Positions 1-41,110 of a stretch of DNA of 41,110 bases are shown here, piece by piece. A program made the position numbers and the translations under genes. How positions within the stretch are numbered: the first letter of the stretch is position 1; each line of letters begins with the position of its first letter. Source of the DNA: Chloroflexota bacterium (GTDB lineage: Bacteria; Chloroflexota; Limnocylindria; Limnocylindrales; CSP1-4); the NCBI GenBank assembly GCA_003158875.1, contig PMLK01000121.1:1-41110 (forward strand). The letters are read 5' to 3'. The notes under the pieces are model-generated. The model saw nothing but the letters and a program-made list of their open reading frames with translations, had not been told where the DNA came from and made no database searches.

Positions 1-1
1 C

Positions 2-22
2 ATCCTCACTCTGCTCCGCTAG
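2..22 (+). CDS. C-terminal end of a probable flagellin (partial)
   Basis: The first 22 bases read, in one frame, Ile-Leu-Thr-Leu-Leu-Arg followed by TAG. Flagellins characteristically end in a helix closing with Val/Ile-Leu-x-Leu-Leu-Arg, so this is probably the last six codons of a flagellin gene running in from the left. A strong intrinsic terminator follows about 50 bases downstream, and fliD and fliS come next on the same strand, which is a common arrangement. Only six residues are visible, so the call rests on the C-terminal motif and the context. Any protein ending in a leucine-rich helix could look the same. Confidence 0.45.
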   Translation: MLTLLR

Positions 23-69
23 TTCGGTTCACGGCTCGGCCTCGGCCGGGTCGCCGATCAGGAGTCTCG

Positions 70-101
70 AAGGAGCCGGCGGTTCTTCCGCCGGCTCCTT
101 T
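70..101 (+). terminator. Rho-independent terminator after the probable flagellin
   Basis: A 13-base perfect inverted repeat (AAGGAGCCGGCGG at 70-82 and its complement at 88-100) encloses a 5-base TTCTT loop and ends in a short T run. It lies about 48 bases past the TAG at 20-22. It probably limits read-through from a highly expressed flagellin gene. Confidence 0.85.
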
Positions 102-129
102 CTGCTTCAACTAAACTCAGACGGTGAGC

Positions 130-465
130 ATGGACTCCACGAGCCAGACTGCCACGATCCTCGCGCTCGAGGCCGCGACGGAGGCGCTGATGGCCGCCCT
201 GCGCCGCAAGCCCGACGCGGATTTGGAAGGCGCGGCAGTGGCACTGAAGGCTCGAGAAGCGGCCATGAGGCTGCTCGTGGGCTCGGACCCAGCGTCGCGG
301 CCGCCGGACATGAACGCTCGTCTGCGCCGCATCCTGGACACAGATCGCGAAGCGGCCGATCAGCTCCGGGCAGAAATGGCCTCGCTCCGAGACCGGCTCG
401 CCGGTACGCGTCAGATGATGGACGAGTACAGGGCGAAGAAGCGGGCGGCGGACGCGGGTCGTTGA
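130..465 (+). CDS. small helical protein, possible FliT/FlgN-type flagellar chaperone
   Basis: This is a 111-residue protein of unknown function lying between the probable flagellin and fliD. It is almost wholly helical and charged, with no signal peptide, membrane segment or cysteine. The C-terminal half (about residues 65-108) carries a heptad-like helix built around ILDTDREAADQLR, then a helix with a Met-Met-Asp-Glu-Tyr stretch and a basic tail. FliT and FlgN chaperones often end this way, with a long helix containing Leu-Asp-Arg and a terminal Tyr. I therefore infer a secretion chaperone, but sequence alone does not prove it. A GTG at 124 is an alternative start two codons upstream; neither start has a clear Shine-Dalgarno sequence. 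Confidence 0.45.
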   Translation: MDSTSQTATILALEAATEALMAALRRKPDADLEGAAVALKAREAAMRLLVGSDPASRPPDMNARLRRILDTDREAADQLRAEMASLRDRLAGTRQMMDEYRAKKRAADAGR

Positions 466-558
466 CCCGCCTGGACTCGCCGATCGCCCCGTTCGAAAAC
501 GGTTCCGGGACGGCGACTTTAGGGGGATAACCCCGCTGGCGTAACCGTCGAAACTGGC

Positions 559-586
559 TCAAGCTTCGGCATCTGGGTACCGATAC
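559..586 (+). promoter_or_regulatory. sigma-28-like promoter of fliD
   Basis: TCAA at 559-562, a 16-base spacer and ACCGATAC at 579-586. This is close to the FliA/sigma-D consensus (TAAA, 15 bases, GCCGATAA) and to the other late-gene promoters in this window. The fliD start is 56 bases beyond it. The leader in between holds an imperfect hairpin at about 594-621 around a CCTGT/ACAGG core. Confidence 0.7.
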
Positions 587-642
587 CCCGACTGGCCTTT
601 CCTGTTAGACAGGGAGGGGCCGAATCGCTTCTGGAGAGCAGG

Positions 643-2883
643 ATGTCATCGATCCAATTCGGCGGAGTCGTATCCGGACTCAACACCCAGAGCATCATCG
701 ACGCCCTGGTTTCGGCCGAGAAGCAGCCGCTGACCGCTCTCCAGACCAAGGAAACGACCCTCACCTCGCAGAAGACTGCCTACACTCAGCTTGCGACGGC
801 GATGGACGACGTTGTATCGGCCATCAAGAACTTCACGGTCACCAGCGCCGGGTCGAGCCGACTTGCTTCGTCGTCAAACAGTTCGGTTCTGACCGCGGCA
901 GCCGACCCAAGCGCGGCCGTCGCGTCCTACCAGGTCACCGTCGGCCGCCTGGCCACGGCAACTCGAGCGAGTTCCACTTCTGCCATCGGTTCCGTCATCA
1001 CCGGCCAGGTGAACACGGCGGCCTTGCTCAAGAATGACAATCTGGCAACGGCCATCACCGCCGGCAATATGGCCCTGACCGTCGACGGCCAGACTGTGCA
1101 GGTCGCCGTGGATCCTGCCACGGACACCATGCAGAGCGTGATGACAAAGCTGTCGAGTGCGGTTCAGACGCAGCTCCAGCTGACCGACCCGAGCGCTACA
1201 GCCACCGCGTCGATCGTCGACGGCAAGCTCCAGCTCGCCATCAGCGGTACAACGACGCATTCGCTGAGCTTCGGGGACTCGGTCAACGACACGAGTAACC
1301 TGGCCACGGCCCTGGGCCTCTCCGCTCAGACGGTCACCAACCAGACGAGCGCCACGGTCAATGGCAGCGCCTATCTCGACCCGACGCTGGCATCGCTGAA
1401 CCTGCCCGGAACGGTGACGGCGGGTCAGGTCAGCGCCATCGTCGACGGCACGATCGTTCACTACACCGTTGGCGATCCAGCCTCTACGACTCTAAACCAG
1501 GTCATGGACGGCCTATCCAAGGCGATCACCGACCAGCTGGCCGCCGGAGGCGTTAACAAGAGCGCGGATCCGTCGGCATCGGTGTCGGTGTCCGTTGCAA
1601 ACAATCGCTTGCAGGTCTCGATGTCCGGGGCTTCGACGACTCACTCGCTGTCATTTGGCGCTGCGAGCGACGCCAGCAACGCCCTCGGCATGCTGGGTAT
1701 AGCCAACTTGTCGGCGACCAATGCGACCAATCCGACCCTCACCGGCGACACCAACATCGGCGTCGCGCGAACCCTCGGCGCCCTCGATTCGGCCGGCCTG
1801 ACGGGGTTGACCTCCACGACCACCGGCGTCCTGACGATCAACGGTACCGATATCGCCTACGACACAACCACCGACTCCCTTTCGACGATCATCGGCCGCA
1901 TCAATAACTCCAACGCGGGTGTGATCGCGTCTCTGGATCGGACTAACGACCAGGTTCTTCTGACAAGGAAGGACACCGGCGCCGTGGCGATGGATATCAC
2001 GGACACGTCCGGAACTCTCGGTGCGGCCCTCAAGCTGTCGCCCGGCAACACCAACGCCCAGACGATCGGCCAGACGGCCCAGGTCACCGTGGATGGGCGG
2101 ACCATCACCAGCACCAGCAACACGGTCACCGGCGCCATCGACGGCGTGACTCTCAATCTGCTGGCTCAGAGTCCGGTCGGCGAGACCGAGACCCTGACCG
2201 TCGGGGTCAACCAGAGCGCCGTCGCGACCGCTATCAACTCTTTCGTCACCGCCTTCAACAGCCTGGGTGACGCGCTCGACTCCCTGACGTCTGCCACTCC
2301 TGGCACCTCCGGTGGCAACGCCGGAACGGCCGGCCCCCTGTCCGGCGATCCGACGATGAAGACGCTGTTCCTCAGCCTGCGCGACACACTGTTCACCGCC
2401 TCCGGCTCGGGTACGTACAACTCGCTGGGGTCGATCGGGCTCAATACCGGCGCCCTCGGTGCCGCGGTGGGGACTACGAACCGGATTCAACTGGATTCCA
2501 GCCAGCTGACCACGGCCCTCACCAACGACCCGAACTCGGTAGCCAACCTGCTCGACCAGGCGTCGGGTCCGATGTCCAACCTGCTCGCTCAGATGCAGAA
2601 TTACGAGGATCCGACCAACACCGACTCGTATGTGCAGGCCAGCATCACCGGCCTTACGAGCGACATCACCGACGTGAAGAGTCAAGAGGACTACCAGCAA
2701 ATGCTGGTCGACAACTACACGACGATGATCGAGGCGCAGTACACGGCCATGGAGACCACCCTGGCAACGTTGCAATCCCAGTCGCAGCAAGTCGCGGCGG
2801 AGCTCGGCTACACGACAACCTCGAGCGGTAGCGGAGTGAGCAGCTCGTCCACGTCGTCGTCCTCGTCCTCGTCCTCGAGCTAG
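643..2883 (+). CDS. fliD: flagellar filament cap protein FliD (HAP2)
   Basis: FliD caps the growing filament and folds exported flagellin subunits into place. The N terminus (about residues 1-95) is the classic FliD_N region: SSIQFGGVVSGLNTQ, then a helical segment beginning IIDALVSAEKQPL. The C-terminal FliD_C region (about 490-715) ends in long helices suited to oligomer formation. The middle (about 100-480) contains recurring beta-rich modules with the theme 'D-G-x-I/T', consistent with the variable surface domains of larger FliD proteins. At 746 residues it is longer than the roughly 450-500 of model enteric and Bacillus proteins. The protein ends in a serine run of low complexity. GGAGAGCAGG just before the ATG at 643 supports this start. 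A sigma-28-like promoter lies upstream. Confidence 0.93.
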   Translation: MSSIQFGGVVSGLNTQSIIDALVSAEKQPLTALQTKETTLTSQKTAYTQLATAMDDVVSAIKNFTVTSAGSSRLASSSNSSVLTAAADPSAAVASYQVTVGRLATATRASSTSAIGSVITGQVNTAALLKNDNLATAITAGNMALTVDGQTVQVAVDPATDTMQSVMTKLSSAVQTQLQLTDPSATATASIVDGKLQLAISGTTTHSLSFGDSVNDTSNLATALGLSAQTVTNQTSATVNGSAYLDPTLASLNLPGTVTAGQVSAIVDGTIVHYTVGDPASTTLNQVMDGLSKAITDQLAAGGVNKSADPSASVSVSVANNRLQVSMSGASTTHSLSFGAASDASNALGMLGIANLSATNATNPTLTGDTNIGVARTLGALDSAGLTGLTSTTTGVLTINGTDIAYDTTTDSLSTIIGRINNSNAGVIASLDRTNDQVLLTRKDTGAVAMDITDTSGTLGAALKLSPGNTNAQTIGQTAQVTVDGRTITSTSNTVTGAIDGVTLNLLAQSPVGETETLTVGVNQSAVATAINSFVTAFNSLGDALDSLTSATPGTSGGNAGTAGPLSGDPTMKTLFLSLRDTLFTASGSGTYNSLGSIGLNTGALGAAVGTTNRIQLDSSQLTTALTNDPNSVANLLDQASGPMSNLLAQMQNYEDPTNTDSYVQASITGLTSDITDVKSQEDYQQMLVDNYTTMIEAQYTAMETTLATLQSQSQQVAAELGYTTTSSGSGVSSSSTSSSSSSSSS

Positions 2884-2915
2884 ACTCCGCTCGGGCTCTA
2901 CTCCTGGCGCGATCG

Positions 2916-2953
2916 AACCCGGCTCTCGGTCCTGCACGGCCGACGGCCGGGTT
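2916..2953 (+). terminator. hairpin after fliD, possible terminator
   Basis: AACCCGGC at 2916-2923 pairs with GCCGGGTT at 2946-2953. The loop is about 22 bases and can form smaller inner pairs. It starts 33 bases after the fliD stop. There is no proper T run, so termination is uncertain. fliS downstream has its own promoter. Confidence 0.4.
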
Positions 2954-3029
2954 CCTGCGTGGGCTGCGATTCCCGCCTCGAGGGACTGCCGGCGAGGGTC
3001 GCGAGGTGGTGCGGGCAAGCCACGAGCGG

Positions 3030-3057
3030 TCAAGGCAACCCTCCTCGCGGCCGATAC
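3030..3057 (+). promoter_or_regulatory. sigma-28-like promoter of fliS
   Basis: TCAA at 3030-3033, a 16-base spacer and GCCGATAC at 3050-3057, followed by CTATGG. The -10 block and the bases just after it are identical, over 14 bases, to the promoter of cheR (7399-7426, minus strand). The fliS start is 57 bases downstream. Confidence 0.75.
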
Positions 3058-3114
3058 CTATGGTGGAACGGCCACCCGGCCGGCGCTTACAAGAAGCATC
3101 TCGAGGCCGTCTCA

Positions 3115-3588
3115 ATGCTCGATCCGACCGCCGCATATCGAACGTCTCAAGTGGTGAGCGCCAGTCGCGTTGGTCAGATCGTGCTGTTGTATCAGGGCGC
3201 AATTCGCTTCGGGGCCCAGCACGTGGCATTTCTCGAACGGAACGAAGTCGAGTCGGCTCACAACGCGTCGATCCGCTGCCAGGAGATCGTCAACTCCCTG
3301 CGCGGCTCGCTCGACCGTTCGGCCGGCCCGATCGCATTGCAGCTCGACGATCTCTACGACTTCGTCATGCGACGTCTCTACGCCGGCAACATGACCAAGG
3401 ATCCACGTCCCACCGAGGAAGCCCTTCAGGTCCTGCGCGGCCTGCTCGAGGCATGGCAGGAGCTGGCGGCCCGCCCGGCGTCCGAGCTTGTAGACGACCG
3501 CGCGACTCCCACTCCGATCGCAAGCCGACGGCCTCTGGGCGTCCCGGTACTGGCCGGCAGCGGATACGCCGGAGCGGCACGGCGATGA
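3115..3588 (+). CDS. fliS: flagellin export chaperone FliS
   Basis: FliS binds the C-terminal helices of flagellin in the cytosol and keeps it unfolded for type III export. The 157-residue product has the FliS four-helix pattern: AAYRTSQVVSAS at the start, then IVLLYQGAIRF, a helix with the NEVESAHNASIRCQEIVNSL segment, and a later YDFVMRRLYAGN helix; aromatic and Leu positions match the family. The reading frame is open further upstream (to 2959), but the sequence before 3115 does not look like FliS. GAGG at 3103-3106 sits 8 bases before the ATG, so I take 3115. The last 30 or so residues are a non-conserved Pro/Arg/Gly tail. The stop overlaps the next start (ATGA). Confidence 0.9.
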   Translation: MLDPTAAYRTSQVVSASRVGQIVLLYQGAIRFGAQHVAFLERNEVESAHNASIRCQEIVNSLRGSLDRSAGPIALQLDDLYDFVMRRLYAGNMTKDPRPTEEALQVLRGLLEAWQELAARPASELVDDRATPTPIASRRPLGVPVLAGSGYAGAARR

Positions 3589-3830
3589 TGACCGAAACCG
3601 CAACCACCGCAATCGACCGCCAGGTCGCCGCCGAAACCCTGTCCGCGGCCCTCGGGCCGCTACCGGTCCGGACGATCCAGGCTCGGCTCGAGCGAATCCT
3701 GCTCGACGACCGCGAGCTGCTCATCTCCCTGCAGTGCCAGCTCGAGCAGATCCGACGGGAGCTGCGTCTCCTCAATGACGACCGCATCGTGCGGGCCCTG
3801 GACGACGTGGAGCGCCAGATCAGTCACTGA
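3585..3830 (+). CDS. small helical protein, possible FliT
   Basis: An 81-residue product directly after fliS, with its ATG overlapping the fliS TGA (or starting at the next ATG, 3588). It is predicted to be nearly all helix, with LERILLDDRELL followed by a Leu/Glu/Arg heptad helix. In many genomes fliT directly follows fliS and the two are translated together, so position and helical character suggest the FliD/FliS chaperone FliT. There is no diagnostic motif. The protein resembles the small gene at 130-465 in its Leu-Asp-Asp/Asp-Arg-Glu helix, so the two may be divergent paralogues or two different chaperones. Confidence 0.5.
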   Translation: MMTETATTAIDRQVAAETLSAALGPLPVRTIQARLERILLDDRELLISLQCQLEQIRRELRLLNDDRIVRALDDVERQISH

Positions 3831-3956
3831 CGCCACGGCGTCCGCAGGTGCCGCGCCGTCCGCAGGGGTCTCGGGCGAGAACGATCGTTCCACCCCGGTT
3901 CGGCCCCCCCGATGACCACTTATCCTGCCTCCGCGCCGCCCACATGATCCGCCTCG

Positions 3957-5939
3957 ATGGGCGAATCTCTGCGCGTGCTCGTTTACGGCTCAGTCGACGC
4001 CGGGGCGTGCGATTCCGTTCGACTGGGTGTCTACCGAGATCTGCTCGGCGCCCAGGGCGTTGAACTGCGCACCTGGGGCGAGTTCAACGACTACCGGATC
4101 AGCGTGCCCGCCGACTACGCGGACAGGATCGACGACGCCGTTCGCGACGGAGTGGCCACGGTCGATCTGTCGCCGCTCGAATGGGCCGACGTGCTGCTCT
4201 TCCGACGCTGGTACGGCACGGTCCACGCTTGCGAGCAGTGCGACTTCGCCGCCGCCGATGCCACTTCGGTGCGCGACCACTGCCGGACGGAAGGCCACGA
4301 GCCGGTCGTCCGGGATCGGATCGTGCGGGGCTTGCTGCAGGCGATCGAAGCGGATCGTTCGGTCCTGCAGGGTAGGGCGATGGTGTACGAACTCGACGAC
4401 GATCTCCTGGATCCGCAGCCCTGGTTGGGATTCGATCGACGACTCAGCGGCGACCGGGATCTGATTGAACGATTCGCCCGGCGGGCCGACCTGGTCACCG
4501 TTGCCACACCGACACTGGCCGGGCGGCTCCGCGCCTACAACCCGAACGTGCGCGTGATTCGGAATGCCGTAGTTCCGGAGTGGTACGAGTCCATGCCCGC
4601 CGGGCCGGCCGAGTCTCAGTCCTTCCTCTACTACGGCTCGGGCGCCCGTCTCCACGACTATGCGGTCTGCCGCGCGGCGGTCGATGAGATGGCGAGCGCC
4701 GCCGGCGTCCGTCGCGTCTGGCTGGGTTCCACGGAACCGGCAGTCCGGGCGGTGGTCGACGAAGCCCTGCCCTACGAATCCGAGGTTCGTGGATTCATTC
4801 GGCGTCTGGCCGAGGTCCGGCCCAGCGTGGGTCTCGCTCCGGTCGGCCAGGACCCATACAGCCGCAGCCGTTCCGAATTGCACTGGCTGGAGTACTCGCT
4901 CGTCGGGGCCGCGACCGTCGCCTCGCGAACGATGGGCGGCGGCCCGTACGACGTCATTCGAGATGGCGTTGACGGACTCCTCGCCCGCAACAAGACCGAG
5001 TGGCGGGAGCAGCTCCGGCGCGTGACGGAATCTGCGTCGCTGCGCCACGAACTGGCGGGTCGCGCTCGGGAGCGTGTCCTTGCCGAATACGACGTCAGGC
5101 AGCGCGTCGTCGAGTGGGCGGACGCATTCCGCTGGGCCGCCGAGCATGCCGGGATCGCCTCGCTGCGATTGTCCAGCCGCGGTCGGGCTGGGGCAGCCGC
5201 GGTCCCTTCGGAACTTGCGGTAGAGGCCGAGGTTCGGGCCAACCTGGCTCACCGACGCCTGTGGCGGGCGAGGGTCCTCGAGGAAGCCCGGACGCTGGCC
5301 GGCATCAGGGGCGGACGCGACGTCTGCTGGACCGATGACGAGGCTTTCGCGCGGCGGCCGCTCGTGACCGTCCTCATCACCGGTCTGGAGGACGGGCGGG
5401 TTTTCGAGGACGGCCCGGCCGCTCTGGAGAGGGCTCTTCAGTCTGCGACATGCCAGACGTACGACAACGTCGAGATCCTAGTGGTTGGGGAGGGCGGCGC
5501 CTCGAGTCCGATCGACGCCGTCCCTGCAGCCCGCGACCCGAGGGTCCTATTCGTGGCGGCCGGCAACGGCGTGGCGGGCCGTGGGGCGTGGGTGGCGCCC
5601 ATGAGCGCCGACGGTGAGTTCACCCCCGACCACATCGAACTCCTGCTGGCCCTGGCCACCGAACACCGGCTGGAGCTTGTCTACGGCGTCACGGAATCGG
5701 ACTCGCCAGACGGGTCGCCTCAGTTCATCGGCTCGTGGCCGCCCGAGCCCGGCGCGGTCATTCCAGGCGCGACACTCTATTCGTCGAGACTCGACTTCTT
5801 CGAGTTTGACCAGGAGAGTTGGCGAGTCGAGGAGACGCCGGAGTGGAATCGCTGGCGCCGGATGATGGGCGCCGGGGTTCGCATGGGAAGGGTGGGACAG
5901 GTCGTCTACCGCCGGCGCGGACCGTTGAGTGCCGACTGA
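3957..5939 (+). CDS. two-domain glycosyltransferase (GT4-like plus GT2-like) with zinc-finger-like insert
   Basis: A 660-residue cytosolic protein. Residues 1-395 resemble a GT-B retaining glycosyltransferase: VLVYGSVDAGACD at the start, the sugar-nucleotide region around SRSELHWLEYSLVGAATVAS, then DVIRDGVDGLLA, and a RARERVLAEYD helix. A linker (about 395-455) leads to a GT2-like domain (about 456-655) opening PLVTVLITG and containing SATCQTYDNVEILVVGEGG. Its usual DxD is replaced by Asp-Gly-Glu near residue 550, so this half may be weak or inactive. Residues 92-114 form Cys-x2-Cys-x12-His-x5-His, a C2H2-like insert also found in the paralogue at 8551-9816. The position beside flagellin, fliD and fliS suggests flagellin glycosylation, which is inference. 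The start at 3957 is weakly supported by ribosome-binding sequence but matches the paralogue's N terminus. Confidence 0.75.
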   Translation: MGESLRVLVYGSVDAGACDSVRLGVYRDLLGAQGVELRTWGEFNDYRISVPADYADRIDDAVRDGVATVDLSPLEWADVLLFRRWYGTVHACEQCDFAAADATSVRDHCRTEGHEPVVRDRIVRGLLQAIEADRSVLQGRAMVYELDDDLLDPQPWLGFDRRLSGDRDLIERFARRADLVTVATPTLAGRLRAYNPNVRVIRNAVVPEWYESMPAGPAESQSFLYYGSGARLHDYAVCRAAVDEMASAAGVRRVWLGSTEPAVRAVVDEALPYESEVRGFIRRLAEVRPSVGLAPVGQDPYSRSRSELHWLEYSLVGAATVASRTMGGGPYDVIRDGVDGLLARNKTEWREQLRRVTESASLRHELAGRARERVLAEYDVRQRVVEWADAFRWAAEHAGIASLRLSSRGRAGAAAVPSELAVEAEVRANLAHRRLWRARVLEEARTLAGIRGGRDVCWTDDEAFARRPLVTVLITGLEDGRVFEDGPAALERALQSATCQTYDNVEILVVGEGGASSPIDAVPAARDPRVLFVAAGNGVAGRGAWVAPMSADGEFTPDHIELLLALATEHRLELVYGVTESDSPDGSPQFIGSWPPEPGAVIPGATLYSSRLDFFEFDQESWRVEETPEWNRWRRMMGAGVRMGRVGQVVYRRRGPLSAD

Positions 5940-5963
5940 GTTCAGCCGAACCCTTAGCTGGGG

Positions 5964-6410
5964 TCAGGCCCCTCGCGCAAAGACCGCCGGCATCTGGACG
6001 TCATCGTGCTCGCGGTTGCCTAGCTGTTCACGGACGACATCGAGGAAGCGATGCAACCGGAACGGCTTCTGGATCAGGCCGTTGGCCCCGGCGTGATTGG
6101 CGGCGTTTTCATCGGGCGACTGGCCGGTGAGGATCAGGATCCGCATCGCCGAGAGAGTGGGCTCGCCACGCAAGTCAGCGGTGAGCTGGTAGCCATCCCT
6201 GTCCGGCAGCCCTACGTCGACGATAGCCAGCAGCGGTCGATACTGGAGTGCCAGCTCCTCACCCTCGCCGGCGGTGTGGGCGGTCAGCAAGTGGACGCGA
6301 AGGCCTCGCAGGGCCGCCTCGAGGGCTCCGTGGACGTACTCATCGTCGTCGACGATGAGTACGCAGGGCGATCGCGGCGTCATCGGATGGAGAGGCGTCG
6401 GACTTGTCAT
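5964..6410 (-). CDS. stand-alone response-regulator receiver domain (CheY-like)
   Basis: A single receiver domain of about 148 residues. It shows the acidic cluster Asp-Asp-Asp (21-23), phospho-acceptor Asp65 in IVDVGLPDRDGY, Thr95 in ILILTGQ and Lys115 in IQKPF, so all catalytic positions are present. There is no output domain, and the C-terminal tail (131-148) is unstructured. It lies 140 bases downstream of cheR on the same strand and may share its transcript. It is less like CheY than the protein at 14694-15053, so it may receive phosphate from another kinase or serve as a phosphate sink. Starts at 6449 (ATG) and 6383 (ATG) are alternatives; I prefer 6410, with low certainty. Confidence 0.8.
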   Translation of the reverse strand: MTSPTPLHPMTPRSPCVLIVDDDEYVHGALEAALRGLRVHLLTAHTAGEGEELALQYRPLLAIVDVGLPDRDGYQLTADLRGEPTLSAMRILILTGQSPDENAANHAGANGLIQKPFRLHRFLDVVREQLGNREHDDVQMPAVFARGA

Positions 6411-6550
6411 TGCGTTGGGAGGGTAGCCCACGGCCGGGTACCGCGACATGCGGCATTTGGACCATATTGCACAGGACCCACAATCCTCGGCTCAGATTTC
6501 CACGGTTTCCACTGCTTGTCCACAGTGCCGGGAAGCGAAACCTGGCCGTG

Positions 6551-7390
6551 TCAGGGGCGCTGGTAGAAGGTCGATCCGGCCGGGAGGAGGCCGATAGACC
6601 TCACGTTGGGAATGGACTCGGTCGCTCCAAGAAACAGGATGCCGGCCGGCCGCAGCGAGTCGCGGAAGCGGGTGTAGAGGTCCGTCTTGGCCGTCTCCGT
6701 GAAGTAGATGACAACGTTCCGGCAGCAGATCAGGTCGAACGGCTGCTGGTAGGGATCGCGCAGCAGGTCGTGGCGGCGCCACGTGATGGGAGCCTGGAGT
6801 TCCGGCGTCGCCTGCCAATTCTTGTCGACCTGGCGGAAGAAGCGGGCTCGACGAGCGGGCGACACGCCCGCCATCTGGGCTTCGGTGTAGCTGCCCTGGC
6901 GCGCTCGGGCGAGGATCGTCTCATCGAGATCCGTGGCGAGGATCTTGACGGGAACATTCGGAGCGATCTCATGAGCCAGCATGGAGAGTGTGAGCGGCTC
7001 GAACCCGAGCGAGCAGCCGGCACTCCAGATCCTGACCGTGGGCTGGCTCCGGAGCATTGGCTTGAGGTACTTCTCGACGAGCATGTCCCAGGCTTCCGGG
7101 TTCCGGAAGAACTCGCTGACGTTGATTGTCAGCATGTCGAGAAAGGCCTGCTTGAGCACCGCATCCTGCTTCGCCTTCGCGACCAACGCGTCCGGGTCGG
7201 GCAGACCCTTGGCCGTGGCGAAACCGTTGACCCTGCGCCAGACCTGGGCCGGCTTGTACTGGCTCAGGTCGATGCCCAGGAGACTGCGGACGCTGTCGGC
7301 CATCCGGTCGTAGGCGGCCTGATCGAGGTCCGGCACGGGGGCGAACGTTGGCAGAATGGCGGGACGATCTGGGCGGGCAGAGGTATCCAT
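6551..7390 (-). CDS. cheR: chemotaxis receptor methyltransferase CheR
   Basis: CheR moves a methyl group from S-adenosylmethionine to glutamates on chemoreceptors, working against CheB. The N-terminal helical domain has SLLGIDLSQYKPAQVWRRV. The catalytic domain has INVSEFFRNP (family TxFFR, here Ser), the SAM loop IWSAGCSLGFEP (usual form GCSTGEEP) and LICCRNVVIYF. The frame is open to 7444, but a sigma-28-like promoter overlaps that stretch: its -10 ends at 7399, leaving ATGs at 7396 and 7390. I choose 7390, which lies where transcription should begin, so the message would be leaderless. An internal ATG near residue 30 is a further alternative. cheR is separated from the main che block by the HD-GYP and glycosyltransferase genes. 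Confidence 0.92.
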   Translation of the reverse strand: MDTSARPDRPAILPTFAPVPDLDQAAYDRMADSVRSLLGIDLSQYKPAQVWRRVNGFATAKGLPDPDALVAKAKQDAVLKQAFLDMLTINVSEFFRNPEAWDMLVEKYLKPMLRSQPTVRIWSAGCSLGFEPLTLSMLAHEIAPNVPVKILATDLDETILARARQGSYTEAQMAGVSPARRARFFRQVDKNWQATPELQAPITWRRHDLLRDPYQQPFDLICCRNVVIYFTETAKTDLYTRFRDSLRPAGILFLGATESIPNVRSIGLLPAGSTFYQRP

Positions 7391-7398
7391 CACCATAG

Positions 7399-7426
7399 GT
7401 ATCGGCGGCTCAGGCCCGGGAGTTGA
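7399..7426 (-). promoter_or_regulatory. sigma-28-like promoter of cheR
   Basis: On the minus strand: TCAA (7426-7423), a 16-base spacer, GCCGATAC (7406-7399), then CTATGG. It is identical in layout to the fliS promoter. The ATG at 7390 begins 8 bases after the -10 block, about where a sigma-28 transcript starts. Confidence 0.75.
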
Positions 7427-7459
7427 CCGCAATTTGGGTCGCATGGGCCGGTCGCGCTC

Positions 7460-7486
7460 TCAAGGGCCTCCGGCACGGACCGACAC
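7460..7486 (+). promoter_or_regulatory. sigma-28-like promoter of the HD-GYP gene
   Basis: TCAA at 7460-7463, a 15-base spacer and ACCGACAC at 7479-7486, followed by CTTAAC. The -10 block differs from the fliD one at a single T to C. It lies back to back with the cheR promoter, so one short region would drive both genes in opposite directions. Confidence 0.55.
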
Positions 7487-7520
7487 CTTAACTGATAACT
7501 CTTGTGCCGCGAGACCGTGC

Positions 7521-8549
7521 ATGTCGGGCAACCCTCTCATCGCGCCGGCTCCACCGGGATACGAGCCAGTACCCGCCAGGGTCCTGACGGACATCTCGAC
7601 GTTGCCCTGCGACCTGTACATCTGGCGCGGCCCCCGGCCGGTGCTGTACGCGATGAAGGGTGGCGAACTGCGCAAAGTCATAAGTCGGGCCCAGCGCGGC
7701 ATGTCGTTCCTCGTACGCGACGTCGATTCGGATCTCCTGCGGGGGGCCCTGGCCGCGGCGTTACCAACCGTCCTGGCCAACCAGCGCATGACCCCAGTTG
7801 AGAGGAGCAAGACGGCCTACTCGATCGTGGCTAAGGTGCTGAGCCCGGTATTCACCAGAGAGCACGCCCTGGACCACGACGGCCTGATCCTCACTCATCA
7901 AGCCATCGACGCCATAACTCTCCATCTGCTCGACGACGAGGAGATGGTCTGGGCCATGGTTGCGACGATGCAGAAACACCTCGCCACCCATACCCACGCA
8001 ATCAACACGGCCGTTTACAGCATCGTGCTGGCCCGCTTCATGAAGTTTGGATCGGCCGATGCGATCAGGGACGTGGCTCGCGGCGGCCTTCTGCACGACA
8101 TCGGCAAGAACCGCGTTCCGCGCTCCGTCCTGGACAAGCCGGCTGCGCTTGATTCGGCCGAATGGCAGGTAATGCGGACCCACGTGAAGTCCGGCCACGA
8201 CATGATCATCAGAGCGCTTGGCTACCAGCCCGCCTACGCCCACATCGTCGCCGAGCATCATGAACGCTGCGACGGTTCGGGCTATCCGGCCGGTCGCCTC
8301 GCTTCCGGAATCGCGCTCGACTCGCAACTCGTTGGAGTGGTCGACGCCTTCGACGCCCTCACGACACGGCGGCCATATCGGGCTCCCGTTACGGCCTTCG
8401 ACGCCCTCCACATCATGAGAGTGGCCATGCGAGGCCAATTCAGTGACGAACTCCTCAAGGAGTTCATCAAGTTGCTGGGCGGCTACGGGACGGCGGCCGC
8501 GGGACTCGAGGGCCTGGATGTGGCCAACGTGATGAGGGTGGCAGGCTGA
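7521..8549 (+). CDS. HD-GYP domain protein, probable cyclic-di-GMP phosphodiesterase
   Basis: HD-GYP proteins hydrolyse the second messenger c-di-GMP, which generally favours motility. The 342-residue product has His192-Asp193 in LLHDIGKNRVP and the full signature HHERCDGSGYP at 246-256, followed by VVDAFDALTTRRPYR, so the metal-binding and GYP residues are intact. The first 130 or so residues form an alpha/beta region ending in a helical part, with no transmembrane segment and no receiver domain; they may be a small regulatory domain like those before other HD-GYP modules. The ATG at 7521 gives the shortest sensible N terminus, but the Shine-Dalgarno sequence is poor. A sigma-28-like promoter upstream ties it to the motility regulon. 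The stop is one base from the end of the converging glycosyltransferase gene. Confidence 0.88.
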   Translation: MSGNPLIAPAPPGYEPVPARVLTDISTLPCDLYIWRGPRPVLYAMKGGELRKVISRAQRGMSFLVRDVDSDLLRGALAAALPTVLANQRMTPVERSKTAYSIVAKVLSPVFTREHALDHDGLILTHQAIDAITLHLLDDEEMVWAMVATMQKHLATHTHAINTAVYSIVLARFMKFGSADAIRDVARGGLLHDIGKNRVPRSVLDKPAALDSAEWQVMRTHVKSGHDMIIRALGYQPAYAHIVAEHHERCDGSGYPAGRLASGIALDSQLVGVVDAFDALTTRRPYRAPVTAFDALHIMRVAMRGQFSDELLKEFIKLLGGYGTAAAGLEGLDVANVMRVAG

Positions 8550-8550
8550 G

Positions 8551-9816
8551 TCACTTCGGCGCGGGATCGGCGGCGGCGCCGCGGCCGGCTCGTTCCGCGG
8601 CCCAGCGATAGGCATCGGCCCACTCGGCCGTGCGGTCCACGGCCCGATACTCGGCCAGGACTCGCTCACGGGCGCGGCCGGCCAGCTCGGCCCGCAGCGT
8701 TGGCGATCCGGCCAGCTTCTTCAGCGAGTCCCGCCACTGGGCCCGGTTCCGGGCGGTCAGGCCGTCGACTCCGTCGCGTATGACGTCGTACGGTCCGCCG
8801 CCCATCAGTCGCGAGGCGATCGTGGCGGCGCCCGTCATCGAGTACTCCAGCCAGTGCAACTCCGAGCGCGCCCTGTTGAACGGTTCATCGACCACCGGGG
8901 CGAGACCGATATCGGGCCTGGATTCGGCGAGCAGCCGGGCGAAGGCCGGGGCGCTGCGCTCGAAGCCGTGGACCTCATCCGCGACCGCCCGCACCGCGTC
9001 GTCGTCGCCGCCCAACCAGATTCGACGCGTGCCCGGCACGGTGCGGGCGACCTCGTCGACGGCCTCGCGGCAGACGGCGTAATCGCGCATGCGACTCGAG
9101 ACGCCGTAGAAGGCGACCCTGGGTCCCGTGGCGCCGACACTCGTCGCGCCACCAGCCGTGGCGCCAACACTCGCCGCGCTGCGGTCGCCCTCATACCAGG
9201 TCGGTTCGATGGCATTGCGAACCAAGCGGACGGCGTCGTTGTGCCGTGCCGCTATCCTCTGGAGTGGGGGAGTGGAGACGGTCACGAGGTCGGCTCGCCC
9301 CAGCATGGAGCGGACCAGATCCGATTCGAGGCCTGCAATGGCGGAATGGCCAGACCATGGCGGAGTCGCCAGGACGTCGTCGTCTGTCTCGTAGACTATC
9401 GCCCGCCCATCGAGCCAGCCGGGGTCGCGCAGGATGCGTCGCCAGATCGGCCGCAGTAATCGGTCGAGCGGACCCCTCGTTGCGTGCCCGGTAAGGCGGC
9501 CGTGTTCGGCGATCTCCGCCTCCGATTGCGAGGCAGTGTCGCAGACGAGGCAGGCCGCGGTAGTGAAGTAGTAGCGGCGGAAGACGATTACGTCGGCCCA
9601 GTCAAGCGCCGTCCTGTCGACCTCGAAGGCGCCCGCGTCGAGGGCCTCTTGAGGCCGCTTCTCCCAGCCCGTGGCGAAGTCGACGCGGAGTTCCGTCCAA
9701 GGCCGGACGGTCACGCCGAGGGCGGCCAGGTGGTCGCGGTACATCCCGACGCGGAACACGTCACAGCTCCCGGCATCCAGCGAGCCGTAGACGAGGACGT
9801 TGATTGGGGTGGCCAT
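8551..9816 (-). CDS. glycosyltransferase (GT4-like) with zinc-finger-like insert, paralogue of the 3957 gene
   Basis: This 421-residue protein aligns by eye along its length with the first 400 residues of the protein at 3957-5939: INVLVYGSLDAGSCD, DWADVIVFRR, AIVYETDDDVL, RADLVTVSTPPL, RARSELHWLEYSMTGAATIAS, DVIRDGVDGL and RARERVLAEYR. It lacks the GT2-like half. Residues 89-111 form Cys-x2-Cys-x12-His-x5-His, the same spacing as in the paralogue. A short Ala-Thr-Ser-Val-Gly repeat (about 205-220) is inserted before the second lobe. It starts 71 bases after the cheA stop on the same strand, so it may be the last gene of the chemotaxis operon. The frame extends to 9852, but 9816 matches the paralogue start. 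A role in sugar modification of flagellin is inferred. Confidence 0.8.
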   Translation of the reverse strand: MATPINVLVYGSLDAGSCDVFRVGMYRDHLAALGVTVRPWTELRVDFATGWEKRPQEALDAGAFEVDRTALDWADVIVFRRYYFTTAACLVCDTASQSEAEIAEHGRLTGHATRGPLDRLLRPIWRRILRDPGWLDGRAIVYETDDDVLATPPWSGHSAIAGLESDLVRSMLGRADLVTVSTPPLQRIAARHNDAVRLVRNAIEPTWYEGDRSAASVGATAGGATSVGATGPRVAFYGVSSRMRDYAVCREAVDEVARTVPGTRRIWLGGDDDAVRAVADEVHGFERSAPAFARLLAESRPDIGLAPVVDEPFNRARSELHWLEYSMTGAATIASRLMGGGPYDVIRDGVDGLTARNRAQWRDSLKKLAGSPTLRAELAGRARERVLAEYRAVDRTAEWADAYRWAAERAGRGAAADPAPK

Positions 9817-9887
9817 CGCGCCCACGTTGCCATAGCCGGCGGATCGGAACAACTACTCGCCGGAGGTAGGGTCGGAAGTGAGCCGCC

Positions 9888-12260
9888 CTACGCGACCTTG
9901 CGACGCGCTTTCTTGATGGCCGCTGAGGCGGCCTCGGCTTCGGCGACGGCCTTGGCGTTGGAACGCTCCAGCAAGGCGCTGATGTCGACGACGAGTCCGA
10001 CCTGACCATCGGCCATGATCGTGGCGCCGGCCAGACCGGCTCGCTCGCCCGTCACGTCGCTCAACGACTTCAGGACGATCTCGTGCTGGCCGACGAACTG
10101 GTCCACGGCCAGGGCCATCTCGGAGCCGCGGGATCGCACCACTACCAGGTTCACGAAACCGCGAGCACTGGTGGCGAGCGGCCGGGCCGGATCGCCAAGG
10201 GCGCTGTCCAGCTGTTCCACCGGAATGACCCGATCCCTCAGGGTCAGGACGTTGTGGCCGCGCACGCGACTGAACGACCGAGGCTCCACACGGAGCGTCT
10301 CCACGACCCCGGTGAGAGGCAGAGCGCAGACGCGGGCGCCCGACGTTACGAGCAGGGCGCCGATGATCGCCAGGGTGAGCGGCAGCGACAGCGAGACGCG
10401 GGTGCCCTGTCCCGGAGTGCTGTTGACGTCAACCCAGCCGCCCAAGCGCTCGATGTTGTTGCGGACCACGTCCATGCCGACGCCCCGGCCGCTGACCTCG
10501 GTGATGGTCTTGGCGGTCGAGAAGCCCGGCGTAAAGATCACTCTCAGCATGTCCGAATCGCTCGTCAGGTCGGCGGCCTCGCGGGTCATGAGACCTTTCT
10601 CAACCACCGAGCGCCGCAGTGCCGCCGGATCCATGCCCCGGCCGTCGTCTTCGACGGTGATGAGGATGCGGCCGTCGGAGTGACGGGCGGTCAAGCGGAC
10701 CGTGCCCGTCGGCGGCTTGCCCAGCGCGCGCCGTTCCTCGGCCGTCTCTACGCCGTGGTCGAGGGCGTTGCGCACGAGATGGCCCAACGGGTCGCCGACT
10801 TCTTCGAGGACGGACCGGTCGAGCTCGGTTTCCTTGCCCTCGATGATCAGCTGCACTTCCTTGTTCAGGCGCATGGCGATATCGCGGACGACTCGTGGGA
10901 AGCGGTTGAAGACGGTCTCGATGGGCAGCATGCGCAGCCCGGTAACCTGGTCCTGGAGCTGGCCGGCGATGCGAGCGAACTGCTGGGAGTCTTCGTCGGC
11001 CTGGCGGGCCAGCGGATCGTCGCCGAGTCTCACGGCCAGAACTTGGGCACTCTGCTGGAGCCGCGTCTTGTGGACGACCAGCTCGCCGACGAGGTTCATC
11101 AGTTCGTCGAGACGGGTAACGTCGATGCGGATTGTCTGCTGGGCCGCCTTGAGGCGATCGCCGGCCACCGTCATCCGGTCAGTCTGGGGCAGGCCGCGAG
11201 ACTCGGCGCCGAGATCGGCCTGGCGCCGTTCGGCGGGACTCGGCGGACCGGCGGTGCTCTCGTCGTCTGTGCGTGCAGCGCCCATGGGCGGCACGTCGTC
11301 CTCGGGACCGTACACTTCGACGCTCAGCGGCGCCGCTACGATCTCGGTATCGGCCGTGCCGAGCGGAGCAGCGACGGCTTCCACGCTCACGACGTCATCG
11401 ATTGCCGAGAGGCGCCTGCGCAGATCGAGCAGATCGATAGGCCGGCCGCGGACGAGCATGACCAGGAGCGTGGTTCCGAGACCGGACTCGATCTCATCCC
11501 GGGTCGGGGCGGAGGCCACGAGATCGCCCGTCTCGTCGGCCTCGAGGACCAACTGCAGCAGTCGCACCGACTGCCATTCGCTCATGGGATCTATACGGCA
11601 AACGATGATCGATCGCGGGTCATATCCGCCCGGCGACTCGACCAGCAGGCGATGGATGAGCGGCGCGACTGCGACGTTGCTGACGCCCTCTTCCTCGACT
11701 GGTTCCGCAGCCTGTTCAGCTTCGACCGCGGCTTTCTCGGTCGGTGTTGCCGGGTCCCCGGCTTCACCGGCCGGAGCGCTCTGATGAGCGGCAGGGAACT
11801 GGACCGGTGCCGGGGCTGGTCTCGGGGCCGGTTTGGGGGCGGTGGAGCGTGCCGCCGCGGTGGCCGTGGCCGACGAAAGCAGTTCTCGCAGTTGCCTGGT
11901 CAAGTCTTCGGGCGCGTCCGTCAGGACCTCGCCTTCCTGGACTTCGGCGACCAGTGCCCGGAGGACGTCGATGGTCTGGAGCAGGACGTCGGCAAAGGGC
12001 TTGACGTCGACCAGCGTGCCGCTCCGAAATGCGCCGAACAGGTCTTCCATGGCGTGCGTCAGCTCGGCCATGCGGCGGTGGCCGATAGTCGCCGCGGAGC
12101 CTTTCAGCGTATGCGCGGCGCGGAAGACCTCGTTGACCACGTTCGCATCGAGTTCGTGCTCGAGTACGAGCAGACCTTGCTCGATGCGTTCGATCTGTTC
12201 GAGGGACTCGTCCGTGAACAGACGATCGTCGCCCGGCTGCAGATCGAAGACGAGCTGCAT
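9888..12260 (-). CDS. cheA: chemotaxis histidine kinase CheA
   Basis: CheA phosphorylates itself in response to receptor state and passes the phosphate to CheY and CheB. The 790-residue protein has all five domains. P1/HPt carries the substrate His50 in AAHTLKGSAATIG. A linker rich in Ala/Pro (about 135-185) leads to a P2-like regulator-binding domain (about 195-300). P3 dimerisation contains RLDELMNLVGELVVHKTRL. The P4 ATPase shows the N box HLVRNALDHGVE, the G1 box VEDDGRGMD, FTPGFST and GRGVGMDVV. The P5 CheW-like domain fills about 650-785. It starts one base after the cheX stop, so the two are probably translated together. Confidence 0.96.
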   Translation of the reverse strand: MQLVFDLQPGDDRLFTDESLEQIERIEQGLLVLEHELDANVVNEVFRAAHTLKGSAATIGHRRMAELTHAMEDLFGAFRSGTLVDVKPFADVLLQTIDVLRALVAEVQEGEVLTDAPEDLTRQLRELLSSATATAAARSTAPKPAPRPAPAPVQFPAAHQSAPAGEAGDPATPTEKAAVEAEQAAEPVEEEGVSNVAVAPLIHRLLVESPGGYDPRSIIVCRIDPMSEWQSVRLLQLVLEADETGDLVASAPTRDEIESGLGTTLLVMLVRGRPIDLLDLRRRLSAIDDVVSVEAVAAPLGTADTEIVAAPLSVEVYGPEDDVPPMGAARTDDESTAGPPSPAERRQADLGAESRGLPQTDRMTVAGDRLKAAQQTIRIDVTRLDELMNLVGELVVHKTRLQQSAQVLAVRLGDDPLARQADEDSQQFARIAGQLQDQVTGLRMLPIETVFNRFPRVVRDIAMRLNKEVQLIIEGKETELDRSVLEEVGDPLGHLVRNALDHGVETAEERRALGKPPTGTVRLTARHSDGRILITVEDDGRGMDPAALRRSVVEKGLMTREAADLTSDSDMLRVIFTPGFSTAKTITEVSGRGVGMDVVRNNIERLGGWVDVNSTPGQGTRVSLSLPLTLAIIGALLVTSGARVCALPLTGVVETLRVEPRSFSRVRGHNVLTLRDRVIPVEQLDSALGDPARPLATSARGFVNLVVVRSRGSEMALAVDQFVGQHEIVLKSLSDVTGERAGLAGATIMADGQVGLVVDISALLERSNAKAVAEAEAASAAIKKARRKVA

Positions 12261-12261
12261 T

Positions 12262-12726
12262 TCAGGCGGCCTCTCTCAGGGCGACGTGAAGCTTGACGTC
12301 GCCAAAAGCGGTGGTGAGCGGCACGACCAGCCGCTGGATCTCGACGGTGGACAGGCGCGCGCCCCGACCCACGAGGACGAGCGGCGGGTTGATGATCGTC
12401 TCGATGCCCTCTTCGGCGAGGCCGATGCCGGCGGTCCCGGCGATCACGTTGGCGATTTCGGCGATGCCGCTTTGCCCGAGTTCATCGAGCTCCGCGGTCT
12501 CCTGGCCGATGATCGACCCGATCAGCTTGAGCGCGACCGTTTCCGACATCGACAGGTAGATCGAGCCGGACAACTGACCGCTCACTCCGATGACCGCCGT
12601 GACGTCTTCGGTGGTGTACGGATTGCCTTCGAGCAGCAAGCCGCCGCGCTGGACCGGAAGCTGCGTCTCCTTGGAGATGACCGTCAGCGCGGATTGAACG
12701 TAGCGATTGACGATTTGGACTCTCAT
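12262..12726 (-). CDS. cheX: CheY-P phosphatase CheX
   Basis: CheX removes phosphate from CheY-P to end the signal. The 154-residue alpha/beta protein has one active-site helix with Glu90-x2-Asn93 in SGIAEIANVIAG, the signature of the CheC/CheX/FliY family. Its size and single active site favour CheX over CheC. It is tightly packed between cheW (2-base gap) and cheA (1-base gap). A separate CheC is encoded at 15559-16203, so the cell seems to have two phosphatases of this family. Confidence 0.88.
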   Translation of the reverse strand: MRVQIVNRYVQSALTVISKETQLPVQRGGLLLEGNPYTTEDVTAVIGVSGQLSGSIYLSMSETVALKLIGSIIGQETAELDELGQSGIAEIANVIAGTAGIGLAEEGIETIINPPLVLVGRGARLSTVEIQRLVVPLTTAFGDVKLHVALREAA

Positions 12727-12728
12727 GG

Positions 12729-13217
12729 TTACGCGGCTCCGGCTAGGGCAGTCTGGTCCTCGATGCCGAATAGGCCGTCCAACTCGAGGAGAAGGACCAG
12801 CCGGTCGCCGAGCTTGGCGATGCCGCGCAGATAATCCGCGTCGGCTCCCGAGGCGACTCCGGGCGTGGTTTCGACGGCGTCCACGGGCAGGAGCAGCACC
12901 TCGGAGACACTGTCGACGATGAGCCCGACTCGGGTCGAGGAAGTCTCCGCGACCACGATGCGGGTCTCCTTCGTGGGCTCGACTTCGTCCATCCCGAATC
13001 GGCCGCGCAGGTCGACGACGGGGATGATGCGGCCGCGAAGGTTGATTACGCCCTTGACGAACCGAGGGGCGCGAGGGACAGGCGTGATCGGCTGGTGGCG
13101 GATGATTTCGAAGACCTTGGCAATGTCAAGGCCGTAGTGCTCGTCGGCGAGTTCGCAGACGACGATCTGGAGTTCACCTGTCCGACCAGTGGTTCCGGAC
13201 ACTTGCTTCTCGGCCAC
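12729..13217 (-). CDS. cheW: chemotaxis coupling protein CheW
   Basis: CheW links chemoreceptors to CheA. The 162-residue protein has the CheW fold: LQIVVCELADEHYGLDIAKVFEII, then PRFVKGVINLRGRIIPVVDLRGRFG, and VGLIVDSVSEVLLLP. The start is GTG at 13217, with GGAG about 8 bases upstream; no ATG lies nearby in frame. A sigma-28-like element lies about 60 bases upstream, beyond a 7-bp hairpin in the leader, so cheW-cheX-cheA may be transcribed separately as well as with the upstream che genes. Confidence 0.94.
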   Translation of the reverse strand: MAEKQVSGTTGRTGELQIVVCELADEHYGLDIAKVFEIIRHQPITPVPRAPRFVKGVINLRGRIIPVVDLRGRFGMDEVEPTKETRIVVAETSSTRVGLIVDSVSEVLLLPVDAVETTPGVASGADADYLRGIAKLGDRLVLLLELDGLFGIEDQTALAGAA

Positions 13218-13241
13218 GGGATACTGCTCCTTACATCACGG

Positions 13242-13258
13242 GCCGGACGCGGTCCGGC
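13242..13258 (-). other. hairpin in the cheB-cheW gap
   Basis: GCCGGAC and GTCCGGC (7-bp stem) surround a 3-base loop. It lies between the cheW promoter-like element and the cheW ribosome-binding site. There is no T run, so it could be a 5' leader structure or a processing site rather than a terminator. Confidence 0.4.
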
Positions 13259-13276
13259 TGCGGGTTCTTGTCGTAG

Positions 13277-13303
13277 GTATCGGTGCCTGCGGGCACTATG
13301 TGA
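13277..13303 (-). promoter_or_regulatory. possible sigma-28-like promoter of cheW
   Basis: On the minus strand: TCAC (13303-13300), a 15-base spacer, ACCGATAC (13284-13277), then CTACG. The -10 block is perfect, while the -35 has one mismatch to TCAA. It lies in the 111-base gap between cheB and cheW. Confidence 0.5.
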
Positions 13304-13328
13304 GTCGGGTGGATCCTGATCCCACGAG

Positions 13329-14609
13329 TCAGGATGCCAACTCCCTTCGTTCGGGCGTGGAGTGGAGCTGATCCGGTCCATCGCCCGTCCCGGTGGCATC
13401 GAGTCGGCCGGTGCGGCACCAGCTGGTCACGGCCGCCGCGATCTGATGCAGAGGCAGGACCATGTCGGTGAGTCCGGCTTCGGCGACGGCCGCCGGCATG
13501 CCATAGATCGTCGCCGTGGCGGCGTCCTGGGAGATGACGGTGCCGCCGTGCTGTTTGACGGCGCGGCAGCCCTCGCGGGCATCGACGCCCATGCCCGTCA
13601 GGACGACGCACAACAAGCGCTGCCGCCAGATAGGTGCGACGGCCTGGAGAGTGACGTCGGCGGCGGGTCGGACGCCGTTGACGGCCGGCAAGCGGACCAG
13701 CTGGATGTGCCCGGTAGTGGAGCAGATCATGTGTCGGTCGCCAGGAGCGACGAGGATCTCGTCCTCGACCAGGACATCGTCGACGGCGGCCTCGCTGCAG
13801 CGCAGATTGCCGGCGGCGTCCAGCCGGGCCGCCAGAGAGGCGGTGAAGCCGGGTGGCATGTGCTGGACGATCGCCATGGCGGCGCCAAGTTGCTCGGGCA
13901 GCCCCTTGATGTAGGCGTGGAGCGCGCTCGGTCCGCCGGTGGACGAGGCCACTACCACGAGCCTCTCGGCCGCGACCCGGGGTCCATTCCGGGGAGGCCT
14001 GGGGACGCGAGGAGGCGTGGCATAGATCACCTGGCGGGCCGCGACCTCCCTTCCGACGCGGCCGAGTGATGTGTCTGTGGCGCCGCTCGATCCGATCGTG
14101 CCGCCTTCCGCGGTCGTGGTAGTCCGGGCGGCAGCCTTGGCGGCTGCGTTGTCGGCGAGTGTCACGTTCATCGCGGCGATCTGGCGGTGGCGGAGGAAGG
14201 CCACTTCAGACATGGTGGCGGCGGCTCGAATCTTCGCGACCAGATCGTCGCCCACCCGGCCGATGTCTATCGACAGCGAGCCGGAGGGCTTGGGGACGAA
14301 GTCGATGGCGCCGAACTCGAGGGCGTCGAGCGTCGTCTGGGCGTTGGCCGTGGTCAGGCTCGAAAGCATGACGACGCGCGTCGGCGTTTGGACCATGAGT
14401 CGCCGCAGCATCTCGAGACCGTTCAGGACGGGCATCTCGACGTCGAGGGTTATCACATCGGGATGGAGATCTTGTGCGGCGACAAGACCGTCTTCACCGT
14501 TGGACGCCGACCCTACGACCTCGATGCCCGGCGTCTCGGTCAGGAGCCTGCCCAGGGCGTGGCGCATGAACGCCGAGTCGTCAACGATCAGGACGCGGAT
14601 GGGGGCCAT
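13329..14609 (-). CDS. cheB: receptor methylesterase/deamidase CheB
   Basis: CheB removes methyl groups from receptor glutamates and is activated by phosphorylation from CheA. Residues 1-125 are a receiver with Asp10-Asp11, phospho-acceptor Asp56 in VITLDVEMP and KPSG after FVP. A long Ala/Thr-rich linker (about 145-210) precedes the esterase domain with catalytic Ser223 in ASSTGGP, His250 in VQHMPPGF and Asp342 in LTGMGVDAREG. The ATG at 14609 has GGAG six bases upstream, so I prefer it to the TTG at 14615. The product has 426 residues, longer than usual because of the linker and a short tail. Confidence 0.95.
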   Translation of the reverse strand: MAPIRVLIVDDSAFMRHALGRLLTETPGIEVVGSASNGEDGLVAAQDLHPDVITLDVEMPVLNGLEMLRRLMVQTPTRVVMLSSLTTANAQTTLDALEFGAIDFVPKPSGSLSIDIGRVGDDLVAKIRAAATMSEVAFLRHRQIAAMNVTLADNAAAKAAARTTTTAEGGTIGSSGATDTSLGRVGREVAARQVIYATPPRVPRPPRNGPRVAAERLVVVASSTGGPSALHAYIKGLPEQLGAAMAIVQHMPPGFTASLAARLDAAGNLRCSEAAVDDVLVEDEILVAPGDRHMICSTTGHIQLVRLPAVNGVRPAADVTLQAVAPIWRQRLLCVVLTGMGVDAREGCRAVKQHGGTVISQDAATATIYGMPAAVAEAGLTDMVLPLHQIAAAVTSWCRTGRLDATGTGDGPDQLHSTPERRELAS

Positions 14610-14693
14610 CGTCAACTCCGACTCTCTCTGGTGTCGGGGCCGGCAGCTCAGGCTTCGGTTCGATGCCCGAGCCTCAACGGCCGGCGACCGCGG

Positions 14694-15053
14694 CTAGGCC
14701 GCCAGGAGCTTGTTGACAGCTGCCAGGACGCGATCGGGAGCGAACGGCTTCACGACGAAGTCGCGGGCACCGCGCTTGATCGCATCCATGACGATCGCCT
14801 GCTGGCCCATTGCGGTCAGCATTGCGATGCGCGCGTGCGGGTCCTTGGAACGTATCTCCGCCAGCGCTTCCAGGCCGTCCATCTCGGGCATCGTGATGTC
14901 CATGAGAACGCAGTCGGGTCGCTCGCGAAGGTACGTCTCAACGGCCAGTCGCCCGTTCTCGGCTTCGAGGACTTGATGGCCAGCCTCGACGAGCAACTTG
15001 GCCGCCCGCAGACGCATGAAGGCCGCGTCGTCCACGACGAGGATCTTTGCCAT
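14694..15053 (-). CDS. cheY: chemotaxis response regulator CheY
   Basis: A single receiver domain of 119 residues that carries the chemotaxis signal from CheA to the flagellar switch. Key residues are Asp8-Asp9, phospho-acceptor Asp52 in VLMDITMPEMDG, Thr80 in IAMLTAMGQQ and Lys102 in FVVKPF. The Met-Pro-Glu-Met-Asp-Gly loop is typical of CheY. TAGGAG lies 9 bases before the ATG. The gene lies within the che block between cheD and cheB. Confidence 0.93.
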   Translation of the reverse strand: MAKILVVDDAAFMRLRAAKLLVEAGHQVLEAENGRLAVETYLRERPDCVLMDITMPEMDGLEALAEIRSKDPHARIAMLTAMGQQAIVMDAIKRGARDFVVKPFAPDRVLAAVNKLLAA

Positions 15054-15076
15054 CGTCGGTACTCCTACTAAATGGG

Positions 15077-15562
15077 CTACAACTCAGAAACAGAAGACAA
15101 GCTCTTGATGAGAAATCGGCCGTCGGCCACTTCAAGTTGAACCGTTCGACCGGCATTTCCACCAAGTGCCGTGGCGACGAGAGAATGGCCTCTTTCTTTG
15201 AGGGCGGCGTCCATCGCCTCGGCGTTGCGCTTTCCGATCGCCAGACCGCCGCCAACCGTCAGCATCGCCGCCGCGCCGGCCGCCTTGAAGATGCATCGGC
15301 CCAGCACCGCGCCCTTGGCCTCAACGGCGTGCAGAAATTCGTCGAGGCCGGTGTCGATGAACTTGACCGGGCTGCCGCTGTTGGCGGGCCCATTCGGCAA
15401 CATGAAGTGAGCCAGACCCCCAACCTTGGTCCGAGGGTCCCAGACGGCCAGAGCGATGCAGGAGCCCAAGCCGTACGCAACCAGGTGGGCGTCCGGGCTG
15501 GAGCTCAGGACCATCTCACCTATGCCGGCTACCAGGAGGCTCGGGCTCTCAGTCAGGGTCAT
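15077..15562 (-). CDS. cheD: receptor deamidase CheD
   Basis: CheD deamidates glutamines of chemoreceptors and also binds CheC, raising its phosphatase activity. The 161-residue product has the cysteine-hydrolase motif with Cys35 in YGLGSCIALAVWD and His52 in GLAHFMLP, then GGAA-like glycine-rich and GGN segments. The ATG overlaps the cheC stop (ATGA at 15559-15562), which suggests coupled production of the CheC-CheD pair. Confidence 0.94.
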   Translation of the reverse strand: MTLTESPSLLVAGIGEMVLSSSPDAHLVAYGLGSCIALAVWDPRTKVGGLAHFMLPNGPANSGSPVKFIDTGLDEFLHAVEAKGAVLGRCIFKAAGAAAMLTVGGGLAIGKRNAEAMDAALKERGHSLVATALGGNAGRTVQLEVADGRFLIKSLSSVSEL

Positions 15563-16203
15563 AGCCCGATCGCTCCAAGAGCATCCAGAAGGACCCGGAG
15601 GCTGTCGGCGCGAGGCAGGACGAAGAGCGAGCCATCGATATCTCGACCGCCCTCGCTGAAGGTGGTCTTGGCGGCAAGCACTTGATCACCGTCGTTGACC
15701 AGGTCCAGCAGAACCGCGTCGAGAACGGCTCCTGCCATCTCGATCACCACTTGCGGTGGCGTAGGCATGACGGGCTCGTGCAGATGAGTTCCGAGCTCGT
15801 TGAGGAAGGCGGAGATCGTGACGTTGCCCGCCTCCTGCAGAGCCGAGAGCTCCAGTTCGTCGTAGTTGAGGACGTCGGCCGATTCTTCCATCGGCAGCTC
15901 GCCCGGCCCGAGCAGTCCGGCCAGCAGGATCGCGGCCAGTCGATGCGCATCGGCGGGGGAGAAGAGAAGCAGAGCGTGGCCCTCGAGCGAGCCGTTGATG
16001 CCGACATAGACCGCCAGCACCACCGACTCGGGGCCGCCCGCCATCGCCAGGACGTCGGCCGCGGAGCAGCGCTTGAGCATCGGCGTCTGGACTTCTATGA
16101 TCTGACCGCTCATCGACCCAAGGGCCTCGCCGGCGCGTTTCATCGCCTTGCCGAAGGTCCCTGCGACGACGTTCTGACCTGCTTCTGAGAGGGTGAGCGT
16201 CAT
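15559..16203 (-). CDS. cheC: CheY-P phosphatase CheC, first active site altered
   Basis: CheC dephosphorylates CheY-P and pairs with CheD. The family normally has two helices, each with Glu-x2-Asn. In this 214-residue protein the second site is intact, Glu124-x2-Asn127 in ALQEAGNVTIS. The first reads Glu7-Ala-Gly-Gln10-Asn11 in LSEAGQNVVAG, with Gln where Asn is expected. The protein may therefore have only one working centre. I take the ATG at 16203, with AAGGA 11 bases upstream, rather than the GTG at 16224. A sigma-28-like promoter lies 95 bases upstream. Confidence 0.9.
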   Translation of the reverse strand: MTLTLSEAGQNVVAGTFGKAMKRAGEALGSMSGQIIEVQTPMLKRCSAADVLAMAGGPESVVLAVYVGINGSLEGHALLLFSPADAHRLAAILLAGLLGPGELPMEESADVLNYDELELSALQEAGNVTISAFLNELGTHLHEPVMPTPPQVVIEMAGAVLDAVLLDLVNDGDQVLAAKTTFSEGGRDIDGSLFVLPRADSLRVLLDALGAIGL

Positions 16204-16297
16204 AGTGTTGGAATTCCTTGACACGTGGTGCCCGAGTGGCTGCCGGCATCTTCAAGCGCCGGTCGCCGCGTGGCTGGACAGGCGCAATCCAGTCGGG

Positions 16298-16325
16298 GGA
16301 TCGGCGGGAATGGGGTTCGACTTGA
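16298..16325 (-). promoter_or_regulatory. sigma-28-like promoter of the cheC operon
   Basis: On the minus strand: TCAA (16325-16322), a 16-base spacer and GCCGATCC (16305-16298), one base off the best -10. It lies in the 242-base gap between flaG and cheC (16204-16445), in which I see nothing else beyond a weak GCTA/TAGC hairpin next to the flaG stop. Confidence 0.55.
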
Positions 16326-16445
16326 GCGGGCTCCGGTTCGGTCGCCAGGAATGCAGGTCAGACTCGGCGTTCGTGTCGAACATGGGCCGACCCAGCGGGC
16401 AAGCGAAATCAGGGCTGGAAATAGAAGGCGGGCGCGGCTGCCGAG

Positions 16446-16748
16446 CTAGCCCCGGTAGCGGCCCATCGCCTCCATCATTTCGGAGACTGAGCGTGGCGGA
16501 ATGACTCGCAGGACCTGACCCTGCGCGTCGACCACCGTTACCCGGAGCTGTTTGCTCTCGGGATCGATCTGGAAGACCGCGTACGCTTCAGTCAGCCCGT
16601 CCGGCCCTTTGTAGGTCACGTCGGGACCGGCCTGCTTGGCGAAGCGGTCCGGCAGGGCTGCGACGGGCACAGGGCTCACCTGAGGGACCGCCGCCGGAGC
16701 AGTTCCGGTGGCGACGACTGCCGTTGGGAGAAGGTCGTTGGTTGCCAT
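16446..16748 (-). CDS. flaG: FlaG family protein
   Basis: A 100-residue protein. The first 45 residues are Ala/Pro/Val-rich and disordered. The rest matches the FlaG pattern: AVFQIDPESKQLRVTVVDAQGQ, then VLRVIPPRSVSEMM, where the family has 'FxxDE..... V.V.D...GEVIRQIPPE'. FlaG proteins affect filament length in some bacteria, and the gene usually lies near fliD, whereas here it heads the chemotaxis block. A sigma-28-like promoter lies 13 bases before the ATG. Confidence 0.8.
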   Translation of the reverse strand: MATNDLLPTAVVATGTAPAAVPQVSPVPVAALPDRFAKQAGPDVTYKGPDGLTEAYAVFQIDPESKQLRVTVVDAQGQVLRVIPPRSVSEMMEAMGRYRG

Positions 16749-16761
16749 CTGAGTAATTGGG

Positions 16762-16788
16762 GAATCGGTGGACGGCAGGCCAACTTGA
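16762..16788 (-). promoter_or_regulatory. sigma-28-like promoter of flaG
   Basis: On the minus strand: TCAA (16788-16785), a 15-base spacer and ACCGATTC (16769-16762). The flaG ATG begins 13 bases further on, leaving a leader of only a few bases and no room for a normal Shine-Dalgarno sequence. Confidence 0.65.
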
Positions 16789-16902
16789 CGCTTTAGGGGT
16801 TCTCCCTGACAGGGTTTTTACCGTTTCTGTTGCTCGCGGCCACCGTTTCATGCCAGCGGAGGCAGTATCGGGCGCTACCGGGCGATCGGAGAGCCGCGGC
16901 GA

Positions 16903-17577
16903 CTAGGACGTCGGAGTCTCCAGGAGGCCCAACTTGAGGGCCATGATCGCCGCCTGCGTGCGGTCCGCGGCGCGCAGCTTCCAGATGATGTTCTGGACGT
17001 GCTTCTTGACCGTGTCTTCGGTGATGGACAGGCGACCGCCGATCTCTTTGTTCGTCATGCCCTCAGCGACGAGGAGCAGGACGTCGTGCTCGCGGGGCGT
17101 CAGGGCGTATTGCTCGGCGCGCTGGCGGGCCGACTCACCGGCGGGCGGCGCGCTATCTCGCGTCGCCAGAGCCTCCCTCAGCAATTGCGGCTCGACGGCC
17201 AGCTGGCCGTTTGCGACGTTGTGGAGAGTCGCGATCACCTCGGCCGTGCTGGCGTCCTTGAGCAGATAGCCCGCGGCGCCGCGACGGATCGCTTCGAGAA
17301 CGTATCGACGGTCGTCGTAGAGCGTCACGATGACGACCGCGATCTGAGGGAAGCGCGCCTTAAGCCGCTCCAGGCAGGCCAGCCCGTCCAGACCGGGCAT
17401 GCGAATGTCGAGAAGAACGACGTCAGGCTGGAGCTCCTCGGCCAGCTTCAAGCCCGACTCGCAGGCGTCGCCTTCGCCGATCACTTCGATCCAGTCGGCA
17501 GCGGAAAGCATCGCCCGCAGGCCGCGGCGAGCCATCTCGTGGTCGTCGATGAGCAGGACTCGCGTGTGCTCGTTCAC
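16903..17577 (-). CDS. NarL/DegU-family response regulator
   Basis: A 224-residue DNA-binding response regulator. The receiver has Asp11-Asp12, phospho-acceptor Asp57 in VVLLDIRMPGLDG, Thr in VIVTLYDD and Lys in GYLLKDAS. The C terminus holds a LuxR-type helix-turn-helix: ALTPREHDVLLLVAEGMTNK, then ITEDTVKKHVQNI. The start is GTG at 17577, overlapping the kinase stop as GTGA, so kinase and regulator are made together. Lying between the flagellar and chemotaxis operons, it is a candidate regulator of motility, as DegU is in Bacillus. That is inference. Confidence 0.9.
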   Translation of the reverse strand: MNEHTRVLLIDDHEMARRGLRAMLSAADWIEVIGEGDACESGLKLAEELQPDVVLLDIRMPGLDGLACLERLKARFPQIAVVIVTLYDDRRYVLEAIRRGAAGYLLKDASTAEVIATLHNVANGQLAVEPQLLREALATRDSAPPAGESARQRAEQYALTPREHDVLLLVAEGMTNKEIGGRLSITEDTVKKHVQNIIWKLRAADRTQAAIMALKLGLLETPTS

Positions 17578-18950
17578 GGCTTCGATTCTCCGTTCCGTCC
17601 TCCGGCAGCAGCATCGCTGCCCGGTCCAGGGTATCCGTCCCGAGTGCCCGCGTGTCGGGCGATCGGTATGGAGATCCTCACAAGGGTGCCACTGCCGATC
17701 GAACTGCGCACGGACGCTGCACCTCCGAGCCAGCGCGCTTGCCGGGCGATGCCCAGCAGACCGAGGCCTCCACCCTGACGGCGGCGCTCCGCCGCGGCCG
17801 GATCGAAGCCCTGGCCGTCGTCCGAGATCGTGATCACGGCCCGGCCCTTGGTCACTCGCAGGTCGGCTCGGACATGCTGGGCGCTCGAATGGTGGACGGC
17901 GTTGGTGAGCGCCTCGGTAGTCATGCCGTACAGGGCTTGCTCGACCCAATCGTCGAGTCTCGGCAGTTCGCCTTCGATGGCCATGTCCATCCCCGACTCG
18001 ACGGCCAGTGACTTCAGCCGGCGCTCGATGGCCTGGCCGAGACCTAGCTCTTCGAGGCCCGGTGGCACCAGATCATTCAGCACCGCCCGGACTTCCTTGA
18101 TGGCGGTGACCAACCGCTCCGAGGCGTTCTCGAGGTACTGGTCGATCGACTCGCCCGGGTGGCTGCTGGCATATGCCCTCGCGGCGTCGAGGAACCGGAA
18201 CGCACTGACCATCGACTGGGCCGCGGTGTCGTGGATCTGATGGGCAATGCGGGCCCGTTCCATGTCGCTCGCCCGGAGCGTTTGGCGGGCGAGGCGGTCC
18301 AGGCGGTGCTGATTGCGTTCCAGTTCCCGCCGCTGCCGTTGGGCGTCACGGTACAGCTCGTAGAACTCCTCACTCGTGGCGACCATTTGGGCGAGCGCCG
18401 CGGTCGCCGTGCGTCGCCTGTCAGAGCCGCGAGCGCGCTGCTGAACCTGCCACTCGAACAGCTGGGCGGGGTCGCGCAGGATGCGGGCTGCGGCCAGCGC
18501 CGCTCGGGGCTCCTGTGATGGGGTCTGACGCGCCGCGCGTCGGAGGGCTCCGGGCGCCACCCGCGTCTTGTCGGCGACCGCGGCGGCGTCTCGCTGCGAC
18601 GGCGGCCCTACACGCAGGATGGCCACCGTTGTCCGGGATCCGCGCGGGGCGGGAAAGCCGATCAATCTGGCACCGGCCCGGCACTTCCCGCGACTCGCCC
18701 GGCCCGTCTCAAGGACGCGCTCGGCGAGTTCCTCGGGGCAGCGGCGACAGAACTGCAGACCCACGTCGGTAGAGCAAATCGTGGCGCAGAACGGCTCGCC
18801 GTCCTCCCAGCCGGCGACCAGCGCCACGCGTGGCCGTCGCGTGCCGTCGCCGGCTTCGGACGCCGCGCATTCTTCCCCGCCGGCGACGGCATCGACGCGC
18901 GCCCACAGCTCGGCGCCCGCCAGATGCCTGCCCAAAGATCGCTCTTCCAT
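17574..18950 (-). CDS. DegS/NarX-type histidine kinase with cysteine-rich sensor region
   Basis: A soluble sensor kinase of 458 residues without membrane segments. The HisKA_3 box is ERARIAHQIHDTAAQS with His240. The ATPase has MTTEALTNAVHHS, ISDDGQGFD and a GLGLLGIARQA segment. The N-terminal region (about 40-110) carries Cys55-x3-Cys59-x8-Cys68-x2-Cys71-x18-Cys90 followed by Arg-Ala-Gly, which resembles PocR-type sensory domains with spaced cysteines and a 'C-x-x-G' element. A metal or small-molecule ligand is possible. Residues 200-235 form a coiled-coil linker. The frame is open to 19340, but the sequence before the ATG at 18950 is Arg/Pro-rich and unlike protein. The pair is divergent from flgC. 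Confidence 0.85.
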   Translation of the reverse strand: MEERSLGRHLAGAELWARVDAVAGGEECAASEAGDGTRRPRVALVAGWEDGEPFCATICSTDVGLQFCRRCPEELAERVLETGRASRGKCRAGARLIGFPAPRGSRTTVAILRVGPPSQRDAAAVADKTRVAPGALRRAARQTPSQEPRAALAAARILRDPAQLFEWQVQQRARGSDRRRTATAALAQMVATSEEFYELYRDAQRQRRELERNQHRLDRLARQTLRASDMERARIAHQIHDTAAQSMVSAFRFLDAARAYASSHPGESIDQYLENASERLVTAIKEVRAVLNDLVPPGLEELGLGQAIERRLKSLAVESGMDMAIEGELPRLDDWVEQALYGMTTEALTNAVHHSSAQHVRADLRVTKGRAVITISDDGQGFDPAAAERRRQGGGLGLLGIARQARWLGGAASVRSSIGSGTLVRISIPIARHAGTRDGYPGPGSDAAAGGRNGESKP

Positions 18951-19251
18951 AAGTAGCGCCAGTGTATGGCCCCGCGGCCCGGCCGAGCGACTTCGCAACA
19001 CCCAAGTGACGCAGGCGTCCGCCCGGAACGAGGGCAGCGACGTACGTGGCTCGGAAGGGGGGTCTGCCAGGAGGGTCCAGCCGGGGAGGTCCGCTCGTCT
19101 CCGAGAGGGCCGTACCAACGAAGCCGGGTCCGAGGGTGGACCCCGATACCGGGCGGCCCTGTGCCGACCGAAGATGCGGACGGTTTCCCGGAATCTTGAG
19201 AAATCGAATCGACCCGGGCGAGCCCGACCGGACTGATCGAGGAAGCATCGA
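18951..19251. promoter_or_regulatory. 301-base divergent control region between the kinase and flgC
   Basis: No gene is visible here. It must hold the promoters for the kinase/regulator pair (-) and for the whole rod/hook operon (+). On the + strand CCCGATAC at 19142-19149 resembles the late-gene -10, but there is no TCAA at 15 or 16 bases before it, so early operon transcription may use another sigma factor. GAGGAAG at 19239-19245 is the flgC ribosome-binding site. Confidence 0.5.
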
Positions 19252-19671
19252 ATGTCAGTTTTCGACACGATCCGCATTGCCGCCTCCGGCCTCACGGCCG
19301 AGCGCCTGAGGATGGATGTCGCCGCGAGCAACATCGCCAACGCTCAGACGACCCGAACCCAGAACGGCCAGGCGAGCCAGCCCTACGAGGCGGAAGAAGT
19401 GGTCTTCCAGGCCCAGCAGATGGGACCGGAGAGCGCGGCTCAGGGCGTGTCGGCGATCGCGATCGTCAATTCGAACGCGGCCAACGTGCGGACCTACGAC
19501 CCCAGCAGCCCCGATGCGGACGCTAGTGGCTTCGTGACGTATCCGAACGTGGACATCGCCTCGGAGATGGCCGACATGATGGGCGCCGCGCGGTCGTATC
19601 AGATCAACGCGACGGCGGCCCAGGCTGCCAAGCAGCAAGCCCTCGACGCCATCGATCTCGGCAAGGCATAG
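19252..19671 (+). CDS. flgC: flagellar proximal rod protein FlgC
   Basis: FlgC is one of the rod subunits exported across the membrane to link the MS ring to the hook. The 139-residue protein starts with the rod/hook signature SVFDTIRIAASGLTAERLRMD, then VAASNIANAQTT. It ends with the matching helix DMMGAARSYQINATAAQ. A central YDPSSPDADASGFVTYPNV segment is typical of FlgC (DPxHPxAD..GYV.yPNV). Unusually, flgB is not upstream but about 7 kb downstream at 26816. GAGGAAG precedes the ATG. Confidence 0.94.
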   Translation: MSVFDTIRIAASGLTAERLRMDVAASNIANAQTTRTQNGQASQPYEAEEVVFQAQQMGPESAAQGVSAIAIVNSNAANVRTYDPSSPDADASGFVTYPNVDIASEMADMMGAARSYQINATAAQAAKQQALDAIDLGKA

Positions 19672-19678
19672 GCGAGCG

Positions 19679-20050
19679 ATGAACGCAATCAGCGGCATCT
19701 CCTCAATCTCCGGTGTCTCCGGTGTCTCCGGTATCTCGGGCACAAGCCAGGTCAACAGCGTCTCCGGAGCTGGCATCGCAAACGGCGCCGGCGCCGTGGA
19801 CGGCAGCGCCAGCGGAACCCAGGCGTCGGGCGACTCGTTCCTCAACTCACTCAGCGACGCGTTCGGCCAGCTGAACTCACAAGTCACCTCGGCGGATTCG
19901 TCGATGGCTGACTTCGCCGCCGGCGGCTCGGCCGACCTCCACACCGTGATGCTCCAGATGGAGTCGGCGTCGGTGAGCCTCAAGGCCGCTACCGACGTCC
20001 GGGACAAGTTGCTCGAGGCCTATCAGGAAATCATGCGGACCCAGGTATAG
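19679..20050 (+). CDS. fliE: flagellar hook-basal body protein FliE
   Basis: FliE joins the MS ring to the rod. The C-terminal half (about 50-123) matches the family: SFLNSLSDAFGQLN, then ADLHTVMLQMESASVSLKAA and VRDKLLEAYQEIMRTQV. The first 48 residues are a low-complexity Ser/Gly/Ile/Val run with repeated Ile/Val-Ser-Gly units encoded by a short DNA repeat near 19696-19740. The ATG lies 7 bases after the flgC stop. Confidence 0.93.
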   Translation: MNAISGISSISGVSGVSGISGTSQVNSVSGAGIANGAGAVDGSASGTQASGDSFLNSLSDAFGQLNSQVTSADSSMADFAAGGSADLHTVMLQMESASVSLKAATDVRDKLLEAYQEIMRTQV

Positions 20051-20063
20051 GGGCGACTGATCG

Positions 20064-21803
20064 ATGAACGAGCAGGTCCAGGCGGTCCTAAAGCAGATCC
20101 CGATCACGCAGCGCATCGGCATCATCGGTGCCGCGATCGCGGCCGCCGCGATGATCGCCGTTCTCGTGATGTTCGCCAGCAAGCCCGACTACACACCCGC
20201 TTTCACGAACGTCTCGGCCGCGGATGCCGCCTCGATCGAATCCGCCCTGCGGGCCGCCAATATCGGATATCAGGTCGCCGACGCCGGCACCACGATCGAA
20301 GTTCCGGTCGACTCCCTCGGTGATGCCAAGATCGCGGTCGGCAGCGCCGGGATCACCACCGGCACCGGCAGCGACACCCAGGGCTGGACCCTCTTCGACA
20401 ACCAGGGCTTCGGCCAGTCCGCGTTCGACCAGACGGTGACCTACCAGCGAGCCCTGGAAGGCGAACTCACAAAGACGATCCAGGGCATGAACGGAGTCGC
20501 CAGCGCCCGCGTCTCCATCGTCCTGGCCCAAACCGGAGCGCTGTCATCAGAGGACACTCCGGCCAGCGCCGCAGTCGTTCTGGCCATGAGCGGCAACGCG
20601 ACCCCATCGACAAATCTGGTCGAAGCCATCGTCAACACCATCTCAAAGTCCGTACAGGGCTTGAGCGCCGACAACGTAGTCGTGACGGACGATCAGGGTC
20701 ACACCCTGGCCGGGTCGACGAGCTCCGTCGACAGCGCCGCCGCTCAGGCGAAGGGCCTTGTCGAGCAGCAGACCAAGTCCAAGATCGACACCTTGCTGGA
20801 TGCGGCCCTGGGCCCGAACCACGCCTCGGTGGCGGTCTCGGCAGACGTCGACACGAGCCAGGTCGAGCAGAACATCACGACCTACGCCGCTGCCGGCAGC
20901 AACCCGCCGGTGAGCATCCATCAGATCATCGAATCGTACGGGTCCACCTCGTCGGCCGGTGCTTGCGGCATCGCCGGGACGAACTCGAACGTATCGGGCG
21001 TGCCGTCCTATCCGGGCGTGTGCGAGAAGGCGTCTACGACGACGAGCCCCACGGCAGCGCCTACGGCAACTCCTTCCGCAGCCGCCAGCCCCGCCGCGAC
21101 CGCCACCACGACCGCGACCGCCACCCCTGCTCCAACCACGGCCGCAGCCGCGGCGGCCACCGACAACGGATCTGGCTACACGCACGTCGAGACGACGGTC
21201 AACTACAGCAACTCCACCACGATCCAGCACGTCGTGACCCAGCCGGGCGTGGTCAAGAAGCTGTCCGTGGCCGTGTTCGTGGATAAGAGCGCGATGGGCA
21301 CCCTGTCCGCGGACGTGCTCCAGACGAGCATTGCCGCGGCCATTGGCGCGGACGCGTCGCGTGGCGACGTCGTGGCCGTTCAGGCGATCACGTTCGCCGC
21401 CCAGCCGTCGGCTGCGACCGTTTCGGCCGCCTCTGCCGCCGGGTCCACGCCGGATGTGGTCAAGACCGTCGGCGACATGAGCGGGACGATCATCGGGGCC
21501 GGCCTGGCTCTGGTGATGCTGCTTCTCTTTTGGATGAACATGGGCGCCCTTCGCCGCAAGGCGGACGAGAGCGTCTACGATCTCGGCCCCGGCCCCGTTC
21601 CCCAGGCCTTCGGGCAGGTTCCGAATCGGGCGGGCATTCCCGCCACTACCGCCGCCGCCGACGCGCCTCCAGCCGCCGACGTCCCCAGCGCGACTCCCCA
21701 GGCTCGCATCCAGGAGCGCCTCCGCATGGTCGCCGACGAGCGGCCGGACGCCCTGGTGGGACTGATGCACGGCTGGCTGCGCGAAGAAGGTAGCCGTCGA
21801 TGA
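20064..21803 (+). CDS. fliF: flagellar MS-ring protein FliF
   Basis: FliF forms the MS ring in the cytoplasmic membrane. The 579-residue protein has a first membrane helix (about 17-37) and ring-building motifs such as SKPDYTPAFTNVSAADAASI, FGQSAFDQTVTYQRALEGEL and GVASARVSIVLAQ. A second helix (about 473-493) ends in LLLFWMNM. The cytosolic C terminus should bind FliG. Residues about 322-368, in the extracytoplasmic part, are a run of Thr/Ala/Pro/Ser without structure. The stop overlaps the fliG start. Confidence 0.95.
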   Translation: MNEQVQAVLKQIPITQRIGIIGAAIAAAAMIAVLVMFASKPDYTPAFTNVSAADAASIESALRAANIGYQVADAGTTIEVPVDSLGDAKIAVGSAGITTGTGSDTQGWTLFDNQGFGQSAFDQTVTYQRALEGELTKTIQGMNGVASARVSIVLAQTGALSSEDTPASAAVVLAMSGNATPSTNLVEAIVNTISKSVQGLSADNVVVTDDQGHTLAGSTSSVDSAAAQAKGLVEQQTKSKIDTLLDAALGPNHASVAVSADVDTSQVEQNITTYAAAGSNPPVSIHQIIESYGSTSSAGACGIAGTNSNVSGVPSYPGVCEKASTTTSPTAAPTATPSAAASPAATATTTATATPAPTTAAAAAATDNGSGYTHVETTVNYSNSTTIQHVVTQPGVVKKLSVAVFVDKSAMGTLSADVLQTSIAAAIGADASRGDVVAVQAITFAAQPSAATVSAASAAGSTPDVVKTVGDMSGTIIGAGLALVMLLLFWMNMGALRRKADESVYDLGPGPVPQAFGQVPNRAGIPATTAAADAPPAADVPSATPQARIQERLRMVADERPDALVGLMHGWLREEGSRR

Positions 21804-22816
21804 GCAGCGAAGCCTCAGCGCTATCTCTCAGCGGACCGCGCAAGGCTGCCGCACTCCTGATCACGCTCGGCACAGAGGCGTCGGCCAAGCTGTTGGCACG
21901 ACTTCCGCCGGAGGCCCTGGATCGAGTCGCTCTCGAGCTGATGCGCATGCCGGCCGTCGACTCGGGGACGCGAGATGCAATCCTGGAAGAAGCTTATGCC
22001 GGCCTCTTTGCCCACGCCGGCGTCCTGCCGGGCGGCGAGAACTACGCCGTCGAGTTGTTCGCCCAGGCCTTCGGCCAGAGCAAGGCCCGTGAGCTGCTGG
22101 ACCGCGTCCATCAGGCTCAGCAGATCATCCCGTTCGACTTCATGCGCGATATCGAGCCGACACAAGCCGCCGGCCTCCTGTCCGAGGAACATCCCCAGAC
22201 GATAGCCATCGTCCTGGCGCATCTGGATCCTCGGGCCGCGGCTAAGATCCTCACCCAGTTCGATGCCCCGATTCAGGTCGAGGTAGCCAAGCGCATTGCG
22301 CTTACAGAGCAGATCACACCTGAAGCCGTCGAGATCGTCGAGGAAGGGCTCCGTCGCAAGCTCTCCTCAGTGGTGACCGAAGTGACTTCGGTCGGAGGCA
22401 CGAGGCCTCTCGCCCACGTCCTCAACCAGGTCGGTCGAACTAACGAGCGCCAGATCCTCACCGCTCTCGGCGAGCAGGACGCGCAACTGGCCGACGAAGT
22501 CCGGCGCTTCATGTTCGTCTTCGACGATATCGTCCTCCTCGACGACCGCGCCATGCAGCGTGTCATTCGCGAGCTTGACGCCAAGGACATGGCCCTCGCC
22601 CTCCGACCGGCCACCGAACAGCTGCGACTCAAGTTCTTCCAGAACATGTCCCAGCGCGCGGCCGAGATGCTGCGCGAAGAGATGAGCCTGGCAGGCCAGG
22701 TCCGCATGAAGGCGGTCGAGGAGTCGCAGCAGCGAATCATCGACTCTATCAAGAAGCTCGAAGACAACGACGAGATCACGATCAACCGCGGAGGCACGGA
22801 AGATGCCTTCGTCTAA
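21800..22816 (+). CDS. fliG: flagellar motor switch protein FliG
   Basis: FliG sits on the MS ring and receives force from the stator. The 338-residue protein is of normal length. It has the N-terminal GPRKAAALLITLGTEAS region, the middle EHPQTIAIVLAHLDP helix and the C-terminal torque domain with VRRFMFVFDDIVLLDD and LKFFQNMSQRAAEMLREE. The charged residues around DDRAMQRVIRELD match those used for stator contact. It overlaps fliF by 4 bases and fliH by 14. Confidence 0.96.
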   Translation: MSSEASALSLSGPRKAAALLITLGTEASAKLLARLPPEALDRVALELMRMPAVDSGTRDAILEEAYAGLFAHAGVLPGGENYAVELFAQAFGQSKARELLDRVHQAQQIIPFDFMRDIEPTQAAGLLSEEHPQTIAIVLAHLDPRAAAKILTQFDAPIQVEVAKRIALTEQITPEAVEIVEEGLRRKLSSVVTEVTSVGGTRPLAHVLNQVGRTNERQILTALGEQDAQLADEVRRFMFVFDDIVLLDDRAMQRVIRELDAKDMALALRPATEQLRLKFFQNMSQRAAEMLREEMSLAGQVRMKAVEESQQRIIDSIKKLEDNDEITINRGGTEDAFV

Positions 22817-23579
22817 CTGGCGCCTCATCCGAACCGACGGCGAGACCGCCGGACTGGCCCCCGACACAACCACGGCTGCACCGATTGCGTCGACGGCTGC
22901 CGCGACGCTCGATTCGGCAACGGTCTTGCGGGGTCAGAGCCACGCAGGCGGTCGGAGAACCGGCCAGGGCGGCTCCGCCCAGGCGCCGAGCGGGGTGCCG
23001 GCTCCGGTCGCTCCCGCGGGCGTCGACCAGTTCGTCCTCGCCGAAGAGGCCCAGCGGATCCAGCGCGAAGCCGAGCAGCGTGGCTATGAGATGGGCCGGG
23101 CTCGGGCCGAGGCCGAGCTCAGAGCTGCCGTCGATGCCGCGAGCGCCATGGCTGAGAAGGTCGAGGCGGTCGCGCCGGAACGGACTTCAGAGATCGCCCA
23201 CTCGATCGCCGAACTCGCTCTTTCGGTAGCGAAACGCATCATCCAGCACGAAGTCCGGGTCGACCCAAGCCTGCTCTGCGCCTCACTCGAGGCCGCGGTC
23301 AGCACGATCAACGGCTCGCCCGAGGCTCACGTTCTCTTGAATCCGAGTGCCGTCGAGCCGGTCGCGGAAGCCTGGGAGGCTCTCCACGGCCGCGCCTATC
23401 TGGGTAAGAAGTGGACCTTCCAAGGCGATCCCACCCTGCCTGTCGGCGGCTGCACGCTGCGCTACGAGCACGGCTTCGTGGAGGCCGGTCTCGAAGCTCA
23501 GCTCGAGGAGATCGGCATCGCTCTCGACAGAGCCATCCCCGGTCTCGCCCGCGGCACCGTCGATGAGGAAGTCGCATGA
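22803..23579 (+). CDS. fliH: flagellar export ATPase regulator FliH
   Basis: FliH binds FliI and restrains and positions the export ATPase. In this 258-residue protein the first 70 or so residues are disordered. A coiled-coil with the AxxxG/Gly-Tyr pattern EEAQRIQREAEQRGYEMGRARAEAE comes next, and the C-terminal VATP-synthase E-like part contains ELALSVAKRIIQHEV and the beta segment AHVLLNPSAV. The ATG at 22803 lies inside the end of fliG. The stop overlaps fliI as ATGA. Confidence 0.9.
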   Translation: MPSSNWRLIRTDGETAGLAPDTTTAAPIASTAAATLDSATVLRGQSHAGGRRTGQGGSAQAPSGVPAPVAPAGVDQFVLAEEAQRIQREAEQRGYEMGRARAEAELRAAVDAASAMAEKVEAVAPERTSEIAHSIAELALSVAKRIIQHEVRVDPSLLCASLEAAVSTINGSPEAHVLLNPSAVEPVAEAWEALHGRAYLGKKWTFQGDPTLPVGGCTLRYEHGFVEAGLEAQLEEIGIALDRAIPGLARGTVDEEVA

Positions 23580-25129
23580 CCGGCGCGGAGGAGCGGAGCG
23601 CGAATGCGATGCTGACCAAGCGTCGCGGACGAAGCCACCTCGCGATCGACGACTCGGTCGCCTCGCCGTTGCTCCGTCATCTGGTGGAAGCGGCCGAAGT
23701 CGCGCCGCTCTTCCAGGCCACCGGCGAAGTGGTCAGGGTCGTGGGCACGACGGTCGAGGCCGCCGGTCTCATCCTGCAGCTTGGATCGATCTGCTGGATT
23801 GACCTGGAGCCCGAGGGCATGGTCAGTGCCGAAGTCGTGGGCTTCCGAGATGGTCTGGTGACCCTTGTCCCGTTCGGCGACCTATCCGGCGTGCGACCCG
23901 GATCCGCGGTCAGGCTCCGCGAGCAGCAGTTCCGCGTTCCGATCGGGCCGGCCGTCCTCGGCCGCGTCCTCGACGGTTTCGGGCGGCCGCTCGACGGTCA
24001 GGGTCCTCTCCGCGCCGAGTATCGCGTCGTTACCGGAGCAGCCCCGCATCCACTCGGTCGGGCCCGTATCTCCACCCCGATCTCAACCGGCGTGCGCGCC
24101 CTGGACGGCCTGCTCTCGGCCGGCAAGGGTCAGCGCCTCGGCATCTTCGCCGGCTCCGGCGTGGGCAAGTCCACGCTGCTGGCGATGATCGCCCGCCACG
24201 CTTCGTCCAACGTCAACGTGATCGCCCTGATCGGCGAGCGTGGTCGCGAGGTCCAGGAGTTCATCGACGAGCAACTCGGACCTGAGGGCCTGGCCCGGTC
24301 GGTCGTGGTCGTCGCAACGTCAGACCAACCGGCCCTGCTGCGCCTCAAGGCGGCCGAGATCGCCACGGCCATCGCCGAGTCCTTCCGAGACGACGGCAAG
24401 GACGTTCTCTTCATGATGGATTCGGTGACTCGCCTGGCGATGGCCCAGCGCGAGATCGGCCTTGGAGCAGGGGAGCCCCCGGCGTTGCGGGGCTATCCGC
24501 CGTCGGTATTCTCGATGCTGCCGCGGCTGCTCGAACGCGCCGGCAACACCGAATACGGCACGATCACCGGCTTCTTCACGGTTCTCGTCGAAGGCGATGA
24601 CATGACGGAACCCGTGGCCGATACCGTTCGATCGATCCTCGACGGCCATATCGTCCTGTCTCGCTCTCTCGCCGAGCGGAACCACTACCCGGCCATCGAT
24701 GTCCTGGCCTCAGTTTCGCGAGCAATGCCGGCCGTGGTCGACAAGAACCACCTGCGCACGGCGGGTGCGGTCAGAGCCGCTCTGGCCGAGTACGAAGGCG
24801 CCCGGGACCTGATCGAAGTGGGCGCCTACGCGCACGGCTCCAACCCGGCGATCGATGAGGCCATAGCCCTGAGACCCGCCCTGGAAGGTTTCCTCTGCCA
24901 GGAACTCGAGGAAACATCCGACATAGTCGTGGCACGAGCGGCCATGGAGGCGACGGGCGTTCTCAACGCCCCCCATCTTCTCGGTGCAGGTGCTGGTTTG
25001 AGCAGTGCCCGACCCAATGAAGCGGGCGCCGGTCAGGTCGGGCAGCCGGCTCAAGCCGGCGGTCAGCAGTTGCCCCCGGCGCGGCCGGCCGGTTCCTCAG
25101 CGTCGATATTCCGTACTGAAAGCCAGTGA
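23576..25129 (+). CDS. fliI: flagellar type III export ATPase FliI
   Basis: FliI is the hexameric ATPase of flagellar export, homologous to the F1 beta subunit. It shows Walker A GSGVGKST at 193-200, ALIGERGREVQEFI, Walker B DVLFMMDSVTRLAMAQREIG and GYPPSVFSMLPRLLERAG. The N-terminal beta barrel starts near residue 45. At 517 residues it is about 75 longer than usual, because of an extra 25-residue N terminus and a Gly/Ala/Pro-rich tail (about 467-517). The ATG at 23576 overlaps the fliH stop; the ATG at codon 12 is an alternative. Confidence 0.96.
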   Translation: MTGAEERSANAMLTKRRGRSHLAIDDSVASPLLRHLVEAAEVAPLFQATGEVVRVVGTTVEAAGLILQLGSICWIDLEPEGMVSAEVVGFRDGLVTLVPFGDLSGVRPGSAVRLREQQFRVPIGPAVLGRVLDGFGRPLDGQGPLRAEYRVVTGAAPHPLGRARISTPISTGVRALDGLLSAGKGQRLGIFAGSGVGKSTLLAMIARHASSNVNVIALIGERGREVQEFIDEQLGPEGLARSVVVVATSDQPALLRLKAAEIATAIAESFRDDGKDVLFMMDSVTRLAMAQREIGLGAGEPPALRGYPPSVFSMLPRLLERAGNTEYGTITGFFTVLVEGDDMTEPVADTVRSILDGHIVLSRSLAERNHYPAIDVLASVSRAMPAVVDKNHLRTAGAVRAALAEYEGARDLIEVGAYAHGSNPAIDEAIALRPALEGFLCQELEETSDIVVARAAMEATGVLNAPHLLGAGAGLSSARPNEAGAGQVGQPAQAGGQQLPPARPAGSSASIFRTESQ

Positions 25130-25584
25130 TGAGCAACCGCTTCCGTCTTGGCATCGTGCTCCGCCTTCGCGAGATGGGCGAGGAGACCGCGCGCATCGAA
25201 TTGGGCCATGCCCTCGACGCTCACCAGCGTGCCGTGGCCCTGGTCGAAGCCGCGCAGAAGCGGGCCGGACAGGAGTTGCATTGGCTGTCCGATCTGCAGG
25301 GCGGGACGTCCGACGGCGGTCAGCTGCAGAGTGCCGTCTTCGCCGTTGCCACCGCGCAGCGAGCCATCGTGGCCGCTCAGGAGCGCCTCGCACGGGCGGC
25401 CGATGCCCTCTTCGAAGCCCGCCGCGTTCTGGCCGAAGCCACTCGCCAGCGCGAGGTCGTGGAGCGGCTCCGCGATCGCTTCCTGATGGCGGAGCGGCGC
25501 GAGACGGAGCATCAGGACACCCTCGCCATGGCCGAAATCGCATCCACGCAGCACGCGATTCGCGTCGCCAGGAATCGGCCGTGA
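25129..25584 (+). CDS. fliJ: flagellar export chaperone FliJ
   Basis: FliJ is the coiled-coil stalk protein at the centre of the FliI hexamer. The product of 151 residues is almost entirely a two-helix coiled-coil with FRLGIVLRLREMGEETARIELG at the start, as in FliJ, and a second long helix from about residue 70. The ATG at 25129 shares a base with the fliI stop; a GTG one codon earlier is possible. Its own stop overlaps the next gene as GTGA. Sequence identity in this family is low, so position after fliI is a major part of the call. Confidence 0.85.
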   Translation: MSNRFRLGIVLRLREMGEETARIELGHALDAHQRAVALVEAAQKRAGQELHWLSDLQGGTSDGGQLQSAVFAVATAQRAIVAAQERLARAADALFEARRVLAEATRQREVVERLRDRFLMAERRETEHQDTLAMAEIASTQHAIRVARNRP

Positions 25585-26819
25585 GCTACACGGACTGCAT
25601 TGCCCGCATCTCCCAGCTCGACTCGCTCGTTCGCAGTCTCGATCCGTCGTGGGTCGGGAGCCTCGGCATGTCAAGTGACACCTCAGGCGTCGTCAGCGGT
25701 CAGGACTTCTCGGGTTTGCTCACCGGCATGACCGAGACAACCTCCGCGACGCAGCCTTCGAATTCGACGGCGTCGAAGTGGACGTTGGGCGGACGAATGA
25801 TGTCGCCGGTGTCCGGCGCGCGCGAAACCCAGGCCTTCGGGCCGACCAATGAGAAGCTCGAGCCTTCCGCAACGGTCAACGGCGTCCACTACGCTCATTA
25901 CCACAACGGCATAGACCTGGCGGCCAGACTGGGCACGCCGGTCCATGCCGTGGCCGCGGGCACGGTCATAGCGGCCGGCAAGGAGTCCGACGGCGCCATC
26001 ATCGTCAAGATCCGCCACGCCGACGGCTGCACGACGCTCTACGGCCATCTCGATCCATCGCTGGACGTCAAGGTCGGCGACACGGTTGCCGAGGGACAGC
26101 AGATCGGCAAGATCGGCATGACCGGCGTCACGACCGGTCCGCACCTCCACTTCACGCTCTACTCGAGTACGGGCAAAGCCATCGATCCGACCCCGTATCT
26201 GGCGTCGGGGCAGCTGCCCGGGACCGCCTCTACCGGCTCCTCCGGTTCGTCGTCGTTGCCCTCCTGGGCCTACAAGCCGGCCGTGATGAGCGCATCCGCG
26301 GCTTACGCCACGACCGCGAACCTCTACACGGTCATGCCGGCAACACTGATGTCGCCGGATCCGGCTGACCCGAACAAACTCGTCAAGGCGGACACGGCCG
26401 AGGTCCTCGCCAAGTTCGACGCCTCGTCCTCGCGGATTCCGTACGCATCCCAGATCCGCGCCGCGGCCATATCCGCGGGTATCGACCCGTCCTTGCTGGC
26501 CGGCCTCGTGAAGGCCGAATCGAGCTTCCACGTCAACTCCCATTCGAAGTGCGGCGCCGAGGGCTTGACCCAGCTGATGCCCCGTACCGCCGCCTCCCTG
26601 GGTGTTTCGAATCCCTGGGATGCGCAACAGAACCTCGACGGCGGAGCCAAGTACCTGGCCAAGCAGATGCGGAACTTTGGGCGCGTCGACAGGGCGTTGG
26701 CGGCATACAACGCCGGCGCCGGGGCCGTCCACCGTCTCGGTGCAGTCCCCAATAGCAAAAAGGGCTATGTCGCGAAGATCCTTAGGACCTGGTCCAGCTA
26801 TCAAGGAACGAAATCATGA
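25581..26819 (+). CDS. fused LytM (M23) endopeptidase and SLT lytic transglycosylase, FlgJ-like role
   Basis: A 412-residue fusion of two peptidoglycan hydrolases inside the rod operon. Residues 72-210 are an M23 zinc peptidase with His108-x3-Asp112 in HYHNGIDLAA and His188-x-His190 in GPHLHF. Residues 285-405 are a lytic transglycosylase with catalytic Glu313 in LVKAESSFHVNS, then GLTQLMPRTA and ALAAYNAGAGAV. No signal peptide is present, so export through the flagellar channel is likely, as for FlgJ. It probably opens the wall for the rod. The N terminus (1-70) is short and helical, then Ser/Thr-rich. The start is GTG at 25581, overlapping the fliJ stop; its own stop overlaps flgB. No separate flgJ is seen. 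Confidence 0.88.
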   Translation: MSYTDCIARISQLDSLVRSLDPSWVGSLGMSSDTSGVVSGQDFSGLLTGMTETTSATQPSNSTASKWTLGGRMMSPVSGARETQAFGPTNEKLEPSATVNGVHYAHYHNGIDLAARLGTPVHAVAAGTVIAAGKESDGAIIVKIRHADGCTTLYGHLDPSLDVKVGDTVAEGQQIGKIGMTGVTTGPHLHFTLYSSTGKAIDPTPYLASGQLPGTASTGSSGSSSLPSWAYKPAVMSASAAYATTANLYTVMPATLMSPDPADPNKLVKADTAEVLAKFDASSSRIPYASQIRAAAISAGIDPSLLAGLVKAESSFHVNSHSKCGAEGLTQLMPRTAASLGVSNPWDAQQNLDGGAKYLAKQMRNFGRVDRALAAYNAGAGAVHRLGAVPNSKKGYVAKILRTWSSYQGTKS

Positions 26820-27265
26820 GCGGCCTGATCGATCCCACGATGTCCATCCTCACCCATGCCCTGGATGGCTTGACCAGTGAGCAGGCGGCGATCTCGTCCA
26901 ACCTGGCCAACATCGATACGCCCAACTACCAACCCCAGACGGTCGACTTCGAATCGGCGCTGCAGTCTGAGCTGGCTTCGATGAACGGAGACACGAGCAC
27001 GGCTCTCCCCCCTTCCGCCGGGCCCTCCGCCGACGCCGCCATGGAGACGACCGACCCGCGGCACTTCTCACTGAGTGGGTCGCTTGGCAGCACTTCCTCG
27101 GCAAACGCATCGACCACAAGCGAAAACACTCGACAGGACGGCAACCAGGTCGACCTCGAAACGGAAATGACGTCTTTGACTCAGACGCAGATCAAGTACG
27201 AGGCGGACTCCCGACTGATCTCGGGCAAGTTCGCAATGCTCTACGACGTCCTTGGAGGGCACTAG
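26816..27265 (+). CDS. flgB: flagellar proximal rod protein FlgB
   Basis: FlgB is the innermost rod subunit. The 149-residue protein has the rod signature MSILTHALDGLTSEQAAISSN, then LANIDTPNYQPQTVDFESAL. The C-terminal helix LTQTQIKYEADSRLISGKFAML matches the family. The central part is a Ser/Thr-rich linker. It is placed after the peptidoglycan hydrolase rather than before flgC. The ATGA overlap with the upstream stop suggests coupled synthesis of wall hydrolase and first rod subunit. Confidence 0.93.
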   Translation: MSGLIDPTMSILTHALDGLTSEQAAISSNLANIDTPNYQPQTVDFESALQSELASMNGDTSTALPPSAGPSADAAMETTDPRHFSLSGSLGSTSSANASTTSENTRQDGNQVDLETEMTSLTQTQIKYEADSRLISGKFAMLYDVLGGH

Positions 27266-27267
27266 AA

Positions 27268-30200
27268 ATGGCCGGTCTCAACGCCAACGTGACTCTCGGA
27301 CCAGGCGTGACGCCGATTCCCGGCCAGATCAACGTGCCCGCTGGGCCGGATGAATTGAGCTTCAGCGACGCATTTGCCGAGGCCCAGTCGACACGATCGA
27401 CTGGCGATGCGGGATCCGCCAAGGCCACGCAGGTCTCCAAATCGGCGCAGATCTGGAAGGCGTTGTCTCGAGACGACGCCACGCATCCCGGCCTGGGAGT
27501 GTCGTCGGTAGCCGATAAGTCCGACTCGTCCGCCACAACCGGGAGCGTGGCGGGAGTGATGCATCCGGCGGTCGCAGACCAGAACGTGAGCAGCGACTCG
27601 TCGAAGCTGTCGACGAAGGCCGCCTCGAGAATCGCCCGACTCAAGAATGACTCCGGGAGCGCTGCGAAACGACCCCATGCAGCCCAAGGCGCAGACGGCT
27701 CGGCATCCACGTCGGCGGCCGCGGCGGTTTCCACGCCGCCGACGACTGCGCTATCCGATTCGGCCGCCTCATCCGGCACGTCGGACGGCACGCCTCTCGA
27801 GGCAGTTGGAGCGGTCGCTGCCGCTTCACAGGTGGTCTCGGCATCCGGAGCGGCCGGGACTGCGTCGGCGTCGCCCTCCGCCGCAGCCGCCGCTACAACG
27901 ACCGCCGCCGTTACGACCGCCGCCACTACGACAGCCGTCGCGGTGGCGGGGACGAGCGCGTCTCTGGCCCCGGCAACGTCAACCGCGGCTACCTCAACCG
28001 CCGCCGCGCCAGCTGGCGCGAACATCTCCGCACCGGCCGAGATCGCCGGAAGATACGGCGTCGCGGTTACCAGGAGATCCGGAGCGTCTGGGCCCGCGGC
28101 CGGCGACAACGCCGCCACGGATGCCGCGGCCGGCACCACATCCGAAGTTGCCGGACTAACTGATCGCTCCCCGTCTGCCGGGTCGACTGCCGCCGGTGCA
28201 TCGCTCGGCGTGACTACCGCCTCGACGGCTGGCTCTTCGCGTGTCGCCGGCAGCGCCGTCGGAACCGGCACCGCCCGCTCTCAGGCCCCCGTAACCGTGG
28301 TCGGCCCCGCAAGTGCCGCGGCCGGTGAGGCGATCCCAACGGCGTCAACAGCTGCGGTCTCGACCTCGGCCGCTTCGACATCGACTCCCGCCGGCGGGCA
28401 CGAACCCGTGATGGCCACGTCGACAGAGGCCGCCACGTCTGTGTCCGCGCCTTCCGCCGCCTCAGACGCCGCCGGACCTTCCGCGCCCGCAGCCAGGGTC
28501 GACGCCGGCGTAACGCCGACCACGCCTACTACACAGGCCACGCCCATCGCGCCCACCACGCCGGCCACGCCCACCATGCCCATCGCGCCCATCGCGCAAG
28601 CCACCGTCGGCGCTTCCGACCACGGCACCGCCACCGGTCAGCCTGTGGCCGTCACCGCAACACCCGTCGACGTTGTCTCCTCGGGTACATCGAACACGAT
28701 CGCGCCGACAACCGTGGCAGCGGGTACCGTCCCTGTGCGAGAGGCCGCTGCAGGCGAGGCCGGCTCGGCCGGGTCGTCGAGGCGCGACGCGGCTTCAGAC
28801 GTTTCCGCTCGATCATCGATCGTCGCGACCTCTGCGTCCGCGGCGACGACCGACGCGACGGCGGCCTTCACGGGGGCCCCGGCTAACGCGAGCGCCCCGG
28901 CTACCGCGAGCGCCGCCGCTACCGCGAGCGGGCTCACCGCGACGAGCGAGGCGACGGGCCAGGGAGCGGCCGGTTCAACTCAAACGCCGGCCGCGTCCAC
29001 GTCACCGGACGCCGCTCCTCAACCGGACGCGAACCAGACCGCTGCCGGTTCAGCATTCATCTTCGGCCAGCCGTCACGGATCCCGCAGGTGGAGACAGGG
29101 GAGGCCGCCGCTCCGACCGTCACCAGTCTGCCCTCGCCGTCCACGACCACGACCACGACACCGGCCGCGCCCGCCGGCGGCCGGCAGTTCGCCGAGTCGC
29201 GGCCGATGGCGGCCGGCTGGGCCTCGCCGGCCATCCCGGTGATCATCAAGCCCTCGTTCGGCGTGCAGGCGCAGGCCGCCACGACCGGGGTCGGCGTCAA
29301 CGCCACTCCCACCGCCGCAAACACCATCGCGACGGACGCTGCGACGCGCACCGGCACCGACGCGTCCGGGCAGACCGTCACGGTTGGGGATGCTGGCAAG
29401 ACACCTCAGGCCATCGGGAGCGTCGCGGACGTCGCGCCCGCACAGTCGGCCGCCAGACCGGCCGTCATCTCCAGCCAGATCGCGGCCGCCGCCCAGACGA
29501 ACGACGGCGTGGTTCCGAGCGCTGCGAACGTGCCAGCGTCCGCCGCCACGCAGGTGACCGCCGGCACGCCGGCGACCGCCGCTTCGACAACGGACTCAAC
29601 TCCAACGGCCGACGCCGCGCCGGCCGCGAGTCTCGCGACCTTCGTCGGCCACCCTGCGCGGCGACCAGGCACCCCTCCGTCGGGGTTCGGCTACGGTTCC
29701 GGCAGTTCCGATGCCGAGGCCCCGAACTCAACGACGGGTCACTCCCCGGTCGCGGCGGCGGCAGCGGCCGGGTCATCCTCCGGGACCGCCGACGGATCGA
29801 CCTCGAGCGGGCAGTCGGACGCACTCGCCGCCGGGCTGGATGCGGCCAGGTCCGCCCGACTCGCGACCGCAGCCCCGACCGATCCGTCGATGCTCGCTGC
29901 CAGCGGGGCCGTCGCCGCTCCTTCGACCCGAGCGGCGGCAACGGAAGCGACAGCGGTGGTGAGCCAGGCCGTGAACCTGGCCGACGCCGCCAACCGGCTG
30001 ATGAACCAGGTCGTTGGAACCATCCACACGTATCAGACGTCCTCAGGGCCGGCGCTCGAGACTCGGATCAGCGATCCGGTTCTCGGGGACGTCAGAGTCA
30101 TCGCCTCCGGCCGGGCAGGTGAGATCGTGCAAGCGCAGCTGGTCGTCCGCGATCGTGTCTCCGCAGATGCCATTTCGGCCGCGGTGACCCGGATGCGGTC

Positions 30201-30570
30201 GACCGGCGATGGCCTGACCGGGGTGAGCGTCACCGTCCGGACGGAAGGCGGCGACTCGTCGTTGGGCAGCCGCTCCGGCAGCAACCCGTTCGAAGCCGGT
30301 GGCTGGGCGAATGGCAATGGCTACGGAGCCGGCAGCGGCAACGGCAACGGCAACGGCAATGGACACGCTCAGAGCCAAGCCCTCGCGGGCGGGGACCCGT
30401 CCGCTCTGGGCGGCGGTTCCGGCAACGGTACAGGCGCTCAGCCGAGAGGCGGCGGCCAAGCCGGCACTGCGCCGTCCACCGCAGCCGCCGTTCGAGTTGC
30501 GCCGAAGGCCGGCCAGCCCGCCGCGCGAATGCCTATCCCGGGCCGTTCAACCCTCGACATCAGAGCGTGA
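27268..30570 (+). CDS. fliK: very large flagellar hook-length control protein FliK
   Basis: FliK is exported as a molecular ruler that sets hook length and switches export to filament subunits. The product has 1100 residues, against about 400-500 in model species. Nearly all of residues 60-850 is low-complexity Ala/Thr/Ser/Pro, with dipeptide-like tracts around 28546-28610 (Thr-Pro repeats) and 28880-28940 (Ala-Ser repeats). The conserved C-terminal switch domain spans about 900-1000, with NRLMNQVVGTIHTYQ, ALETRISDPVLGDV and IVQAQLVVRD. A Gly/Asn-rich tail with a Gly-Asn repeat (30330-30362) follows. The ATG is two bases after the flgB stop. Identity rests on the C-terminal domain and position before flgD. 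Confidence 0.87.
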   Translation: MAGLNANVTLGPGVTPIPGQINVPAGPDELSFSDAFAEAQSTRSTGDAGSAKATQVSKSAQIWKALSRDDATHPGLGVSSVADKSDSSATTGSVAGVMHPAVADQNVSSDSSKLSTKAASRIARLKNDSGSAAKRPHAAQGADGSASTSAAAAVSTPPTTALSDSAASSGTSDGTPLEAVGAVAAASQVVSASGAAGTASASPSAAAAATTTAAVTTAATTTAVAVAGTSASLAPATSTAATSTAAAPAGANISAPAEIAGRYGVAVTRRSGASGPAAGDNAATDAAAGTTSEVAGLTDRSPSAGSTAAGASLGVTTASTAGSSRVAGSAVGTGTARSQAPVTVVGPASAAAGEAIPTASTAAVSTSAASTSTPAGGHEPVMATSTEAATSVSAPSAASDAAGPSAPAARVDAGVTPTTPTTQATPIAPTTPATPTMPIAPIAQATVGASDHGTATGQPVAVTATPVDVVSSGTSNTIAPTTVAAGTVPVREAAAGEAGSAGSSRRDAASDVSARSSIVATSASAATTDATAAFTGAPANASAPATASAAATASGLTATSEATGQGAAGSTQTPAASTSPDAAPQPDANQTAAGSAFIFGQPSRIPQVETGEAAAPTVTSLPSPSTTTTTTPAAPAGGRQFAESRPMAAGWASPAIPVIIKPSFGVQAQAATTGVGVNATPTAANTIATDAATRTGTDASGQTVTVGDAGKTPQAIGSVADVAPAQSAARPAVISSQIAAAAQTNDGVVPSAANVPASAATQVTAGTPATAASTTDSTPTADAAPAASLATFVGHPARRPGTPPSGFGYGSGSSDAEAPNSTTGHSPVAAAAAAGSSSGTADGSTSSGQSDALAAGLDAARSARLATAAPTDPSMLAASGAVAAPSTRAAATEATAVVSQAVNLADAANRLMNQVVGTIHTYQTSSGPALETRISDPVLGDVRVIASGRAGEIVQAQLVVRDRVSADAISAAVTRMRSTGDGLTGVSVTVRTEGGDSSLGSRSGSNPFEAGGWANGNGYGAGSGNGNGNGNGHAQSQALAGGDPSALGGGSGNGTGAQPRGGGQAGTAPSTAAAVRVAPKAGQPAARMPIPGRSTLDIRA

Positions 30571-30583
30571 CAGGAGTTCAACG

Positions 30584-31087
30584 ATGACAGTCAATTCGGT
30601 CAGCTTCACGCCGTTCACAGCTTTCAGTTCGTTCGGATCTGCGTCAACGGCAAGCTCTGCGTCTACCGCAAGCTCAACGCCCACGGCCAGTGCGGCCGCG
30701 ACGTCCAGCTCGTCCTCGAGTGACTCGGTTGACTCGACCAGCTCCTCCACGAGTCTGTCCACCGACGACTTCATGAAGCTGTTTCTGGCCCAGCTCGAGA
30801 ACCAGGATCCGACCAGCCCGATGGACGACAGCCAGATGCTCAGTCAGCTTTCGCAAATGACCGAGGTCCAAACGCTGCAGGGCGTGCAGACGTCACTCCA
30901 GGGGTCGCAACTTGCCCAGAGCTCGGCTCTGATCGGCAAGAGCGTTACGGGCGTCGACGTGAACGGCAGTGCCGTAACGGGAGTGGTCACGTCCGTTGTC
31001 CAGTCCACAGATGCCGGCCTGGTTCTCGCGGTCGGCAGCCAGTACATCAAGCCAGACAGCGTCACGACCGTTACGGCCGGCAGCTAG
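30584..31087 (+). CDS. flgD: hook assembly scaffold FlgD, short form
   Basis: FlgD caps the growing hook. The 167-residue product has a disordered Ser/Ala/Thr N terminus (1-60) followed by the conserved core DDFMKLFLAQLENQDPTSPMDD, then LSQLSQMTEVQTL and ALIGKSVTGVDVNGS. It stops after a short beta-rich part and lacks the Tudor/FnIII-like domains of the enteric protein, as in some Bacillus-type FlgD. GGAG precedes the ATG at 30584; the frame is open further upstream only as overlap with fliK. Confidence 0.9.
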   Translation: MTVNSVSFTPFTAFSSFGSASTASSASTASSTPTASAAATSSSSSSDSVDSTSSSTSLSTDDFMKLFLAQLENQDPTSPMDDSQMLSQLSQMTEVQTLQGVQTSLQGSQLAQSSALIGKSVTGVDVNGSAVTGVVTSVVQSTDAGLVLAVGSQYIKPDSVTTVTAGS

Positions 31088-31116
31088 CCCACTGACTCGC
31101 GGCAGGGCGCCGCACC

Positions 31117-31128
31117 AAGGAGGTGATC
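31117..31128 (+). promoter_or_regulatory. complete Shine-Dalgarno sequence, 12-base complement to the 16S 3' end
   Basis: AAGGAGGTGATC is the exact complement of the usual 3' end of 16S rRNA. It overlaps the only canonical start codon nearby, GTG at 31123. The codons at normal spacing are ATC (31129) and ACG (31132), so initiation there would be at a rare codon. Confidence 0.75.
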
Positions 31129-31551
31129 ATCACGATCGATCGCATCGGACCCGATCTGACGTCATCGGTAAACGGTCTGGTTTCGGACCCCAGCCCGACG
31201 TCGGTCTCGAGCCCGCTCAGCCAGCCCATCTCGGGATCGCCGCCGACTGACGGCGGTGTGTCGTTCCGAGACGCGCTGTCGGCAGCGGCCGACGAGCACT
31301 CGTTGCAGTTCTCGGAGCACGCGGCCAAGCGGGTCGAGCAGCGCCAGATCCCCATGGATGGGGGACAGATGGACCGGCTCAGCAAGGCCATGGACACCTT
31401 GAGCCAGCGCGGCAGCAAGCAGTCCCTGGTGATGCTGGACCAGTACGCGTACGTCGTCCATCCACCCAGCCATACCGTCGTTACCGCCGTTGAGCCGACT
31501 GAAAGCAAGGAGCGGGTCTTCACCCAGATAGACAGCGTCGTAATCGCCTAA
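31123..31551 (+). CDS. conserved flagellar-operon protein (TIGR02530-like)
   Basis: A small protein of up to 142 residues between flgD and flgE. After a disordered N terminus (1-45) it has the family pattern LQFSEHAAKRVEQRQIPM, then MDTLSQRGSKQSLVMLDQYAYVV, a TVVTAVEP strand and a VFTQIDSVVI end. This matches the 'flagellar operon protein' family that sits before flgE in many Gram-positive and Chloroflexi-like genomes; its function is unknown. The start is uncertain: GTG at 31123 lies inside the Shine-Dalgarno sequence, and ATC at 31129 or ACG at 31132 may be the true codon, so the N terminus may be two or three residues shorter. Confidence 0.82.
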   Translation: MIITIDRIGPDLTSSVNGLVSDPSPTSVSSPLSQPISGSPPTDGGVSFRDALSAAADEHSLQFSEHAAKRVEQRQIPMDGGQMDRLSKAMDTLSQRGSKQSLVMLDQYAYVVHPPSHTVVTAVEPTESKERVFTQIDSVVIA

Positions 31552-31719
31552 CCAGTCGCAACTCGCAGTCGGCGGGGCCGATTGCCGGAACCACATCTAG
31601 TCCGCCGAGTGAGCCAGGTCGATAGCCGGACCTCTCTGAGGAAGCTGGCCTGGCCGCGGACGCCAACCATCGCGTCGCGCCAATCGGGCGAGGACGCCAG
31701 CTTTGCCAGGAGGCATCCA

Positions 31720-32988
31720 ATGCTTCGGTCTATGTTCTCGGCGATCTCCGGTCTTCGCGGCCATCAGGAGATGATGGACGTCATCGGCAACAACATCGCC
31801 AACGTGAACACGGTCGGCTTCAAGTCGGGCCGGGTCAACTTCCAGGACATCCTCTCGCAGACCCTCCACGGCGCCACGGCTCCGTCCGGCGGCCTCGGCA
31901 GCATCAACCCCGCCCAGATCGGCCTCGGAATGACGGTTGCCGGCATCGACGTCCTGCAGACGCAGGGCAACCTGCAGTCGACCGGCAAGACGACCGACAT
32001 GGCGATCCAGGGTGACGGCTTCTTCGTCGAGTCCGACGGTAGCCAGACCGTCTACACCCGTGATGGCGCCTTCGATATCGCCCTCGACGGCTCCCTCGCA
32101 AACCCGGGCAGCGGCCTCAAGGTTCAGGGCTGGCAGGCGGATTCGTCCGGCAAGATCGACATCACCCAGCCGATCACCAACCTCGTCATCCCGATCGGCC
32201 AGCGCACTACCGCTCTCGCGACCTCCAACGTGACCCTGAGCGGGAACCTCGACGCCGGTTCGGCTGACGCGACCGCCGTCCCCACCACGATGACCGTCTT
32301 CGATAGCCTGGGCATCGCCCATTCGGTGAAGGTCACGTTCACGAAGACCTCCACGGCCAACGAATGGACCTGGCTCGCCTCGGCGGACGCGTCAGACACG
32401 GGCATTGCCGTCACCCAGACGGCTGCCTCGGCCGGTCCGCCAGCCGTCGCTGCCGTCGGCAACGGCACCCTGAGCTTCACCAGCGGCGGTGTCTACTCCG
32501 GCTCCACGGGCTCGCTTGCGTTCACCTTCCCGGACGGCGCAACCGCGACGACGCCGAAGATCGACATGAGCGCCATGACCCAGTTCAGCGGCACCAGCCA
32601 GCCGGCCGGCCAGACCGACGGCTTCACGTCGGGCACGCTGACTACCTTCGCCGTCGGCAACGCCGGTCAACTCTCCGGTGTGTACTCGAACGGTCAGACT
32701 CAGGTTCTGGGCCAGATCGCTCTCGCAAACTTCCTGAACTCTGCCGGTCTCCTTCGGGCCGGCCAGAACAACTTCTCGGCTACGTCCGCGTCCGGCGCCG
32801 CCAACATCGGCACCGCCGGCACCGGCGGCCGCGGTACCGTAACCACGGGCGCACTCGAAATGTCGAACGTGGACCTGGCAACGCAGTTCACGGGCATGAT
32901 CACGGCTGAGAGAGGCTTCCAGGCCAACAGCCGCGTCATCACGACCTCGGACGAGATGCTCCAGGAACTGGTTAACCTGAAGCGATAG
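31720..32988 (+). CDS. flgE: flagellar hook protein FlgE
   Basis: FlgE builds the hook. The 422-residue protein has the N-terminal signature MFSAISGLRGHQEMMDVIGN and NIANVNTVGFKSGRVNFQD, the FlgE D1 segment TTDMAIQGDGFFVESDG, a middle beta domain (about 140-310) and the C-terminal hook helix GALEMSNVDLATQFTGMIT, then RGFQANSRVITTSDEML. CAGGAGG lies before the ATG at 31720. A 168-base gap separates it from the upstream gene; I found no late-type promoter in it. It is the last hook gene here: flgK, flgL, fliL and fliM do not follow. Confidence 0.94.
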   Translation: MLRSMFSAISGLRGHQEMMDVIGNNIANVNTVGFKSGRVNFQDILSQTLHGATAPSGGLGSINPAQIGLGMTVAGIDVLQTQGNLQSTGKTTDMAIQGDGFFVESDGSQTVYTRDGAFDIALDGSLANPGSGLKVQGWQADSSGKIDITQPITNLVIPIGQRTTALATSNVTLSGNLDAGSADATAVPTTMTVFDSLGIAHSVKVTFTKTSTANEWTWLASADASDTGIAVTQTAASAGPPAVAAVGNGTLSFTSGGVYSGSTGSLAFTFPDGATATTPKIDMSAMTQFSGTSQPAGQTDGFTSGTLTTFAVGNAGQLSGVYSNGQTQVLGQIALANFLNSAGLLRAGQNNFSATSASGAANIGTAGTGGRGTVTTGALEMSNVDLATQFTGMITAERGFQANSRVITTSDEMLQELVNLKR

Positions 32989-33025
32989 AGGTAGATCCGC
33001 AGCGGCGGAGACCGTAATCGCGATT

Positions 33026-33051
33026 GGCCGGTCCGGAGGTTGGACCGGGCC
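33026..33051 (+). terminator. hairpin after flgE, probable end of the rod/hook operon
   Basis: CCGGTCC at 33028-33034 pairs with GGACCGG at 33042-33048, extended by outer G:C pairs, with a 7-base loop. It starts 38 bases past the flgE stop. There is no T run, so it may act with Rho or as an mRNA-stabilising end. Confidence 0.5.
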
Positions 33052-33074
33052 GGCCACCTTCTACCGCGGCTTCG

Positions 33075-33082
33075 GCCGATAC
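33075..33082 (+). promoter_or_regulatory. sigma-28-like -10 element before the beta-propeller gene
   Basis: GCCGATAC followed by CTATGA, the same extended -10 as fliS and cheR. At the expected -35 position (33055-33058) the sequence is CACC rather than TCAA and overlaps the flgE hairpin, so this is a partial match. The GTG start is 34 bases further on. Confidence 0.45.
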
Positions 33083-33116
33083 CTATGAAGGCAGTCCCAA
33101 TGACGCAGGCACTCGC

Positions 33117-34289
33117 GTGAAGACCGGAAAGCTTCTCCTGACGAGCGGGGCGCTCGCAACGATCCTGACGATCACGCTCTCGGGCACCGTTCTGGCCAAC
33201 GGCGTCGGCGATCTGTACGTCGCGACCTCGTCGGGAGTCCTGGAGGTTCAGGTCAAGGCGCCGAAGGTCGTGAGCACCATTCCGATGGTGCCGGCCCCGC
33301 AGTCGCTGGCCTTCAGTCCGGACGGCCGCAGCCTGTATGTAGCTCGCAACGACAGCCAGGTCACGCCCATCGACATCGCCTCTCTGAACGTCATGACCCC
33401 CATCGACATGCCCGGCAACGTGACCGGGCTGGCATTTCCCGCCGGAGAGATCCTGGTGGGAACGATGCCCACGCGACGCAGTCTCGCCTTCGCCGTCGTG
33501 AACGGCGGAGTGGTCACGGAGAGCGCCCAGCTACCCGGTGCCGGGAACATCATCGCCGCGGACCGCCGCGACGCTCGAGTGGCCGTCGCGGAAGCGGGCA
33601 AGGGCTGGCTCGACATCGTCGACCCGGCCACGGCGACACTCAAGAAGACCACGGTCGCGGGTGGCATAGTCGCCCTCGCGGTCGATAGGGACAACGGCGG
33701 CGTTCTCGTCGCCACGCAGGACCCCAACGCCCTACTTCGGGTCGACATGACCTCGCTTGTCACGACCTGGACGGTCAAGCTGCCGGCCGCGCCGACCGCG
33801 GTGGCGGCGCTGGCGAGCACGGCCGTTGTAAGTGGCGGCACGACCCTGTGGAAGGTCGACGGCAAGACGGCCTCCAAGTTGGCGACTGCGAGCCAGGCCG
33901 CGGTGGCGCTATCCGCCAGCGACGAGGGTTCGTTCGTCCACGTAGCCGAGGCCAACGCCATTGAGGTCTTCGACGCCAAGGGCAAGCTTCAACGGACTCT
34001 CGAGCTGACCGACGCTCAGTCGCCGGTAGCGATGGCGGCCATTCCGGCCGGTTCCTCGCTCTTCCTCGGCGAAGGCCCGGCCGGCTCGACAGCGACCGCG
34101 AATGCCGGCACGCAGACGGGAACTCTCTCCACTGTCAAGCCGGCGACCACGTCGACGGTCGTGGACACGGCGGCCGGTGTTGTTGGCTCTCCACCATTCG
34201 AGGGGGCTGTGGCGGTCGCGGTCGGAATACTGCTTCTCTGCTGGCTGGCAATCCGCTGGTACGACCGTCGGGCCGAGCGACTTCGCTAA
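33117..34289 (+). CDS. secreted, membrane-anchored beta-propeller protein of unknown function
   Basis: A 390-residue protein directly after the hook operon. Residues 1-30 form a signal peptide (KTGKLLLTSGALATILTITL, then an ALANG-like cleavage site). The body (about 35-320) repeats strands of the YVTN/NHL propeller type, for instance PQSLAFSPDGRSLYVAR and GIVALAVDRDNGGVLVAT. A Ser/Thr-rich stalk (about 325-360) leads to a C-terminal membrane helix (about 362-383) and a basic tail. It would thus display a propeller outside the membrane. I know no standard flagellar component like this; a role in motility is suggested only by its neighbours and the promoter element. The GTG overlaps the TGA of an 11-codon upstream frame (33085-33120). 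Confidence 0.75.
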   Translation: MKTGKLLLTSGALATILTITLSGTVLANGVGDLYVATSSGVLEVQVKAPKVVSTIPMVPAPQSLAFSPDGRSLYVARNDSQVTPIDIASLNVMTPIDMPGNVTGLAFPAGEILVGTMPTRRSLAFAVVNGGVVTESAQLPGAGNIIAADRRDARVAVAEAGKGWLDIVDPATATLKKTTVAGGIVALAVDRDNGGVLVATQDPNALLRVDMTSLVTTWTVKLPAAPTAVAALASTAVVSGGTTLWKVDGKTASKLATASQAAVALSASDEGSFVHVAEANAIEVFDAKGKLQRTLELTDAQSPVAMAAIPAGSSLFLGEGPAGSTATANAGTQTGTLSTVKPATTSTVVDTAAGVVGSPPFEGAVAVAVGILLLCWLAIRWYDRRAERLR

Positions 34290-34300
34290 CGGGCCGTACG

Positions 34301-34319
34301 CTGAGCCGGCGAAGCTCAG
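34301..34319. terminator. hairpin between converging genes
   Basis: CTGAGC at 34301-34306 and GCTCAG at 34314-34319 form a 6-bp stem with a 7-base loop between the converging propeller and HDOD genes, overlapping the HDOD stop. There is no T run on either side, so the terminator call is weak. Confidence 0.3.
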
Positions 34320-35197
34320 GCGGCCTGCACGTCGAAGATCGAAAGCAGTTCCGAGAAGGACTCACGAACCGACGAGGTCCGCTCTTCCCAGCGCTCGCGG
34401 GTGATGTTCAGCGCAGCCAGGACGCCGTCCCCCTCGAGCTGCTGATCGGCGGCATCAACGACCGCCGGGTAGCTCAGCTCGCGAAGCAGGACGTCGGAAC
34501 CGGCGATCAGGGCGCCCAGCGAACCGGGGCTCGGAACGTGGTGGTCCCACAGGACTCGGGCGATGACCGGAGGCAGGTTCCACTCATAGGCGAATACGGC
34601 GCCGACATCCTGGTGCGTCGTGCCGGACAGCTCGATCTCCATCTCCAGCTGGCCGGAGGAGTTGCGAGCGTCGTGGGCGTGCGGGTCGAGCAGATAGCTG
34701 GCGTAGCGCTCGCCGACGTCGTCGAGGAGATACACATGGCCGAGGTCGTGGAGCAGGCCGGCGGCAAACGCCGTGTCCGGATCCACGGAGCGCGACATCT
34801 GCGCCAGGGTCTTGCCCACGACGGCGGCCCGGACGGCGTCGCCGGTGAGTCGTGCCGCGGCGAGGGCCTCGCGCGGGGAGCGATTGCCGGCCCGGCGAGA
34901 AACGATCAGGGAAGTGAGAACGAGCTGGCGCAGGACGGTGTCGCCGAGCAGCGCCACCGCTCGCGAAAGAGTGGTGACCGGTTCCGCCGGGGCATAGAAG
35001 GCCGAGTTGGCCATCCGCAGAACGCGCGCCGCCAGGGCGGGGGAGCCGTCGATCAGTTTCGCCAGCTGCCGCGCGTTCGAGTCGCCCTGTCGAAGCTGTT
35101 GCTCCAGGCGGAGCAGGCTTGCGGACGGACTGATAGCGTGGGCGTGCTGGACGATCTGGCGCGCTCGATCGAGAGTAGTGCTGGTGAGTACTTCCAC
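34316..35197 (-). CDS. HDOD domain signalling protein
   Basis: A 293-residue protein filled by an HDOD domain (about 15-270), a relative of HD phosphohydrolases often found in motility and c-di-GMP signalling. Visible features are SNARQLAKLIDGSPALAARV, RMANSAFYA, LSRAVALLGDTVLRQLVL and FAAGLLHDLGHVYLLD, then HQDVGAVFAYEWNLPPVIA. His-Asp is present in LLHDLGH, but the full set of HD metal ligands is not evident, so it may act by binding partners rather than catalysis. The start is GTG at 35197, 7 bases after a sigma-28-like -10, which implies a leaderless message. Confidence 0.87.
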   Translation of the reverse strand: MEVLTSTTLDRARQIVQHAHAISPSASLLRLEQQLRQGDSNARQLAKLIDGSPALAARVLRMANSAFYAPAEPVTTLSRAVALLGDTVLRQLVLTSLIVSRRAGNRSPREALAAARLTGDAVRAAVVGKTLAQMSRSVDPDTAFAAGLLHDLGHVYLLDDVGERYASYLLDPHAHDARNSSGQLEMEIELSGTTHQDVGAVFAYEWNLPPVIARVLWDHHVPSPGSLGALIAGSDVLLRELSYPAVVDAADQQLEGDGVLAALNITRERWEERTSSVRESFSELLSIFDVQAA

Positions 35198-35204
35198 GGA
35201 TAGG

Positions 35205-35231
35205 TTGTCGGTCCGTCCGGCGCCGTCTTGA
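35205..35231 (-). promoter_or_regulatory. sigma-28-like promoter of the HDOD gene
   Basis: On the minus strand: TCAA (35231-35228), a 15-base spacer and ACCGACAA (35212-35205), followed by CCTATCC. The GTG start begins 7 bases after the -10 block. Confidence 0.6.
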
Positions 35232-35266
35232 ACGGTAATGCTCCCTTCGAGGGGTCTCGCCCCGCG

Positions 35267-35294
35267 TTGATGACGCCGGACCCGCCCCTATGAT
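35267..35294 (+). promoter_or_regulatory. housekeeping-type promoter of the ABC operon
   Basis: TTGATG at 35267-35272 and TATGAT at 35289-35294 are 16 bases apart, close to the sigma-70 consensus. The ATG of the first ABC gene is 37 bases after the -10. This operon thus seems to be outside the flagellar regulon. Confidence 0.55.
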
Positions 35295-35331
35295 GACGAC
35301 CCACCGCAAGCCGGGGGCGTAAGATCGCAAC

Positions 35332-36267
35332 ATGCCACTGATCGAGGCCACCGGCCTGACCAAACACTATGGGCCGGTCAAGGCCCTGGACGGCCTGGAT
35401 CTCGCGGTGGAACCGGGCATCATCGGCCTTGTCGGCGCCAACGGGGCGGGCAAGAGCACTCTCATCAAGATCTTGCTCGGACTGCTGACCCCCACGAGCG
35501 GCACGGCCACCGTCCTGGGCATGGACACGGTTCGTGAGACGCGGGCGATCCGTCACGTTGTCGGCTACATGCCCGAGCACGACTGCCTCCCGCCCGACGT
35601 CAGCGCGACCGATTTCGTCACTCACATGGCCCGTATCTCGGGCCTGCCGCGCGCGGCCGCCAGGGAGCGCACCGCCGAAGTGCTCAGACATGTGGGCCTC
35701 TACGAGGAGCGCTATCGCCAGATCGGCGGCTACTCAACGGGGATGAAGCAGCGAGTCAAGCTGGCCCAGGCCCTCGTTCACGACCCCAAACTGCTGCTCC
35801 TCGACGAACCCACGAACGGGCTGGATCCCGCGGGCCGTGACGAGATGCTGGATCTCATCAAACGTACGGGCACCGATTTCGGCATAACCCTGGTCGTGGC
35901 TTCTCACTTGCTCGGCGAGATCGAGCAGGTGTGTTCCTATCTTCTGGCGATCGACGCGGGCCACCTCCTGCAGTCGGCGCCAATCTCCAACTTCACTCGA
36001 CGTACTCCGGTTCTTGCGGTCGAGGTCGAGGACGGGGCCGACCGCCTTGTCGATGCCCTGACCGCAAAGGGAGCGCGAGCCCGCCGTGACGAGGCCCGGG
36101 TTCTGGTTGCGATCGATAGCGACGTCCTGTACGACACGGTTCGCGACGCCGTAGCCGACCTGGGCGTGCCGCTGGTTCGAATCCGGCAGGAGCGCGGTCG
36201 CCTCGAGGATCTCTTCAGAGACGCCGCTCCGAGCGACGTTTCACCGGCGGCTGGGAGCGTGCAATGA
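35332..36267 (+). CDS. ABC transporter ATP-binding protein
   Basis: A 311-residue ATPase of the ABC-2 exporter type. It has Walker A GANGAGKST (35-43), the signature YSTGMKQRVKLAQAL, Walker B LLLLDEPTNGLDPAG and a switch His in VVASHLLGEIEQV. The C-terminal 80 residues (about 225-305) form the small alpha/beta extension common in drug- and lipid-type exporters. It is the first gene of a four-gene operon, with its stop overlapping the next start (ATGA). The substrate is unknown. Confidence 0.9.
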   Translation: MPLIEATGLTKHYGPVKALDGLDLAVEPGIIGLVGANGAGKSTLIKILLGLLTPTSGTATVLGMDTVRETRAIRHVVGYMPEHDCLPPDVSATDFVTHMARISGLPRAAARERTAEVLRHVGLYEERYRQIGGYSTGMKQRVKLAQALVHDPKLLLLDEPTNGLDPAGRDEMLDLIKRTGTDFGITLVVASHLLGEIEQVCSYLLAIDAGHLLQSAPISNFTRRTPVLAVEVEDGADRLVDALTAKGARARRDEARVLVAIDSDVLYDTVRDAVADLGVPLVRIRQERGRLEDLFRDAAPSDVSPAAGSVQ

Positions 36268-37193
36268 CCGCGCCACGCGGCGACTCCACCGGAACCAGGA
36301 CCGGCAGCATCTACGACCTGGGCTATCGCCACTACGAGGGCAAGCGAAACGGCCGCCTCTACGCCATGTGGTCGCTCTTCGTCGAGAGCCTTCGCGGCGT
36401 GTGGGGTTTTGGCCGTCCGATGAGCGCCAAGGCGGTGCCGCTGATACTGGCCGGCCTGTACGCGCTGCCGGCCGTGGTCCAGCTGGCGTTCTCTTCGGTG
36501 ATTACTCAGCAGGCCGCCAAGAGCGGCAAGGCCCCGGAGCTCCTGAACTATCAGTCGTACTTCGCCGACTTCTCGTTCCTCGTCTTCTTCTTCTGTGTCG
36601 CTCAGGCCCCCGAACTTGTTTGCCGCGACCAGCGCTACTCGGTCCTGCCGCTCTACTTCACCAGGGCGATGGGTCGAATCGAATATGCGCTCTCGAGACT
36701 GGCGGCCCTCGTGCTGACGCTCTTCGTGGTGCTGCTCATCCCCGCTCTGGCGCTGTTCGTCGGCGACGTTCTCATGAAGCCGGACGCCTTCAAGGCGATC
36801 GGCGACGAACTCCCCCTCGCGCTTCCGTCCATCCCGGCGGGAGCCCTGGCGGCCCTCGTGCTGGGCTCGCTGTCGCTGGCCATATCGTCGTTCTCGCCGC
36901 GGCGAGCCTATTCGGCCATCGGCATGGTCGCCTACATACTCCTGATGGAAGCCATCCCGGCCGCGATCTACTCGATCGGCAGTTCGTCTGGGCCTAACGC
37001 TACGGACAAGCTCTTCCTTCTCTCGCCCCTGACGTCGCTCATGGGCGCCACGAATTGGTTCTTCGGCGTGCCGCTCAGCCCCAACGACTTTGCGGGGACA
37101 TTGACCTCAGCCGGCTATCTGGGCGGCGCCTTCGTGACCTTCGCCGTTGCCACGCTCGTCCTGATGTACCGCTACCGGAGGCTTCCGGCATGA
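36264..37193 (+). CDS. ABC-2 type transporter permease
   Basis: A 309-residue membrane protein with about six helices (for example LILAGLYALPAVVQLAF, FLVFFFCVAQ, LTLFVVLLIPALALFVG and IGMVAYILLMEAIPAAI). A cytosolic N-terminal stretch contains IYDLGYRHYEGKRNGR, a motif that I recall from ABC-2 permeases of high-GC Gram-positives and Chloroflexota. Overlaps of 4 bases on both sides (ATGA) join it to the two ATPase genes. Substrate unknown. Confidence 0.85.
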   Translation: MTAPRGDSTGTRTGSIYDLGYRHYEGKRNGRLYAMWSLFVESLRGVWGFGRPMSAKAVPLILAGLYALPAVVQLAFSSVITQQAAKSGKAPELLNYQSYFADFSFLVFFFCVAQAPELVCRDQRYSVLPLYFTRAMGRIEYALSRLAALVLTLFVVLLIPALALFVGDVLMKPDAFKAIGDELPLALPSIPAGALAALVLGSLSLAISSFSPRRAYSAIGMVAYILLMEAIPAAIYSIGSSSGPNATDKLFLLSPLTSLMGATNWFFGVPLSPNDFAGTLTSAGYLGGAFVTFAVATLVLMYRYRRLPA

Positions 37194-38203
37194 CGACACT
37201 GCCGACTCCGACTCCGACACCGACGCCGACGCCGGCTGCCTCGCTGGGAGCCACCGCGTCTGTCACGCCGACTGCGCCAATTGCGCCGACCGCGCCCGCC
37301 ATCGAGTTGCGGCGGGTCGCTCGCTGGTACGGCAACGTCGTCGCCGTCAACGACGTGAGCTTCGCGCTCGGCGTCGGAGTAACCGGCCTGCTCGGCCCGA
37401 ACGGGGCTGGCAAGACGACCCTGCTGCACATGCTCGCCGGGTTCCTCGCCCCGTCCGCGGGTGAGGTCCTGGTCCTGGGCCGACGCCCTCATCGGGACCC
37501 ATCGGTCTACCGCCAGATCGGACTCGTTCCCGAGCGCGAGGCGGTCTACCCGTTCCTCACCGGCCTGGACTACGTCAAGTTCAATGCCCGGCTCCAGGGG
37601 TTGCGCGACCCGGAGGGCGCCGCTCGCGCAGCCGTCGCTCGAGTCGGGCTCGTCGATGCCATGGACCGAGCCATCGGAACGTACTCCAAGGGCATGCGGC
37701 AGCGGGTCAAAGTTGCCGGAGCTCTCGTCCACGACCCACAAGTGCTGCTGCTCGACGAGCCGTTCAACGGCATGGACCCCCGGCAGCGCATCGGCATGAT
37801 GGAACTGCTGGCCGAGCTCGCGACTTCCGGCCGCACGATTCTGTTCTCGTCCCACATCCTGGAAGAGGTGGAGCAGGTCGGCACCGAGATCCTGGTGCTG
37901 GTCGCCGGCCGGCTCGCGGCCTCGGGCGACTTCCGGGCCATCCGGGCTCTCATGACCGATCGACCCCACAACGTCACGATCCGCTCCAGCGATGATCGCC
38001 GCCTGGCAGTGGCGCTCATGGCCGACCCGGCGATATTCGCGGTGGAACTAACCGAGAGCGGCCTGGCGATACAGACGTCACAGCTGACGGCCTTCCGGCG
38101 GTTGATCGCCGGCGTAAGCCGGACGGCCGGCGTGCGTCTCCTGGAAGTCGTGCCGGCCGACGAGTCGCTGGAGAGCGTCTTCGAGTACCTGGTGCGGCGA
38201 TGA
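37190..38203 (+). CDS. ABC transporter ATP-binding protein with Thr-Pro-rich N-terminal extension
   Basis: A 337-residue ATPase: Walker A GPNGAGKTT, signature YSKGMRQRVKVAGAL, Walker B VLLLDEPFNGMDP and switch His in LFSSHILEEVEQV. The first 38 residues are an added tail: five Thr-Pro pairs, then an Ala/Thr/Pro run, before the ATPase fold begins at AIELRRVARWYG. The tail comes from a short repeat of CCGACN units at 37200-37235. No ATG or GTG in frame sits at the fold boundary, so the tail seems real. It pairs with the permeases on either side. Confidence 0.88.
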   Translation: MTTLPTPTPTPTPTPAASLGATASVTPTAPIAPTAPAIELRRVARWYGNVVAVNDVSFALGVGVTGLLGPNGAGKTTLLHMLAGFLAPSAGEVLVLGRRPHRDPSVYRQIGLVPEREAVYPFLTGLDYVKFNARLQGLRDPEGAARAAVARVGLVDAMDRAIGTYSKGMRQRVKVAGALVHDPQVLLLDEPFNGMDPRQRIGMMELLAELATSGRTILFSSHILEEVEQVGTEILVLVAGRLAASGDFRAIRALMTDRPHNVTIRSSDDRRLAVALMADPAIFAVELTESGLAIQTSQLTAFRRLIAGVSRTAGVRLLEVVPADESLESVFEYLVRR

Positions 38204-38216
38204 GAGGGGTGGGTAG

Positions 38217-38969
38217 ATGAACTCAATCGCCATCTTCGGCGAGATCGTCCGGGTCACTCTGCGCCAGTTGCTGGGGCGGCGCCGGACTTTGCTGCTCGTC
38301 CTTCTTTCGGCCCTACCGGTGCTGCTGGCTGTGGCGTTCCGCATGGGCGGCGAGACGGACATCGAGCGTTTCACGCGCCGCATATTCGACACGGTCACGC
38401 TCACGATCCTGCTGCCGCTGGTGGCGATCCTGTTCGGTGCGGGGGCCTTCGGCGCGGAGATCGACGACGGAACGGTCGTCTACCTGCTCGCCAAGCCGAT
38501 CCCACGCTGGCTGGTGGTCGCGGCCAAGGCGTTCGCGGCAGTCGCGATGTCTATCGCGTTGACCGGAACCTCAACTCTCGTGGCCGGCCTTGTGGACCTT
38601 GCCCCGGCCGGTCAGGACGGCATCTCGGCGGTCCTGGCTCAGGTCGTGGCCGTTGTGGTCGGCTCGGTTTGCTACGCGGTTCTGTTCTTGACGTTGAGCC
38701 TCTTCACGAGACGGGCCCTCGTGATCGGCATCGGCTACATGCTCGTCTGGGAGGGCGCGCTGTCGAGCATCCTGCCGGGCATCGCCAACCTGTCGATCCG
38801 TCAGTATTCGATTGGCGCCGCCAGCGCCATCTACAACCTGTCCGTCAACCGGACGGTACTCGTGCCCGCCGACACCGCATTCTTGCTGTCGGGCGTGCTG
38901 ATCGTGGCGGCCCTGATCATCGCCACGTGGAAGCTGATGCGGTTCGAACTGCCGGGAGGCAGCGACTAG
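38217..38969 (+). CDS. ABC-2 type transporter permease
   Basis: A 250-residue integral membrane protein with about six helices, from LLLVLLSALPVLLAVAF to LSGVLIVAALIIATWKL. The segment AEIDDGTVVYLLAKPIPRWLV is the well-known ABC-2 permease pattern. It is the last gene of the exporter operon, 13 bases after the second ATPase, and converges on fabI. The set of two ATPases and two permeases could form one heteromeric transporter or two related ones. Confidence 0.85.
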   Translation: MNSIAIFGEIVRVTLRQLLGRRRTLLLVLLSALPVLLAVAFRMGGETDIERFTRRIFDTVTLTILLPLVAILFGAGAFGAEIDDGTVVYLLAKPIPRWLVVAAKAFAAVAMSIALTGTSTLVAGLVDLAPAGQDGISAVLAQVVAVVVGSVCYAVLFLTLSLFTRRALVIGIGYMLVWEGALSSILPGIANLSIRQYSIGAASAIYNLSVNRTVLVPADTAFLLSGVLIVAALIIATWKLMRFELPGGSD

Positions 38970-38999
38970 GAGCAGAGGGTCGTCGGCTTCGCGGCCGGA

Positions 39000-40046
39000 C
39001 TACTCCTCGTCCTGGACCGGCAGGCCCAGGATGTTGAAGCCGCCGTCGACGTAGATCACCTCGCCGGTCGTCTGTCCGGACAGCGAGCTGGCCAGGTACA
39101 CGGCCGTGCCGGCAACGTCTTCGATGGTGATGTGGCGCCGCAGGGGCGTCACTTCGGCGAAGGCACTATGCATCGAACGGAAGCCCGCGATGCCGTGCGC
39201 CGAGAGGGTTCGAACCGGGCCCGCGCTGATGGCGTTGACTCGAATTCCGGCGGGTCCGAGGTCGGCCGCGAGGTAGCGGGTTGTGGCCTCGAGAGCCGCT
39301 TTGGCGACGCCCATGACGTTGTAGTGAGGGACGACCTTCTCGGCGCCGTAGTAGGTCATCGTCATGATGGAGGCGCCGGGGTTCATATAGGGCTGCGCTT
39401 CGCGGGCCATGGCAATGAGCGAGTAGACGCTGATATCGAAAGCGGTGTGGAAGCCGTCGCGGCTCGTGGACGTGAAGTGGCCGGCCAGGTCTTCCTTCTC
39501 CGCATACGCCACTGCGTGGACGAGGATGTCGAGGTTGCCTTCGCGAGCGTGGTAGCGCTCGAAGACCTTGCGGATCTCGTCGTCGTCACGGACGTCGCAT
39601 CCCTCCACGAAGGTGGATCCGATGGAGGCGGCGAGCGGTCGAACGCGGCGCTTGATGAGCGAGGCCATCGAGCTGAAGCCCACCTCCGCGCCCTGATCGT
39701 GGAGCGCTTTGGCGATGCCCCAGGCGATCGAATGATCATTGGCCACGCCGAAGACGAGGGCCTTCTTGCCCGACAGAATGCCCTCGTGATCGCAATCGTC
39801 GGCCGGACGAACGAGACGGCGGCCGACGCGCGGCTTGGCGACGACCGACGCGAGTTCGACGGCGGCGGGGGAGGTGGTGGCGGCGGCCGAGGCGGTGGCG
39901 ACGGCAGCGATCGCCGACGCGGACGGGGCGACCGACGGGGACGACTGGGATGCGCCGTCCGCAGCACTCAACTGCCCGCCGTCGGCGACCGTCGCTGTCT
40001 CAGATAGTACGGCCCGATCGCCGGACGGTTTGCGGGTGATCTTCAT
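39000..40046 (-). CDS. fabI: enoyl-[acyl-carrier-protein] reductase FabI with long N-terminal extension
   Basis: FabI performs the last reduction of each fatty-acid elongation cycle, turning trans-2-enoyl-ACP into acyl-ACP with NADH. The enzyme fold begins at about residue 90 (GILSGKKALVFGVANDHSI) and has the catalytic Tyr242-x6-Lys249 in HYNVMGVAKAALE and the typical YYGAEKVVP. The C terminus GEVIYVDGGFNILG is intact. The first 88 residues are unusual: Ala/Ser/Thr-rich, ending in Arg/Pro, with no in-frame ATG or GTG near the fold. GGAGG lies 12 bases before the ATG at 40046. The frame is open further to 40130. It is the only FabI-type gene seen and is not in a fab cluster here. Confidence 0.93.
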   Translation of the reverse strand: MKITRKPSGDRAVLSETATVADGGQLSAADGASQSSPSVAPSASAIAAVATASAAATTSPAAVELASVVAKPRVGRRLVRPADDCDHEGILSGKKALVFGVANDHSIAWGIAKALHDQGAEVGFSSMASLIKRRVRPLAASIGSTFVEGCDVRDDDEIRKVFERYHAREGNLDILVHAVAYAEKEDLAGHFTSTSRDGFHTAFDISVYSLIAMAREAQPYMNPGASIMTMTYYGAEKVVPHYNVMGVAKAALEATTRYLAADLGPAGIRVNAISAGPVRTLSAHGIAGFRSMHSAFAEVTPLRRHITIEDVAGTAVYLASSLSGQTTGEVIYVDGGFNILGLPVQDEE

Positions 40047-40634
40047 TGCGTTGTCGGTCCTCCGTGGTCTGCCGCTCCGGGACGCTGGGTCGACTGCCGC
40101 CCGACCCTCTCGGCAATCGAGGGCCTGCAACAGTACCTAACCCCGCTGGGCCCCGATCGTTACGACGGCACTCCAGAATCTCTCCCGGTGGGCGTGACGG
40201 CCGTTACCGGGCTCGGCCGAGAATAACGTGTATCTGTGCGCTACACAATCAATTTCGGGATAGGTTGCGATTCGCGACAGCGCGATGCCTTCCGCACCCG
40301 CATCCTGGCTCGGCTCGCTCTCCGCGAGCGGCAGAATCGCCATGGACGTCGAGGTGCGACGCCGACCTCGTGCCACGCGCGAAATTGCCCAATGACATCC
40401 GGGGAAGCACAAGACGGGAGCCGATACCCGGACGACACATTTTCTGCCAGGGAAGGGACGCGAGTTATCCGTTGGTGGCTAACTATAACCGTTGGATCAG
40501 CCTGTCGGAAACGCTGCGCGACCCAGACTCCCGGTTAGCGTTTCCCGGGGAAGAATTGGACAGAAACAGCGGCCGGAGGCTCCTTTGTCGGGGCCGACCA
40601 TGCCCGCGACCGCGACCGCGACGCCGTCAGATAG
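40047..40634. other. 588-base intergenic region upstream of fabI
   Basis: I see no convincing gene here on either strand; the open frames are short, rich in Arg/Pro and lack ribosome-binding sites. It should contain the fabI promoter on the minus strand, but I could not pick out a clear one. A lone GCCGATAC at 40420-40427 (+) has no TCAA partner. Confidence 0.5.
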
Positions 40635-40670
40635 CAAGTGGCCGCCGGACTTGCGCCCGACGGCCACTTG
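40635..40670 (-). terminator. strong hairpin, terminator of the acyl-CoA dehydrogenase gene
   Basis: CAAGTGGCCG at 40635-40644 is perfectly complementary to CGGCCACTTG at 40661-40670, and CGG/CCG pairs add to the stem past one mismatch, with an 8-base loop. It lies 20 bases after the stop at 40691-40693 on the minus strand. The T run is poor. Confidence 0.65.
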
Positions 40671-40690
40671 AATTGCGTGGATCCGGGGAG

Positions 40691-41110
40691 TTACGCCAGC
40701 AGCGCGCCGATGGCATCGAGTGGAACGGAGTTGGTTTCGACCACGACGCCTGCCGCGGCTCGGAGCCTGGGAGCGATCGAGGCGATGTAGCTCCGGGCAA
40801 TCGGCTTCTTCTCTTCGAGCACGTTGGTGTCGCGGAGAAGCAGCCACGAGCAGACGAGCCACACGGCCTGATCGACGAGGTCGCAGGCGTAGTAGTCAAC
40901 CTTGGCGCGATCGCCCTGGGCCTTGAGCGCGTCGACGGACTTCTGGAAGACGGCCGTCAGATCGTCGAGAGCGGCTTTCTCGGCGGCCATGTCGGCCGGA
41001 TACGAGGCGGCCTGCCACTCGGCGAGGAGTGGATCCAGGGAGTGGTTGAGCAGCTTGCCGATCGCGGCGACAACTTGCAGCTGGCTGGTGCCTTCGTAGA
41101 TGTTCGTGAT
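40691..41110 (-). CDS. C-terminal part of an acyl-CoA dehydrogenase (partial)
   Basis: The last 139 residues of a protein whose start lies beyond the right edge of the window. It opens ITNIYEGTSQLQVVAAIGKL, the hallmark 'IYEGTsxIQ' helix of acyl-CoA dehydrogenases, which lies next to the FAD site. A further helical domain of about 110 residues follows, as in the larger subclass with an added C-terminal domain. Such flavoenzymes carry out the first step of beta-oxidation. No break is visible in the reading frame. Confidence 0.85.
   Translation of the reverse strand: MTNIYEGTSQLQVVAAIGKLLNHSLDPLLAEWQAASYPADMAAEKAALDDLTAVFQKSVDALKAQGDRAKVDYYACDLVDQAVWLVCSWLLLRDTNVLEEKKPIARSYIASIAPRLRAAAGVVVETNSVPLDAIGALLA

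Follow-up and report, generated by a model that had tools for sequence, protein, structure and literature searches.

Predicted FliA (sigma-28) promoters at late flagellar and chemotaxis genes of a Chloroflexota bacterium, with putative transcription starts at the start codons of cheR and an HDOD gene

The stretch of DNA analysed here, referred to as the window, is 41,110 nucleotides long (contig PMLK01000121.1 of assembly GCA_003158875.1, positions 1 to 41,110 of the forward strand) and comes from a Chloroflexota bacterium of the CSP1-4 lineage. A reading made from the sequence alone had proposed a scattered family of sigma-28-like promoters at fliD, fliS, cheR, an HD-GYP gene, cheC, flaG and an HDOD gene, and the coordinates and strands that it gave for these seven sites were all correct. 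The features are as follows.

559..594, plus strand: predicted sigma-28 promoter of fliD, TCAAG-N15-ACCGATAC; predicted +1 at 594
643..2883, plus strand: fliD (filament cap); Pfam FliD_N, FliD_C
3030..3065, plus strand: predicted sigma-28 promoter of fliS, TCAAG-N15-GCCGATAC; predicted +1 at 3065
3115..3588, plus strand: fliS; Pfam FliS; ATG start at 3115
6551..7390, minus strand: cheR, predicted leaderless; Pfam CheR, CheR_N; ATG at 7390
7391..7426, minus strand: predicted sigma-28 promoter of cheR, TCAAC-N15-GCCGATAC; predicted +1 at 7391, one base 5' of the ATG at 7390
7460..7494, plus strand: predicted sigma-28 promoter of the HD-GYP gene, TCAAG-N14-ACCGACAC; predicted +1 at 7494
7521..8549, plus strand: HD-domain gene (HD_5, HD-GYP-like); Pfam HD_5; start taken as the ATG at 7521
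13269..13303, minus strand: weak conserved putative sigma-28 site 5' of cheW-cheX-cheA, TCAC-N15-ACCGATAC-CTA
15105..15140, minus strand: candidate sigma-28 site in the 3' end of cheD, before cheY, TCAA-N16-GCCGATTT-CT; coding constraint possible
16290..16325, minus strand: predicted sigma-28 promoter of a cheC-like gene and cheD, TCAAG-N15-GCCGATCC; predicted +1 at 16290
16446..16748, minus strand: flaG; Pfam FlaG
16754..16788, minus strand: predicted sigma-28 promoter of flaG, TCAAG-N14-ACCGATTC; predicted +1 at 16754, 6 nt 5' of the ATG at 16748
19126..19143, no strand assigned: inverted repeat GGGTCC-N6-GGACCC, about 110 bp 5' of flgC
19252..19671, plus strand: flgC, which opens the rod/MS-ring/hook block (early tier); NCBIfam FlgC
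34316..35197, minus strand: HDOD gene, predicted leaderless; Pfam HDOD; GTG at 35197 is the first possible start in the open frame
35197..35231, minus strand: predicted sigma-28 promoter of the HDOD gene, TCAAG-N14-ACCGACAA; predicted +1 is the G of the GTG at 35197

The pattern originally given for the family, TCAAN{15,16}RCCGAYAM, holds for fliD, fliS, cheR, HD-GYP and HDOD and fails at cheC and flaG, where the octamers (ending GCCGATCC and ACCGATTC) do not finish in AM. These five matches in the window compare with 0.05 expected, and five were reached in 0 of 100 shuffles. A search of the whole 2.64 Mb assembly finds 11 strict matches, 5 of which fall in the window, and 2 matches of the reversed pattern; the 6 outside the window were judged to be chance occurrences, the best scoring 16.7 in a refined model and none reaching 19. 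On a hand-made score with a maximum of 22 the seven sites lie at 20.5-22 and the rest of the window at or below 19.5, and in the refined model, whose training set included these sites, they score 22.1-31.0. Weaker copies had also been proposed at cheW and at a propeller gene. The cheW copy is intergenic and conserved in relatives; the other was not recovered, there being no plus-strand RCCGAY between 32881 and 33060, the interval about the propeller gene's start.

Conservation was measured at 9 genes, in 95 distinct upstream regions that include those of our own genome. Left out before counting were alignments starting after residue 25, cases with fewer than 130 bp of upstream sequence, and regions that agreed exactly over some 160 bases. 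A score of at least 17 was found in 91 regions and of at least 19 in 86, while 1500 random stretches, taken from loci that hold true sites, gave 80 and 25. In the relatives TCAA and NCCGAY are kept at the same genes and the spacer has diverged. The four regions without a site are fliS and cheR of L061, a flagellin of L271 and a second flagellin of L034, and one of the counted sites, at a flagellin on contig C22 with a score of 17.0, is weak. The footprint loci are 15 of 80 (Chloroflexi L049-L062 and L074); L072, also from Chloroflexi with 37% CheA identity, enters only a separate comparison. These loci overlap in part with the genomes used for the searches below (G numbers), as elements identical to the letter show, and the identity filter removes only duplicates of a whole stretch.

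All 91 sites contain CCGA, with a spacer of 15 in 56 and 16 in 35; the sites come from one genus and its near kin, are not independent and were chosen by score, so the base frequencies in the core are partly there by construction. The second base of the -35 is C in 89 of 91, therefore not the textbook TAAA, and in 69 the last base of the octamer is C. The remark that CCTA often follows was true and understated, since the base after the octamer is C in 90 of 91 sites and the next is C or T in 90. The description of the -10 as ending in AC or AA was too narrow: it reads NCCGAY, then loosely A, mostly C, and then C-Y. Further downstream, offset 8 after the octamer holds a purine in all but one of the 91 sites and offset 7 a pyrimidine in 76, and neither position played any part in picking the sites. 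Background matches from the same scan have the same downstream bias in weaker form: of 141 such matches, 99 show a purine at offset 8 and 84 a C at offset 1. From the purine and the preceding pyrimidine we predict that transcription starts at the purine 8 bases past the octamer.

Once the downstream bases are added to the pattern, enrichment extends to the whole genome, as the sequence-only reading had anticipated: 10 matches against 0 for the reversed pattern. Eight of them lie at fliD, fliS, HD-GYP, cheC, flaG, HDOD, flgM and a flagellin, one is at a GGDEF gene, and one on C65 has no explanation. The short form TCAAGN{14,15}RCCGAY is far noisier, with 46 matches against 23 reversed in this genome (G000), and its background is high in all 61 genomes searched. 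Together with the window, these searches place additional sites 5' of flgM-flgK, a flagellin, cheW, the GGDEF gene, one chemoreceptor and perhaps cheY. CheW and cheY had been entered as controls; both proved to have conserved elements and cannot serve as negative controls. Of the 16 cheW ortholog regions, 12 score at least 17, every one of the 12 with a -35 other than TCAA. Among the chemoreceptor (MCP) regions L033 and L044-L048, the refined-model score is at least 19 only at L047, which has TCCA as its -35 and whose PF00015 match is split in two pieces.

A fliA gene is present. Its product, 366 aa with a conserved part at 123-352, is encoded on contig C21 and matches TIGR02479 with 224.6 bits (cut-off 189.6); its neighbours are flhA, a rod-type gene, flgM and flgK. 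FlgM (PF04316, E = 8e-19) is encoded upstream of flgK, and its element ends 28 bp before the start codon in all 9 regions counted, a count that leaves out a partial match in G012 and a fragment on C34. Within the same genus the extended pattern has 98 matches in the 14 genomes with a FliA over the cut-off and 15 in the 7 without (one-sided rank test p = 0.0015), and the reversed pattern has 7 and 6. Exceptions exist on both sides: two genomes with a FliA-type gene, G012 and G019, have few matches, 1 and 4 (0 and 0 in another scan), and G014 and G020 have 3 matches each with no FliA over the cut-off. The presence of fliA and flgM, the conservation of the sites and their co-occurrence with FliA all support the sigma-28 reading. 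The recognition helix is ESRVCQIHTEA in 13 of 15 FliA-type copies, ESRVSQLHSQA in E. coli FliA and ESRVSQIHTKS in 6pfv, a comparison of region 4 helices that does not by itself explain the C of TCAA.

The claim that such sites precede late and chemotaxis genes and not the rod/hook operon, as expected of two tiers, agrees with these results: the late genes have a site, and none scoring at least 17 was found upstream of flgC in the window or 7 relatives (0 of 8 regions; best 15.5), flgC being the one gene of the block covered by this comparison. The inverted repeat 5' of flgC is a candidate operator of the early tier. Sigma-54 control of the rod operon was considered and rejected, TGGCACN5TTGCW with up to 2 mismatches giving 6 matches against 11.65 expected and none before flgC.

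At cheR and HDOD the predicted start falls on the start codon or next to it; leaderless mRNAs are therefore expected from both genes, and their translation would not use a Shine-Dalgarno (SD) sequence. As placed by the conserved initiator, the leader is 0-1 nt in 13 of 13 cheR and 10 of 10 HDOD loci, with ATG at offset 9 in every cheR; of the 10 HDOD genes, 9 have GTG at offset 8. Substitutions become codon-like directly past the start codon (0.05, 0.02 and 0.30 by codon position in HDOD). An SD-like motif (GGAG, GAGG, AGGA, GGGA or GGTG) occurs in no predicted leader of cheR (0/13), HDOD (0/10) or flaG (0/10), an absence that in leaders of 0-6 nt is largely a consequence of the predicted +1. 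The motif is present at fliD (8/8), fliS (8/8) and flgM (9/9), whose predicted leaders measure 21-53 nt; that of fliD is 49 nt in the window and 48-51 across 8 regions. It may be that the regulon is divided by mode of translation, with the filament and anti-sigma genes SD-led, and the regulatory outputs (the CheR methyltransferase, HDOD, nearly flaG and, in the distant relative L061, HD-GYP) leaderless and using a non-canonical initiation route, so that -10, initiator and start codon are inherited as one unit. We regard this division as doubtful, since only 2 of the 12 HD-GYP leaders, predicted at 27-35 nt, contain an SD-like motif and the split is therefore not clean. If it were true, chemotactic adaptation would be tied to the state of the ribosome.

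The reading that we prefer, and consider very probable, is that the sites are FliA (sigma-28) promoters, with the predicted starts and with leaderless cheR and HDOD. RNA polymerase carrying the FliA of C21 would read TCAAG, 14-15 bases, NCCGAY(A)M and C-Y, and would start 8 bases past the octamer, at a purine that in most cases follows a pyrimidine. If known systems are a guide, FlgM would restrain FliA until the hook is complete, after which fliD, fliS, flgM-flgK, flagellin, flaG, the che genes and genes of c-di-GMP turnover or regulation (HD-GYP, HDOD and GGDEF) would come on together, the rod/hook block forming an earlier tier under different control. In cheR and HDOD, promoter and gene would be fused, with +1 on the start codon or one base before it.

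It is unlikely that the sites are sigma-28 promoters but that a promoter farther upstream also, or for the most part, drives cheR and HDOD, with ordinary leaders and a short distance that reflects, for example, compact intergenic DNA. The cheR and HD-GYP genes are divergent and closely spaced, and a possible in-frame start lies upstream of the predicted +1 in 7 of 13 cheR and 8 of 10 HDOD loci, the window's cheR having in-frame ATG and GTG codons upstream of 7390 as well. The remaining 6 cheR and 2 HDOD loci, however, have none, the predicted leaders lack an SD-like motif, and the start codon stands 7-8 bases past the octamer in 23 of 23 loci although the flanks have diverged.

A different reader of the sites, namely a second FliA/WhiG-type sigma factor encoded on C98 in place of the flagellar FliA of C21, appears quite improbable. 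Both proteins exceed the FliA_WhiG cut-off, and the C98 factor could serve some of the sites. A second copy over the cut-off, however, is found only in G000 among 14 genomes, while 13 of the 14 have at least 3 extended matches; the recognition helix is altered in the C98 copy and in the G019 gene, and G019 has few sites; and it is the C21 gene that sits among flhA, the rod-type gene, flgM and flgK. Least credible of all is that the motif is an ordinary transcription factor site, or a coding or compositional artefact of GC-rich DNA. The high background of the short pattern in all 61 genomes, and its 46 against 23 reversed matches here, would suit such an origin, but the promoter-like spacing of two parts, the directionality, the fixed initiator, the co-occurrence with FliA and the 0 of 100 shuffles argue against it.

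The result is a usable promoter model, with predicted starts, of the flagellar regulon in uncultured Chloroflexi that have flagellar genes; it allows late flagellar genes and c-di-GMP genes to be proposed from sequence in metagenome-assembled genomes. The predicted fusion of sigma-28 promoters to start codons is in addition a conserved case that can be tested, and one that would tie flagellar control to leaderless translation.

Pseudomonas FliA sites may be written TCAAG. The Pseudomonas FliA promoter papers, in the parts available, give a TAAA-type consensus or no sequence. TCAA had been taken as a departure from known FliA sites, but the E. coli sites at flgKL and fliLMNOPQR already read TCAAG in the portion consulted of PMC4183435 (Table 2), which means that a FliA site need not have TAAA. 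The new part is thus the bases downstream of the -10 with the predicted start, TCAA itself being already known. E. coli sigma-28 promoters (consensus TAAAGTTT-N11-GCCGATAA) resemble those described here in architecture, in the -10 core CCGAT and in their late flagellar and chemotaxis targets. The C at the second -35 base, however, is occasional in E. coli and near-constant here (89/91), and the octamer here ends in C (69/91) and not A, followed by C-Y and by a purine 8 bases on.

Among the PDB set, our FliA scores best against 6pfv and 6pfj (each named 'RNA polymerase sigma factor'), which we take to be WhiG, and then against E. coli FliA (6pmi). This recalls the WhiG/RsiG switch of actinobacteria (Rubrobacter, Streptomyces). 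The part of PMC8325347 available describes WhiG as sharing the flagellar class of promoter. The present genome differs in encoding FlgM, upstream of flgK, and in having flagellar targets.

As to translation, the accessible text of PMC5864184 and PMC11064477 does not report a leaderless sigma-28 mRNA, the latter reporting a leaderless gene, atsA; an earlier report is possible, for example in Leptospira work that names both leaderless and sigma28. In E. coli aer begins 6 bp past its sigma-28 octamer (PMC2859248, in the part seen). Leaderless genes were reported in 4 of 12 Chloroflexi genomes, at about 4.7% of genes (PMC3160421, likewise in part). The leaderless bacterial genes of the TANNNT type described in the same excerpt have a short distance from -10 to start, as here, but theirs is a housekeeping Pribnow-like box, whereas the element here is a predicted flagellar sigma-28 promoter at two conserved genes.

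The seven sigma-28-like elements that the sequence-only reading had listed before fliD, fliS, cheR, the HD-GYP gene, a cheC-like gene, flaG and HDOD were all found where it had placed them. Its consensus, TCAAN{15,16}RCCGAYAM, describes five of the seven exactly; the cheC and flaG copies depart from it at the two final positions of the -10 octamer. These five exact matches in the window compare with 0.05 expected, and five were reached in none of 100 shuffles; by a simple score the seven sites obtained 20.5-22 and the rest of the window at most 19.5. In the whole assembly (G000; 2.64 Mb, 91% complete) the strict pattern has 11 matches, 5 of them inside the window, and its reversed form has 2.

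Pfam or NCBIfam supports the window's FliD, FliS, CheR, HD_5 (HD-GYP-like), CheA, CheX, CheW, CheB, CheD, FlaG and HDOD proteins, a single-domain response regulator (CheY-like) and, in the rod/hook block, FlgC, FliE, FliF, FliG, FliI, FlgB, FlgD and a FlgE-type protein; matches to FliH, FliJ and a murein-hydrolase-like protein in that block stay below curated cut-offs. The cheC-like gene has no Pfam match at 1e-3, and the name is plausible because the gene stands before cheD. Between flgB and flgD lies a very long open frame of 1100 aa (27268-30570) with no NCBIfam match at 1e-3, which by position could encode a FliK-like hook-length protein. Flagellar and chemotaxis loci have already been reported from freshwater CSP1-4 in the available part of PMC13212565.

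The CheA relatives used were 15 loci named Chloroflexi, 11 of them with 'fen' in the isolate name. Relatives whose CheA is 56-83% identical (best segment) retain the elements but not the spacer sequence. Once flgM and flagellin join the seven, making nine genes, the element is present in 91 of 95 distinct upstream regions, those of this genome among them; it is absent from L061 fliS, L061 cheR, L271 flagellin and the second flagellin of L034. Position 2 of the -35 is C in 89/91 sites, G follows TCAA in 78/91, and the -10 reads CCGA in all 91 and then T or C in 90, core frequencies that are partly by construction since the sites were picked by score. The spacer is 15 bases in 56 sites and 16 in 35 (n=91). 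A weak member is the flagellin site on contig C22 (score 17.0). To set beside the 91 of 95, the threshold score of 17 was reached by 80 of 1500 random stretches from the same loci, true sites included. Among genes entered as controls, flgC (0/8), cheB (0/11) and cheA (0/16) lack the element and cheD has it in 1 of 12 regions, at exactly 17.0; cheW and cheY, also entered as controls, proved to carry conserved elements.

Positions that played no part in the site-choosing scan point to a predicted transcription start. A purine occupies the eighth position past the octamer in 90/91 sites (G in 75, A in 15), and in every site of 8 of the 9 genes; the runner-up among offsets 1-15, offset 9, has 69/91. 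Offset 7 is a pyrimidine in 76/91 sites, and offsets 1 and 2 in 90/91 each. Background matches of the same scan (n=141) have a purine at offset 8 in 99 and a pyrimidine at offset 7 in 77. A pyrimidine-purine step at +1 is the usual initiator pattern.

If +1 lies at offset 8, fliD and fliS would have leaders of 48-53 nt, flgM of 21, HD-GYP of 27-35 (12 regions) and flaG of 4-6, and those of cheR (13/13) and HDOD (10/10) would shrink to 0-1 nt. An SD-like motif falls within the predicted leader in fliD (8/8), fliS (8/8), flgM (9/9) and HD-GYP (2/12), and in none for cheR (0/13), HDOD (0/10) or flaG (0/10); L061 HD-GYP has an in-frame ATG 7 bases past the element. After the start codon, divergence per codon position is 0.05/0.02/0.30 in HDOD and 0.30/0.23/0.66 in cheR, and because third-position divergence sets in right after that codon, coding begins there or before. 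No other in-frame start lies upstream in 6 of 13 cheR and 2 of 10 HDOD loci; the remaining loci do have one.

Further features are as follows.

G000 C98:23861-24532 (L013, L035), second FliA/WhiG-type sigma gene, recognition helix altered (ESRASQIHSAA)
Window, candidate site before cheY and inside cheD, refined-model score 19.1
G000 C95, site before a chemoreceptor gene, refined-model score 20.3
G000 C100:1788 (L318), also L320, L321 and L323, PAS-GAF-GGDEF gene with a sigma-28-like element, -10 CCCGACGA-CT
Window 19126-19143, some 110 bp ahead of flgC, inverted repeat GGGTCC-N6-GGACCC

G000 holds two FliA/WhiG-type genes above the family cut-off, on C21 and C98. The C21 gene comes after flhA, and a flagellar rod-type (FlgE/F/G-domain) gene overlaps it; some 2 kb beyond lie flgM (the anti-sigma gene), a small gene in the flgN position without a Pfam match, flgK, a flagellin-domain gene that is FlgL by position, and fliW. 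In the PDB set its conserved part scores highest with 6pfv and 6pfj and next with E. coli FliA, 6pmi. In G019 the sole FliA-type gene above cut-off has a similarly altered helix (GSRACQIHAAA). A 3' fragment of flgM, 95% identical to the complete C21 copy over 57 aa, opens contig C34 and is followed by more flagellin-domain genes; the double flgM reflects either gene duplication or strain variation within the MAG.

FliA is above cut-off in 14 of the 21 same-genus genomes compared. The pattern TCAAN{15,16}NCCGAYACCTM has 33 matches in these (12/14 with one) and 2 in the other 7, and reversed 3 and 1; TCAAGN{14,15}NCCGAYNMCYNNNNYR has 98 and 15, and reversed 7 and 6. The latter difference gives a one-sided rank p of 0.0015, which is descriptive only because the genomes share ancestry. 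Of the 15, 5 come from G004, where the fliA match is split into two pieces. Exceptions to the trend are G012 and G019, which possess a FliA-type gene yet have only 1 and 4 matches to the TCAAG pattern, and G014 and G020, which have 3 each with no FliA above cut-off.

The HDOD gene (34316-35197) was found in 9 of 21 genomes searched, all nine same-genus and each carrying either FliA or a fragmented fliA match, and was not found in G002, G005, G006 and G012. Its link to flagella is not strict, because G020, without FliA above cut-off, retains the gene along with its element (L228). The HDOD-type elements at G003 C9:5368-5402 and G019 C105:37187-37221 are identical letter for letter, perhaps through cross-binning between MAGs.

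A refined model, trained partly on this genome's sites and so partly circular, gave 11 sites of at least 19 in 225 kb of G000 and none in reversed sequence; those outside the nine genes are the cheY and chemoreceptor sites listed above. The GGDEF-gene element, a match to the TCAAG pattern, and its downstream gene were inspected in G000, G001, G008 and G016, with domains scanned in G001 (L320); the regulon therefore seems to extend to c-di-GMP turnover. One match to that pattern, C65:8529 in G000, has no evident target. Upstream of flgC, where the presumed early tier starts, there is no sigma-28 element. The inverted repeat there adjoins a HisKA_3 histidine kinase and a LuxR-type response regulator and shows no change in 4 of the 8 regions aligned (the window, L052, L055 and L056), with an arm altered in the other 4; we conjecture that it controls the early tier as a possible master-regulator operator.

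Promoters of the FliA type are already known, and E. coli has TCAAG in its flgKL and fliL FliA sites in Table 2 of PMC4183435, as far as the available part goes. The predicted +1 agrees within 1-2 bases with the E. coli aer start, mapped 6 bp downstream of its octamer in the accessible portion of PMC2859248. Compared with E. coli FliA sites, this lineage has a nearly fixed C in the -35, C-Y after the octamer and, by prediction, a promoter fused to the start codon at cheR and HDOD, and we do not claim that leaderless sigma-28 mRNA is undescribed.
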